From positions 53,395,554 to 53,459,553 of the forward strand of contig OX485803.1 in the NCBI GenBank assembly GCA_950295325.1: 64,000 bases of DNA. Direction: 5' to 3'. The notes beneath the pieces are model-generated. The model was not told where the DNA came from. It saw only the letters and a list, made by a program, of their open reading frames with translations, and made no database searches. Origin of the DNA: Polytrichum commune (lineage: Eukaryota > Streptophyta > Polytrichopsida > Polytrichales > Polytrichaceae). The position numbers were made by a program, and so were the translations under genes. Of this stretch, positions 1 through 64,000 are shown piece after piece; the stretch's first letter is position 1, and each line of letters starts with the position of its first letter.

Positions 1-63
1 TAATTAGATGGACCTTGTTATGACACTACCGTCGATGACTAGGTGTCTGTAGACCCAACCTCG

Positions 64-180
64 TCGTCGAGAACGCCTCGTCGTCGAGAACGCCTAGTCG
101 TCGAGGATGCCCAGTCGTCATAAACGCCTAGTTGTCAAAAACGCTTAGCCATCGTAGATGCTTGGTCGTTGTAGAATGGC
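64..180. repeat. 17-bp minisatellite, about 7 diverging units
   Basis: Units of 17 bp related to TCGTCGAGAACGCCTAG start at 64, 81, 98, 115, 132, 149 and 166. The first three are nearly identical and later ones drift, as in an array that grew at its left side. No coding function is evident. The DNA after it, to about 480, is unrecognised and could be the edge of a larger repeat that begins outside the window. Confidence 0.8.
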
Positions 181-2032
181 AACTAGGTGCTTATACGGTG
201 CCCCATCATCCTAGGAGGTGGTGATGATCAAAGACCTTAAATAGACACCGAGGTTGAGAGAGAAATGAATCAAACTCTCGGTCTTGCTCTCTAGCTCTCA
301 ATGATTATACGATCTTGCTTGCATGATATGCTTCTCACTTCGTATTCATTTTGTACCCATTTTGTAACAGACCTTCCTGCAAATGAATCAGGTTCCGATA
401 GGGAGTCGGGTCCCCACCAAAACCGATAGTCACCTCCAAGCCAGAGGCAATAAACAATGCATTTAAGTTCTCCAGATTACACCAACTAAATCTATTTTAA
501 AGAAATCATAATATATTCTGCCGTTGAGTCTAGAAGTAATGAGCACTATACACATTCCTCTTGCAATCATAGACTGACTGAGTCATCATCAGGGTTGCAT
601 TTGCATTGCATTGCATTGCGTGCCCCATTCTTTATTTTATTTTTTGGAACAAAACCCATTCCCAATCTTCACACCCTGCAACACCACCTCGTGGCAGAAC
701 AGGGAAGCTGATCGATTAGTTCGCTGCCTTCCACCAATTGCTGCATGACAAGTTGTCTCTAGGGTATGATCTCGGGGTTGCACCTCCAAATGTATCCAAA
801 TGACGTGCAATCGAAGTAATGGGCATTTTAATCTTCTTTTATGAGTCAGATAACCTATTCAAACTCCAAAAGTAGACATCAAATAGTATAAAAGGCAGTT
901 CTTTATTAAAATATCGATTCTTAAAACACAGAATGCAATTTTGTATTGAGCATTTGTATTTATAAATAGGTGTGGGAAGTTTACTCAACAACCGCAAGGG
1001 ATACAAAACTTGTTTTAAAGGAAGACTTGCACTCCCGCTGGTACGATCACGTGATGTTGTGGATTCATCTTGAAGCTAAGTGCTTAATTACCTCCAACTT
1101 TGCTGGCTTAGTCTTAGCTCATGAGCACTGCAGGTATATATGAGCTCACCATCTTCATTCTTCAAGTGTAAGCTCACTCCTGTCTGTTTGCAACACATAC
1201 TTTGTAATTCATAATCGGAGGCCAAGAGGTGGGATCAGAGAGGTGCGGAAGCAGCGAGTGTCTGTTTCCTTATTATTTTTGTGGAGTCTTCCACCTTGCG
1301 TTCCTCACTTTGTGAGATTCCTGGAATGGCATCTTTCTCCTTTCGAACATGTGTTTTGAAATCCTTTCTGAAACCGTGTTTCTAGTAAATGGATGTTATA
1401 CTATTTCAGAAAGAATTAGAGCAACATGCTTGGAAAGTGCGAGGCATTGAGAGTAGGAATCCGTTGATACCAGTTGTGTTTGACTTAGAAAAGGTTCACA
1501 CGACTCTCGATTGTCGATGTTCTTGAAACCACTGAAAATCAAATTTTCTAGTGCAGGGGGTCGGCATTGACACCCTTGATAGGTTAGATATTGTTTCCAC
1601 TTCGAAGAAACATCATGAAATTTCTTATAATTTGTAGTCTTAAAAATTCTTGTGATATAAATGCAGATCCAAACTGTATGAATTTGCTTCTTTAAAACAA
1701 TCAGCAAGCTCCAAAGCATCATTTTTCCACAAGACGCTGATTCATGCTTGCTGAGGAGATTGACAAGTTTCCAGTTTCTCTTGAATCACCTTTGGGAGGT
1801 GTAGTTATAGGGTTTCTAATTTCAGCTTCATATTCTCCGTGTGCTGATGGTCAGCTGTCAATTAAATTATTTTAGGTAGTGATCCAAGTCAACAGATATT
1901 GATAGCAGGAGATTGGGAGGGAATGAGAGGAAATTAAGAGGCTTTTTTCTTTTTTCTTTTTTCCTTTTTGTTGCTGTGCAGCTCGCGCAAAGCATGCTTC
2001 TGTAGGGAGGAGACAGCAGTTAAAATCTGACA
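181..2032. other. non-coding stretch upstream of gene A
   Basis: No convincing gene is seen. Open frames are short and lack coding-like composition, including one of 108 codons on the minus strand at 1396-1722. A pyrimidine run lies at about 1940-1970, shortly before the start codon of gene A, and may belong to its promoter or 5' UTR. No clear TATA box was identified. Confidence 0.5.
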
Positions 2033-3569
2033 ATGGAGCGCTATGAGTTTAAGCGCAAATATGGATCGGTGAGTGGAGACTCCAAACTTGGTCAAAATAA
2101 AGCACGTGAATTCTGTGTGGTCCAGTACAGGTTGAGGACATCCCAAATTTGGGGGTAATCCAAATCGTCTTGCGAGGGGGACTAAGTTCACATTTTTTGA
2201 AATCTGGAAGTGTTCTATTTTCATAATTTGCGCAGGTGAAACGGCGGGTGATTCAGCAGTTTGTGGTGGAACCTGTTGTGGGCATCATTGTTCATTCCAT
2301 CGGTCACACCATTGTTAAGGCAGTTACGGTAATGGAGGCTCAGTTGGTTGTTTAGAGTATATCATTTTTCTAATATGCTCCCTCAGCACTTCCATTGCAG
2401 CTTATACAAGCAATAACTCTTGAACATGATACTAGGGTCAATGGGCTCAAATTCACGTTAGTAATGCATCATTGTTAGTAAAGAAAATAAATTATGTTCT
2501 TTTATATTTTGTTAGCAGTTTCATTGTAACTTATACAAGCAATAACTCTTTGATAGGATAGGACCAATGGGCTCAAATTCACATCAGTCTTATATTAGTG
2601 TCATTTCTTCTTTTTCATTTCTTTTATGCTCCGTTGACACTTCTATTGCAGCTTATGAAATCACGAGGGTCTTGAAGTTCATCATGTCTGTCCAAAATCT
2701 AGGATGGCGATAGATGATACCTTTGGTGGACATGGTACATAAACCACCATCCTAGATATTGGGACAGAGGTTCAGATGAACTTCAGGGCCCTTGCGAAGT
2801 TTGGCACTAGACATTTCCATTAATGTGGGCTGAGAATTAATGTTGCTTAAGTTGCCATGTTGAGTGGGCCACCCAAATTCCAACTTCAGTGACAAATAGT
2901 GTAATTGTCTAAATTTGTAAGCTCAATAAAATTAGCGAAGCTGAAATCCCTTATGAATGATTCAGTGATTCACGCATCCATAACTAATGCAATTCACACT
3001 ACATTATGGCGATGTTTGGTATAGTTGAAGTTCCTTTTCTGCTTTAAAATGTGCAGGTTAGACATAGCGTTCAGGGACAAGATGCCAACACACTATTGGA
3101 GGACACCTCCTCAGCTATCCACGCAATTAGTCCAAGTAAACCTTTGCAGTTACTCTCATCATTTGTAAACATGTGCATATTTGGCATGAGTCTTGAGAAG
3201 TTTTTTCAAGGAGAGGTTCCCTTATGAATTAGGTAATGGATGTGAGTTGTCTTGCCACGGGCTCCCAACTTATCTTGTTCTAATAGCAGTGAGGTAAGTA
3301 TTGGGCACTCACTAGCTACGTCTAATGGCAAGGTGACACGTGTCCATTATTGGACGTAGTGTCATTCCATGAGAGAGCCATCGATTATTGGTGATAGTGT
3401 GTTTTTGCGTATCCAATCAAGCATAGACATGTTAGCAAAATGGCTTGGCTTGATCACGAAGTTGTTGGAACATTGTTATATTGTTCTTGTGACAGATGTA
3501 ATGGAATTTGAAGATGATGACGAGCCCAACAATGAGCCCAAGGGACGTCCAGGCCTCTTCTGTTGCTAG
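2033..3569 (+). CDS. gene A: small spliced gene of an unrecognised family, paralogue of gene B
   Basis: I do not recognise the product. Proposed exons are 2033-2068 (36 nt), 2236-2328 (93), 3057-3135 (79) and 3496-3569 (74), all bounded by AG acceptors and GT donors with compatible phases (0, 0, 1). They give 93 residues. Exon 1 ends at a GTGAGT donor. Exon 2 begins VKRRVIQQFV and is hydrophobic later (VVGIIVHSIGHTIV), so it may be a membrane-associating helix. Exon 3 carries the motif DANTLLED, and exon 4 is acidic (EFEDDDEPNNE) and ends LFCC at a stop. Gene B at 43557 has the same 36-nt first exon, the same 79-nt third exon and matching peptides (VKRQVMEQ, DANQIIED, WEDD), which is the main evidence that this is a real gene. 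The C-terminal Cys-Cys could be a lipidation site, but that is only a guess. The gene may continue into exons at 4028-4447 if the terminal TAG is bypassed. Confidence 0.55.
2387..2584. repeat. short duplication in intron 2 of gene A
   Basis: About 70 bp around CAATGGGCTCAAATTCAC is present twice (about 2387-2458 and 2516-2584). A related piece also occurs near 18305 inside the receptor-like protein gene. It looks like a decayed dispersed repeat. Confidence 0.6.
2664..2796. repeat. imperfect inverted repeat (hairpin) in intron 2 of gene A
   Basis: Arms of about 45 bp pair across a loop of about 40 nt. The arms contain TTGAAGTTCATC with its reverse complement GATGAACTTCA, and ATCTAGGATGG with CCATCCTAGAT. 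There are a few mismatches and one 4-nt bulge. Such a fold can come from a small TIR element or form a miRNA-precursor-like transcript. A related single arm lies near 16005-16060, which favours a repeat origin. Confidence 0.65.
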
Positions 3570-4027
3570 GTACATAACATCTTGTTACCATATCTGCTCA
3601 ATGTTTGGGTCCTAATTCTAATACAAACATAACATGATGTTGCCATATATGATCATTGTTCGGACCTCCAAGATCGTTGTTGAAATTGACTGTCGAGCCT
3701 CTACCATCAACCATCAACCATCATCTACCTAACTTGATTCTCCAGGAAGCAAACATGGTGATGTCACTGAAGAATGTCATGTGAATGTTATGTAGGCTCG
3801 TATTTCTCTGATGATTGATTATTGCGAGATAATGTTCAAAGCATGTTCTTCTCAGTATTACATGGCCTTTGGTTTTCTGTAAGTGCGATTATGTCAGACT
3901 TGATGGTTTTATTTCTTGCTCAACTGTAAGAATGGCAGCACACGAGTAGATTAGGTCAGGATCAGACTGAATCATGTCGATCTTTGTAGTGATATAACAC
4001 AACCTGTTAAAGACGATGAATTTTCAG

Positions 4028-4447
4028 GTGATTGAAACCAATCAACTTTGCCAGCAAAAAGCAATTGCAGTGGTAACTCTGCTTCACGAAGACAGTACTC
4101 GGGAATTCAGAGACAGGATAGACAGACAAATCAAAAACCTACTAGTAGCATCCCCATCAGCGAATCACCTCTCTGATGACTCTCTACAAACAATGGGAGC
4201 TTGTAAGTATGGTAATTATCCTCGAATTTTGAACAATTGTTGCATTGGATCCCTTCAACTTAGTATTGGTAAATCTATGGCATAGTAGCTTGTGAGGCTT
4301 GAATCCATCAAGCAATCATATTGGGTGGATCAGAGATTAAGCTTAATCCATCGGTCCTTCACCATGCTAACTTGTCTGTTGTTCTGTTCTCCAGCTGGCC
4401 AAGAACAAATTTATAATGGCGATAATTTGCACCAGCACCGCACTTGA
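4028..4447 (+). CDS. two coding-like exons downstream of gene A (partial gene or 3' part of gene A)
   Basis: 4028-4202 lies between an AG acceptor and a consensus GTAAGT donor and stays open for 58 codons plus one base. The peptide is polar and charged (for example REFRDRIDRQIKNLL), as expected of a helical protein. A second exon at 4395-4447 follows an AG, joins in phase 1 and ends at TGA after 17 codons. No family is recognised. Entry is in phase 0. Exon 4 of gene A could reach it only through the TAG at 3567-3569, which directly precedes a GTACAT donor-like site. So this is either the tail of a gene A with a premature stop or an exon pair of a separate gene whose start I cannot see. Confidence 0.35.
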
Positions 4448-5033
4448 GCTCCAGACTTAACGTATAACTTCCTGGAAAACCAAGGACTTTTTTGGACTTG
4501 AAAATTTAGGGTAAATTTGTGCCATATGATGACAGCCTCGTTGCTGAATCTTGTGCAAATTCTATATAATTTACATGCTTTTCCATCGTAGCTCACATGC
4601 CACACACTAAGTGCTGGCATCCGTCACCTTTTGAAAATTTGTATAGTGGGACATCTTGCCAGTTCAACCTTGTAATTATACAGTTACTTCGACTTTGGTC
4701 ACCTGTAAGTTAATGATATCTCCAATAGAATGAGCTTGGATTTACTTGCACAAAACTTGCAGCACATGGTCGTCATGTTTGATATAGGCCCAACTTTAGA
4801 CATGCATGCTCTTTACTTAGAATTTTTCCTAAATATTTTGTGAGTCCATTTCCTAAGGCCATAGTAGGTATTTCACTTTAAGGTATTAACAGGCTGCGTG
4901 AGGCCGGGGATTCGTGGTACTCAAGTAAAGTCATCCGGTAACAAAAATCGGATGAGTCCATCAAGAAGCTCGGATGGAGCTTACTTTAGTAAAACACCTC
5001 CGAGTTGGCATGTAAGACCTATTTTTCTCCCTC
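4448..5033. other. intergenic, no gene seen
   Basis: Nothing coding is supported. An imperfect inverted repeat around 4922-4995 pairs AGTAAAGTCATCCG with CGGATGGAGCTTACTT. It is probably the edge of a decayed small transposon. Confidence 0.4.
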
Positions 5034-5832
5034 ATAGCTACTCGGGGGGTGCACCTTTCATTAAAACCTAGAATCACGTGCGTTCACTGCATACTCTAAA
5101 AACCCCCTATATACAAGTTATTTTTTGTGAAATGAAGTAATACACATACAATTGCAACAATAAATATACAAGTGATAATATGTATACACAAAAAAACATC
5201 CATTCATATATAGTCATTAACATAAGTATACAAATATACTTTTGAACAATAATCAACCCCTATAATATGTATAACAAAATATCCTAGCTTTCATCAGCAA
5301 AGTCATTGAAACCTTTTTCATCTCCCGGATGTAACTCGTAAACATTTGATTCACCAATATATGTCATTGTAGCCAATGCAGTTATTGTCTCTAAGTCTAT
5401 CATCAAATGATCAGTAAGATCATATATCCACTTGTTGTTAGCCCCTTTTTGATACCAACATAAACCAATCTCCTTGTTACTTTGAGCTGAACGAATCATT
5501 TCAAAACCCTAATACTGCCTCTTTCCCCGATATTACCTTGACACCTTGTACATGGTTCATACTACCCTATAAGGTTGCTAACGAAAATTGTTAATCCTAG
5601 TTAATCCTCATTTCATCCAATATGAAAACTTATGATATGTAGTATAATAACAGTACCATACAAGTACAATTATTGTATGCTTTTTAAAGGCCTTCCATAT
5701 ATGTACGTAACTATAAATTATAACATGTATACCATATGTATACGTAATACGGCAAGGTCCAAATCAATACCCCTCCTGTGCACTCACGTATACTCGTACA
5801 TGTTTAGTATAGTGCACCCCCCGAGCATAGCT
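5034..5832. mobile_element. TIR element, about 800 bp
   Basis: The ends are inverted copies of about 22 bp. The left end reads CATAGCTACTCGGGGGGTGC and the right end contains GCACCCCCCGAGCATAGCT. The interior is AT-rich and carries one minus-strand open frame (5284-5499). No clear target duplication was found. The GGGGGGT-containing termini resemble those of the foldback element at 29070-29425, so the two are probably one family. Confidence 0.6.
5284..5499 (-). CDS. hypothetical 71-residue open frame inside the TIR element
   Basis: The frame is open from just after a TAG and encodes a polar peptide ending in the acidic stretch DEKGFNDFADES. Its composition is more protein-like than neighbouring frames, and an AG lies just upstream of the first codon, so it could be a terminal exon captured or kept by the surrounding TIR element. 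No domain is recognised. It may equally be spurious. Confidence 0.2.
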   Translation of the reverse strand: MIRSAQSNKEIGLCWYQKGANNKWIYDLTDHLMIDLETITALATMTYIGESNVYELHPGDEKGFNDFADES

Positions 5833-6509
5833 ATTGTAAACTACTAGTTATTTTGTAAATATCAATTAGTTGGCAAGAGGCAACGATGTGGCATTGGATG
5901 CTCTAAGCCAATTTTCTAACCTCCCATGAGATTTTTCCAAGGCCATGATGTGGCTTTGAATTCCACATGGTTATTTTGCTAAATATCACAAGATATCAAC
6001 GTGTGCAACATATAATTATGATATGTTGTCATAGACCATTTTTTTGTCCATAATTCATTTATTTTGCACGGGTGTGATTGCTCAAACATTTGTAATATGT
6101 CAAAATAATATATATCAACTTATGGTAAATTGGTGAACTCAAAAATAAATACAATTTTATTATTATTATTATTATTATATACTATTTATTTGAAAATAAT
6201 TAATATATACCATGTGATTTTAAAGATAATACAATATGTGATGAGGATAAAATATTAAAATATTTCAGATAGGCTATAGTCAAAAACTTATGATTTTCTG
6301 AGTATACCTCATCCATAACGTTGTCTCACAAGTCTAATTCCAAATAACATACCATTTTTTTATACCTCGTATTATATTACTTAAAAAATAAAATAAATTT
6401 TTATAAATTTTTTGTTGTATGTTTTATATTCTACGTTCATTGTTTCATTTTGGTCATCTTATGAGCACTTGCACTGATCTATCATTAGGATGACAAAGAT
6501 AATTTTAAA
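5833..6509. other. AT-rich spacer with an (ATT)n microsatellite
   Basis: No gene is seen. A perfect trinucleotide run of TAT/ATT units lies at about 6157-6178 within very AT-rich DNA. Confidence 0.6.
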
Positions 6510-6800
6510 TGGTAAGTCACAAAATTACAACCTCAATGTTAATGAGGATTTTGTAATGTTTTTGACCTCCAAGTTAATTATGTGCTTCATTGATGGTTTC
6601 ACTTCCGGAATGAAATCCCAATTAATTGTTTATTTACTAATTGGAAGTGCACATATATATTGGATTTTAGACCTTGAAGGTGAAGTGCACACAATATGGG
6701 ATTTGTAGTCAAGCGGCCTTCAAGAATGCAAGGGCAATGGTTTTTTTCGAAGTTGGGCGGGATTGGGCGGGTTTAGAAAATTTCTCTAGAAGGTTGTCCC
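6510..6800 (+). repeat. dispersed repeat family R1, copy 1
   Basis: About 290 bp are clearly related, in the same orientation, to 63440-63750. Shared blocks include the GGTAAATCACAAAA-type start, TATATATTGGATTTT and GCAAGGGCAA, then a G/A-rich tail. Several substitutions and small indels separate the copies. No intact protein is encoded, so this is likely an old transposon fragment. Confidence 0.75.
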
Positions 6801-7679
6801 AACCCAGATCTGATACCTCTGAAAGTTCGTGAGGGGGTATTTAACGTCCGCCCATGTTAATTTTTCTTTAAAATAACCGGATTAGTAGTGATAGGTTGGC
6901 AACACAAGATGCCCCCACTTGCTTCTATATGAGGCATTATTTATTTTTTATGTCTATACCCCTTTGTATTGGTGCCTTAAGTATTAGATTAGACTAGGAT
7001 TTTTAAAACTACTAAAACTTGGTATTTTTGAAACCCTTGAGACAAGGAGCCGACGACGTATGGAAGTGTCTAAAGTGGTTCATCTCATCCGCAAATATGA
7101 ATGAACTCTCACTAATGAGAATACATGAGTGCCACAAATCCCCGTCCGCTGCGTGATAGATAGTTCATAGTATATCATGACTAGCTCCACTTGAGGACCT
7201 ATCTACTTTTTAAATTTGTTTTTTGAGATCCATGAAACTTGAAACCCAATACAGGAGATGCAGCTAGGAATTTAAAATTTTAATTAGTCTACATTGCTTT
7301 TGATCATGAGGAATGCAATCATATAGACTTGTACATTTGTAACATTTCATAACATTATTGAGATCTAGGTATGTTAACCATTTGCCTGAATTAGGTAGCC
7401 TAGACAAGTTGGCATATTAAGGGTAAGTAGGGATCCGGATTTAAAAGACGTAACTTTAATGCATATGAAACCGATCCAGTATTATTGCTACAATGAGTTG
7501 TGGTTCCATGTTTAAGGATCATGGTTTCATAATGAGCTCAACAATAATATATTGTTGACCAACTTGAGTATGTAGTAAGTACTTCGCAGACTATATATAT
7601 CTTTAAGATGGAATTTAGTGCAAATGTTCACAATTGCTACATATATAACATTGCAAAGAATCCTTCAGACATTGGACAA
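6801..7679. other. no feature recognised
   Basis: Moderately AT-rich non-coding DNA without open frames of note, tandem repeats or clear element ends. Confidence 0.4.
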
Positions 7680-8660
7680 CTAACCAACTAAATCAACTAG
7701 TAGTTAACCAGTTGCCCTTCGTAACTACCGGTTGTTCACGATTTGACCGGTCAAAAAATCCAGTGAACTATAGTTGTTTTGAATTCAAACTACCAAAAAA
7801 TCTAGTTAACTATAGTTATATCTAGTTAACTAACATTAAGTGCAGCCTGAAATTATGGTAGGATGACGAGGAATGAGGGGCTAAAGGCTAATGGTTTTCA
7901 AAATAATGATTATATCTTGAAGCTTCTCCTCCTTTTGGTCTGGAGCCTCTTGAGAGCACACTCGACAATCTAGAGCAAGCAAGGTATCTATGCTTCATTG
8001 TGTCAACTAACTCAAGTCATCGATGTGGTGGTGGATTAGGCTTCAAACTCTTGTGTTTGCATAATGTGCACTGTTAGGATCTTTTGTTACTGGTTAAAGT
8101 GCAATAGATCTTTACTTGAATGCTCAAGCTTGGAGGAACTCAACACAATGAGATCAGCTGGCGGGTTGGAATGCGATCTTGGTGGTATGAATGATGTCAT
8201 TACTCCAAAGCGATCTTCTTTGCGAGCAGGTTTAATTGAAGTCAGCATGTTCCTAAAGATGAACAAGCATTTACTTTGTTCTGACGTATCTGAGGTAGTC
8301 AAGCTTGACTCGCAATGGGAGAATTTTATTCCTAAGTGACCAGTTATGTCGGAATACGACACCAACGATGAAGATAAGGACAACATTGAGGCAAATGAAG
8401 AATATGACGCTTGATGTTTATATTTCATAACTACAATTGACTAAAGTTTTTATTGAAGTTTTTTTTAGTTAACTATAGTTAGATACATAGTTATAGTTGT
8501 TAAAAAAAATTCTAGTTAACTATAGTTGTTCTTGAATTTGGTCTTGATTTTTTCTAGTTAACTTTAGTTGTTTTTCAAATGGGTTTGAAATTTTGTTAGT
8601 TAACTATAGTTGTTCCCTAAAATGCCTTGAAAAAAATCTAGTTAACTTTAGTTATTTTGG
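7680..8660. repeat. array of TCTAGTTAACTATAGTT-type motifs in two clusters
   Basis: A near-palindromic motif built on TAGTTAACTATAGTTGTT recurs at irregular spacings of about 35-60 bp in two clusters, 7680-7860 and 8440-8660. Roughly 580 bp of unrelated sequence separates them. That central part has open frames on both strands (8064-8339 plus, 8087-8428 minus). The plus frame has a stretch FLKMNKHLLCSDVSEV faintly reminiscent of hAT transposase C-termini, which I cannot confirm. Subterminal motif clusters are typical of hAT and CACTA transposons, so a decayed element is a fair reading. Confidence 0.5.
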
Positions 8661-11370
8661 CAGTTGTCCAAGGTCTGGAATCCTTGTGACAACAAGAGGA
8701 ATTGGAAAGAATTTGTTCCCATGCTATTTCAAGATTCTCTTCTAGTTGCCCTCCACGATGTACTTCCCCAAGAAGTCAACTCACCAATGAACTGTGTTGA
8801 AAGCTTTGAAGACTTTGTTGAATCCATTCTTCTAATTTGTTCCCTAGTAGATGACAAGAACCAATTCTTGAGATCAAGGCAACATAGTATTTTATTTGCA
8901 CTCGTCATATGAATGTGAAACACATGTGGCCTAGCCAACCATTCAACATGCTCAAATATTTGAAGAAGGTGGGTATATGTATGTACCCATGATAGTCTTG
9001 GGAAGTGGACCCAATTCTTTAATATAATTTGCTTGAAGAGTAAGTACCTAGTGAGTACAAACAACTTGGTGCAAAGTTCTAGAGGAGAAGTTCCTTTTCG
9101 AGTTGCTCGGCCATGCCCACCACATGACCATGAAATTTCCATTATTCATATTATGTTCTACTTGACTTTTGAACCAATAGTAGCGAGCAAAATAAATCCC
9201 TAGTACCCCTTCATACTACATGGAGGTGTATAAAGGGCTTTGAGCATAATGAATTAGTTTGTTATTGTTGAGTTGGTTATTAGAATTTCAATAGGCCTTC
9301 CAAACTTATAAATAAGAATATCAATGCAACAATGCCCCAAGTTCATAACAAAATTTTCTATCAATCCCACCTCAATCTCTTTCCCAATTGATTTTCTTGC
9401 CTCTTGAAGTATTACGTAGGCCGTTTTAAACTAGAAAGAGAAAAGATTTGAAGGACACTAGTTGAGTGATGTTAATATGTTCATCTTAAATAGGTAGATT
9501 CAACCCAAAAATTGAAACGGGTTGAAACACAAGGAGGTTCACATTAATTTCTAAGTCATGTGGTTTGCATCTTTGAATTTGGACCATAAATTGTCACGGT
9601 CCTTGAGAATTTATTGAAGTTATGATTGGTCGAGAGAGAGTCAAGGTTGAGAGCCATTGTTGTAGTTTAGTTTTGTCATTTAATAGGTATTGTAGGCCAT
9701 GAGAAGGCCATGATCAATGCCATTCTCAATGAACGATAGATTTGCTTTAAAATTGAACATGAGAAACCTAACACATGGCTAGAATGAAAAAATTAAAATA
9801 AATAAGTAAATATACATAGTGGATCTTTGTGGTTTTTAACACATTTTGTGTCCACAAATGATTTTTTTAACGCATTTTGACCTATGATATTCTTTGAAGT
9901 TGCACGATTTATTAAGACAATGGAGAATGACACAAACAATGATTCGCAATTTCACATAAATAAGTTGCAAGTAGGTTTGCAAGAAGGCTTTGAAATTTTT
10001 GACAAGTGTCACATGGTTGACCTCACTTCATTGAAGCCAAACGTAGATTCTGCCTTATCTTTTGACAATGTTAAAATTAATATTAAACTTGTCCATTAAA
10101 GTCAAGGTGGTGTGGGCTTCTTGTTTCCTTTGTGCATGTGTACATGAATATCGTCATCGATACTTACGTCATCTCTCAACCAGTACCCAAAGTTATGATT
10201 TTTGGATATTGCCTTGTTTGACACAAAATGATTCCCAATCTTGAAGATATTTTACACATTTCATAACCATTTGGTGTTTGAAGTGACATTCCAAGATTGG
10301 GAAAGAAAAGACTTCCCTACAACACAATCCTTGCACTCCTTTGCCCTAGATCTAAGCTAGAGAGATTCTCATTATTGGAGGTCTTGTAAGAGATGTTGCC
10401 CAAATGATTATGTATGGTAACCCCCTTCAAGAGTCTCCCAGTCCTCACATTGGTTACCCAATCCCTATCCACATATATGAAAATTACTTTTCAGAATACA
10501 AAATCTTAAAGCTTGACTTAAACAATCTAAAATGCTTAGATTATTGTGGTGAAATGATTGCCATGGGGCCATCATTGTGTCAATAGAAAAGATGACTATG
10601 AAATGTCACCGCATTGAGAGTGGGAGCATGAGATTGTTGATGACGTCATGTTTGCATTGATTTCCTTATCAATCAAATGAGAAGTGTCATCATGGTGTTG
10701 TCTTATAGGCCCACCTTTTCCCCTATTGAAGGATTGCGAATCCTTTTTGCAAGGGAGTCGAGTCATGTTGTCCAAAAAGGATTCATAAAAGCCTACCTAG
10801 AAAACTTCAACGATATACAATATGCTTAGTTACAATGTATTTACAAAAAAATTTAATGACAAGGTCAACTACTCAAACTCCAAGAAACAGAATCTACTAT
10901 GTCTTGCGATATTTATGGTCCAACCATGACAATGCTCCACATAATATGAAAATTACATTACACATCTAATTTAGTGTGGCCTGCATCATTTACCACTAAC
11001 CACACAAATTTTCTTGCAAACAATGGGTTGGAACAAAGAAATTAGCATACAACATATAATGTTGGTCATGAAGGTTACTCTAATTAACATGGCGTATCGG
11101 AAAAAAGTTAGGTCTTGTAATAAGCAATCGAGCAATTGCGTTCACTGTGAAATCTCCCATGGTACAAGGAGTATCACCACACGAACACTTATTGTCAAAC
11201 TTCTTCATATTCAAGAGATTGAAAGTACATTGTCATCACTATAGTAGACTTTACATATTTGATATGAGGGTTTTTTTTGTTATTTCCTTAAAAATTGTTC
11301 TTTGCTTAATTTTTTCATAAAGAAAAAGGCATAAGGTAAGCACACCTATTTTGATTATTAATCTGATTGG
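8661..11370. other. gene-free stretch
   Basis: Several open frames of 60-137 codons occur (for example 8729-9142 minus and 9884-10099 plus). They overlap each other, lack recognisable domains and have no supporting splice structure. I see no tandem repeat or element boundary. Confidence 0.4.
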
Positions 11371-11377
11371 ACACCTA

Positions 11378-11444
11378 TAGCTGAGTGGTGCATGTGTTAG
11401 TTGCAGACCTAAGAAAAGGCACCCTGCAAATCATGTTCAAATCA
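11378..11444 (+). repeat. tRNA-like pol III promoter, probable SINE head
   Basis: A box A match TAGCTGAGTGGT (11378-11389) is followed 56 nt later by a box B-like TGTTCAAATCA (11434-11444). The spacing fits a tRNA-derived SINE or tRNA pseudogene. A cloverleaf acceptor stem was not found, so a working tRNA is unlikely. Confidence 0.45.
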
Positions 11445-13189
11445 TCTTGGTCCACATGCTCAATAATTTATTAACTATTCAACGCTTAATGGATTTGGGG
11501 GGGGGGGGGGAGGTGGAAAGGGTGGAGGTCTTTGTGGCTTTCTTATGGCTCATAGTCAACATATTTTGATACTTCATAATCATTAGACCTCAGCATCAAT
11601 AAATATGGGATTGATCACGGCTTCTTCAACTATACAAATTTGTAGACACACACAAATTTCAACCTCACGAATCTAAGTAATATAAGGGTAGCAGACAACA
11701 AATTTAATCAAATAAGACCCATCCACCTTATCAAACTCATGGTTAGCTAGAGAAATAAGTTAACTAGTTGCGCAAATACCCCTTGCTATAAAAACATTAT
11801 TGAAATTGTACAATGATTGTGCAACCAGGCGGCCTCTGCGAATAGATTGTCTCTCTATCCATGCACATTACCTTAGGTCAAAACTAGATCACAAAAACTC
11901 ATAGGTTTGTTAATTCGTCCCCATAACAAGCATGGTGAAAAACGTATATTATCCTGCATTTTGTCATTGTGATACTAAACGTTCAAAATAGTGTGGAATG
12001 TCGATAAATTAGGGTGGGGCAACATTCCACTTGCATATGCAACGGTGTAGTAAGTTGGACTCAAAGGTCGGATGCATCCAAGAAATGCGGCGTGGCATTG
12101 CCGATCGCAATCCAAACGTTGAAACAATGCAAAGAAAGTGGATGTCGACCGTCTTTTTTTCCTTCACTTTTTCTTCGTCCTCCTCCTCCTCTCATGTCTA
12201 TCCTTCCAGAAGCTCACATGCAAGTGGAAATCAGAATAAGTGTTGGGCCAACGTTTGCATGCCAACATCATCAATTGTGTCACTTTAAGCATTCCCTTTG
12301 GAATGTTGTAGCTTGGGAATCAAGGAATGGTGAAAACTGGCCACCTGATTTCTACTCCCAAGTCACCCGGTTCCAATTTGTAACCTCGTAAGGTAGACAC
12401 ACCCATTTCCATAAACCATAAGCAATTTCGCACAAGTGTTGGTTTGATGTTTGATACTGAAGTGATTTTTCAAAAGTCTAGAAATCGATATCATGGCATT
12501 CAACCAAAAAGAAGAAGAAGAAGAAGAAAAGCATGATTTATTTTTAACTTTGAAATTACAGTAAAATCTCAAAGGCAACGTTCTTTCCCCAACCCATAGT
12601 CATAGCAAACGTTGACCTATTTCTGATAAGTGGGAGATAGAAACTTGAACACGGTCAATGTCCTTTTGAAGGAACCCAAATTTGTGCCCCTTCAACTTAC
12701 TTTTTTCATCGCATCAAATGTGACAACTACATGTGTGATTCTTCTGGGTTTTTCCACAAAGGTAGAAAATGACGGCTACATACGTGGAGTTTCACAGCTT
12801 TAGCTTGGATTCTAATATGTATTAAGATTTTGTGTGTGTGTGTTGGGGGGGGGGGGGGATAAATCAAAAATGGGTTTGTCTACCATACTTCCCTAGCTGG
12901 GACCTATTACCCCCCCCCAGGGAGGGGGTGTAAATACCAACCCAACATTGCTACATACCGTAACCCTTAAGCCCTAAATGTTGAAGCCCATATTGGATGA
13001 TTTCACGCTTTCCCTTGGGTGATGTTAAAGTTTTTTTTTTTCCTTCACGTAAGATCTAAAGTGATTGTAAATTTTCAAAGGCACTAATTGAAAACTAACT
13101 AATTATCCTAATTGTTAAGGGTGGTACTACTTCCCAAAGCACGCACTATTTAGCCATATCTCAAAGTTACCGAGGGTTGGAATTTTTGC
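11445..13189. other. gene-free stretch with homopolymer and purine repeats
   Basis: It holds poly-G runs near 11497-11511 and 12844-12860 and an AAG-type run near 12510-12530. Overlapping open frames at 12014-12391 and 12363-12578 run through low-complexity sequence and are not supported as genes. Confidence 0.5.
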
Positions 13190-13570
13190 TAAATGACACT
13201 AAATTCGTAGATACGTGCTCATTTACCATAAATTTCAAGAAAACACTAAATATGATATTTAGTGTCACCAATTCTAATTGTCTCTAAATGTTAACCCAAC
13301 ACTATTTGTCATTCTCAGTAAAATTTGGGGGGATTATAGATTTACAGTGTTGCAAGTACTATCACTTATCAAGTGATTTTTCATCCAAATTGCAATCATC
13401 CGTTACAATATTTCATCACAAGTTGCTGACAAAAGAAGGTAGGAATTTGGCCAATGGATGAACTCATCCATCGTCCACTTGTTCACTTATTCAGAAGAAG
13501 TGTCATCCGGAAAAAACACCATAGTGACATTAAATACCATATGACATTAAATATCATATTGAGTGTGGTG
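13190..13570. repeat. dispersed repeat family R2 (ATATGATATTTAGTGT termini)
   Basis: About 370 bp begin near AACACTAAATATGATATTTA and end near ATCATATTGAGTGT. Related sequence occurs at 37085-37345, 38900-39140 (inverted), 48950-49320 and 54575-55630. The ends carry the self-complementary block CACTAAATATGATATTTAGTG. It is probably a non-autonomous TIR element. Confidence 0.7.
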
Positions 13571-13612
13571 CATGCATCTGATTCGTGTGTGCCACATGCT
13601 TGTCTGTAAATA

Positions 13613-13760
13613 ATGCCAAGTGCTAGTACTTCAGTGAATAGTTCCAAGTATTGGTAATTTAATGAATAGTGCCAAGTGCCGGTACTTTTAGTGAATGGTA
13701 CCAAGTGTCGGTACTTTCAAAAAATTATGTTGCTATGAATAGTACCTTCGGTAAATAATG
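13613..13760. repeat. short tandem repeat, unit about 29 bp
   Basis: Four to five diverged units of the form CCAAGTGCCGGTACTTTTAG plus TGAATAGT follow one another. No gene overlaps them. Confidence 0.65.
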
Positions 13761-16700
13761 TCGGGATGAACATGCTTCCTAGATCTTTTGGTGGCACTAA
13801 TTTCATAGCATAAAGAAATTTAGTATCAACTTCACTCATTTCCTACGCTCACTATTAGCCCACCCTCACTAATTGGGATAATCAGTATAACAATCCTGCA
13901 TGCCCACAAATTTTCATATAAGTCTTACCACATTTTGTGAGATGAAGGTCTGAAGTTAGCTTACATTCTTGGCAACACAAAAATATGACCATAAGTTTAT
14001 AAATGGGACCTTCTAGAAAGGGATTAAAAATAGCAAATACTTGAGAAGACCATCATTTAGTTTAGGATGGCACATGAGTTATAAGCTCACAAAAATTCCA
14101 CCCATTTGGAGTTGACCACAAGGTGGACCTGATTCTTGGAATAGGATAACCCTAGATTCTTGCAAAAAGAAAAAGGAAAAATTGGTATAAAACCTATTAC
14201 TCAATAGAACATATTACCCAATGGTTAAAGCTTGTGCATAAAATAGCTTTTCCAAAAAGTTTCAAGTTTATCGTATTTAGTTAGCTTTAAATATGCAATC
14301 CGGAAATATGTAGCCAACCATGCATATTAAGATACTGAACACAAGCCAAGCCCCATGTTCCATACCTTCCAAAAATTCTCAAGGCCATCTATTTATGATT
14401 TTATTAGTAATTTCACATCCCACATACTCCCTGGCATAAAAATTTCAATTATGGGAGGTCCCAATTCAAGTTCAAATATGAAAACATAAAAGTACGCAAC
14501 TCAATTACATGTTTTTAATGCTTTGAGAGGCCTATTTTGGGTCTCTTGGACGCTGAAGGGTTAACAATTTGTTGATCATTAATGTAACCTAGACATAGGC
14601 CTCATAATTGGGTTAGTGACACTATCAGGTCGATGACACCAATTGCAATAGATGATGGAGTTCTCTTGAGAACTTGCACCTATGACTCCTAAGCACATAA
14701 ACACAAAATTCAATCCAATTTCTTGACCCTTGCTAGGAATGTTAGTGCAATTGTGCATCATTCGTAAAAGGAAATAAAACATGAGACCAAATCTCTAGCA
14801 AACCCTTGCTCAACCTATTTCAAGTGATTCATTGACTTGTTGGTTGTGGTAGAAACAAATCTTTTATCCACAACTTTTAATAGTGTCCCCACCAGGTCGT
14901 GCAAAAGCCACAACAAGGTTATACCAGATAGGCCGGTATAGGTGGAGGTACAAACCGACACACATCCGTGGACATTCGCCTTAAATTAGTATTGACCCCA
15001 ATAACATGGGGACCGAACCTACCAAGAACGGCTGATATGGCAAGTCACCTTCGGCCTGCCATTATACTTTTAAAATGTTAGATACTCTATCCTCCCCATG
15101 TGTTAGAATAAATGTGTCACAAGCATATTGACTAGGGGCTCATGATGACGGAGAAATGTCCAAAATTTCGTGGGCTTTTACTAATCATGATGGGGCCAGA
15201 CCAAGTAAGGACTCCCCAAAGCAAGAATGCCTAGTAACCCTTCCAAGGCTTTGGGTTGGCGTTAGCGACCATTATAGGTACGCTCTTACAATCCACATGT
15301 GCAACTTCATATGCAATCCAATGTATGCACATGTGTCATGAAATCCACGATTGTGTATATATACCATGTGCCTTCAAGTGCAACTTCATATACCATCCAC
15401 ATTGCACAAGGGGCTCGATACTAGGATAGAGGTGATATATACAATCCAATTTTTTACTTATCAAGTGGTGACCCTAATTTCTTAAAATGACCAAAACATT
15501 ATATTCTAGGGGCTCAGTGAGCCGATCAATTTTCATAGTTGATTACATTTTGATTCTACATAAAAAGTGGACTAGGATGTAGGGTCTCGATTCAATCTCA
15601 TCTTGAATCTCGTGTAGACGAAAGAGATGATGTGGGATTTTACTAAGGTTCTAGAAAGAGAACAACCTTCATACACTGAATATTCTTATGGACACTTTCA
15701 ATTGGTGAGAGAGAATTATTGCATACAAGACTTCTTCACTCATCCTCCATAAAAATTTAAAAAAAGAAGAAGAAAAAGCATGCAGTTTTAAAGTTATTAT
15801 TTCAATAGACCAATATTAGTTTCGAAGAACCCAAATTAGTCTACTTGACATTATTTAAGATGGGGTCACTCGTATACAATTATTCCCTGTCACCGTAAGC
15901 TTTTATGCGACAAATTCCCACATACCCTTTTGGATAACTATACCTCCCAAACCTCCATCCCAACATCTAGCCTCGCAGTAGATATGGTACTTTCACCCAT
16001 GGTATATCTATGCCTATCCTAGATACTGGACAGAGGTGATGGATGTTCACCAAACACCTGGAAACCACGAGTGCGCACCCAGACCCAATAATAATGTTGA
16101 CCTTCACATCCAGAAAATAGTCTCATGTCATAGGCTACGAACAGTGATTCATCTGGCACTGGGTCTTTGAAATTTGATAGGGAAATTGCAGCAATCTAGC
16201 AGAATCACAAGATCTTAGCGGCCATCTTTAGGTGTTTTACATATGGTGTTTAACCTGCAGGTGTGATGGTATGAATCGATCTGCGCCAAGAGCACTATTA
16301 ATTAGCTCCGATCCGGGCATGCACACTGGACTCCAAGAACCATCTTGATCTTCATCATCAAATGGCCGGACATTACAGACTTCAGCTGAGTTTACTGTTC
16401 CAAAAATCATCAGAAACTAAGGCGCAGGTGGTGACTCCATAATTAGCGACAATTCTGGTACTCATGTGCTTGAATTAGCTCGGTGGAATGATCAGGAACT
16501 TATAGGTACAGACTAATCGCTCTACTAATTGCTAGTGTTTCGATGACAGAAATCTGAAAGCTGGTCAATTAAGAATTTTGTAAGGTAGCCTGTCTTCAAT
16601 TTTCCTTTCAGAGAGAAATTTCAGCTTGTATCTCAGACTGAAGCATTCAGACTGCTGTCGGCCATGAATGAGGTTGAATTTGGTAGTAATGAGGACTCTT

Positions 16701-17120
16701 TTGATGTTTGCGGAGAAATTCAGTAATTCCAAGGGGACTGCAGTAACCGATTTACAGTGACACTGGTGACTACTCCACATTTGGATTGCCCCCTGAGTGA
16801 CCCATACATTCTAGATTCAGTATATTGAGGACATTAGAAGTGGGTTGGTTTATGCACCGTGTTTCGGTACTATATATGTTTCGGTGGCGAGGAAGATGAG
16901 GAGGAGGCTCCTGCCACCATTATTATAACTTGTTCATGTGTCACTGGACTTTTGGAGGTTAAAATTATCTCTATCAGTACTAGAATGAGTCAGGTTTGGA
17001 TCACTCGATGATTCAGCGGATGCAGGTTGTAATTTCACGCGGTGGTTCAAATGGTGGCAGTGGTTGTGTAGGATACTAATATCGTTGAATTGAATCTGCA
17101 GAGGGTCACACAATCACTAC
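13761..17120. other. gene-free stretch upstream of the receptor-like protein gene
   Basis: No domain-bearing frame is seen on either strand. The part from about 16870 on may contain the promoter and 5' UTR of the downstream gene, but no decisive element was found. Confidence 0.4.
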
Positions 17121-17282
17121 ATGGTTGAAGAGCATGTGTTGCAGCTTGAATCCGCAGGAGTTCTGGAAGAATTAGGGCTAGAATCAGGTCACCTGGCACC
17201 CCCTTGTTACCGTGATCTGGTTGTGATGAAGAAAGTTGGAGCGCAGATTTCTGGAAACGACAGATTCATACAAGATACATAG
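17121..17282 (+). CDS. small open frame, 53 residues, possible uORF
   Basis: An ATG at 17121 opens 53 codons with mixed, protein-like composition (it starts MVEEHVLQLESAGVLEELGL). It lies about 370 bp ahead of the receptor-like protein start, so it could be an upstream ORF in a long leader, a first exon of something else, or chance. No family is recognised. Confidence 0.25.
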   Translation: MVEEHVLQLESAGVLEELGLESGHLAPPCYRDLVVMKKVGAQISGNDRFIQDT

Positions 17283-17652
17283 GCCGCGAAACGCACGGTG
17301 GAATCATTGGATACAAAACCTCACTGTATTCCAGGAAGGGATGATGATAAGGTATAAATTTCTGGTGAACAACCATGAGATTTGGCTGTGTTCGGAGATT
17401 TGGATGGTTTTCCTTCAATCACTCCCTCGATCGACAAACAATCAGGAGTAAACTTACGGTGACTGATTTGGTTATTCATTTACTCACTTTTATTTCCTGT
17501 TTTAATTGATGGATCAACTCTTACCGTGACATTCGGATCCGCAGAACTTCACCAACCAATCCTGTGGGCGACTATTTCATCACAAGTGGGAGCGAAATTT
17601 GATGAGCAAATTAAGTGGCAGGGCTCTGTGTAGATTGAAGGAGGAATTAAAG

Positions 17653-20600
17653 ATGAGCAGGCTCAGGCTACCGCAGCTGGTTTCTCTTTCATTGGTCATC
17701 TTGTTGGGGTTTATTTCAATTGGGTTCGGAGCTGCTGCTGAAGAACTCAAAATTAAGGTCAGCTGCCTACTTGATTACTAAAGACATTGATATAGTGCTG
17801 TAGTGTTGCATTTGATGTTGTAGGTTAACTATCTTAAGATAGGGTTACTGGGTCTTGAGGAATTATTGTCACCATGTTGCCATGACCAGTGTTACAAAAC
17901 ACCACGAGTTTCTCAGCTGGCCATGGAATCCATCCGGACGATTCAAATGAGGAAATCATGTGCGAAACTGTTCACAGGTACAGATTCTGGATGCAATTTT
18001 GGAAATTAGGAATTACCTTTACATATTAGATGTTGTACATGAAGAGCCCTGGTACAGGATGTAGCAAGGCGTCCTCATAAGGTACTACTCTAAGGCGTGT
18101 AGCAAGTTTAAGATGACCCTAAACTACCGGGTGATAATGAAAAGGTACCCATCAAATGGAGTGGATGGTGGTTCGATTCTCGCTATGAAATTTTCTCTCT
18201 ACTTGACGGAAAAAGCTAGGTAGGTAGGTAGGAAGCCAAGAGCCCACCCACCATAAGGTAGGTAATAAACCCCACCTTGCACCAAGAGGATTCTTGAGCA
18301 GGGTAGGACCAACGGACTCAAATTCACATCGGATTGTCCGACGTTGGGTATTTATTTATTTAGGTGTAGCACCAACCATGTTATGAGGGCTGTTTATTAT
18401 GGTTTTGTATTTGACGTGTCCACGTCCAATGGAGATACAATACATCAGCTACATTTGAGATGGTCAACGCTACGAATAACTACACTATTTATGCTATTTA
18501 GTGTGACATGCATAATAGTGTCACTTGATGTCCTAATCTAAGGAACACCGATTCCAACTGGGCGTTGTGACGGTACTTGTAAAGGCTTGGAGGACTACCT
18601 TCGAGCGAGCCAATAACGCAAAGATCCAAACCTGCACTCGGGTGAAGAATTTTGGATATTCAATATCCAAAATTCTTCACCCGAGTGCAGGTTTGGATAT
18701 TGAACCTAGTAAGTTTCCACAGAGGATTACAGCCGTTATCATGAAATTAAACCTGTGGTCTCCCCTTGCTAGTCTGTATTCAGAGGCGTTCTGCTTCGAT
18801 TTCACCAGGCCCAGCCCATTTGCTGCAGCGCTATCAGATCACCTGCTCTTCTGGGATGCATTCTCACACGTGTTAAAAATTCACTAACTTCATTTTCTTG
18901 CTGTGTCGGCAGGTGATCGAAGAAATTAACCAGCACAGCCAGGATAAAATTGACCTAGTGGAAACCACATTCTCAGACTCTGTTTATAATGGGAACTTTG
19001 GATCTGTACATGGGAAAGTGGTAGACAACGTGGAGGTGCCCTTGGCTGAGGCGAGAAGGAAATTGGTGCAGAACAATCCGAGTGACCAGAGTGTGTTGCT
19101 GTCTTTCAAGCAAGCAATTACAAGGGATCCAAATGCCACACTCCAGAGTTGGAATGCGAGTGTGAATGCGGACTACTGCCTGTGGAGAGGAGTGGTTTGC
19201 GACAACCACACTAAACGAGTCATTGCAATCAACATAACAGGTACACACACGTGTCGATCCTCATTATACAATCGCACACAAGATTGAAAGAAAATCATTC
19301 TACTTTACTGCATTGTAGGGGGCGCCACTTGAATGTGAGATGGGGTTTCTATCATTCAAGGGGGCATTAGAGGCAGGTGAATAAATAAATAAATAAATAA
19401 AATCTTCACTTAACCATGTGATCCATGAGGAGGAGCTGCTACTTGGAGGTGAACTTCAACCATCATGTGGGTAGTTGTCATGTAGTGGGTAGGACAAATA
19501 ACTCCCTAGTAGGGTTAGTCACCGCAACACTTATGGCCAATTCACAAGGGATTCCAAGTCTTAAGTCCTAGTTCACTTGAGGTCAATCCGTGCAATCTTA
19601 GCCGTTGAGAACATGGAAGTTGGGACTATCATTTCACACAGGTCCCAAGTCCTAAGTCCAAGTATGACATGGATGCCTACATGACAACACTTTTTGGAGG
19701 TGAGGGTTGGCACTTGTGTTGAGAATTAGGTCTAGCTTTTTGCTCGACCCGACTCTCAACACAAGTCCTAAGAGTTTTTTGCATAAACTAATCAAGTTTT
19801 GATTTTATTGGCTATAAACCATAATTAATGGTTTCTTGAGGTTCAAAAGTTGGGACTTTGCCTCCATGTTGGGACTTGCTGACATGAGTGGGACTTGGGA
19901 CCCTGGCATGTGAATTGTTTCTTGGATGCTTGAGGATGGGATTTAACCGCCAAGTAGCACTAGAGGAAAGTTTACGGGCTTGTGACATTGATAACTTCTA
20001 ATGACAACTATTGACCCATTCATCTACTAATACTTACCCATAGAAAATTTGATGTTTGCTGACAGTTGGAATAATTCCCAACAACCCAATGTAGAAAAAT
20101 TATTGGCGAGTGTGGACAAGAATGTCAACTGGTAGAATACAAGCTGCTAACATGAGGTAGCAAGGGATGGACCAAAGTTGATAGAGTGAGAGGGAATTAT
20201 TGCATAATATAGTACGAACATACCTCTCACAAAGTCCTGAAACATCTACACTAAATAGTCCTAATATCGTGGGCCACAATAGTCTTCTAGAGCTTAATAT
20301 GCTAGTTCTCATAACAAAAATTAATGTGGCTGAGTCACATTAATTTTCAACCCACGTTACAGTTCTTGCAAAAAATTAACGAGGGCCACATTAATTGTTA
20401 AAAATTCTAGAAATTTAATTTGGATGATTTTTTTAAAATTTTCCTACTTTTGTCCTATAACTAAAATTTAATGCGTTCGTCGGAAGCCTTCATGAAGTCT
20501 TGAAAAAAGACCTCGGGTCTTGGACCCACGTTAATTCTACCTTGATTAAAAATTTAGAATCGCCCTCGCTAATTTCCACCCACACTAATAGGACTATAGA

Positions 20601-23600
20601 CTAGGGCGAACCAACCCGTACACTGGTTCCTTACAGGGAAGGGTTTCGACATCCAACAAGGAACAAGTGTATGGGTTGGTTTGCCTAAATCTAGGACTAT
20701 ATGGCGTAGTTTGCAACCCAAACGCTAGCTTTTATTTATTTAGTTGAGTTAACATCATGATTAGCGTCAAAACCTTGAATTAGTCTAGTTGAAGATAAAT
20801 GAGATGAATTATATAGCCACAAACCTATAGGAGTCCAAATTTTATATTGGATGAATGAGAGGTAGACTCGTATGCAACTTTGCCCTCTCAGCAGATGATA
20901 GGCATGATGGGCAGGTTGGTCGGTGACAGCACATGTGCAGCTTTATATTTATAAAACTAAAAAAATTTGATATAAGATTATCAGGTTATCAACTCCCCCG
21001 TGTTCACAATGACACATGGATCGTCATCAAAAGGAACTCTGACATCAAGAGGATTCGGAATTTCTAATTGAAATTGTAGTTACAGGTCTGAAAAGCGTGA
21101 AGGGGTTAGTTTAGCAGGATTATAATAGCTGCCGTGTCTTCCATATCATTTGAGGTTGACTTGAGTCTCAATATGTGTAATGCGTCTTATCCGGGGTCTT
21201 TGGTTCACGTTCATTTGAATATGACTATACATAACATTATTCAACTGCTATCAGCCATCTCATTCTAATGATATTCAGTGTTTCACCCGAATTTCACATT
21301 GTTTTCAGGTTGAATTTACCTACTAACAAGCATTTGTAAAGTATGATTCTAGCACTTTACATGACATATTCCCGGTCCCACCCAACATGATCATTCAATT
21401 GAATAATGTTGTGGACGAATATTATGACCTGTATAATTTTCCATCCACACTGATAAGAGGAATTCTTGACATAGTTCTCACTTTAAGAGTCATACGGTTG
21501 GAGATAACTTCACTTTTGTCACATGTCAACGTGGACCCCTCTTAGTTTTGTTTCATCGCCTCCTGCCGTTTATATTGGATGCTAACATTCATTAGTGGCT
21601 TAAGGTTGAGTTTCCATGTATGTTGTTCGCACATTAGATTCTAGATAATAGTGGGTCGAATGTGTTCTCATGAGGATGATAAAAAAAAGCAGCCAACCAA
21701 CAACAATTTGGTTGCCTACTAGAATGTGGAAGGTAGTGACCAAGGGCTACTAGACCACCATGCCCTCACTTAAAACACTTAAAATAATAGTCGTTGGTTG
21801 GCACATATGAACCCGACCCAACTATATTTCATCTACATTTGTCCTTATTCACACCGAAGTCTAATGGACGAGCCGCATATATACATGGAAACTCACCTCA
21901 AACTATGTACACTTCATTCTTGACTTAGCAGATAAGATAGAATGTTTATGGGAAGCACTTAGATTGTGTATTGTAGAGTTTTCAACAAACAACTATAATT
22001 TATCAAAGTTCTTTAATTTCAGCCTCTTTCTTTGAAAAGAGACCACCATCTAGTTGTTTAGTAATGTTATGTCACCTCAAGCTATCTAGACTTCATTCTT
22101 GACTTACCAAATAAGATAGAATGTTTATGGGGAGCCCTGAAACTATGTACTGTAGAGTTTTCAACAAGCAACTATATATTTGTCAAAGTTCATTAATAAC
22201 AACCTCTTTCTTTGAAAAGAGACCATCATCTAGTTGTTTAGTAATGTTATGCAGCCTTTTCAAATGTATTTACAACTAAAAGTTCAATAGAGATCAAGGT
22301 ATTGACTCCACATGTTCACAATGACACACGATCATCTATGATGTTGAGAGGATTCGGAATTTTTAATGGAAATTGTGCTTACCGGATTTGAAAAGGGCGA
22401 AGTGGGTAGTGTAGCATGTTTCATAATAGATGCCGTGTCTTCCATATCATTTGAGGTTGCATGGTATCTCAACATGTGTGATGCATATGACCAGGGTTCC
22501 TCTGGCCCACACTAATTTCACCTTGACTAGACAATTATTGTGGCCCATATTAAATTTCCACCCATACTAAAATGAGCATTTAGTGACATAGTTTTCACTT
22601 TAAAAGTCATGCTGCCAAGGCTAACTTCACTTTTGTCATGTGTCAAACATGGATTTCTTGTCTAGTTAGATTTCATGAATTTACTTTTCAAGTTTTCCTT
22701 TTGGCAAGTCTTTTCGGCTTGGGAGAGCCGAAGTACCACCTGGTGGCAATGAAAAACAAAATATTGTTGTATCTTGGAGATCCAAGGAATATAGATAGTT
22801 GCAAGCAACTCTTGCAACATGGTGAGTGCTACGCTAGACATCGTACACGTGTCGTCCTTCTACAGGCTATAGGATGGCGACTCTCGCATACAATATCTAA
22901 TACGTGGGGCATGCAAACAAATTGCTCTCATGATGACGATGTTCTATCTTGTCTCTTAAGTCAAAAAATGAAGTTCAGAGAAACTTGGGATGAGTTTTCA
23001 TGTATGCTAGAGTCCAATACACTCTAGTGGGAATTAAGACAAATGTAGATGAAATATGGGTGGGTCGGGTTCGTATGCACCAGCCGACTATTATCATTTG
23101 AAGTGTTTAGTGGTCGCATGAAAGTTTAGTGGCCCATGGTCACAATGCTTCCACATTTTAATAGACAATCATAATGTGAAAATTGTTCATGAGAACACAT
23201 CCAACCTAATAAATGTTGGTATCTTAATACTATGAATGGCAGGAGGCGATGGAACGAAGCTCAGAGGAAGCATCAGCCCCAAGCTCGGATTGCTCACGTC
23301 GCTCGAAAACCTGACGCTCTCCAACAACAGCTTCACCGGCCGAATTCCAGCGTCATTCGGCGGCCTAACCTCACTCCAAATCCTCCAACTCCACGACAAC
23401 AACCTCACAGGCCCAATTCCAACAGCCCTTTCGAATTGCACCAACCTTCGGATCCTCGACGTGGGATCCAACAACCTCACAGGAGTTCTTCCGGTTGAAC
23501 TCGTCAACTGTAGCCGTCTGGAGGAGATCCATGTGACTTCCAACCTTCTTCAAGGTACCCTTAATCCCAAGTTTAGTGCTCTTCCCAGCTTGAAGGTCTT

Positions 23601-26037
23601 CGATGTCAAATACAACGGGTTCAGTGGCAGCATCCCTCCGGAATTTGGAAACTGCTCCAACTTGCAGAACTTCTCAGCAAATTATAACAATCTCACGGGG
23701 AAGATACCACTGGAGCTTGGGAGGATTGCCTCACTTGAACGTCTTGAACTGCATGGGAATTACCTCACGGGAGTGATCCCAACGGCGTTGGCTTCTTGCA
23801 GGAATCTGAAGTCGCTAGATGTTGGTGCCAATACCCTCACGGGAATTCTTCCAGGTGAACTTGCGCAGAATTGTAGCCACTTGGAGATACTCGATGTGTC
23901 TTCGAACATGTTACAGGGTGAAATCGATCCTCGGTTCGGGACGTTGATGAATTTGACCTATTTTTTGCTCATGTGGAATAACTTCACCGGTAGCATTCCT
24001 TCGACATTCGCGAGTAGTTCAGGGAAGTACTGCTCCAAGCTCCATAGCTTTGCGGTGTACAACAACCGTCTCACGGGTACGGTGCCGCAAGGGTTTGGTG
24101 ATTGCCCTAATTTGCAAGGTTTTCTGATCAGTTACAACAACATTTCTGGAATTCTTCCACCGGGGCTCGGGAGGTTGCAGAAGCTGACCGTATTGTATTT
24201 CCAGAACAACAGCCTCACGGGACCGATTGATTGGATGCAAAATTGTAGCACTATGTGGCTTGTGCACGGGGAGTTTAACAATCTCACCGGACCGCTTCCG
24301 CAGACGTTTGGTGCGAATTGCTCAACAATCCAACAGATTTACGTGCACTACAACAGTTTGTCTGGCACCATTCCAGCTGCCTGGGGAGAATGCTCACAGT
24401 TTTACAACATTGAGCTCAGTAACAACAACTTGACTGGGAGCGTGCCTGCGGAGATTGCGAAGCTCCAAAACATGAATGGATTCTTGGTGAACAGCAACCA
24501 GCTTACAGGCACCATACCTCCATCCTTTGGAAACTTGCCCAATGTGAAGTATCTGTATTTTGATGGCAATGATTTGGAAGGGACGATCCCGAGTGAGCTT
24601 GCGAATTGCACCAATTTGGTTCACCTGCATGTGCACAACAATGCAAGGCTTACTGGAACCATTCCACCGGAGCTCGGTAGGCTGCAATATTTGGTAAATC
24701 TTGTGGGTTTCAACACCAATCTTCACGGGGAGATTCCGGAGTCTCTTGGCAATTGCTCGTCACTTGTGAATTTTGTTTTCAACAACAACTCGCATAATGG
24801 GAGTTTGCCTAACAGTCTTGGCAGACTATCCAAACTCGCGAAGTTCGTCTTTTCCGATAACCAGCTGGAAGGACCGATCCCATCCACTCTTGGCCAATGC
24901 TCTGCTCTTCAGATTTTCGATCTCTCCAGCAACAAGTTGACCGGAGCCGTACCCGCAACATTGTCAAATTGCACCAACCTCACGCAGCTGATGCTCGGCA
25001 ACAACCAATTGAACGGAGAGTTCGTTGTGGATTTAAGCAACATGACGTACTTAGAAAGCTTGTCGCTCACCAACAACTCCTTCACTGGAAACATTGCCAA
25101 GACTCTCAACTTGAGCTCCACATCGCCGAACGTCTCTGTGATCGACGTAAGCCGCAACAAATTCAGCGGAGAGCTTCCAACAACATTCAACACCTCATTG
25201 CTGGCAAGTCTCAGGGTGTTGTTGCTTGGGCACAACAACATAACCGGAACAATACCATCCTGGATTTGGAACCTGCCGGCATTGGAAGTCCTCGATTTGT
25301 CCAACAACTACTTTTCAGGCCCCTTTTCAGGCAATTTCAGTAACCTAAAAGGATTCATGGACAGTAACCAAACCACTCTTTCCAGCAGCACTTCGTCGCT
25401 CTACGCCCAAACCATTGTGATCACCGTTAAAGACCAACAATTGACCTTCACCACAGTTTTGCTAACATCCGTCTCCATGGACCTTTCGGTGAATGACCTC
25501 TCCGGATTCATCCCCACAAGCATCGGTGAGCTTGTGAGTGTGGTGAACTTCAACCTTTCGTCAAACGTATTTGTTGGTACAATCCCTGAAAGCATCGGTG
25601 ATTCTATGGGTAACCTACAATCTTTGGATTTGTCAAACAATCGTCTGAGTGGAGAGATTCCTCAGTCGTTTGCTAAGCTTAGTCAGTTGTCTGTTCTCCG
25701 GCTCGCTAACAACAATCTCACCGGGAGGATTCCCACCAGCACACAAATCCAGACCCAGAATAGCACCGCCTTTAGTCCTGGAAACGAAGGACTTTGTGGT
25801 GCACCCCTTTCAAATGCATGCAATAGTACCAATTCTGTAAATGCGACGAGTACTGGAATTTTTTCCAGCGACCCGGAGTCGTTCACCGATATCTTCTCCG
25901 TCCCTGGGTTTATGGTGGGGATTGTTATCGGATTTGTTTCGGTCTCCACCATCTTTGTCTTTTGGGAGCCTGCTCGGCATTTCCTCCACATCGACCATCA
26001 CGAGAAGCCCACTGGAGCATGGCATCCTCGCAAATGA
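17653..26037 (+). CDS. leucine-rich-repeat receptor-like protein (RLP), three exons
   Basis: Exons 17653-17757, 18913-19240 and 23243-26037 join in phases 0 and 1 to give about 1075 residues. Residues 1-26 form a signal peptide (MSRLRLPQ, then an aliphatic core). An in-frame ATG at 17602 would add 17 mostly polar residues and is less likely. Residues 36-92 are an unusual polar spacer. An LRRNT domain covers about 93-144, with Cys 124 and 131. Then come 28 plant-type LRRs (LxxLxLxxNxLTGxIP; many begin CxNL), an island at about 845-887 with the IVITVKDQQLTFTTVL signature, four more LRRs, and NEGLCGAPLSNAC near 993-1005. One TM helix lies at about 1031-1052 (GIVIG, a GxxxG motif), followed by a 23-residue tail and no kinase. 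By family knowledge such RLPs sit in the plasma membrane and signal through a co-receptor kinase such as SOBIR1. The ligand is unknown. Intron 2 is 4002 bp and filled with repeats. All exons are open. Confidence 0.9.
17824..17977 (+). other. candidate cassette exon in intron 1 of the RLP gene
   Basis: After a 66-bp candidate intron, 154 nt lie between TAG and a CACAG|GTACAG donor and are open in the incoming phase 0. The peptide is cysteine-bearing (LLSPCCHDQCYKTPR). It exits in phase 1, which does not fit exon 2 (entry phase 0), so inclusion would shift the frame and meet a stop six codons into exon 2. It may be a regulatory poison exon, part of a second transcript, or a relic. A phase-correcting mini-exon at 18828-18868 is possible, but it would leave an intron of only about 44 nt. 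Confidence 0.35.
18624..18698. repeat. perfect 75-bp palindrome (37-bp arms, 1-nt centre)
   Basis: The left arm 18624-18660 is the exact reverse complement of 18662-18698, with a single C between. It lies in intron 1 of the RLP gene and would extrude as a perfect cruciform or RNA hairpin. Complete identity implies a recent origin or an artefact. Confidence 0.95.
19533..19918. mobile_element. MITE family M1, copy 1 (in RLP intron 2)
   Basis: Ends GGCCAATTCACAAGGG and CCCTGGCATGTGAATTG form imperfect terminal inverted repeats. The interior is rich in CCCAAGTCC/GGGACTTGG words and matches the better preserved copy at 35286-35646. The TTCACA-type termini suggest hAT affinity. No coding capacity. 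Confidence 0.7.
20245..20606. mobile_element. MITE family M2, copy 1 (in RLP intron 2)
   Basis: The left end CTACACTAAATAGTCCTAAT and the right end CACACTAATAGGACTATAG are inverted relatives of each other. The interior shares the GTGGGCCACA and GGGTCTTGGACCCA blocks with 33889-34251. Non-coding. Confidence 0.7.
20990..22690 (+). repeat. direct duplication inside RLP intron 2
   Basis: The block 20990-21210 recurs at 22300-22510; both contain TGCCGTGTCTTCCATATCAT and GAGGATTCGGAATTT. A trailing block near 21465-21560 recurs at 22575-22680. The copies are about 80 percent alike by eye and separated by other repeats, so the duplication is old. Confidence 0.75.
21645..23210. mobile_element. long inverted repeat pair at the end of RLP intron 2
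   Basis: About 190 bp at 21650-21865 are found inverted at 23025-23205, sharing ATGTGTTCTCATGA and GACAAATGTAGATGAAATAT. The arms bound about 1.2 kb that includes a 129-codon frame at 22638-23027 with no recognised domain. It could be a Mutator-like or other long-TIR element. It ends just before exon 3 of the RLP gene. Confidence 0.5.
21890..22252 (+). repeat. tandem duplication, unit about 180 bp
   Basis: Copy 1 (about 21895-22073) and copy 2 (about 22074-22252) both run from CACCTCAA through TAAGATAGAATGTTTATGGG and CTTTGAAAAGAGACCA to AGTAATGTTATG, with roughly 90 percent identity by eye. Confidence 0.85.
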
Positions 26038-26309
26038 AAGGAGAAGATATGACTGGGATTTTGCCACCCATGTGAATTATGGTGCTACTTTATCTTCAAA
26101 TTAGTCTAATTTGTATGTAGTTCCGAAATGGACATCAAGATAAATTTTGTTTTCCGCCTGGCCAGCAACAAGAGGATTTCCACTATGTACATCTATGTAA
26201 AAACCGAGCTGGATTTTATTTTCGTTTTCTGAGGAACCTTGTGGGGGCGGAAGGGATGTCCGTTGGTAGAAGAGGAGCGTCCAAAGTGGGAACAAGCAAA
26301 AGGACCTTG

Positions 26310-26965
26310 GAGTGCCTGGTTATTACGCTGGAGAATGGTAGTTGCCTCAAACGCCCTTGGAATTGCAAGTCGGGAATGAGTGCGGGAGCAATGTGGACCC
26401 TCCAATCCATGAACGCCCTCGTCAACCACTCTTCTCCTGTATAAATGCATGGAAGAGTGATTCTGTAAATGTGACCGGAGTTGAAATCTATTCAAGCGCT
26501 CCGGAGTCATTTGCTGATAATTATGTTTCCGTATCTGGGTTTATGCTGGGGGACCTTGCACATGGAAGAGGAGAAGATGAGAAGACTCCGATATTGTCTC
26601 CGGCGTGAATTATGGTGCTGCGTCCATCATCTTCAGAAATTAGTCTATTTCTATATGAATCTCGAAATTGGACATCACGAGAATTAGTGGGACCTTGAAA
26701 AATATTGCCTCCTGTCAAAAGGTGAACACCTGAAACGGGCCCTTTGTGTTGCACCTATAAATGTGACAACGATTAGAAGCTTAAATTCCAAGCAAGCCAG
26801 AGTCATTCATCAATCTCTTCTCCGTTCCTGGGTTTATGTTGGGAATTGTTAACGGTTTTGTTGGAGTCTCCACCATCTTCCTGTTTTGGGAGCCTGCTCG
26901 ACATGTTCTCCACACCAACCATCACAGGAAGGTCAATCGATCATGGCAACCTCACACCTAAGCAA
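26310..26965 (+). pseudogene. two decayed copies of the RLP 3' end
   Basis: Copy 2 (about 26310-26690) repeats the region coding for the C-terminal ectodomain and 3' UTR: GATTCTGTAAATGTGACC, CCGGAGTCATTTGCTGATAA, then GTGAATTATGGTGCTGC. It has lost most of the TM codons. Copy 3 (about 26760-26965) keeps an open TM and tail segment related to FMxGIVxGFVxVSTIFxFWEP, followed by a stop, but has a frameshift upstream. Neither has LRR exons or a start. They record past tandem duplication of the 3' part of the gene immediately upstream. Confidence 0.85.
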
Positions 26966-27500
26966 GCCTTGATCAACTTAGTAAAAGATCTACAAGTCGT
27001 AGAATTCCAGGCCAATCTCTCCCAGTTGAGGTAATTTCATTTAGTTCTTGATTCTGTACAGTTGTAACATCAAATGTATCACAGTCCGCAGTGTTGATTA
27101 TGTATCAAAATCTGAAACAGTTTTGCGTTTCAAGTATTCTTAAGTGTGACATTATTGTTCGTCACTTGTGAAAATTTCAAACAGACTCGATCGATCTCCA
27201 GTGGCAATATTATGATCCACAGGTCGCCGATTTTAAAAGTTGGCAAACTCTCACACGAGCAAGCTTTTGCCTTCGTAAAAGATGTGCAAGTTGTAAGATT
27301 CAAGTGAAATTTTCACAGCTGGGGTCATTTCAAATTCTTGCTGATTCTGTAGTTGTTACATCCTATTTCACAGAAAGTTGAAATGTATTTGTATCGGCTT
27401 CCGAAAAACTCTTTCGTTTTCAAGTATTCTTGAGTTTAATGTTCACCACTTGTGCCATGTGAAAATCTTAAACAGACTCGATCTGGATAGCGGGTCTTAT
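26950..27500 (+). repeat. tandem duplication downstream of the RLP remnants, unit about 290 bp
   Basis: The block 26950-27215 recurs at about 27240-27485. Both run from GCAAGC through GTAAAAGATxTxCAAGT, GATTCTGTA and CAAGTATTCTT to AAACAGACTCGATC. The second unit continues the ladder of 3'-end copies of the RLP gene. Confidence 0.75.
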
Positions 27501-27509
27501 GTGTCACAC

Positions 27510-27760
27510 CTGCATTTGAGTGGTATATGGCCAGGTTTATAGTTAAGGAGGGACATCAAAAAGACAAAGACAATGTGTATTGCAATGAGATTGGACTATG
27601 TGCTCAAAATATATCAACCATTCTAGGTTCAATACTTTACACAACTGAGAGAGCCTATATATGTGATCACTTATACATAAAGAGAATCTCCACTTTGGGC
27701 ACTAGACATAGAATATCGGCATTTTTGTCCCAACCGAGGTCATCTTATTTACTTGCTGAT
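27510..27760 (+). repeat. dispersed repeat family R3, copy 1
   Basis: It has the family hallmarks CATTTGAGTGGTATATGG, GAGATTGGACTATGTGCTCA and CCATTCTAGGTTCAAT in order. Other copies are at 32755-33130, 47525-47740, 53060-53200 and 58040-58385, all on the same strand. Confidence 0.75.
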
Positions 27761-28049
27761 TTTCTAATTGTAAGATTCTATGCATATATATATAGGCAAC
27801 CGCAAGTGTAATTTTGTTGCAACCTTCTCAAAAATAGACTTGTTTCAAGTATTTTTCAAAGTATTAGAGTTATTTGTAAAGTGCCTCAAAGAGGGACCAA
27901 ACCATGGTTGGAATTTGGAGCATTCAAACTTTGCGACTTGTTTTGGGTTCTAAAAATGGTTCTCAACAATAGATGTTCTCCCTGTACACATAGTTCTATA
28001 GATTTATTTAGAGTGTTGTCCATAAGCATATAGCATTTGCATTTCAAAA

Positions 28050-28450
28050 TATGCATCGAACATTCAATAATATCAACACACATTTGTCCTCCTACACCTT
28101 CCAAAAAACCAAAACCCACAAAAATAGAGTTCTTGTGCATTAATGATTAAACATCGCCACACATTTGACCTTGTACTCCTTCATAAGGCCAAAACTCACA
28201 AAACAAAGCTCTTAGGCTTCAAAATATGCCTGACACAATCCAAAATCAACACACATTCAACCTCATGTACCTTCCAAAGACCTAAATCCACAAAACTAAA
28301 GCTCTTGGGCTTCGAAACATGTATCAACAATTGACCATCACCACACATTTGACCTCCTACACCTCCTAAAACCAAAACCCACAAAAATAAAGCCCTTGGG
28401 CTTCAAAATATGCATCAACAATTGAACATCAACACACATTTGACCTCCGA
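28050..28450 (+). repeat. tandem array, unit about 80-97 bp, four to five copies
   Basis: Each unit holds ATCAACACACATTTGACCTC, CCAAAACCCACAAAA and TTGGGCTTCAAAATATGCAT. Units begin near 28072, 28152, 28236, 28330 and 28424. The last two are the most alike. Non-coding on both strands as far as I can tell. Confidence 0.8.
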
Positions 28451-28737
28451 AATCAAATCTAAAAAACCAAACAAACGCAAATGAAAGAAGAAGAGAAGTT
28501 GCTTTGAAGATGGTCACTACGACCAAGAGCACCAACGACATGTGTATCAAGGGGAGGGGAGGGAGGGAGAATAACAAAAGAAAGAGAAACTCCGGTCCCT
28601 TTTAACAAGGGGCCGGCGTGAATAAAGTGTCCGTTCGTAATGCCAATGAACCCGATGGCCACTAGACAAGGGGACACTGGGACAATACTACTCTCCCCTT
28701 TCGAGGATGGACACTATAGTGACACACTATACTAGTT

Positions 28738-28945
28738 CCTAGCTAGCCACTAGTGCCTTGAAGATACCGGACATGGTATCCCCCCAAAGGGCTTTGAGGT
28801 ACCCATACAACAAGGTCCAAGGACCCCCCACCATAGTTGGGTGGACTAAGGTGGTGAGCACCACGCCGGCATGAGGAATAGAACCCACAACCTCCTCATT
28901 GGGGGCCATGAGCCTAACCACCAAGCCAAGGCCCGTGGTGCCTCA
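28738..28945 (-). mobile_element. tRNA-derived SINE
   Basis: Read on the minus strand, a box A-like TGGCTTGGTGGTTA is followed 43 nt later by a box B-like GGTTCTATTCC, the spacing of a tRNA gene. The downstream body is unrelated to tRNA and ends near the CTAGCTAGG region. The head resembles the tRNA-related part of plant SINEs. No poly-A tail or target duplication was confirmed. Confidence 0.55.
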
Positions 28946-29069
28946 GGGAGAATAACAACAATAGAGAGAAGGGAGGTAGATGATGGCATGAGGTTCAAGT
29001 TTTAAAGTTTAAGGTTTAGGTGTTGAAGTTATTCTTAATAGGCCACAACATAGGATGTCACCCTTTGCC

Positions 29070-29425
29070 ACCCGAGTAGAGCTCGGGGGGTTCACTGGCG
29101 AAAAATTGTAGAACAACGTGCGATAAAAAATAGGGTCTAATATATTCATTGTAGATAAATTTTGTAAAAAACTTACATACAATATAGGGGGTTTTTAAGT
29201 AATGAAAAATGATTACATGTAAAATACCATCGGGGGCTATTTGTGAGTTTTGGACCTATTTATTGGGGGGCTATTTACCTTGCAGAATAGATTATAAGGT
29301 ATGGTATTTTTCAAAATACCTTATAATCTATTCTGCAAGGTAAATAGCCCCCCAATAAATAGGTCCCGAACGCACGTGTATGCAAAATATAAGAGGGAGT
29401 GAACCCCCCGAGGAGTAGAGACAAC
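29070..29425. mobile_element. foldback element with a 50-bp perfect hairpin core
   Basis: The outer inverted repeats contain TCGGGGGGTTCACT on the left and AGTGAACCCCCCGA on the right. At the centre, 29252-29301 is the exact reverse complement of 29317-29366 with a 15-nt loop. The termini resemble those of the element at 5034-5832. No coding capacity. Confidence 0.75.
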
Positions 29426-30092
29426 ATCCACCAAAAGAAAAGGTCTAACAAAGTTGTAAAAAATGGATGTGTGGGCATAACATTATTTAGCACACCCGGA
29501 TTGACCTCCCCAAACGAGCATCAAACTGGCACGCGCCGGTTTGATGCTCTTTTAAGAGCAAATGTAGCATTTCCTTTGAATATTACTTAGCCTATTTTTA
29601 ATCGATTTAGGTATTTACTTTCATTCTTTAGCATTTATTATAAGAGTTTCAAGAACAAACTTTGATTGCATTTTGTGTAAGACACTAAATTTGTGCACTT
29701 CACCTTTATTTAGTCTAGCCTTTATCTACATTAAGGAGTAATATTTTCACTTTATGCTCAATTGCCTTGCACCCACCACAACCCCAAAGGATACCCCCAA
29801 TAGCATTGCTACTTAATGTTATGGGGGGTGACAACCATACCTTGAAATGGTGGACGGCAACCCACACAGGTTAGCCACCAAGATCAATTCAAATTGCAAC
29901 CAAGAAACATTGTCTGCAAGTCACCTTCCACCAAATAAGTGTACCCAACCCACAATAATGGCTACTAAGTGCTACCAAAGTGCTACCCAAATGATGATCC
30001 CTATCCAAAAAGGTTGACATTGCAACCATATCAATTAAAAATTGGGTCAAACCCGAAATGGGTTGTCATCGCCATATTCCAGTGGAAACAGT
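29426..30092. other. no gene seen
   Basis: Non-coding sequence between the foldback element and the solo LTR. A short inverted pair (CACGCGCCGGTTTGATGC region, about 29520-29550) is the only structure noticed. Confidence 0.35.
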
Positions 30093-31070
30093 TGTGAAAA
30101 CCCTTGCTAGCGCCCCTTAGCAATCTTGGACATTTTTCAATTCTAGCAAGGGTCACAAGCGCTAATCCTTCGCATTCCGCCATGCTAATTGTTAGCTCTC
30201 CATATCGCGGACCTTTTAGCTCATAGGAAGGGGATTAACCCTCCTACACTTGCATTCAGGGCTCACCCCTTAATCGGTAACCAATGGTAAGATGTGGACT
30301 TACATTCATGGAAGTCCAATCTTAAGTTGATCATCGCGTTGCCGGAGCAACACTACAACAACCCGAATCATATTAGGCAACTGTGCCCCCACAATGGGCC
30401 AAAGCCCGTGGAGGCCGTGCCGTTCAGCCTTGGGTGGGTTTGTCGGCCATACCACCTCATCCATATAAGCCTCTAGGACTTTTGGCAGGGCCCCTACCCC
30501 ACCGTCAAAAAACCTTTTGTCTCTCTACCAAGAGTTGGGGCCAAGTAGACATTATCCCTTAGCCCAGGGGCTAGAAGCCTCCAACAGCTTTAGAACAACA
30601 TAACTTCCTTGTATGATTTTTGATGCTATAAAAAACTACTCCATCGTCATCTACACTTCACATAGATGCCGATGGACTCCTCACTTGCTCCATTTAGGCA
30701 AGTATTGAGGAAGTTATGCATGTTCAAACCTTTGCAGTCCTGGGAGCCACTCCCAGGCCACTTTTGTACCAGAGCGCTGTCCCGGGACAAAGCCACACTC
30801 AAATTGCCATATCTTCTAGCTCACACCTCTTATTAAGGTGCTCTAGAGTATTCTAAAATCCGCACGCCATAAGCTACGCATAGCTGATGGCCTTACCATC
30901 GTGACTCCTGGTCTCTATGGGTGGGAGGCGTTCCTAACGTCCGGGGCCCTCACCCACACTAGGATCACTTGGGCCCTTTCATCAACGGCGCCACAAGTCC
31001 CGGGTGTCACTCCGGGGTGCCCCTTGTGTCCATGATGTTTCGGGCATTCCTCATGGAGAGGTGCGCGACA
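30093..31070. mobile_element. solo LTR, older copy (978 bp)
   Basis: It begins TGTGAAAACCC and ends GTGCGCGACA. The whole length is a reverse-complement match of the solo LTR at 60014-61010, including the landmark CCCGGGTGTCACTCCGGGGT. The flanks ACAGT and ACGGT are a 4-of-5 match, fitting a mutated 5-bp target duplication. No internal retrotransposon region adjoins it, so it is a solo LTR. It is less GC-rich and more mutated than its partner. Confidence 0.8.
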
Positions 31071-32754
31071 ACGGTAGTTGAAATGGCAATTCTACTTATA
31101 ACAGTAGTGGACATGGTTGCTACCATCAATGCAACACACAGTTAATTTGGATATGATTTCCTCTAGTGGAGCCACACCAAACCACATACCACTCACATAG
31201 TGGTGTCTTAATAAGAAAATTAACCAAATAAGGGTTGTCTACCTTATGTAAGAGCATTGGGGGTTCAATTCAAAATACAACGCATCGACCTAACCATGGA
31301 GAGAGAGAATTATCGTACATGAGTGTATCTCTCATCCCTCCAACATAAACTTGACCTCTACATGTTTGTTGCCATTTCATCTCAAATGACCTCGAGTAGA
31401 CTAATTCAGGACCTATGAAGCTAATTCTAGTGTCAATCAACTTTAAATAAAAACCTCCGGATTGCATACAATTTCATGGCTTCAATGTTGGATGAATTGG
31501 AGGTATGCTCATATATATACAATAATTACCTCTCTCCCATAACCTTGGCTTCTTAACCCCCTAAACCCCTAAGCACCATTTTCCTCAAAATTGGCCTCAA
31601 ATCACTGTTTCTAATAAAGATAATTTAAGACTCGATCTGTAGGTGTTTTTTTAACATCCAACCATACGGATGTGATATCAACCTTTGTATGAGCTATCCA
31701 AAAAAAAAAAAACCAACCGTCCACGTGGCAATGTGAATGAGAACCTAGTACGTATGAGAAGGTATAATGGGCAGGATAGATGATTGAGAACAAACTTTAA
31801 CCCTACTTACATCATCAAATGGATGACAAGATGCGGCCCAATTGGGATGAAATTTTTTGCATAAGATTTCCAACTAAATTTTGAACTTTTGAGGCTTAAA
31901 AGTTTTATGTTTGCACCAAATGTGGTTTTTTGAGAGCCCTTGCAATGTGTTTCACTATGTTTTTACATCCAATCTTACATAATATTTTCTAACTAGCTTC
32001 AAAAACTCCAATTACCAATCCCAATGGTAGATAACTTAAACATAAAATATACTATATTCTCGTAAATTTTCATAGTTTTCCAACTGCATATGAGTGTTTT
32101 TTTCTTATTTGACACATAACCTAATGTATCAGGAGGTTCAGTCCAAATCCAATGGAATTTGGGGTGTTGGACAACTTTGAAAATTTCCACAAGGTTGAGG
32201 TTTAATCCAAATCCAATGATTTTTGAAAGTTGGATGAAAAATGAAATTTCTTAATTCTTAAAAAAAGTCACCTTCATCTAGAAACATGAAAGGTTCCATT
32301 CAAAACAAAAACCATCAAAATTAGGTCATTTTGAGTCTCTCAAGGATTTAGGGGTAAAGCATTGGAGCCTCTAAAATATAAGACATTGGGTCAATTGGAC
32401 GAATTGAAGGAAGCTCGTGCTTTGAAGTCAAGCATAAGTTATTGCATTGTATGTCAAGTGAACTTTACCAAAGTTATTGCATTGTATGTCAAAGTGTAAC
32501 TTTGGTTGGTGTCACATACACAAATGAACTTTTGAACAAACCATATTTATTTAGTACATGTTTATTCATATTTTAATTCATGTGTGCAAATAAATGAAAT
32601 CCATTGAGCCTTCATACACTTCAACATTTCAACTAGTACTGAAGTTCTGAGAGATTCAAGTGTTGTTGCCCTCCAAGTTGGCCTTCAAAACCTGGTTTAC
32701 TTGCTTCATAAGATAGTGAAGTTTATATCCCCTTCTAAGGTAGACAACCTTATT
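31071..32754. other. gene-free stretch
   Basis: AT-rich, with open frames of about 60 codons only. A poly-A run near 31700 is notable. No domain, repeat array or element end was recognised. Confidence 0.4.
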
Positions 32755-33130
32755 CGGTTAGTTTTCTTAGTAGGACACCTATATTTGAGTAGTGTTTGGT
32801 TTAGTGAGGATAGCAAAGAGATTGGAGTACATGCTCAAAATGTGATAACCATTCTAGGCTAGATAGTTAACATAATTGAGGCGATCTATACGATTATTTT
32901 ATGAGTGTGAGAATCTTCACTTTGATATTGTATAAGATATACATATGAGCTTCAAAAATTATGAGGAAGTGGCTACGGCCTTGATTTGGACTTGCTAACC
33001 ATCTCGTACTAATTGCATGTTTCTTATCCTACTAGGTGAAGTGGTTAATTGGAAAAGTTGACCATTTAAGAACTTTGAAGGCCCATCTACCTTACACAAG
33101 GATGCATGACACCAACTTCTCTTCAAGACT
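32755..33130 (+). repeat. dispersed repeat family R3, copy 2
   Basis: It starts at ACACCTATATTTGAGTAGTG and continues through GAGATTGGAGTACATGCTCA to GAGGAAGTGGCTACGGCC and CCCATCTACCTTA. This longer form aligns along about 340 bp with 58040-58385. Confidence 0.75.
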
Positions 33131-33888
33131 TCTAACATTATCATTGTCAGGGTTTCATAGATCCCAAAAATACAACATTGTACATATGATTTAGTGTGGC
33201 CCACATTATCCATCATTGATCCAGGTAAATGATCTTGTAATCATTGGGTGACAACCAAACAAGGTGGTATGGACCACTACATGACAATTCACAAAGACCG
33301 CACTAATCAACATGGCACATTAAATTTAATGCCATGCTCACTACCAATATGTGAGTCTTAAGCAAAATTCTTGTGTTGATGGGATAATAGATTTATAGAT
33401 AATCTAGTGACGTTAAACAATTTCTCACTAATGCAAGTCAATTGTATTGTGCTCGTATGCTTATAGTGACTTAATTTTATATATATATATATACTTGTGA
33501 TTGCTATATTCGCATTCATGGCCCTCCAAACATAGTCCATTGAGGTGTTTTCGTGCCTACGTGTTTAATTTGACAATCTATGCAACAAAACATGCAAAAA
33601 TGTATGCCTTCACACTTTTGTGGTCATAGTCTCATAAGCACAATTACATGAAGGAAAAAAATTAAAAAATTGATATCAAATCACCCATCAAAAAGATTGA
33701 GAGTTGTACACTAACAAGAGCACATGTATGTCATGTAGGATAATGCATTGGCCCAAGTGCCCTTTCACATATACATAAACTCTTGTTGTGGGTATTTGAG
33801 ACACTTCTTATATGTGGAATATACTAGGGTTGGTGCATTACATGTAAGGTAATGCATTGGCATGTGTGCCATATCACATGTAAGTAAA

Positions 33889-34251
33889 CTACACTAAACA
33901 ATCCTATTATTGTGGGCCATAGTAATTTTCCAAAGCCCACACTAATTTTCATAATGATTATTAATATGGGCCACATTTATTTTCAACTCAAGCTAAATTT
34001 ATAGTAGAAAATCAATGTGGGCCATAGTAGTTGTTCTAGAAAATTAGTGTGGGTGATTACTTTATTTTGTGCTACATTTGTCATGTAACTAATATTCGAT
34101 GTGTTGGTTGGAAATCTTTGTGAAGACTTGGGGGAAGACCCGGGGTCTTGGACCCAAATTAATTTCACCTTGATCAAAAAACTAGTGTGGCCTAGACTAA
34201 TTATTTCCACGCTAGTTTTCCACCTACACTAATAGGAATATTTTGTGTAGC
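33889..34251. mobile_element. MITE family M2, copy 2 (363 bp)
   Basis: The left end CTACACTAAACAATCCTATT and the right end ACTAATAGGAATATTTTGTG form imperfect TIRs of about 28 bp. Internal GTGGGCC and GGGGTCTTGGACCC blocks match 20245-20606. Immediately to its left lies a short duplication of a TAATGCATTGG-containing unit (about 33735-33888). Confidence 0.75.
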
Positions 34252-35285
34252 TTAGACATGTGCCATCCTGGCCCATTACACCTATGCATATACATCAATA
34301 TCCTAGAATAACTCAACCGCATACACCCATGCAACCATATGCCATGCCCATATGCATCCCATGCCCTTGTGTACATCCCACATGTATGTATGTCCATGCC
34401 CATGCTCGAAACCCCCATGACCTGCCAACATGCTCCCATGGAGTGCTTTAAGGAAAAAAAAATATAAAATACAAAATAAATCCTCTTTCAAGCAAATTGT
34501 CCTAATTTGTTCAATTGCCCATGCCATGTCGCCACCTTGGCTCCATGCCTGCAACCTCCCCCAAGTTTCCCCAGGTTTCCAGTACCGACCTTTCGCATTG
34601 TAGTCCCCTTTCCACGTTGAATTTTTTCTTTCTTTTGACGCATGTGGCCCTTTCCCTTTAAAAACTTCAATGTTTTTAGGCAAAAACAGTGGGGAATGAT
34701 GGAGTGAAGGCCTCACCACTACCACGTTTTCCGTTGTATATAGATGGGTGCAAAAGCTTTATCATAACAATCAAAGAGGTCTCGCAATGGACATGGCCTG
34801 GCCTTATCCCTAGTTAAGGCCATGAGTCCATCAACAATGATATCGCAAGCATGATGTAGGGTGATACACGAGAACTTCATGGATGGCTTATTATGCCTTG
34901 TGTAAAATGTGACATTTTATACAGATTAAAACACATGTATGAGAAAAACAACTAGGGTATGTGGACCTTGGGTGGTCATTCTCCTCAATCAAAGATCTAA
35001 ATCGGAGTTGTAGATATACCACAAAGATTGTAATTAAGGATGAACATGAAAATTACATGTATCGAATACGATTACCTAGCCTATGTGCTCAAATATGTCC
35101 ACCGATCCATGTACAATAACCGACACAATTGAGACGTGGGCCAACATGAGTCGTGCTCATTCAACAAGAAGGCAAATCAACATTGACTTTGACCTTTTAC
35201 AAGTTTAACTTTTGCATTTGAACTCCAATTCCGAAATTGGGCATCGATAATCAACAATACACAATATTTATAGTAGATAGTATAG
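34252..35285. other. gene-free stretch
   Basis: An overlapping set of minus-strand frames (34224-34725) covers a CATGCCCATGC-rich low-complexity patch and has no recognisable domain. I do not call a gene. Confidence 0.4.
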
Positions 35286-35646
35286 TAAGGGCCAGTTCAC
35301 ACGGGGTCCCAAGTCCCAAGTTCACTTGAGGTCAATCTGTGCAATTTCAATGGTTGAGATCATGGAAGTTGGGACTTACCACTTCACACGGGCCTCAAGT
35401 TTCAAGTATGGCAACACCTTTTGAGGTTAGGCTTGGGACTTGTGTTGAGATAAGTTAGACTCACCAAACACTCGACACAACCTCAATGATGTTTTCAATA
35501 AACTGATCAAGATATAGCTCTAATGATAGAAACCATATTTTAATGGTTTCTTGGGGCTCAAAAGTTGGGTAATTGCCTCCATGTTCATGGGACTTGATGA
35601 TATGAGTGAGACTTGGGATATGGAACCCCATGTGAACTAGCGCTTA
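35286..35646. mobile_element. MITE family M1, copy 2 (about 360 bp)
   Basis: The left end AAGGGCCAGTTCACACGGGG pairs with the right end CCCCATGTGAACTAGCGCTT. The interior matches 19533-19918. The ends are better preserved here. The inverted CAGTTCACA ends fit a hAT-type non-autonomous element. The target duplication is not clear. Confidence 0.8.
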
Positions 35647-36998
35647 AGTAGGAGCACCTTATCCAAAACAACCGCAAAACCATGATCTAGACTACCCAAG
35701 CAACCAAAGTGGGCGGTACCCATTGCCATGATTTCTTTTGCTAAAAACTTGCGATTGGTAAGAAACTTCTAATTGGATACATAAGTATGTAGTGCTCTAG
35801 TTACCGACAATAGGGCACATTGTCATCTATATCACAACTAGGGGTGACAACACAAGCTTTCACTTCAAAAAATTGTATTTATTTCAATATATATATATTT
35901 TTTATTTTTATTTTTTTTGGGGGGGGGGGGGGTGGGGACTTGCAATATACTTGGTCTTTTTTTTCTACCTTGGAATTTTTTTTTGGATTTATACAACTAC
36001 CACATGTATGCCAATTACTTCAACTTCTTGGTTTAAGGTATTGCTACCTTAAACCTAACTTCCCAAGCAACCCATTCATGATTGATGAATTATTTCTTCC
36101 CTACCTTAACTCCACCTAACTTATTCATCCATAATAAAATAACTATAAACAATCAAGCCAACATGGATATCAACACATAAATTCATGACCTATGCAATTT
36201 GGAGATAATGAAAATGTGTGAAAAAAATATCAAAGTGGGAAGTGGTCATGTTTTTGTTGTGTTGGGAGCTCATGTGAGGGTGTTGACTCAAATCAATGTT
36301 TATCACTTCAATGCCAACTTTGCACGAACATCACATATGTTTATTTTGGCAAAAGCAAAGTGTTTCTTGAAGTTCATGTAAATATTGGCGCTTGTGTTCA
36401 CACCGATCGTTCAATTTAACATTTGGGCACTCTATGATTTTTAAGGAATTCTTTGCATATATGTGCTTAAAAATATGGGACAATGTACATACTCCAAACG
36501 CAAGGTGGCCAACTTATTGTGATTTGCACGTTTTGGCTTGAGAATTGGTGGAGGTGCTCACCTATTGAGTTGTTTGCATCTAGTGGATCACAGAAGTGTT
36601 CCTTTTGTTTTCTAGATGATTTTTTCTGGGGTTAAAACAAGGCAATTTCATGTGCATCACTGCCTTCAATTAACATAATCGAAAAACTCAAAGGTTTATT
36701 CATGCTCACTTTTCTCTTCATTATAGCTCATCTCCCATGTTTCAAGATCTTACAAATAAATCGCATTTTAACCTCAAAACCCGTCCATGAAAATCCCACA
36801 ACCGACATTGAGTGAAATGCACTCAAAACAACCCTTTCAAAGGCTTGGGAAGCTAAGGGTTAAGTACCCTTGCCAAATACTTAAGGGAGGTAGATATCAA
36901 AATTGGTAGATATTGAAGCAGGGGTGAAGACTCACCTTAACGCCCTGTACTTGCGACACGACAGGCAGTTGGGACACACTTGAGGGGCCCACGACAAC
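35647..36998. other. gene-free stretch with a poly-T/poly-G tract
   Basis: A T-rich then G-homopolymer tract lies at about 35895-35935. The 99-codon frame at 35820-36119 runs straight through this tract and is not credible as a gene. Nothing else was recognised. Confidence 0.45.
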
Positions 36999-39236
36999 CT
37001 AAGGGCGGGACAGTGGGGAGGCTGCGCCTCACTGCCTGCCCGCCCACCTGCCTGCCGGGCCCACGGTGCTGCCCGCCCGCTATATCATATTTAGTGTACC
37101 ATGCAGCCAAGGTTAGTGATTACCAAGTGATTTTTCATCGAAACTTCAATCATCCATGACAATTTTTCATCACAAGTTGTTGGCAAGAGAAGGCATGGTT
37201 TTGGCCAATGGATGAACTCATCCATCATTCATGACAATATTTGTTCACTTATTCATAGGAAATGTCATCCGAAAGCTTATCAAAGTAACATAAAACACCA
37301 TATGGCACTAAATATCATATTTAGTGTAGTATTCTCCAGTTTGAAAGTGACGAGCAAAATTGTGATAGAAATGAGCAGAATGTCATTTGGAAATTATATG
37401 CAAGCCTAACCCGAATAACTCCAATCTCCACTTTTCTTGTGGCTAGGGATTTGTGGTGTCTACATAAACTCATCCATTTGCCCATTAGCAAGGTGAAAAT
37501 GCAACGAGCTATTTTACAGTATGAAAATAAAAAATTTAAGATAATTAGACTCTGAAACTAACATCATGGACCTCGAATTAGTCCGTTAGATTTCAAGTGG
37601 AATGAACCCATCCTCAACATTGTAGGGGACGTGTTTTTACTAAAACCCCTTCATCCACAATGGATGAGTTTACAAAGACGCCAAAAATCCCAAGCCTTTT
37701 CTTGTAGGCCTCAAGCTCATTTTCTAATTAAATTATATTAGTTTAAGTATCCCCAATCCTTTGTAGATCTATCCAAACTGTTAGGCTTATGCTTTTTACT
37801 AATATTTTTGTAATAGTCCATTCAAACTAAATGATGATGAAGCATGCAAATCTAACCTGCATATTGATGCCATGGCACCTTTCAATCCTATGACAATTGT
37901 AGACTTTTGTATGTTTGAGTGATGCCAGACAATTTTTCACCTACACAAGACAAGTCGCTCAAGTCTCATATGCTTATAGTGTGCCATCAATGGACATTTG
38001 TGAAAATTAAATGTAATATGATTTTCCCATTTTAGTACGCAGTGGGTTCTTCTCTCTGATCTACATGGTTGAAATTCCCAACATTATCCTTGATGGAGCA
38101 TGTTTTTGTGTTGTATCATAACAAGCTTATGAGCCTTGGGCATTGTCTCTTGTTGATGAAAACTTCTCCTATGTTATGAGAAGATTTGCAAACCTACCAC
38201 ATCGTAGATTTGCATTGTTCTTTCACCAATGTAGGTCGATTGCCTAGGAATTCTAAGTTGATAGTGTACATGTGAAGGATGTGTTTGGTGTTGTAGAGGA
38301 AGAGTGTCAATTGTGAGGTCCTATTCACAGTCTTCCCAAGAGTTGAAAGATGCCATGGCATCAATATGCAAGTTAGATTTGCAGGCTTCATCATCATTTA
38401 GTTTGAATGGACTACTACAAAAATATTAGTAAAAAGTAGAAGCCTAACAATTTGGTTAAAGCCACAAAGGATTGGGGATACTTAAACTGAGAAATTTAAT
38501 TAGAAAATGAGCTTGAGGCCTACAAGAAAAGGCTTGGGATTTGTGGCGTCTTTGTAAACTCATCCATCGTGGATGAAGGGGTTCTAGTGAAAACAAGTCC
38601 CCTACAATGTTAGAGGGTGGGTTCATTCCACTTGAAATCTAACGGACTAATTCGAGGTCCATGATGTTAGTTTCATAGTCTAAATATCTTAAATTTGTTA
38701 TCTTCATACTGTAAAATAGCTCGTTGCATTTTCACCTTGCTAATGGTCGAATGGATGAGTTTATGTAGACACCACAAATCCCTAGCCACAAGAAAAGTGG
38801 AGATTGGAGTCATTCGGGTTAGGCTTGCATATAATTTCCAATTGACTTTTTGCTCAGTTCTATCACAATTTTCCTCTTCACTTTCAGACTGGAGAATACT
38901 ACGGTAAATATGATATTGAGTGCCATATAGTATTTTATGTCACTTTGATAACCTTTCGGATGACATTTCTTATGAATAAGTGAACAAATATTGTCATGGA
39001 TGATGGATGAGTTCATCCATTGGCCAAAACCATGCCTTCTCTTGCCAGCAACTTGTGATGAAAAATTATCATGGATGATTGAAGTTTCGATGAAAAATAA
39101 CTTGGTGATCACTAACCTTAGCTGCACGGTACACTAAATATGATATTAGGACGGGCAGAGCAGGGGCCGGGCGGGCAGGCGAGGGGGGGGGGGGGCGGGC
39201 AGTGAGGCGCAGCTTCCCCCACTGTCCCGCCCTTAG
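36999..39236. mobile_element. large foldback element, arms about 0.8-0.9 kb
   Basis: The left arm (36999 to about 37890) is repeated inverted at about 38340-39236, enclosing about 450 bp. The tips are GC-rich: AGGGCGGGACAGTGGGGAGG on the left against CCCCCACTGTCCCGCCCTTA on the right. Inside the tips both arms carry repeat family R2 (TAGTGTACC, CATCACAAGTTG, GGATGAACTCATCCATC). Inner blocks such as GGATGAGTTTA and AGGCCTACAAGAAAAGGCTT (inverted in the left arm) also match. It has no coding capacity. The GGCTGCGCCTCACTGCCTG tip motif resembles GGCTGCGCCCCCTGCCTGAG near 42778, at the far edge of the Harbinger block, so the foldback may be a non-autonomous relative. Confidence 0.8.
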
Positions 39237-39746
39237 TGCGAAACCGCGACATATGGCTCACGCACATGGACCAAATACCTGCTGCGCCCCCGTCCTGCTG
39301 CACACAGAAGCGGCGCTTCTTTGGGGGCTCGGGAGAGAGGCCTCGCGCGAGTTGCCTGGGCAGGAGGCGCAGCACATCCACAGCCCAGCCTGCGGGCAGC
39401 CACGCCGGGTTGTGGGAAAAAAGGCAAATTCAACGGCCAGGTCAAAATTTTTGTGAGCTACCCCTCTGTACCTCTCTGTACAGACTCCAGAGGCCGAGAG
39501 CTACCTCATTTGTGCCATTTTCGCAGCCAACTTCAAACGCTTCCTACAAGGTGAGTTTTTAAGTTTTTTCAATTTCGTTTTTTGGGTGTGGAAGTTCTCT
39601 ACATCTACTTTATATTTATATGTTCATGATAAACATGATTGTACTAATCATGCCTTTTGTCTAGGAAAAGATTTCTTCATGTTTTGAGGTTTCAATTTTG
39701 TGGAATTTTCAAATCTTAGGGTTCATAGTAAGAGTTTTGTTGTTAG

Positions 39747-40763
39747 ATGGGGGATGAATTGCCAGGGTCATTCATGGAGTTTATGATGGAAGGAAGTAGT
39801 GCTAACGTAGCACACGTGGAGCGCTTCGAACCAGTTCCTCCAGTGGTTTCAGTGACAACTCCGAAGCCACGACGTGTACAACCCAATTCTAAACCAAAGA
39901 GGGTGCACAAAAAGAAGGTTGTTGTTGCTTCTACATTGGTAGATGACGAAGCTACCGTTGGCGGGCGGTGGAGCGACGATGCCATCAACAACATTTTGGA
40001 CTTGTATCAAGAGGAGTGGATTCGCATAGACAAAGGTAATCTAAAACCCAAACACTGGACACACATTCGTACTGAGCACTATAGACAAATGCCATTAGTT
40101 GTGCGTCGTAAGGAAGAGCATATCAAGGGGAAGATTGAGAAGCTCAAGGCTGAATGGAGAGTTCAAAAAAACTCTCCAGAGGAGGCCACAGGTGGAGAAG
40201 AATCTTCGTGGCATTGGTTTGAGCGAATGTCCGAGATACTCACTGGATCAGCAAAAGGGGAAGGAGTTCCAGGTGGAGTGGATATGGGAACTAGTGTGTT
40301 ATTGTCAGAAGATGAGGAGGATATTGTTGTTTTCGAAGACGGGGGAATTCCTAAGATGCCAATGTCTATAGCTAGTGGAGAGAAATCTTTTAGTACTCCC
40401 ACAACAGTTGTTTCGGAGAAGAGTGTTTCTCCCAAGACCGCTTCATGCATGAAGCTAGGGGTGGATGGGAAACCAAATTCTCGTAAGCGTGCATTCACTG
40501 GGAATGCAACATATATGGCAGATGCAATCACTAAGTTTGCTGAAGGTTCTTTCCAAGTAGAACAGCACAAGATGGAGACCCAAGAACGGATGCACAATAT
40601 CCAGATGGAAACCAATAAAGCCATTGCAATGAAGCAGATGGACATGGAGATGGAGACAAGGCGACTTGATATGAAGGCTCGGCGTGAAGCTGCTGTGATG
40701 CAACTCAGGATTGCAGAGTTGTTTAGCAACAACCTCCATAGTGCACGCAATTCAACACCATGA
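39747..40763 (+). CDS. PIF/Harbinger ORF1, Myb/SANT (trihelix)-like DNA-binding protein
   Basis: The frame encodes 338 residues uninterrupted. After a basic, proline-containing N-terminal region (KPRRVQPNSKPKRVHKKK, about 48-66) comes a Myb/SANT-like fold from about 82 to 170. It has the tryptophan pattern GGRWSDD, EEWIRI, KHWTHI, AEWRVQ and SSWHWF, followed by an acidic linker. Residues about 265-335 are a long charged helix rich in Met, Glu and Arg, probably a coiled coil. In PIF/Harbinger elements ORF1 protein binds the element ends and helps bring transposase to the nucleus; that role is family knowledge. The ATG at 39747 precedes all conserved parts. The lack of stops contrasts with the dead transposase next to it. 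Confidence 0.85.
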   Translation: MGDELPGSFMEFMMEGSSANVAHVERFEPVPPVVSVTTPKPRRVQPNSKPKRVHKKKVVVASTLVDDEATVGGRWSDDAINNILDLYQEEWIRIDKGNLKPKHWTHIRTEHYRQMPLVVRRKEEHIKGKIEKLKAEWRVQKNSPEEATGGEESSWHWFERMSEILTGSAKGEGVPGGVDMGTSVLLSEDEEDIVVFEDGGIPKMPMSIASGEKSFSTPTTVVSEKSVSPKTASCMKLGVDGKPNSRKRAFTGNATYMADAITKFAEGSFQVEQHKMETQERMHNIQMETNKAIAMKQMDMEMETRRLDMKARREAAVMQLRIAELFSNNLHSARNSTP

Positions 40764-41124
40764 TAGTTTGGTGTCATTGCTAATGTTTCATTTGTATGTT
40801 TGTTTTTACATCTATAGTTATTGTTATTCAGGATTATACCGTGATATATATGTTTTCTTTTCATACATACTAATATGATCTGTGGTATTGAGTACTACTA
40901 GTGATATGTCATTTAAAGAGTTTGTCCAAAATGTTACAAAAAATTGTTCATAATAATCAAGCAGATGATGTAGGCAACAATGCTCCGGGAGATTCATGGG
41001 CATAACCAATAAGATCCTAGTGTTTGTAAGTCCAATCGGTGACATGTTCACATCCTCCGGATTTCCTTTGTTAGATTGGGGTATATTATATAAATTCCTC
41101 TAAAATGATCATAACAATCAAGTT

Positions 41125-42453
41125 TCAAACAGTTGAAGAGGTTGGTACAGCCTCTTGCATATCCAACCAATTTTGGAACAAAACATCACGTATCTCTTCT
41201 CTAGCCTCTTTAGCTGCACGACCTTCTTTGATAACTAGCCGTCGGCCTCTCACCATGTGTAGTGGAACCGGATCCGTTCTCATAAGTGGTTCCTTCATGA
41301 ATTGGCAAAAGTTGTGTAGAACACAACAACCTACAACTATAGACGGTGCAGTATCTACCCTAGAATTTACAGAATTAAGAATGCGTCATCGCATTTTCAA
41401 TAATCCAAAAGCATTCTCAATGCTTACTCTACCACCGTTTATTTGTCTATCAAACCTTATTTTGTCTACATCTCCATCTGCCGGTTTGTAATTTCGAAGC
41501 AAGTAGGTTCTACTAGGATACCTTGCATCACCTAGTAAAAAATGCTTGATATGTGTTCCATCTACGATGACAACTGGTGTAGCCAATATTTCTCTCCATC
41601 GAATCTGCTCATAGATCTGTGAGATCTTAAATTAACCTCCATCAGCAATTCCACCAGGTACCGAACAACATACATTCCAAAACACCTTGTCCATGTCACA
41701 AACAACTTGTAGAACTATAGAACTAAAACATTTTCTTCTGCACTAGAAATCTACCACTACAGCTGTTTGACGTTTATCGGGCCTTCGTTGAAGAGGAATG
41801 TGGCTCCCATCTATACTCCCGCACACATTTGGTAATTCACAACTCTAAATATACCCTGCTATAATCCTATCTAAACGAGCACCTGAAGGCACCGAAATGT
41901 ACTTCCCAAATAACTTATCTCTAGATATTAAAGCATCCAAAACAATTCCCATATATTTACGTACTGTTGAAGCACCTACATTAAACCTATCCGCTATAAT
42001 TTCTGCAGTGATTCCATGAGCAAGACGGTACAACACTATACCGACAGCTTTTCTAATTTCTAAAGGAGCACGTACAAAGTGAATAGAAGTAGATTGCAAA
42101 TAAGGCTCAAGCTCGGAGACCAAATACATAAAAGATGCATAAGACATACGATATGCTTCAAGGTATTTTCTATCTCTCATCTCCGGTGAAGTGTGCCATA
42201 CCAAGCCTTCAATGATGTCCCATTGTGTTGATTGTCGAGGCTCCTTCCACCACACACGTCCAGGTTGCGGCTCAAACAATGAGAGAATTGCTATAATAAT
42301 TGGGAATACCCTCACCATGAAAGGACGTTCTTCCAAAATTGAAGAACTTCCCAAAAGAGCTCTCTTTCTCTTCCTCGACATACACCGTAATGTCACTCCA
42401 TTAAAAAGAAAAAATGACGAAATAAGTGCCCACATCTTGTCATGTGTGTCCAT
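41125..42453 (-). pseudogene. PIF/Harbinger DDE transposase, inactivated by four stops
   Basis: The frame runs 443 codons from the ATG at 42453 to a TGA at 41125 without a frameshift. It is interrupted by in-frame TAG (41845-41847), TAG, TAA and TGA codons. The N-terminal half has the helix-turn-helix-like part (AHGITAEIIADRFNVGASTV). The first catalytic Asp lies in GSIDGSHIPL. The second lies in a degraded CDMDKVFW segment before PGG. The third block is GDARYP, then YLLRNY and IENAFGLLKMR followed by a stop where RWRIL is expected in the family. A C-terminal helix follows. The element cannot now supply its own transposase. Stop-only decay without indels suggests point mutation, possibly deamination. 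Confidence 0.9.
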
Positions 42454-42899
42454 TCCACTACTCTTACAAGACCCGTTCCCTCTACTACACCCTAAAACAC
42501 TAAATAATATAACTAAAAATCACCACAACAAAAAATTCCTTAAAAACATACAAACTCAAGAAATGGTAGCAACTAAACACTCACAAGTATCCTCGCAGCC
42601 ACCCTCCCAGTTAAGCTCACATATTAGGTCTCTAAAATGTTTAGTTGGGCTGCCCCAAAAGCGGCGGGCACGAGAAAAAAAACCTAAAAAAAAGAGCCTC
42701 GTGGTGGCCGGGCTGCAGCATCCATCCGCTGGGTGGATGTAAACCCCACATCCATCCGGGGTCTGTGGCAGACCTGCAGGCTGCGCCCCCTGCCTGAGCC
42801 CGGCAATGTGCTGTGGCTAATACTCACACGCAAAGAGCTGCTCTCACGCGGTGAGCTCAAGTGCACTCCCTTCCGAGGGAAGGATGCAGGCAAGTGTGA

Positions 42900-43316
42900 T
42901 TAAAGTTTGGATTGTGGAGGAATCGCACTGACATTTGCAACTCTCTGCAACGGAAATCCTTCGTCACTGGCCCGCCTTCTCCTGGACCCTTGGGGATCCC
43001 CGCATTGTTCACGCCCTCCGGAGCGCTTCTGTGATTGAAATTTGAAGTTGGAGCTCGATTGATATGGGGAACGATTAAAGCCTCTGGTTTCGTGCCCGTT
43101 GCTGTGCACTCTCTTCTTCACTCGTTACTTGGTGGCAGATCGGGTGCCCTCTTTTGGCTTCTTAGAGTCCATTTCCTCTGTTTGTGCTAACATTTTTCGG
43201 TGGAAATTGCGACTCTGCGACGCACACAAGAGCTTGGGAGGTGCGAGAAGGTAATGATGACTGAGTTTGATCACCACAGCACACGATTCCTCTGCTCTTA
43301 GGTTCTCATATCCCAT
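42900..43316 (-). pseudogene. minus-strand frame divergent from gene B, split by one stop
   Basis: From 43316 a frame runs to a TAA at 43125-43127 and continues in the same frame to 42900. The part after the stop is basic and Ser/Arg-rich (GSRRRRASDEGF), the part before is lysine-rich (MDSKKPKEGTRSATK). The single stop could derive from a CAA codon. The product is unrecognised. It lies head to head with gene B, about 240 bp from its start codon, so it may be a first exon of a divergent gene, a relic, or chance. Confidence 0.25.
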
Positions 43317-43556
43317 TCTGACCCACCAATTGCCTCGACTGATTGACTGATTGGTTTATTTAGTTCAGCTGTGAGTAAGGTTGTCTGTCTCAGGTGGTGG
43401 AATTTGTGTCAGCGCAGGTTCGCAAAGGAGAAGAGGAGAGGGGGAAGAGGAAAATATCACGGGAGCGAATTTCATTCACAAACCGCGTGGTGTGGCGTTT
43501 GTCTGCGTTTGTCTGCATTTTGTCTGCACTGTCCGCGGGAAGGCGGGGAGTTCGGA

Positions 43557-45002
43557 ATGAATCGGCGAGGAATGAAGCTTAGACATGGATCGGTGAGCTC
43601 CGAGAGTTTTTCGAAGTGCCGTTGCCGTACGGTGATTGATCCACCTATCGAAAGATAGACACCAAACCATCCCCGGTTATCGTGTCCTAGCGGATATGAA
43701 ATGGAGATGGCTATCGGACCATTATTCACGTCGTTTCACACATTGTTTTGTTTTGTTTTCTTTTCAAGTGCCTTGATTTTTGTTTTATCTATCGAAAATT
43801 AGGCAATAAATCATACCCTATGTCACGGACATGATATGAGTTGGCTAACGAACCATCATTCACGTCGACGTTGTTTTTCTTCAATTTTATTTTCAAGTGC
43901 CTTGGTTTGCTCAGGTGAAGAGGCAGGTGATGGAGCAGAGTACGCAGGCTGTGTGCAGAGCAGTCAAGTTTGTGCTTATTACATTACCACAACTCATTTG
44001 GGGGCACTTCCGGGGCTGTGCCAAATTAATTGAGAGGCCCCACCTGCAGTTGGAGGCTAGTGAATTTTATCAGACTTTGCTCCAGTTCTTGTAGTAACAG
44101 AAAGCTCACCAAGAGAGCCAGTCTAATGTTTTTCACATGTGATAAAGTGAGGCTAATTACACTCACTAATGCACTCGTTCGGTTCTTGCCGCTCTTTTCA
44201 TCTATTCGTTCTTCATTTCCAACGCAGTTGGCAAATTAAGGTCAGAACTAGATGCGTTCGGCCTGTGGTATATCATATCTGTATGTTCAGTAGTTTGCCC
44301 CACCCGCAGGTGAAGGGTAGTGAGTTTTGTCAAATTTTGCTCTAGTTCTTGTAGTAGCAGAAACCTGACCGAGAGAGCCAGTCCAATGTTTTTAAACATG
44401 TGATAAATTGAGGCTATTGCGCTCACTAGTGGACTCGTTGAGTTCATGCCATCGGAGCAAATGTCCATCTTCAACGCAATGTCAATTGAATGTCAGAGCT
44501 AGATGTTTTGGAACTATGGAATATCACATCCGTGTGTTTAGTAATTTCATTATAATTTGAATAGGGCAGGCTGTGGAACAACACCTGTGCATTTGCATTC
44601 AAGATATAGTTTGCTGACAACTGGGATTGATTCTTCTTTATGCAGAGTATACATGAGGTTGCTGATGCAGATGCCAACCAAATAATCGAGGACATCTGCA
44701 CAAAAACTGACATCACTGCTCCAGGTAAATTGCAAATTACATATGCACTCTGCATTAGCAGGAAAGATGTGTTTAAGGGGTTGTTGGCATGCCTGGAATC
44801 TTTAAAGCGCAGGTTCCTCATCGTGCTCTGCTTCTGTTGTGTACAGATGTGACCGTATGGGAAGATGACTCCTACAGTGCTGAGCCCATGCATCTTCCTA
44901 CGGTAAATGGTGACAATTACCACCAATTTGTGGAGAATTATATGTCAAATGTGGTTTATATGTGCTTTGGAAGGAAGGCATGTTCCATATTGGTTCCTCC
45001 TT

Positions 45003-45036
<34 letters not shown>

Positions 45037-46623
45037 TGCTGCTTTTGCATGTTTATTACTAAAACTGATGACAGAAGGATGACGCTGTCTCCCTTGTTCA
45101 ATTGTGAGAAGGGCAGTGTCCACCAGATTTTAAAAATTAGATTGATGCGCTTAGTAGTATTTTAAGATGTCTCAAAGTTGTTTAGAAGTAATTGCAGTGA
45201 TTCAAATTGATCTTTTGCAAGCAGGAAACATTTTGTCTTCTGCTGTATAAAGAGAGACACTCTTTAATTTCAGAAAAATATATAAATATCCATGCCGGTT
45301 CCTTTTTCGCTCAAGTCGGAAATTGGAAAACCAAGTGGTCCAGCAGGCTATATCTTTACCTAGGAGGATGGTTGTGGTCTTGAGGGAGTTCCATGTGGTC
45401 CTAACCATGTACACTTCATAATTGGTCAATCTGCTATGAAGATGCTATGCTATGAAATAGATACTTCTCTGTAGATACTTCTCTGTCCATACCAAAGAGA
45501 GCATTGGATTCATTCTAGCAATTAATTTCCCCTTAATTGTGTTTACTGCAGGAGAGCATTTGTATATATACAGCTGAACAGCTGGAGACTAGCCCCTCAA
45601 CTGATCATCCTCTCTTAGGTGCAGTGTGATAATACCTCATTTTCTAGCCACACCCTGTTAGCATGGATGGCTAATTCTTGGTAGATTATGCATGCCTAGT
45701 TTCGTTGTCCTTTATTTCAACAATTTTGCGGTCCTCATGATCCTGTGGTACTATATTGATGGATATAACAGGATTTGAAGATGGTGTACCCTGCATTGAG
45801 CCAAAGCCTGGTAGTGATGATTACTTAATGATTCCATCTCTCACCAAGAGCACAATCTTGGACCCAAGTGCCATCATGCCAATCCATGAGGTATACCCAA
45901 ATACTGTTCATTGTATGCAGTTATGTGAATTCGGATGCATTGATCTGTCCTCTGTACATTGATTGTCCTGGAACAGCAATGTTTGTTTACTAGATTACAA
46001 AAAAATCAGTTTGTGTAAGGTGGATCTGTATTCATTCTACCCAGTTCTTCAGGCACAGTTCTTTGTTGTAACACTTGCCTCTGGTGGAATTGCAGGACCA
46101 TCTGAAGGAGAGTGGTGATCACACAAATGCAGGTCAGTATGTGTCAAGCCACCTTATTGTGTTTCTTATAGCAATCTGACCTGCTGTTTAATTATTTAAT
46201 CTATTGTGTGGGATATAATGAGATTGACTTATTTCTATCTTGTACAGTAGCAAATTACATGTATTGTAAACTATTGTCAAGAGTTTGACTAATAGAATCT
46301 ATCAGTGTGTTGGATTTTACATTTTACATATGATAGGGGTTCATTATTATTCAAAATTATATTTTTATAATTATATTAATGACCATATATAGATTTTTAA
46401 ATATTTTATGTATACATATATTGTCACTTGTAATTTTTTCATTGAAATTTTATGTTTATTGCTTGATATTACAATCTTTTTTTTGGTTTTTTTTTTGTAA
46501 ATAAGGAGTTTTTAGAGTATGTGGCGAAATGCAGGTGGTTCTTGGTTTTTAATGAAAGGTGCACCCCCCCAGGGATTGCCTGAGTCCATCAAAAACCTGC
46601 GTTTGGAGGACACTTGCGCATGA
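43557..46623 (+). CDS. gene B: eight-exon gene of an unrecognised family, paralogue of gene A
   Basis: Proposed exons are 43557-43592, 43915 to about 44049, 44646-44724, 44847-44902, 45552-45618, 45772-45890, 46096-46132 and 46535-46623. Except for the exon 2 donor, every junction is AG/GT with matching phase (0,0,1,0,1,0,1). The product is about 207 residues. Exon 1 gives a basic 12-mer. Exon 2 starts VKRQVMEQ and contains a hydrophobic run FVLITLPQLIWG. Exon 3 has DANQIIEDICTK, exon 4 VWEDDSYSAEP, and exon 6 EPKPGSDDYLMIPSLTKSTI. The last exon ends IKNLRLEDTCA. I know no family with these motifs. Exons 1, 3 and 4 match gene A in length or motif. No clean GT donor closes exon 2: at 44049 the expected GT reads TT, while the duplicated copy downstream has CAG|GTGAAG. 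So this gene may be alternatively spliced or damaged. Confidence 0.55.
43709..43910 (+). repeat. tandem duplication in intron 1 of gene B, period 134 bp
   Basis: GGCTATCGGACCATTATTCA at 43709 recurs as GGCTAACGAACCATCATTCA at 43843, each followed by CACGTCG and then TTTCAAGTGCCTTG. The second unit leads directly into the exon 2 acceptor. Confidence 0.75.
44039..44550 (+). repeat. tandem duplication over the exon 2 boundary of gene B, period about 259 bp
   Basis: Copy 1 starts at CCCCACCTGCAGTTGGAG (44039), copy 2 at CCCCACCCGCAGGTGAAG (44298). Both continue through AGTTCTTGTAGTA, GAGAGCCAGTC and ATGTTTTT to GTAxTTT. The difference at the presumed splice donor (TT against GT) is notable. Confidence 0.85.
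45004..45040. repeat. (TG)n microsatellite in an intron of gene B
   Basis: A TG dinucleotide run of about 17 units with one interruption lies in intron 4. Open frames across it on either strand are artefacts of the repeat. Confidence 0.9.
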
Positions 46624-47524
46624 AACAATGCTCACACTCTTGGCATTCAGAAGTGAGTTCTTTGATGGTGACCAGGTTCTTCTATTCCATGTGCAATCAC
46701 ATTATGATATTTCTTGCAAGCTGCTCATTTCAAGACTTCCATATTAAAGTTGTGAGTAAATGCATGCATCCACGCTGCAGATTGCCATGTATGCTACATG
46801 CTTTGTAAGCTACTTTGCATTCCCGTTTGCCAACACCTAGGGTTTCAGTTCCACTTTATTGAGACTGTTATTTTTTGGTTGTTTGTTCATGGTTTATGAA
46901 ACGAGGGAAGCAAAGAGCAATATATAGGTTGACAACACATTGTGGCTTGGGGCTAGATTGCCGTGGAGTGGGTGTTTTGTTTCCACCCTAAGCCTACGTC
47001 TGTGATGTGTAATAGTAGTGTAATATAGACTATAAAAGAATTACAACACCATTGGTAATATAAGTAATGATAGGGTGGAATAAAATAGGTCAATTTAGAG
47101 ACTTAAGTAATTATAGAAAAAAATTAAATCATGTTGTGGAGGTAAATAGTCCTCATGCAAATAGCCTTTAGCTGCATGTGGTGCACAAAAGTCCTATAGA
47201 TTGACTACAAATGGTGAAAATTGTAACTATAATTTTTGATCTCAATGGAGGATGTAAGAGACTGTATCCATGATATTTTAAGTATATATAAGTTCATTTC
47301 TTTTTAGCAAATGGTTTTTTTTCCCTGAATGTATGGATGCTCTGGTCACTAGAGATAAACCACAAGAATCTGTCTCTAGGTTCCAATCTTCCAAATTTCT
47401 ATGAAAGTGATAGCCTTGATGAGATACTTTCTAAAGACTCTAAAGTCTTCCCATCTTGCTCTTCATGCTACTGATTACAAGGGCTCATCATGGCATCTTA
47501 GAACAATATGGTATGTGGGCCTTA
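46624..47524. other. 3' flank of gene B, no gene seen
   Basis: Presumably the 3' UTR and spacer. No other coding frame is supported. Confidence 0.4.
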
Positions 47525-47740
47525 TTTGGTCACTCTTAATTGGATACCTATATTTGAGTGGTTTGTGGCAAAAGTTAAGAAACGGACAGCGAAAGTACAT
47601 TAATTACAAAGAGATTGGACTATGTGCTCATCGTAATGTTTTTACTATTCAAGGTTCAATTGTCAACTGGGAGAGCCTATGTTTCGGTTAAAGATGGTTG
47701 AAACCAAGGAACACATTCTACACTTTAGGTTTCTATTTGG
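47525..47740 (+). repeat. dispersed repeat family R3, copy 3
   Basis: It has TACCTATATTTGAGTGGTTT, GAGATTGGACTATGTGCTCA and TTCAAGGTTCAAT in the family order. It is truncated on the right relative to the 32755 and 58040 copies. Confidence 0.7.
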
Positions 47741-48949
47741 TACTTACCAAGACAATGTGAAGTGGTGATGAAGATGGACCATCATACACAATAACTACAT
47801 AATAGGTTAAAAATATTTGAAGAACCTCCCTCAGGAGATTTCATTCCTCTCATCCATGAATCAAAACCACATCATAAGGGAATTCGACAAGGTTCAATTG
47901 CCTTTGGGTAAACACACCCACTACAAGCACCAATAAGTTCTAGTGCATTTCTCAACTTCAACTTCAAAAAGCTCAAAGACTAGAAGTAGTGCTTATCTTT
48001 CACATTGCCCACCACATGTACCATTGTAATTTGGCCCACTTCACAAATTCTTGTTTATGATTGCCTTCCAAAGACATGTCAAAGGATTTGCAGAATATGA
48101 TGAACTCGCACAAAAAAATCCAACTACTTGCATGCTAAAGTTAAAGACCAACATTGAATTTACTCACCTTTGAGCACTTTACCTTGGCCATACTCTTAAA
48201 TTGTTTGCATAATCAAACTCAAATTGATACTGAAACTCGAATTACCTTATTTGCATGCTAAAATTTGACTACAAGTATCAATTTTAGCTGGGTTGTGCAA
48301 GCAATTTGAGGATATGGCCAAGGTAAGGTGCTTAAACATGTCCCAATCCAATGCTAGTCCTCAATTTTAGTCCTCAACCTCCATTGTTCTTCACAAACCA
48401 CCTTCAAACTCCATCAACTTTACTCTACTCCCAAACTTCAAGCATTGTACCCAAAATACTAAAAATTCATTAAAATCACAAAGATGTGTTGTTAATCACC
48501 ACCACATCATTAAGGAGGAGCCTTTGATCATCACTACATTTGAAAAGAGGCAACAAGGTATAAGCAAAGAGAGCAAAACAATGGTGACCAAAGGAGTGAA
48601 GGAGAAAGTGGCGACACCAATCACCACACTTGAGAGATCTCTAGGCGACATAAGCTCTTGGATGGGGGACTGTCTATATTCAAATAACATATTAGTCCAT
48701 TTTTCATCATAATATATGTGTCATGATGACAATACTTGTAAACTTATTCATATGTTATTAGAATGTAGACATCCTTTTAGGTTTAACAATGAATATCAAC
48801 ATAATTAGGAGGACTCATGCGATCATTTAAAGAGAAAAATAAAAATAAAAACAAAAACATAAATATCTTCACTTTGACTCTTATAGCATTTGCATCTCAA
48901 CTTTGGTTCCTAAACTTGAATGACAATCTTCAAGATTCGCAGTTGCTAC
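47741..48949. other. gene-free stretch
   Basis: Only short frames (about 60 codons) occur. A loosely palindromic pair around 48165-48330 (ACCTTGGCCATACTCTTAAA against ATATGGCCAAGGTAAGGTGC) suggests a small decayed inverted-repeat element. Confidence 0.45.
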
Positions 48950-49320
48950 ACTAAATATTATATTTAGTATCATGTGGTAAGTTATACCACAGTGGTAAAT
49001 TTTCTAATGACACTTCTTATGAATAAGTTTACAAGTATTGTCATCCCAAATCGCATTTCTGTAATGAAATACTTACAAAATTTGGTATACTCTGCATCTT
49101 AACATTACTGTAATGAAATATTGGCATGAATGATTGAAATTTGGATGAACCACTTAGTAAGCCACAGTAACTGCAAATTTGTAAATCTATAAATTTGTTT
49201 GATTTTTTTAACAATGAACGACAAATAAAGTGAGCTTTAAATCTAGTGTTAGTAACACTACATGGCAGTTTACAATTAGTACTGAGCAAGACAAATAGAA
49301 TTGGTGACACTAAGGGCCAT
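48950..49320. repeat. dispersed repeat family R2, further copy
   Basis: It has the family blocks CACTAAATATTATATTTAGT, ACTTCTTATGAATAAGTTTA and GGATGAACCACTTAGTAAG. Directly after it comes a TTCACACACAAGCCAAGGGCC sequence reminiscent of the tip of the element nested at 54747-55327. Confidence 0.6.
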
Positions 49321-49873
49321 TTCACACACAAGCCAAGGGCCATAACCTTGTAATTGTGAGGGTCCTTGACTCTCATCCACGGGTGGTATCAACTATCTAA
49401 GGTTCTTGACTGTGATATGGTCTTCCGGGATTTGTGTCAGGCCTACCTCCAATAGGTAGACGTGATGCAAATCCTGTTAGACCTTAAAACATCATCAATA
49501 ATTTGTCATGTAGGAATTCATGTAGACTTTTCATTTATGATGATTTTTTCGGGCCTTAGGCCTTCACCTCCTAGTGTGAAGTGAACTTGGACGATCTCAG
49601 CCTTTTTGAGCAATGAGAGATCTTAGAATACAATGGTCACATGCCTTCAATCTCATGTATGAATCAACCCTAATTTATACAACACTTGGAGCAAGCCCAC
49701 TCATCCTTCATTTGCATTTGCATTTTTACATCCACAAATGATCGGATGATAACCCACCCACACATATTACCGATGTGACAAACAACTTCACTGTGAAAGC
49801 GCTTCAACTTTCACTTTCTTCGGCCAGCCTTGCCATGGGATGAAGGTTAATCTACAAGTAACTTCACTTCACG
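49321..49873. other. no gene seen
   Basis: Non-coding DNA without a recognisable frame. It could contain a degraded copy of the element found at 54747. Confidence 0.35.
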
Positions 49874-50282
49874 TGGATCAGTGTCCGGGGAGAGTTTTGG
49901 GCATTAACAGTCGAGATCCAGGTGTTTCCAATATTAACCGGTTACATGTTGACATCTTTCAGTTTACTTTTATCAGATAGCCGAATCTTCTGTAAATTCC
50001 TCTAAATTAGTCGGTAGTTTTCCTGAAGTCTTGCATTTGAACCGGTTGTTTCACAAACTAACAGCTCTGATCCATGTCTACATGAAAGGGGGGAGCACCG
50101 ACAGCTTAGTTACAGATGAACCGGTTGAGAGTTCAGGCTAACCGTTTGTGAAATTAGTGGTTGAAGTTCAGGAAGATGTTAAGAAAGAAAAACCGGGAGA
50201 TGTCAACATGTAACCGGTTGGACTTGGAAACCCTAGGATCTGACCGATTAATGCCCCATTAATATCCCCGGACACTGATCCA
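49874..50282. mobile_element. MITE family M3 with long TIRs (409 bp)
   Basis: The perfect 18-bp ends TGGATCAGTGTCCGGGGA and TCCCCGGACACTGATCCA continue inward as imperfect inverted arms of about 90 bp that share AACCGGTTACATGTTGACAT. The centre has a further inverted pair around TTTCACAAACTAAC. No coding capacity, and no clear target duplication. Confidence 0.85.
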
Positions 50283-50519
50283 TGTATACACATATATGGC
50301 AGATTCAATGAGTCTACTCATATATAAATTTCCAGATAGAAATTCGAGAGGTAGTATTGAAGGCAACGGACTCGTTGTCCTTTCATCTCTGAAAATTCAA
50401 ACTGGGAAAAAGAATGAGAATCTATATTTCCCTGGAAATTTATGAGCGTTGACAATTACATTGAATTTTAACTGGTTGCCGGCTCAGTTGCAGTGGTTGG
50501 GTAAGTTTCTCTATCCGCA

Positions 50520-50921
50520 ATGCAGGATGAGTGGCAGTTCTTCCAGGGTCTGCATCTGCATCCTGGACGAAGGCCACTTTTCGTTCCTTGGATGCAGATG
50601 CAGCTCCAGGAACGACTGGTCTTCGAAGGTAATTACCATTTCGCACACAACATCAAAAGCTCCCTGGATTCCTGCGGGGTGTCAGTGGCGCATGGCCGGA
50701 AACGCAGGGATTTTAGTATTAAACAATTCTCCTCTAAAATTGGGTGGCTTGTAGAGGCTAATTTGTTAGACGACGAAGTCCATAACCGGCTTCCTCGTCA
50801 AGTTATACTTGACAGCAGACTACCAAGGTGGGCGACGGAGGCTTCACACAACCACACAAATTCTGATCATCTCGAAACTTCACTGCGGATATGTTTCTTA
50901 ACCATTCTTCAACGTCGATAA
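50520..50921 (+). CDS. hypothetical 133-residue open frame
   Basis: An ATG at 50520 opens 133 codons of mixed composition (for example WLVEANLLDDEVHNRLPRQV). No domain is recognised, and the first 30 codons lie in a hairpin-forming segment. A GTAATT donor-like site follows the hairpin at about 50630. It may be a small gene, an exon, or a chance frame. Confidence 0.25.
   Translation: MQDEWQFFQGLHLHPGRRPLFVPWMQMQLQERLVFEGNYHFAHNIKSSLDSCGVSVAHGRKRRDFSIKQFSSKIGWLVEANLLDDEVHNRLPRQVILDSRLPRWATEASHNHTNSDHLETSLRICFLTILQRR
50541..50612. ncRNA. candidate miRNA-precursor-like hairpin
   Basis: The 5' arm has CTGCATCTGCATCC and the 3' arm GGATGCAGATGCAG. The outer CCAGG/CCTGG and inner CGAA/TTCG bases also pair, giving a stem of about 28 bp with a few bulges and a loop of about 8-12 nt. 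The size and shape fit a short plant miRNA foldback. There is no expression evidence, and a small inverted repeat inside a coding frame is equally possible. Confidence 0.3.
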
Positions 50922-51152
50922 AGTGGCGAAGAGTTTCGTAGGAGAGCATCGAAGGAACGTTCTAAAAGGATAAACTGTTCATGCATAGGATATTAGGATA
51001 AACTTCTCACACATACGCAGCACCTATTTCTCATCGAGTCATCTTCAATGCCAGTAATTCCAAGGCTTACGGTAACCTCTTTTCAATGTATGTGCACTTC
51101 TATTTAAGCTCTCTGTATAAGTGCAGCTCCCGAGCCCTCAACTTATTGATGC

Positions 51153-52302
51153 AGGAAGCGAACAAACAACTCGCGGTGTCAATGACCTCCAACTGTTCAT
51201 AAGTTCCTACTTCCTCAATATTTATCCAATCTGGGCACGTAAGTTTGTCATATTGGAAACAAACCAATACAAAGTCAGTTAGCTGTGACAATTTGAGATT
51301 CACATCCTATCCATTTTGCGGCCCGGACATGAGGATACAAATCGAAAATGAAATGAATTGACTCTGATATCAGAATCACGAAAGAAACTGGTGATGGCTA
51401 AGCTGCTACGCATGCAGAGATGGCGAATAGCACAGTTAGTTGTTGCATGCACTGATTGAGTACGACATAAAATCTACATGTAAGACCTTAAGGTAGCTGC
51501 GACTAGCCACAGATTCAATCTCTTCGATTGCAAGAAACAACTCGCGGTGTCAATGACCTCTCCAACTGTTGATAGATTGCTACTTTTTTCCTCAATTTTC
51601 ACCAAATCTAGATACGTGAGTTTCTCATATTGAGGACCAACTTATACGAAGTTAGCTGTGACAATTTCAGATTCACATCCTCTCAATTTTGTAGCCCGGA
51701 CATGAGGATATAAATCCAATAAGGAATGTCGACTTTTTTTCATCACAATGATCTGAAGAAACTACTAGTCATGGCTAAGTGATGGAAAATAGCACCGTTA
51801 GCTGTTGCACGAATTGAGTACTATATGCAATTGATTCCTCAGCTTCATGGGACTACATGTAAGACCTCAAGGTAACTGAGACCGGCCACAGATTCAATCT
51901 CTTAGATTGCAAGAAACAACTCGCGGTTTCAATGACCTCTCCGACTGTTGATAGATTGCTACTTCCTCAATGTTCATCAAATCTGGACAGGTAAATTTGT
52001 CACAATATTAAGGTTAAACTTATACGAAGCTAGCTGTGACACTTTCAGATCACATCCTCTCAACTTTGCAGCCCGGACATGAGGATACAAATCGAATAAG
52101 GAATTACTTTACTACATCGTAATTGATATCCGAAAGAAACTGGCTAGTGATGGCTAAGTGATGGCTAAGTGATAGCAAATAGAACTGTTAGTTGTTGCAC
52201 CAATTCACGAGTACCACATGCAATCTATTACCCAGCTTCATGTAGGGACTACATGTAAGACCTCAAGATAACTATAAATCAACCACACATTCAATGTCTT
52301 GG
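51153..52302. repeat. three tandem units of about 373-397 bp
   Basis: Units begin near 51153, 51526 and 51905. Shared landmarks are AACAACTCGCGGTGTCAATG, AGCCCGGACATGAGGATA, GTTAGCTGTTGCAC-type words and ACATGTAAGACCT. Unit 3 has an extra local duplication of GTGATGGCTAA. Unit 1 keeps an open minus-strand frame of 67 codons (51100-51303), while the others have stops in that frame. This suggests an amplified, decayed gene fragment or a tandem satellite seed. Confidence 0.85.
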
Positions 52303-53059
52303 ATTGCAAGAAGAGGCGCTTCAAGTTGTAGTTACAGCTTCAAACCATAATTGATGAACCCGTCGCTTGTATACACGATCATGTCGCACAATGCATCATC
52401 ACTCACATGAGTTCATCATCGCCAGCTGGAACCAAAGGAAAAAGCAGTTTCTGAATTCTCGCATGCTAAGCGGCCACGCAATATCTGGCCACGGCTGTCG
52501 CTCACCATGCGAGAAGTCAGAGACTGTCTTTTCCTCGGGAAACCACAACCATTAATTCTTCACTCACTCGATCACATGCTCCGTCCCGACGTTGCTCCAG
52601 ACTCACTTGGCTGTACTACTCTATCAGGCCTTCTCAAACATCCCTATTTATCCACTCTCCACATCCCGACTCGGCAACAAGTCGACTTGGAAGCTCAAGT
52701 TTCGAACACACTACCCCGAGGCATGCCTGTACACTTAATCTGCAATTGGAGTAATTGGTACCACCGTGCACCGTCCCCGCCTAATTTTATGGTGGTCCGT
52801 CCGTCCGTCCGTCCGTCCGTCTTGCTTTCATTCTTTCTTTCTTCTCCAGCACGTCTCACACCCGCTGTTAACTTAACCTCTGGTACTCAATCACAACAAG
52901 GATCATATGTTGTAGATTTTAAGTATTCCGATTTATTAGTGTAGTAGGTTTGGATACCTAGAATCTACCTCGTAGTGACAAATAACCAGTGGCAACGACT
53001 GATGGTCCTTGTAGTAAATCTTCTAATCTAAGATAAGGAGACCTCATGCGGTTACTCAT
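52303..53059. other. no gene seen; (CCGT)n microsatellite
   Basis: A run of GTCC/CCGT tetranucleotides lies at about 52796-52820. The open frame at 52507-52944 crosses this run and shows no domain. Confidence 0.5.
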
Positions 53060-53200
53060 CTTGCACTGATATCACCTACATTTGAGTGGCGTGTGGTTAG
53101 GTAAGGACCCAAGAGTGGACATCAAAAAGAAATCATGTCTTTATAAAAGATATTGGATTATTTTCAAAATTTGTTGACCATTCTAGGCTAACAGGTGACC
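53060..53200 (+). repeat. dispersed repeat family R3, copy 4 (truncated)
   Basis: It has ACCTACATTTGAGTGGCGTG, then an AAAAGATATTGGATTATTTTC stretch and CCATTCTAGGCTAACAGGTG. Confidence 0.65.
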
Positions 53201-54574
53201 CGATTCTCTTCCCTTAAATTATTTTTCGGTGAACAGGATCGGTATAAACCGAAGTTCTTGGGAATTTGTGGAAAGGTTGCCGGTTTCCCGCCCGGAGAGA
53301 GAGAATGTTCTGATGCGATGGCTTGACTCTTTCTGTGGCGTGAGCTGGGAGAGATTTATAAGTTAACCCTGCAGGCTTATCTAGTGCGACTCGATAGGAG
53401 GACTTGAATGGATGCGTCGACGTAGAGCTAAAGCTGCTGTGACACTTGGCACGGTGGTGCACCAATCCCCCAAACAAACACAACCCTCAAAACAAGTTAT
53501 ACGAAAACCGTCAAACAAGTCATCAACAAGAACGCGACCGAGGACATTCCCCAAGACATAGTCAGCTGAAATAATAACTTTATTCTTCATGCAGAAGTTT
53601 GGGATATCAAAGATAGGAGGACTTCCAGTAACTTCGAAGCCTGTGATTCTGTCACCATGTCGGTGATGCCAAAGAAGAAACACTCAAAGAGTCAATTAGA
53701 GTATATTCAATAAATATATTAATCTCTCTCCATCAGTATGATTCCGCTCTCTGAAACGATGTCTGCAAAACGAATCATCGACAGGATGCATGGGTTCGTG
53801 AACTGCAGATACCCTAATTCTTCATGCAAGTCATAGGAAGTGACAACGACGATGGAAATGCATTTAGTACGTGGGAATTGGTATTTCTTTTTAGTAAAGA
53901 TAAATCACTATGTCGGTGAGAAGGACAAAGTCATTTAATTATGTCACACAGAAACACACACGCCGTGTCTGGGAAGGGTTAATTGCAAAGAGTCGACAGA
54001 ATGCTTGGTTTACACAAGACTTGACAAAGTCTCGTCAAGAAATTCAAGAAAATGGGCGTGACTGCTGATGGCCGGAAGAAGATTCTAGGGTTTATTCCAA
54101 TCTGTGAGGGACAAAATAACCAGGTGAAACCCTGAGACGTTTCTTACAACAAATAAAAAAACAACATTTCCTCGGAAACTCATGCAAATGAGCTACATAA
54201 CATGTGAAAAGACTTACGATGGGCCCACGGTTTTTGGGATGCTAATTTTATTAGGGTGAAATCAACAACCTGCTGAAAGTTTCTTCCACGGACAAGAAGC
54301 TTGAAGAAACTGTCAGCTGCAGGTTCAGTAAATGTCACTTGTCACACTTATCCAATGCTTATATTTAGGAAGCGGCGCCAAACAACCCACCAAGCTTCTT
54401 CGGTTGGAGTGGAGATGGCGCCACTGCATTTAAGCAAAAACCTTGTTGATTCATTCGTCGATGGACCTCGGCGAATGCACTCACCTCATGTGCAATGCAC
54501 CACAAACGCTGCTGCAATCATTGTTGGCCGGCAAACAAGAGAGAGTCCAAACTACACTAGATATTGTATTTATT
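53201..54574. other. gene-free stretch; two weak minus-strand frames
   Basis: Minus-strand frames at 53214-53483 and 53381-53683 overlap each other in different frames. The second (100 codons) has somewhat protein-like composition but no domain or splice support. Confidence 0.4.
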
Positions 54575-55630
54575 AGCGTCTGATTAGAGCATTTTATACA
54601 TGTCACTGTGCTAACTTTTCTAATGTCGAGTTTCTATTGAATAAGTTTACAATCGTAACGATTGTATTTAGTGTCACCAATTCTATTTGTCTTGCTCAAT
54701 TCTAATTTTGTCAACCGTCCATGTAGTGTCACCAACACGAAATGTAGGGGCCGCTTCACACTATGGCCGTCCAAGTCGAGAGGCCGTGGGATTGAATGGC
54801 CAAACTTTGCTGAAAGTCCAAAGAAGTGGGCTGAAAATAGCCAATAAAACATAGGAATTGGAGCCTGTAGCTAGGCACAGTGTGAAGCCTCCAAAGGCCA
54901 AACCCAAAGTCCAAACCTTTGGCCATGAACTCCCACAGCCTCTCGACTTGGATGGCCATAGTGTCAAGCCTCCAAAGGCCAAGCCCAACGTCCAAAGGAG
55001 GAAGGAGCATCCCACTTTATTCCCTGTCCAAAGCAGCCCCTCAAATCTAACGGCCAAGATCTTGTCAGTTTTTGATTTTTTTTTGTGGAAAAAAATCGAC
55101 GGCCTCTTGACCATAGTTTGGGATTCCATTCCTGTCTGAACCAAACTTCCTTTGAGAGTCCGTCGCCTTGGTCAAAAAGTGCTACCATGTAGGCATTTTA
55201 AATTGCGGTGGCCTTTGGACTTTGGCTTCTAGTGTGAAGGGCTGAGAGGTTGAATTCTTGGTTTCTTGCAATCTGATTGGTGGAAATCGATGGCCTCTCG
55301 AACTTCAGCCATAGTGTGAAGTGGCCCTAAACCTATCACTATTTGTCATTCCTTGTAAAAAGAAATGGGTATTATAAGCTTACAATGTTGAATTATTGTC
55401 ACTTACTAAGTGGTTTTTCATCCAAATTACAATCATTTCTAACATTATTTCATTATGGAAATGTTAGGATGCAGAATATACCTGAAGTGGATGAAGTGAA
55501 AGCGAGGTGGGGTGACAGTATTTGCAAACTTATTCATAAGAAGTGTCATTAGAATAGTTACCTCAGTGACATAAAATACCATATGACACTAAATACAACA
55601 TTTAACGAAGTACTCTTATCCCCAACTAAG
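54575..55630. repeat. dispersed repeat family R2 copy, split by a nested MITE
   Basis: R2 blocks occur on both sides of the insertion: ATTGAATAAGTTTACAATCG and AGTGTCACCAATTCTATTTG before it, and ATCACTATTTGTCATTCC, AAGTGGTTTTTCATCCAAAT and ACTTATTCATAAGAAGTGTC after it. A related segment follows at about 55700-56040. Confidence 0.7.
54747..55327. mobile_element. nested MITE family M4 with TA target duplication (581 bp)
   Basis: Ends GGGGCCGCTTCACACTATGG and CCATAGTGTGAAGTGGCCC are imperfect TIRs that extend inward past GAGAGGCC. The flanks read AAATGTA and TAAACCTA. The unoccupied relative at 56005-56016 reads AAATGTAAACCTA, so a TA was duplicated at insertion. A TA duplication fits Tc1/Mariner-type or related transposition. 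Confidence 0.85.
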
Positions 55631-58039
55631 TTACAAGTATGGTATATTTATTTTGCATCCGAATATTTCTTGTAGTGAAATATTGTCACGGATGCCTGAA
55701 ATTTGGATGAAAAAAATTCACTTAGTAGGTGATAGTAATTGCAACATTGTGAAATCTATAATTGGGTATTTCCCTATTCTCAGGTCCTGTTCCACCTAAC
55801 ATGACTAATTAGTGTAGTGTGAAGAAGATTAAACCACACTAAAAATGGCGTGCTAGGTGAACTAAGACTAACATGGGGGACTCCCACTTTGGTAGTGGTG
55901 TTGCTTAGTAATTATACTGAATATTGTATTTGCTGCCACCCATTCTATTTGTCACGTTGCTCAATACCAATTATAAACCACATGACATGTAGTATCACCA
56001 ACACTAAATGTAAACCTAACATTATTTATCATTCCTCGTAATAAAAATTTGAGCATGATAGATCTAGTGGGCCACACTAATTGTCTACTCCGGGTGAAAA
56101 TTTAAATGTGGGTTGAAGACCCCACGTGTTCTTCTAAGTCTACATTATAGAAGCTTATGTCCAGTTACACCTTGAGTGTTAGTATGACAAGGGCAGAAGT
56201 AGTGTAAAATTAAATAGTCACCCACATCAATTTTCTAGGAAAAAAAAAAAAAAAACAATTAATGTGGCCCACACTAAGAGGATAGTTGAGAATAGGGTGA
56301 TTTTCTATTTCAATAACCATATCTTATGACCTTGAACTCTAAGGATTAAACTAGATTATCGAAAATCACCCACAAAATATCAAGGTACGAGATTTATGTG
56401 GCACTTGTCCGAAAACTAAATATGAAGCATAGTCTTCTAAGAATGATTCCTTCCAAGAATCTTATCAACATTCAAGTGACAAAGCAAACACAAAATCCTA
56501 TGTGCTTGGGAGCAAGCATGGTAAAGTGTATGAGGAAAGTGCTCCGGTATACTAAAATCATAAAAAAAAAATTGGTCAAACATCTAAAAGTAGTAGCAAA
56601 GTGTTGTTTAAATTGGATTGTTTTTTAGGGTGACCTCTATTGTTGTGTTAGATACTCAAATATAAAATATCAAGATAAGATCTTCAAAACTAATCATTGA
56701 AAGTGATGCTCAAAAGGCAATGGCAAAATCTGGTTTTGGACGTATATTTCATGACCTTAAATACTTTGAAGTTTCATGTTCCTTGAATTCATTATAAACT
56801 TGAGGGCACCATTACAAAAATTTGTGGAAAAACATCAATTTAATTCAATTCAATTGTATCATTAAAAAAAAAATAGACAATCATTCGTTCAATATCACTC
56901 AGTTGCACATCACTTGCACCGTCTTCTAAAATATGTAGACTTTTCTTGAAAATATATTTGTCAACATCAAATTGGTTGGCTTTGTAGATCAATGCATTCT
57001 TAAAGTGTCTATGGTTTTTTCTTCACAAAATTCAAAGTTAGTATATAGTTTTGAATTACTTTCATTTAGGGTACTGAAGCTATCCACTTGACCATGCTTG
57101 TGGCCTCTTACCATGTTGAATCCACTATATTCCTATCCATCATTTGTAGTTACCACTATATTGAGCTTCACATTTCCTAACACCGGCACATGCCAGAAAT
57201 CATGTCACATGCAAAAAAAAAACCATGTGAAATTTTATTATATTGAAGTTCAATTTTTTTTTTTAAACCATCATTTACAAATTGAAAGTCATTCCTTAGG
57301 AGCTTGGTACACAAATTTACTGCAAAATTCATGTACCTCTATGGATGATATGAAGCAAAGAGATCACTCAAACAGTTATGATGCACAACTCAATTTTGCA
57401 AATTGCATCTCCATCCTTGAAAAATAGCCCTCTACAATGTTCTCATGAATCGTGATTGATCATGAAGACCAAAGCACCATAGGGCAAAGTGTTGAAATCT
57501 AGGGAATGCATTCCAAGTTGCAATTTCTACCAACATGGCTGCACAAAAGGTATACTAATTGAACATGTCAAGTACATGGTTCATGTAAGCAGGATTTTGA
57601 TGAAGATAAAGTTTGTATGTACATTTTGAGTTATTGCTTGATGTTAAATAACATATAAAAATGCAATAAGCTCATCAACTGGGTGGGATATGCAAAATTA
57701 GGATTCTACCCATGAGTATGATGGACGCGTACATATACTTGAGGCTATGTTTGATCTCTACATGTGTATGTATATTCTTTAATTTCTTGCAATCTTTTAT
57801 TTATATCAAGCTAATAATGTAAAAGGATGCATGCACATTGCTTGTGATCATAATGAAGAGTGTACTTTTCGAGTGTTGAAAGCACATGCCAAGCACAAGT
57901 TTGTGGGCACTTAGAATTCTAAGAAGGGATGACAACCATCACGTAGTCCATGTCAATTGTGTGCCAACTTTATTTGGTAAAGCTATTTGCGTGAAGTGTT
58001 ATCATCCATTCTACGAACTCTAAGGTAGATGTGCCCAAT
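55631..58039. other. gene-free stretch with MITE relics
   Basis: At about 56060-56285 there are M2-like blocks (GGGCCACACTAATTG and AATTAATGTGGCCCACACTA in opposite orientation), so a decayed M2 copy is likely. Poly-A runs lie near 56240 and 56865. The frames present are short. Confidence 0.45.
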
Positions 58040-58385
58040 TCGGTTATTCATCTTAATCAAACACCTACATTTGAGTGGTATGTTGTTTGGTGTGACGCCA
58101 AGAACAGATACCAAGAAGACATATCTTTAAAAGAGATTGGACTACGTGCCCCAATTTAATATAATAACTATTCTAGGTTCAACAGTCCCTGTAAGACCAC
58201 TTAATAAGGATGAAAATCTTCACTTTGATAATGAATGAAACATTCATATGAGCTCCAGAAATCATGAGGAAAGTGACTACAGCCTTAATTTGGATTTGCT
58301 AATCATCTTGTATTGTTCGTGTGTTTCATTTTCTCGGAGAAGTACGCTAGTTGGAGAAAAGTAACCATTTAAGACCCATCTACCT
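58040..58385 (+). repeat. dispersed repeat family R3, copy 5
   Basis: It aligns over about 340 bp with 32755-33130: AACACCTACATTTGAGTGGT, AGAGATTGGACTACGTGC, TATTCTAGGTTCAACAG, ATGAGGAAAGTGACTACAGC and CCCATCTACCTTAG. Confidence 0.75.
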
Positions 58386-59786
58386 TAGGTGATAACACCT
58401 AGAGTTCTTAGAAGTAACACAATACATGGATTGGTATTGGCTCAAGCCTTGTACACTATGTGTGTGCGACAAATGCGCAAAGAACAAAATTGTGCACGTT
58501 TCTTTATGTACTTTCCTTTGCAATTCTCCAAGCAAACACTTCATGTGATCACATTTTCTTTCCATATACAAGTGGGCATGGCTACAAACTCAAGTAGAAG
58601 GTCGTTGATAAAGTTTTTTTTTTTTAAAAAAACAAACAAAAAAAACTATAACTCCTTCAAAAAAACCGTAATTCACAAAGCTCATCAATCTAGTGAAAAC
58701 CTTCTTAGCCCCTACCATCACCATCAAAAGCTTTAACACAACGTATCCCCGCTTCATGAACGTTACAAATGCACTAGCTATCATGCGACATGTGAGTCAG
58801 GTAACATCAGTTGATGTATAAGAATCAAGATCTACTTCACACGTATCTCCATAACACTAATGAGGCATAAATTTTGTATTATGTTTGGTTCAAGCCCATT
58901 AGATGATTCCTAATCGCAGAATGACATTTTATATAGAATTGAGCCTACTTCCTTTACATTAATAGAGAATCTATCAAAGCTAAAGGACATGACACTTTTC
59001 TTGTTCACTTGTCCATGCTCGAGATAAGCATAAATACCTAATGACATGATCCGTGTGAAAGACAAACAATGCTATAGACCCCAATGTATGTACCCATAAG
59101 TACATATGGGTCTCACAACGTATGGAGTCACTTGAATGCACAAAAACTGCAAGTCATAACCCGAACTTGGAATTGAGAATCAATTATTTGGTGGATGTCG
59201 TAGCACGGTGGTGATGTATTCATTAAATTAACCTGATAAATGTGTAAAACGTCACAGCCGCGCCAAGTTCGTTCCCACGAAGAACCTGCGGTCGTTCACA
59301 ACACAGAGGGAGGAAATCTTTCACTAACACACACATAAGAAACACCAGAAACTAAGATAACACAAATCGGATTAAGAAATCCGGGATATTACGGAAATTA
59401 TAGCACGGAAATTTCCGCCTTCCCGGTAGTGGACCGAGGTAGGGAACACAACACAAAGTATGGACAAGCTCCCACCCTAGAGTAGTAACAACAATAGACT
59501 CAGCGTCCCGAATCCATAGTATAACAACTATATACACTCCATTCTAAGATTCCTTATTACGGGTCATGACTTCTGGGATAAGGTTTCCGCGATAGAGGTA
59601 GCGGATCTGACATGTATTCCCACTATCCGCTAGATTTTTTACCGTGTCACAAGGACAATAATTCTAGTGTTTTAGGCTAGAATGCTCAGAGAGACTTGAT
59701 AGTTGTTCATCAGGATCTCGCCCTTTTGGTTGGTTTCTCCGGGTTGTCTCCCTATCTCCACTTCCTCCTCCTAACTACTACTCCCT
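58386..59786. other. gene-free stretch leading into a GC-richer block
   Basis: The left part is AT-rich with T/A homopolymers near 58613-58645. From about 59240 the base composition rises in GC and continues so to about 62480, which suggests the edge of an inserted element. No boundary repeat was identified. Confidence 0.4.
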
Positions 59787-61106
59787 TTAGACTGGTGTTA
59801 TGATGGGGGCAACCCTCCCTCGGGAAGGTGTCCCACTCAGGTATCCGACACGTGCCACCCCCTTTGACGGGGGGAAAGGTGGAGGAAGTTTTGGGTCTAC
59901 AAAACCAGCCTGATCCGCCTTCCGTGATGACACAGTTTCCACTATACCACACGCGGAAACCGAATCCTCCCTCGAGAAAGGTGGAAACGCAACATCTGCG
60001 CTCCTATCCTCACTGTCGCGCACCTCTCCATGAGGAGTGCCCGAAACACCATGGGCACAAGGGGGACCCCGGAGTGACACCCGGGACTTGTGGCGCCGTT
60101 GGTGAGAGGGCCCAAGTGATCCTAGTGTGGGTGAGGCCCCCGGGCGTTGGGAATGCCTCCCACCCACGAAGATTAGGAGGCACAAGGGTAAGGCCATGAG
60201 TTATGCGTAGCTCATGGCGTGGTGATTCTAGAAAGCTCAAGAACACCTCAATCGGAGGTGTGAGCTAGGAGTTATGGCCATTTGAGTGGGGCGCTGTCCC
60301 GGGACAGCGCCCTGGTACAGCAGTGCCTGGGAGTGATTCCCGGGACTGCCAAGGTTCAAACAGGCATAACTTCCTCAATACTTGCTCAAATGGAGCAAGT
60401 GAGGAGTCCATCGGCATCTACGTGAAGCGTAGATGAACATGGAGTGGTTGGTTGTTATGATCAGACATCATACAAGGAAGTTATGTTGGTCTGAAGCTGC
60501 TGGGGGGGTTCTAGGCCCAGCAGCTAAAGGAAAATGTCCACTTGGCCCCAACTCTTGGTAGAGAGACAAGAGGTTGGTTGACGGTGGGGTAGGGGCCCCG
60601 CGTGAAGTCCTAGAGGCTTATATGGGTGAGGTGGTGTGGCCTCACCCACCCGAGGCCGAACGGCACGGCCTCCATTGGCATTGGCCTAATGTGAGGCCAT
60701 AGTTGCCTAGTATGGTTCGGGTTGTTGTAGTGTTGCTCCGGCAACGCGATGATCAACATAAGATTGGACTTCCATGGATGGAAGTCCACATCTAAGGATT
60801 GGTTACCGATTAAAGGGGTTGGTTAGCGATTGAAGGGGTGAGTCCCGAAAGCAAAGTAGGAGGGTTGGTTCCCCTCCTATGAACTATAAGGTCCGGGGTG
60901 AGAGGAGCTAACCATTAGCATGGCGGTATGCGAATGGTTAGCGCTCGTAACCTTTGCTAGGAAATGAAAATTGGCAAGATGGTCAAGGAGGGCTAGTAAG
61001 GGTTGCGACACTCACAATGGGTAGCTTGTGCTGTTCCACCGGTCACACAGAATAGGACCCAGGGTATGTTGTTTTTCGTGACGGCGGGGCTAACATAGGG
61101 ATGGGG
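59787..61106 (-). pseudogene. unknown ORF interrupted by a solo LTR
   Basis: On the minus strand the segment 61106-61011 (32 codons) is open into the LTR insertion, and the segment 60013-59787 is open in the matching frame to a stop at 59787. Conceptually removing the LTR and one target duplication leaves one continuous frame of about 111 codons. The downstream part is proline- and basic-rich (for example DPKLPPPFPPSKG). No domain is recognised. Together with the frames at 61883-62478 on the same strand it may belong to a larger retroelement or a lost gene. Confidence 0.5.
60014..61010. mobile_element. solo LTR, younger copy (997 bp), TSD CTCAC
   Basis: On the plus strand it starts TGTCGCGCACC and ends GGGTTGCGACA, so it has TG...CA ends with a longer inverted TGTCGC/GCGACA. 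The flanking five bases are CTCAC on both sides, a perfect target duplication of the size typical for LTR retrotransposons. It matches 30093-31070 in reverse complement. A perfect 24-bp palindrome (GGGCGCTGTCCC and its complement) lies at 60289-60312. Orientation of the parent element is unknown. Confidence 0.92.
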
Positions 61107-61882
61107 CTACCACGCCTACCATCCTCGGTGGGAACCAAGCGCCAGTCGCGGCAGGTGCATGAGTGTTTTAGACCAGTCCGTTACTGCTGATTGGTATGAT
61201 CCACCTCCAGGTCACGGCAAGCGGAAGGCGTAAACGAGAACTCTCCCCCTACTATTGGACAGGTCTATCCACTGCTGTTCATTGTCGGTCCCTAGTTGGA
61301 CGGAGTAAGTGAGGAAGAACCTACCGTGTGCGCGGAACTCCCCTTACCCAACAACCCCACGATGGGGTTCATTCCCCTTGCTTGTCCAATCATTTCCGCC
61401 TTTTTGTGCTTAAGATTCCTCCGCCCATCACCTGCTCATATAATGGCGTTTTAACCACACGCACCTCGGGGTATTACTGACCCCCTGTCCTATCACGGAA
61501 TACTAACCTAACTAACCTACATAGTGATAGGGAATGGCGGAAAACTCGGAAACCTCAAGTACGGAAAGGAGGGACCACTTGCATTACACATGGACTTAAG
61601 ACTCAACTCAAACCGAAGGTGGAGTAAAGCATAAGGTCTGAATTAAACAAAAGAACACTTGCATTGCAAAATGGTGAGGAAAAAACCGAAGTGCTTCCTC
61701 TTAAACCAAACTAACACCCACATGCCATGGTTTCCATGCTGGAAATCGCGGGCCACGTGGCAGTCCTGACAATCCACCTCATTGAGAGGTCAGAACCTAA
61801 ACAAAGAAAATGACAAAGCACACAACTCAAGGCCAACTAACTACTTGCCCAAAACAATCCAAAATGGAATCCTAACTAAAAT

Positions 61883-62478
61883 CTACTCCCTATCCTTCCG
61901 CTTCTTCAGCTTGACTTCCTTCTTATTCTGCTTCCGCTCCTTGCGGCGGTCCACTCTGTTCGTTGCCAAAGATGGAGCACGTGGTGGTGGCACTGACACC
62001 TCGTGTCCATCGGGCCCGGGAATCACTCCCACATGGTCCACCGTCTCCGCAACGTCCGGCGCCAGTGATGCGGACAGTTGGCTGTCCGGCAGAAATCCCG
62101 GAGCAAGTAGTGCAAGTGGCGGCGGATCCCGGGCAACCATCTGGAAGGCCATGGCAGGGCTCGGTGGTGTTACCTCGGCCACATGGCAACCATCTAGGGT
62201 TTCCTCCCCAACCGTGGAGGAACTGGGGTGGCAATGGGAACCACCACCTCAGTGGCGGAAACCGACGGGGCCCTGAGCGCCGTGATGTCTTCCACTTGGT
62301 TCACCTCTTCCTCATGTTGGTTTCCACCTCCTACCGCGGCACCATGAATTTCCACCACATCCTCTTCTCTTAGTCTGCCGCTTTCCTCTGGCAAGCGCTC
62401 CGCTTTCTCCACCTCGCCGAAGTTTCCTCTTTTTCCTCTTTCCCCCATTTCCACTACCCGAAGTGGGATTTCTAACAT
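61883..62478 (-). CDS. unrecognised minus-strand frames in a GC-rich block
   Basis: Two overlapping-in-series frames occur. 62478-62194 has an acidic/basic mixed peptide (EKAERLPEESGRLREEDVVE), and 62182-61883 is proline-rich, then ends in a strongly basic tail (RKERKQNKKEVKLKKRKDRE). They lie in different frames and may be halves of one protein separated by a frameshift. No zinc knuckle, protease or reverse transcriptase motif is seen, so a retroelement origin is only a guess from context. The second frame has no ATG near its start. Confidence 0.3.
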
Positions 62479-63153
62479 AACTTAATTTGGGGTTTTTAAC
62501 TACTTTAAGGATTTTTATTTTTCTTCTCCCTCTTAAAGAACTAACCTACATAATGCCTACCACTTACTCTACCTATCCTACTTTCCTACGTCCGTACTAC
62601 TCTTTTAACCTAATAAGACAGTCAATTGATAAATCCGGAAAACCCGGGCCACGATAGTGGACGTTGAGGTCAAGCATCGTCTAGATCAATCAAGAGGATA
62701 AATCTAGAATAGCTTAAAAGCAAGTGTAGGTAGGAAGAGTAAGGGAAGAGAATAAGAAAGGGATGCTAAACCTTCCCCAACGAGCTTTTCGGGGGAGGGG
62801 TATCTAATAGGATAAGGGTCAGGGCCTGCAACCCGCAACTTTTTGGCAACTTGAGAAAGACTACTGGGTGCAAGCACGATAAAGTGGACAACTCTTGATC
62901 CTTGTACATGTTTAAGTGAAAGTAAGTCAAAACAATATACTAATTTTAAATTTTGTGGAAAAAAAATCATAAATGTTCAAAGATACATATTGATCTACAA
63001 AGTGAAGCAATTTTCGTTGACAAAAACAACCTCCCAAAAAGTCTACATATGTTAGAAGACGGGGCAAGTGGGTGTGCAAGTGGTGATATTGAACAAGTAA
63101 CTGACATAATTTTGTTCAAAACATGATGGAATTACACTGATTTAATACTTTTC
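62479..63153. other. no gene seen
   Basis: The composition returns to AT-rich after about 62700. No open frame with recognisable content. Confidence 0.4.

Positions 63154-63217
<64 letters not shown>
63154..63217. repeat. compound (TA)n(GT)n microsatellite
   Basis: About nine TA units are followed by about 23 GT units without interruption. Confidence 0.95.
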
Positions 63218-63218
<1 letters not shown>

Positions 63219-63439
63219 TGACCTCAAGTGTATAATGAATTCAAGGGATATGAAAAAAAATCAAGCTTGAAATAGTTAAGGTCATGAAATTTACATCCAA
63301 AACAAGATCTAACTACTTGTTTTTTAGCGTTATTTTGATTGATAAGTTTTGAAGATCTCACCTTGGTACACTACATTTGAGTACTGAACACATCAATAGA
63401 AAATTATTTTCGGTTCAATCTCAAAATTACAAAGGCCCT

Positions 63440-63750
63440 TTCAATTGGTAAATCACAAAAATGATCACCTCATTGCGAATGGATTTTTACACGTTTTTAG
63501 CTTCCAAGTCAATCATGTCATACTTTATTGACAATTTCACTTCGGAAATTCCCAGTCAATTGCTTAGTTACCAAGTGGAAGTGAACATATATATTGGATT
63601 TTGAGTCTTGGAGTTGAGGTGCACTCAATATGGGTTTTGTGGATAAGGCTGCATTTAAGACTGCAAGGGCAACGTTTTTTTGAAGTTAGGCAAGGCGGGC
63701 AACAATTTTTGGTTGGGTTTAAAAAAGCTTTTCTCAGGTTGCCTGAAGGT
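63440..63750 (+). repeat. dispersed repeat family R1, copy 2
   Basis: It is a direct-orientation relative of 6510-6800, sharing GTGAACATATATATTGGATTT, GTGCACTCAATATGGG and GACTGCAAGGGCAA-type blocks. The two copies lie about 57 kb apart. Confidence 0.75.
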
Positions 63751-64000
63751 TACACGTTGTGGTTCTAAGCTTTGAAATCTAATCAAGCAATTTCTTCCTA
63801 TGAATCATTTAAGAATATTTGCAATCAACATCTCATACGTGCCAATAACTAGGATTTAAGTACATTTGGATTTATGCATAAATTTTGGACAATTTCAACC
63901 GCCAATATGACATATGCTAGATAGCATAACTACATAAAATATAGTGGTTGGCAAACATGGAATACAAACACTCAAAGTTGTGGTTGTTGTGTTGTTGCTG

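Follow-up and report, generated by a model that had tools for sequence, protein, structure and literature searches.

Genes A and B of Polytrichum commune, a probable pair of diverged paralogues with a shared intron frame

Two candidate genes, A (2033-3569) and B (43557 to about 46132), were followed up in a window of 64,000 nucleotides from Polytrichum commune (C1:53395554-53459553; the assembly comprises 408 Mb in 64 contigs). They lie on the same strand, 41.5 kb apart, and are very probably homologous and protein-coding. Judged by sequence, the two are real diverged paralogues of an ordinary kind, possibly a lineage-restricted small gene family, and their features are not very unusual among lineage-restricted genes. 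The best explanation, which we hold to be fairly probable, is an old local duplicate pair of coding genes that has diverged and whose products would be small and adaptor-like.

Exon coordinates were set by exact match to the sequence (Table 1). An earlier sequence-only reading had described, in both genes, a 36-nt exon 1 ending GGATCG/GTGAG, an exon 2 opening with VKRRV (A) or VKRQV (B), a 79-nt exon 3 containing DANTLLED or DANQIIED, and an acidic exon 4. All four were confirmed by reading and by script; exon 3 ends in phase 1, and exon 4 has an ATGT start common to A and B. The identical exon lengths of that reading hold for exons 1 and 3 and fail for exons 2 and 4. Exon 2 has 93 nt in A vs 48-57 nt in B, so that about 13 residues of A are absent from B, and exon 4 has 74 nt including the stop in A and 56 nt with no stop in B. 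Positions and phases agree fully at introns 1 and 3; at intron 2 the donor is uncertain in B and shifted on the B-to-A alignment path. The B exon 2 boundary at 43968 is without GT, the nearby phase-0 donors (gca/gtcaag and ttt/gtgctt) are weak, and no strong phase-0 donor was found around the expected end of this exon; the A-to-B path takes ttt/gtgctt. The B-to-A path closes A exon 2 at 2289, at a weak donor (gttcat), and not at 2328. The weak donor of B exon 2 and the shifted end of A exon 2 both count against the best explanation. All three introns of A are GT-AG, and joining the exons gives an uninterrupted frame of 93 codons in A and 149 codons in B.

Table 1. Exons assigned to genes A and B, in window positions
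Feature	Position	Strand	Description	Evidence
A exon 1	2033..2068	+	36 nt, MERYEFKRKYGS, donor gtgagt	spliced-alignment path; codon score best of six frames
A exon 2	2236..2328	+	93 nt, VKRRVIQQFVVEPVVGIIVHSIGHTIVKAVT; hydrophobic stretch, A only	codon score; alignment path
A exon 3	3057..3135	+	79 nt, contains QDANTLLED, end phase 1	spliced alignment; codon score
A exon 4	3496..3569	+	acidic EFEDDDEP, end GLFCC and stop TAG	codon score; alignment path
B exon 1	43557..43592	+	36 nt, MNRRGMKLRHGS, donor gtgagc	codon score; alignment path
B exon 2	43915..43968	+	VKRQVMEQSTQAVCRAVK; 3' end uncertain, 43962 to 43971	codon score; alignment path; weak donors
B exon 3	44646..44724	+	79 nt, contains DADANQIIED, end phase 1	spliced alignment; codon score second-best of six frames
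B exon 4	44847..44902	+	DVTVWEDDSYSAEP..., reads on without stop	codon score; alignment path
B exon 5	45552..45618	+	phase 0 to 1	open frame; GT-AG ends; best of six frames
B exon 6	45772..45890	+	FEDGVPCIEPKPG...	GT-AG ends; best of six frames
B exon 7	46096..46132	+	DHLKESGDHTNA	best of six frames; GT-AG ends
Final B exon of the sequence-only reading	46535..46623	+	start within dispersed repeat	

The joined peptide of each gene was aligned to the window minus its own gene, on both strands, using a fixed-intron alignment in which introns were allowed only at the positions and phases of the query. A scored 88.5 at B and B scored 93.5 at A; dinucleotide shuffles, 200 for each query, averaged 50.7 (sd 4.7, maximum 82) for A and 48.1 (sd 4.0, maximum 64) for B. 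The likeness claimed earlier is thus beyond chance, with 0 of 200 shuffled windows reaching the score in either direction. When traced, the A-to-B path and the B-to-A path each visit exons 1 to 4 of the target gene in sequence, with three introns in phases 0, 0 and 1 on both. For A, the next window ends listed were 69.5 (about 1.7 kb past the end of its path at B) and 56.5 (minus strand); for B they were 77.0 (about 1.6 kb past the end of its path at A) and 58.5 (minus strand). Those at 69.5 and 77.0 are probably extensions of these paths. Local alignment of the two joined peptides gave 94 (shuffles 24.1, sd 4.6; 0 of 1000 reach 94), which together with the spliced alignment and the traced paths bears out a paralogous pair. 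Exon 4 of A and exon 4 of B alone show a modest likeness, reached by 79 of 3000 shuffles. Since the earlier reader had paired A and B for their likeness, the choice of peptides and the homology test are not independent; the margins were judged large enough. Blastn (word 7) between the gene regions returned four colinear matches (E 0.001, 0.13, 0.47 and 1.6), located at 5' or 3' edges of the four exons, and four further matches also at E 1.6. No intron match was better than E 1.6, in agreement with the diverged introns noted before.

In the fixed-intron version, a short sequence can have no intron close to its start, and scores for short regions or single loci may thus be too low. Padded reruns were therefore relied on for the paths, for the control loci and for B exons 5-7 against the region downstream of A. 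In the control of 20 other loci of the genome (76.8 kb, both strands), A reached at most 50.0 and B at most 51.5. Unpadded, A had scored 48 on the minus strand of L027 vs at most 46 in 25 shuffles; padded, A never exceeded 50 at the 20 loci. Three further loci (L004, L009 and L010), selected in the genome search for resembling A or B, score 80.5, 71 and 71, which counts against the best explanation. They were omitted from the 20-locus control because they were judged chance matches, being weak tblastn-type matches (E 0.8 to 4.7) from 408 Mb. The traced paths of L004 and L010 are each a single intronless stretch, with repeated units in L004 by reading. An alignment that placed introns freely at a low penalty, with masked N read as A, was set aside, as A and B were not separable from chance in it; scores elsewhere in the window were 191-202 for A (self 474) and 154-159 for B (self 375).

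Further copies were sought using tblastn-type searches, exon patterns and spliced scoring. The tblastn-type search of the genome returned five matches for A (three of its own exons and two weak ones) and six for B (four own, two weak). The exact exon-2 pattern occurs genome-wide in A and B only; with up to one mismatch it occurs in four places, as does the backward control. The exact exon-3 pattern occurs in four places, A and B among them, and its control in none. The candidates from the exon-2 pattern (C6:20028056 and C5:32297021) and from the exon-3 pattern (C1:66013866 and C2:49548424) were rejected as third copies, with scores at chance level. No third copy was found in the 408-Mb assembly by these searches, in which patterns were built from A and B and applied per exon, so that a strongly diverged third copy could escape them.

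The peptides were screened against protein collections. Nothing was found in Pfam for A at E up to 10, and the best Pfam match of B (0.13) is at chance level; NCBIfam gave one match at 0.11, far under the cut-off, and the best match among PDB sequences (0.61) is not meaningful. The earlier statement that no domain is recognised therefore stands for these three collections. None of six peptide words was found in the text of papers. SnRK2 kinases begin MERYE..., and the first five residues of A are the same; the start of B differs, and identity as an SnRK2 kinase was rejected because neither A nor B has a Pfam kinase domain. Short divergent proteins are often missed by Pfam. For this reason, and because the search space was Pfam, NCBIfam, PDB sequences and one genome, A and B might belong, whole or as fragments, to a plant family that is widely conserved; with nothing in Pfam for A and only a chance-level match for B, we consider this possible but rather unlikely.

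Comparable moss genes have been described. A Physcomitrella cold-acclimation paper (PMC4301180) names lineage-restricted (orphan) genes of mosses, which like A and B are without recognised relatives or domain; those genes come with expression data, whereas A and B are known here from sequence alone. YAN/AltYAN of Physcomitrella (PMC5908804) is a dual-coding gene derived from a hemerythrin gene, and resembles A and B as a moss gene with unusual coding evolution. Unlike this hemerythrin-derived gene, A is without any Pfam match, and unlike a dual-coding pair, frame +1 of exon 3 is by reading open in A and stopped in B.

Codon log-odds were trained on 1348 codons from proteasome and LEAFY family matches (two proteasome loci whose matches contain stops were omitted) plus a 933-codon LRR frame in the window. 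For the null, open pieces were drawn 2000 times per gene from parts of the window supposed to be non-coding. A scored 14.7 (null -23.6, sd 11.4; reached by 1 of 2000 draws), and B exons 1-7 scored 14.3 (null -37.4, sd 14.5; 0 of 2000). Of the six frames, the claimed one scored best in all 4 exons of A and in 7 of the 8 of B, a count that is partly built in because exons were picked for openness in the claimed frame, which makes the open-piece null the fairer test.

The 3' ends of the two genes differ. The sequence-only reading had carried B to 46623; in-frame exons were retained to 46132, and the last exon of that reading starts within a repeat. The B tail has 18 matches in the genome, of which 14 lie elsewhere and are weak (E 0.05-2.8), and all 14 cover a segment of that exon. 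A 17-base stretch of it, TTAATGAAAGGTGCACC, recurs exactly at 5048-5064 on the minus strand, where 0.05 matches would be expected by chance. This exon is probably not original to the old B gene, and B exon 7 may extend to a stop within the following intron. Exons 5-7 of B gave a padded score of 29 against the region downstream of A, equalled by 139 and 133 of 200 shuffles; that they are unmatched there counts against the best explanation. Likeness between A exon 4 and B exon 6 is weak (reached by 277 of 3000 shuffles), and no similarity was found between B exon 4 and B exon 6 (1414 of 3000). An open stretch in two pieces (4028-4204 and about 4388-4446), weighed as additional exons of A, begins past its stop codon and was rejected. 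The first part, at 4028-4204, has a codon score of about -9 in its own frame (null -12.9, sd 11.6) and is not coding-like. Both genome matches of the open stretch downstream of A are its own, and no second copy was found in that search.

Over 71 codons the A/B pair has pN 0.41 and pS 0.38, with dN/dS 1.12 (bootstrap 0.61-2.08). The family had earlier been called selected; at a dN/dS near 1.1, the A/B comparison offers no sign of purifying selection and no protein-level constraint is visible in it, which again counts against the best explanation. By exon, dN/dS was 0.75, 0.55, 3.17 and 0.73 for exons 1-4, with few sites in each. The excess of pN (0.48) over pS (0.21) in exon 3, again from few sites, would fit positive selection on a core helix, for example in reproduction or defence. 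We conclude that A and B are very probably coding, with a divergence between the copies that is fast or relaxed.

The pair could also derive from a working gene of which A, B or both have become unconstrained pseudogenes. Such decay would suit the dN/dS, the lack of a good donor at B exon 2, the repeat at the start of the B exon ending at 46623, the unmatched B exons 5-7, and the shortness of A, whose stop codon closes exon 4. Against this, both frames are open over their whole joined length with coding-like codon usage in each gene, and the shared exons need no frameshift or stop, albeit in models that were built open; decay is regarded as unlikely.

Identity between A and B is nearly equal by codon position (44, 39 and 45 of 71). 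The BLOSUM sum is 122 in frame, whereas the other two forward frames give 46 and 36. No plain column shuffle out of 2000 attains 122, but 13 of 300 shuffles kept free of stops do, so that support for the frame from this sum is weak. A reading of the shared segments as exons of a long non-coding transcript, with incidental frames and conservation at the nucleotide level, is very improbable, because codon usage, frame preference, the in-frame BLOSUM sum with its plain column shuffles and the lack of any Rfam match at gathering scores within the window speak against it, in spite of the even identity across codon positions, the stop-free shuffles and the four colinear blastn matches, which adjoin splice sites or fall inside exon 3.

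Under the favoured explanation of an old local duplicate pair, a single duplication in moss would have given rise to A and B, with later divergence in sequence and in the 3' exons. The products, judged by composition, would be small non-enzymatic adaptor-like proteins. Exons 1-2 would supply a basic N-terminus in both (net +5 over the first 20 residues, A and B each), and the exon 2-3 core would probably fold as one helix or two and bind a partner. A second short contact site may be the acidic segment of exon 4 ([FW]EDD...EP), which may resemble SUMO-binding or kinesin light chain-binding motifs. After residue 45 both products are acidic (A -8, B -17). This adaptor-protein reading, a guess from composition, is doubtful, and that function is read from composition only counts against the best explanation.

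A hydrophobic stretch of 19 residues, with a mean hydropathy of 1.69, is present in the product of A and missing from B, whose acidic tail (pI 4.7) is longer. A membrane seat is possible for A because of this stretch and its CysCys end, and B could be a soluble partner because it is without the stretch and its acidic tail is longer; a split into membrane-attached A and soluble B is nevertheless improbable. The full combination, an undescribed moss-restricted family of small adaptors with an amino-acid rate of divergence as high as the silent rate, a core helix under positive selection and a membrane/soluble division between A and B, is very unlikely. If real and moss-restricted, the pair would be a clean small lineage-specific family with two copies, a shared intron frame and no domain. 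It would enlarge the known set of moss-specific genes by one family, with no concept changed.

Type II LEAFY is found mainly in mosses, plus one liverwort, and residue 312 is one of three type-defining sites, according to PMC6588583. The SAM domain of LEAFY has four matches in the present genome, and two of these loci (L011 and L012) both read NGLDYLFDLYEQC at the binding-domain site. The genome is taken as that of a moss from the D at this site in both loci, presumably the mark of type II LEAFY.

Searching the genome for the LEAFY SAM domain gave four matches in total, and the binding site was read in two of these (L011 and L012). The two are LEAFY loci on separate chromosomes, with the D type at the binding site in both.

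Other features were noted in and around the paralogous genes A and B. A leucine-rich-repeat open frame lying between them has, by reading, a hydrophobic segment at its C-terminus, and its sequence as read suggests a protein of the receptor-like type; an LRR N-terminal domain is separate from this frame. Upstream of gene B, two frames occupy opposite strands, one of them Myb/SANT-like and the other matching a transposase helix-turn-helix weakly, below the cut-off; the arrangement resembles that of a PIF/Harbinger-type element. Within intron 2 of gene B one segment was seen, by reading, to occur seemingly twice in tandem, in diverged form. The repeat word TTAATGAAAGGTGCACC is dispersed, with one copy downstream of gene A and another within the 3' end of gene B.

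Window positions of the features noted
Feature	Position	Strand	Size
TTAATGAAAGGTGCACC, gene A copy	5048-5064	-	
LRR N-terminal domain	18877-19284		
Leucine-rich-repeat frame	23236-26037	+	933 residues
Myb/SANT-like frame	39747-40763	+	
Helix-turn-helix frame	41845-42519	-	
Tandem segment	about 44040-44540	+	~240 nt, seemingly twice
TTAATGAAAGGTGCACC, gene B copy	46549-46565	+
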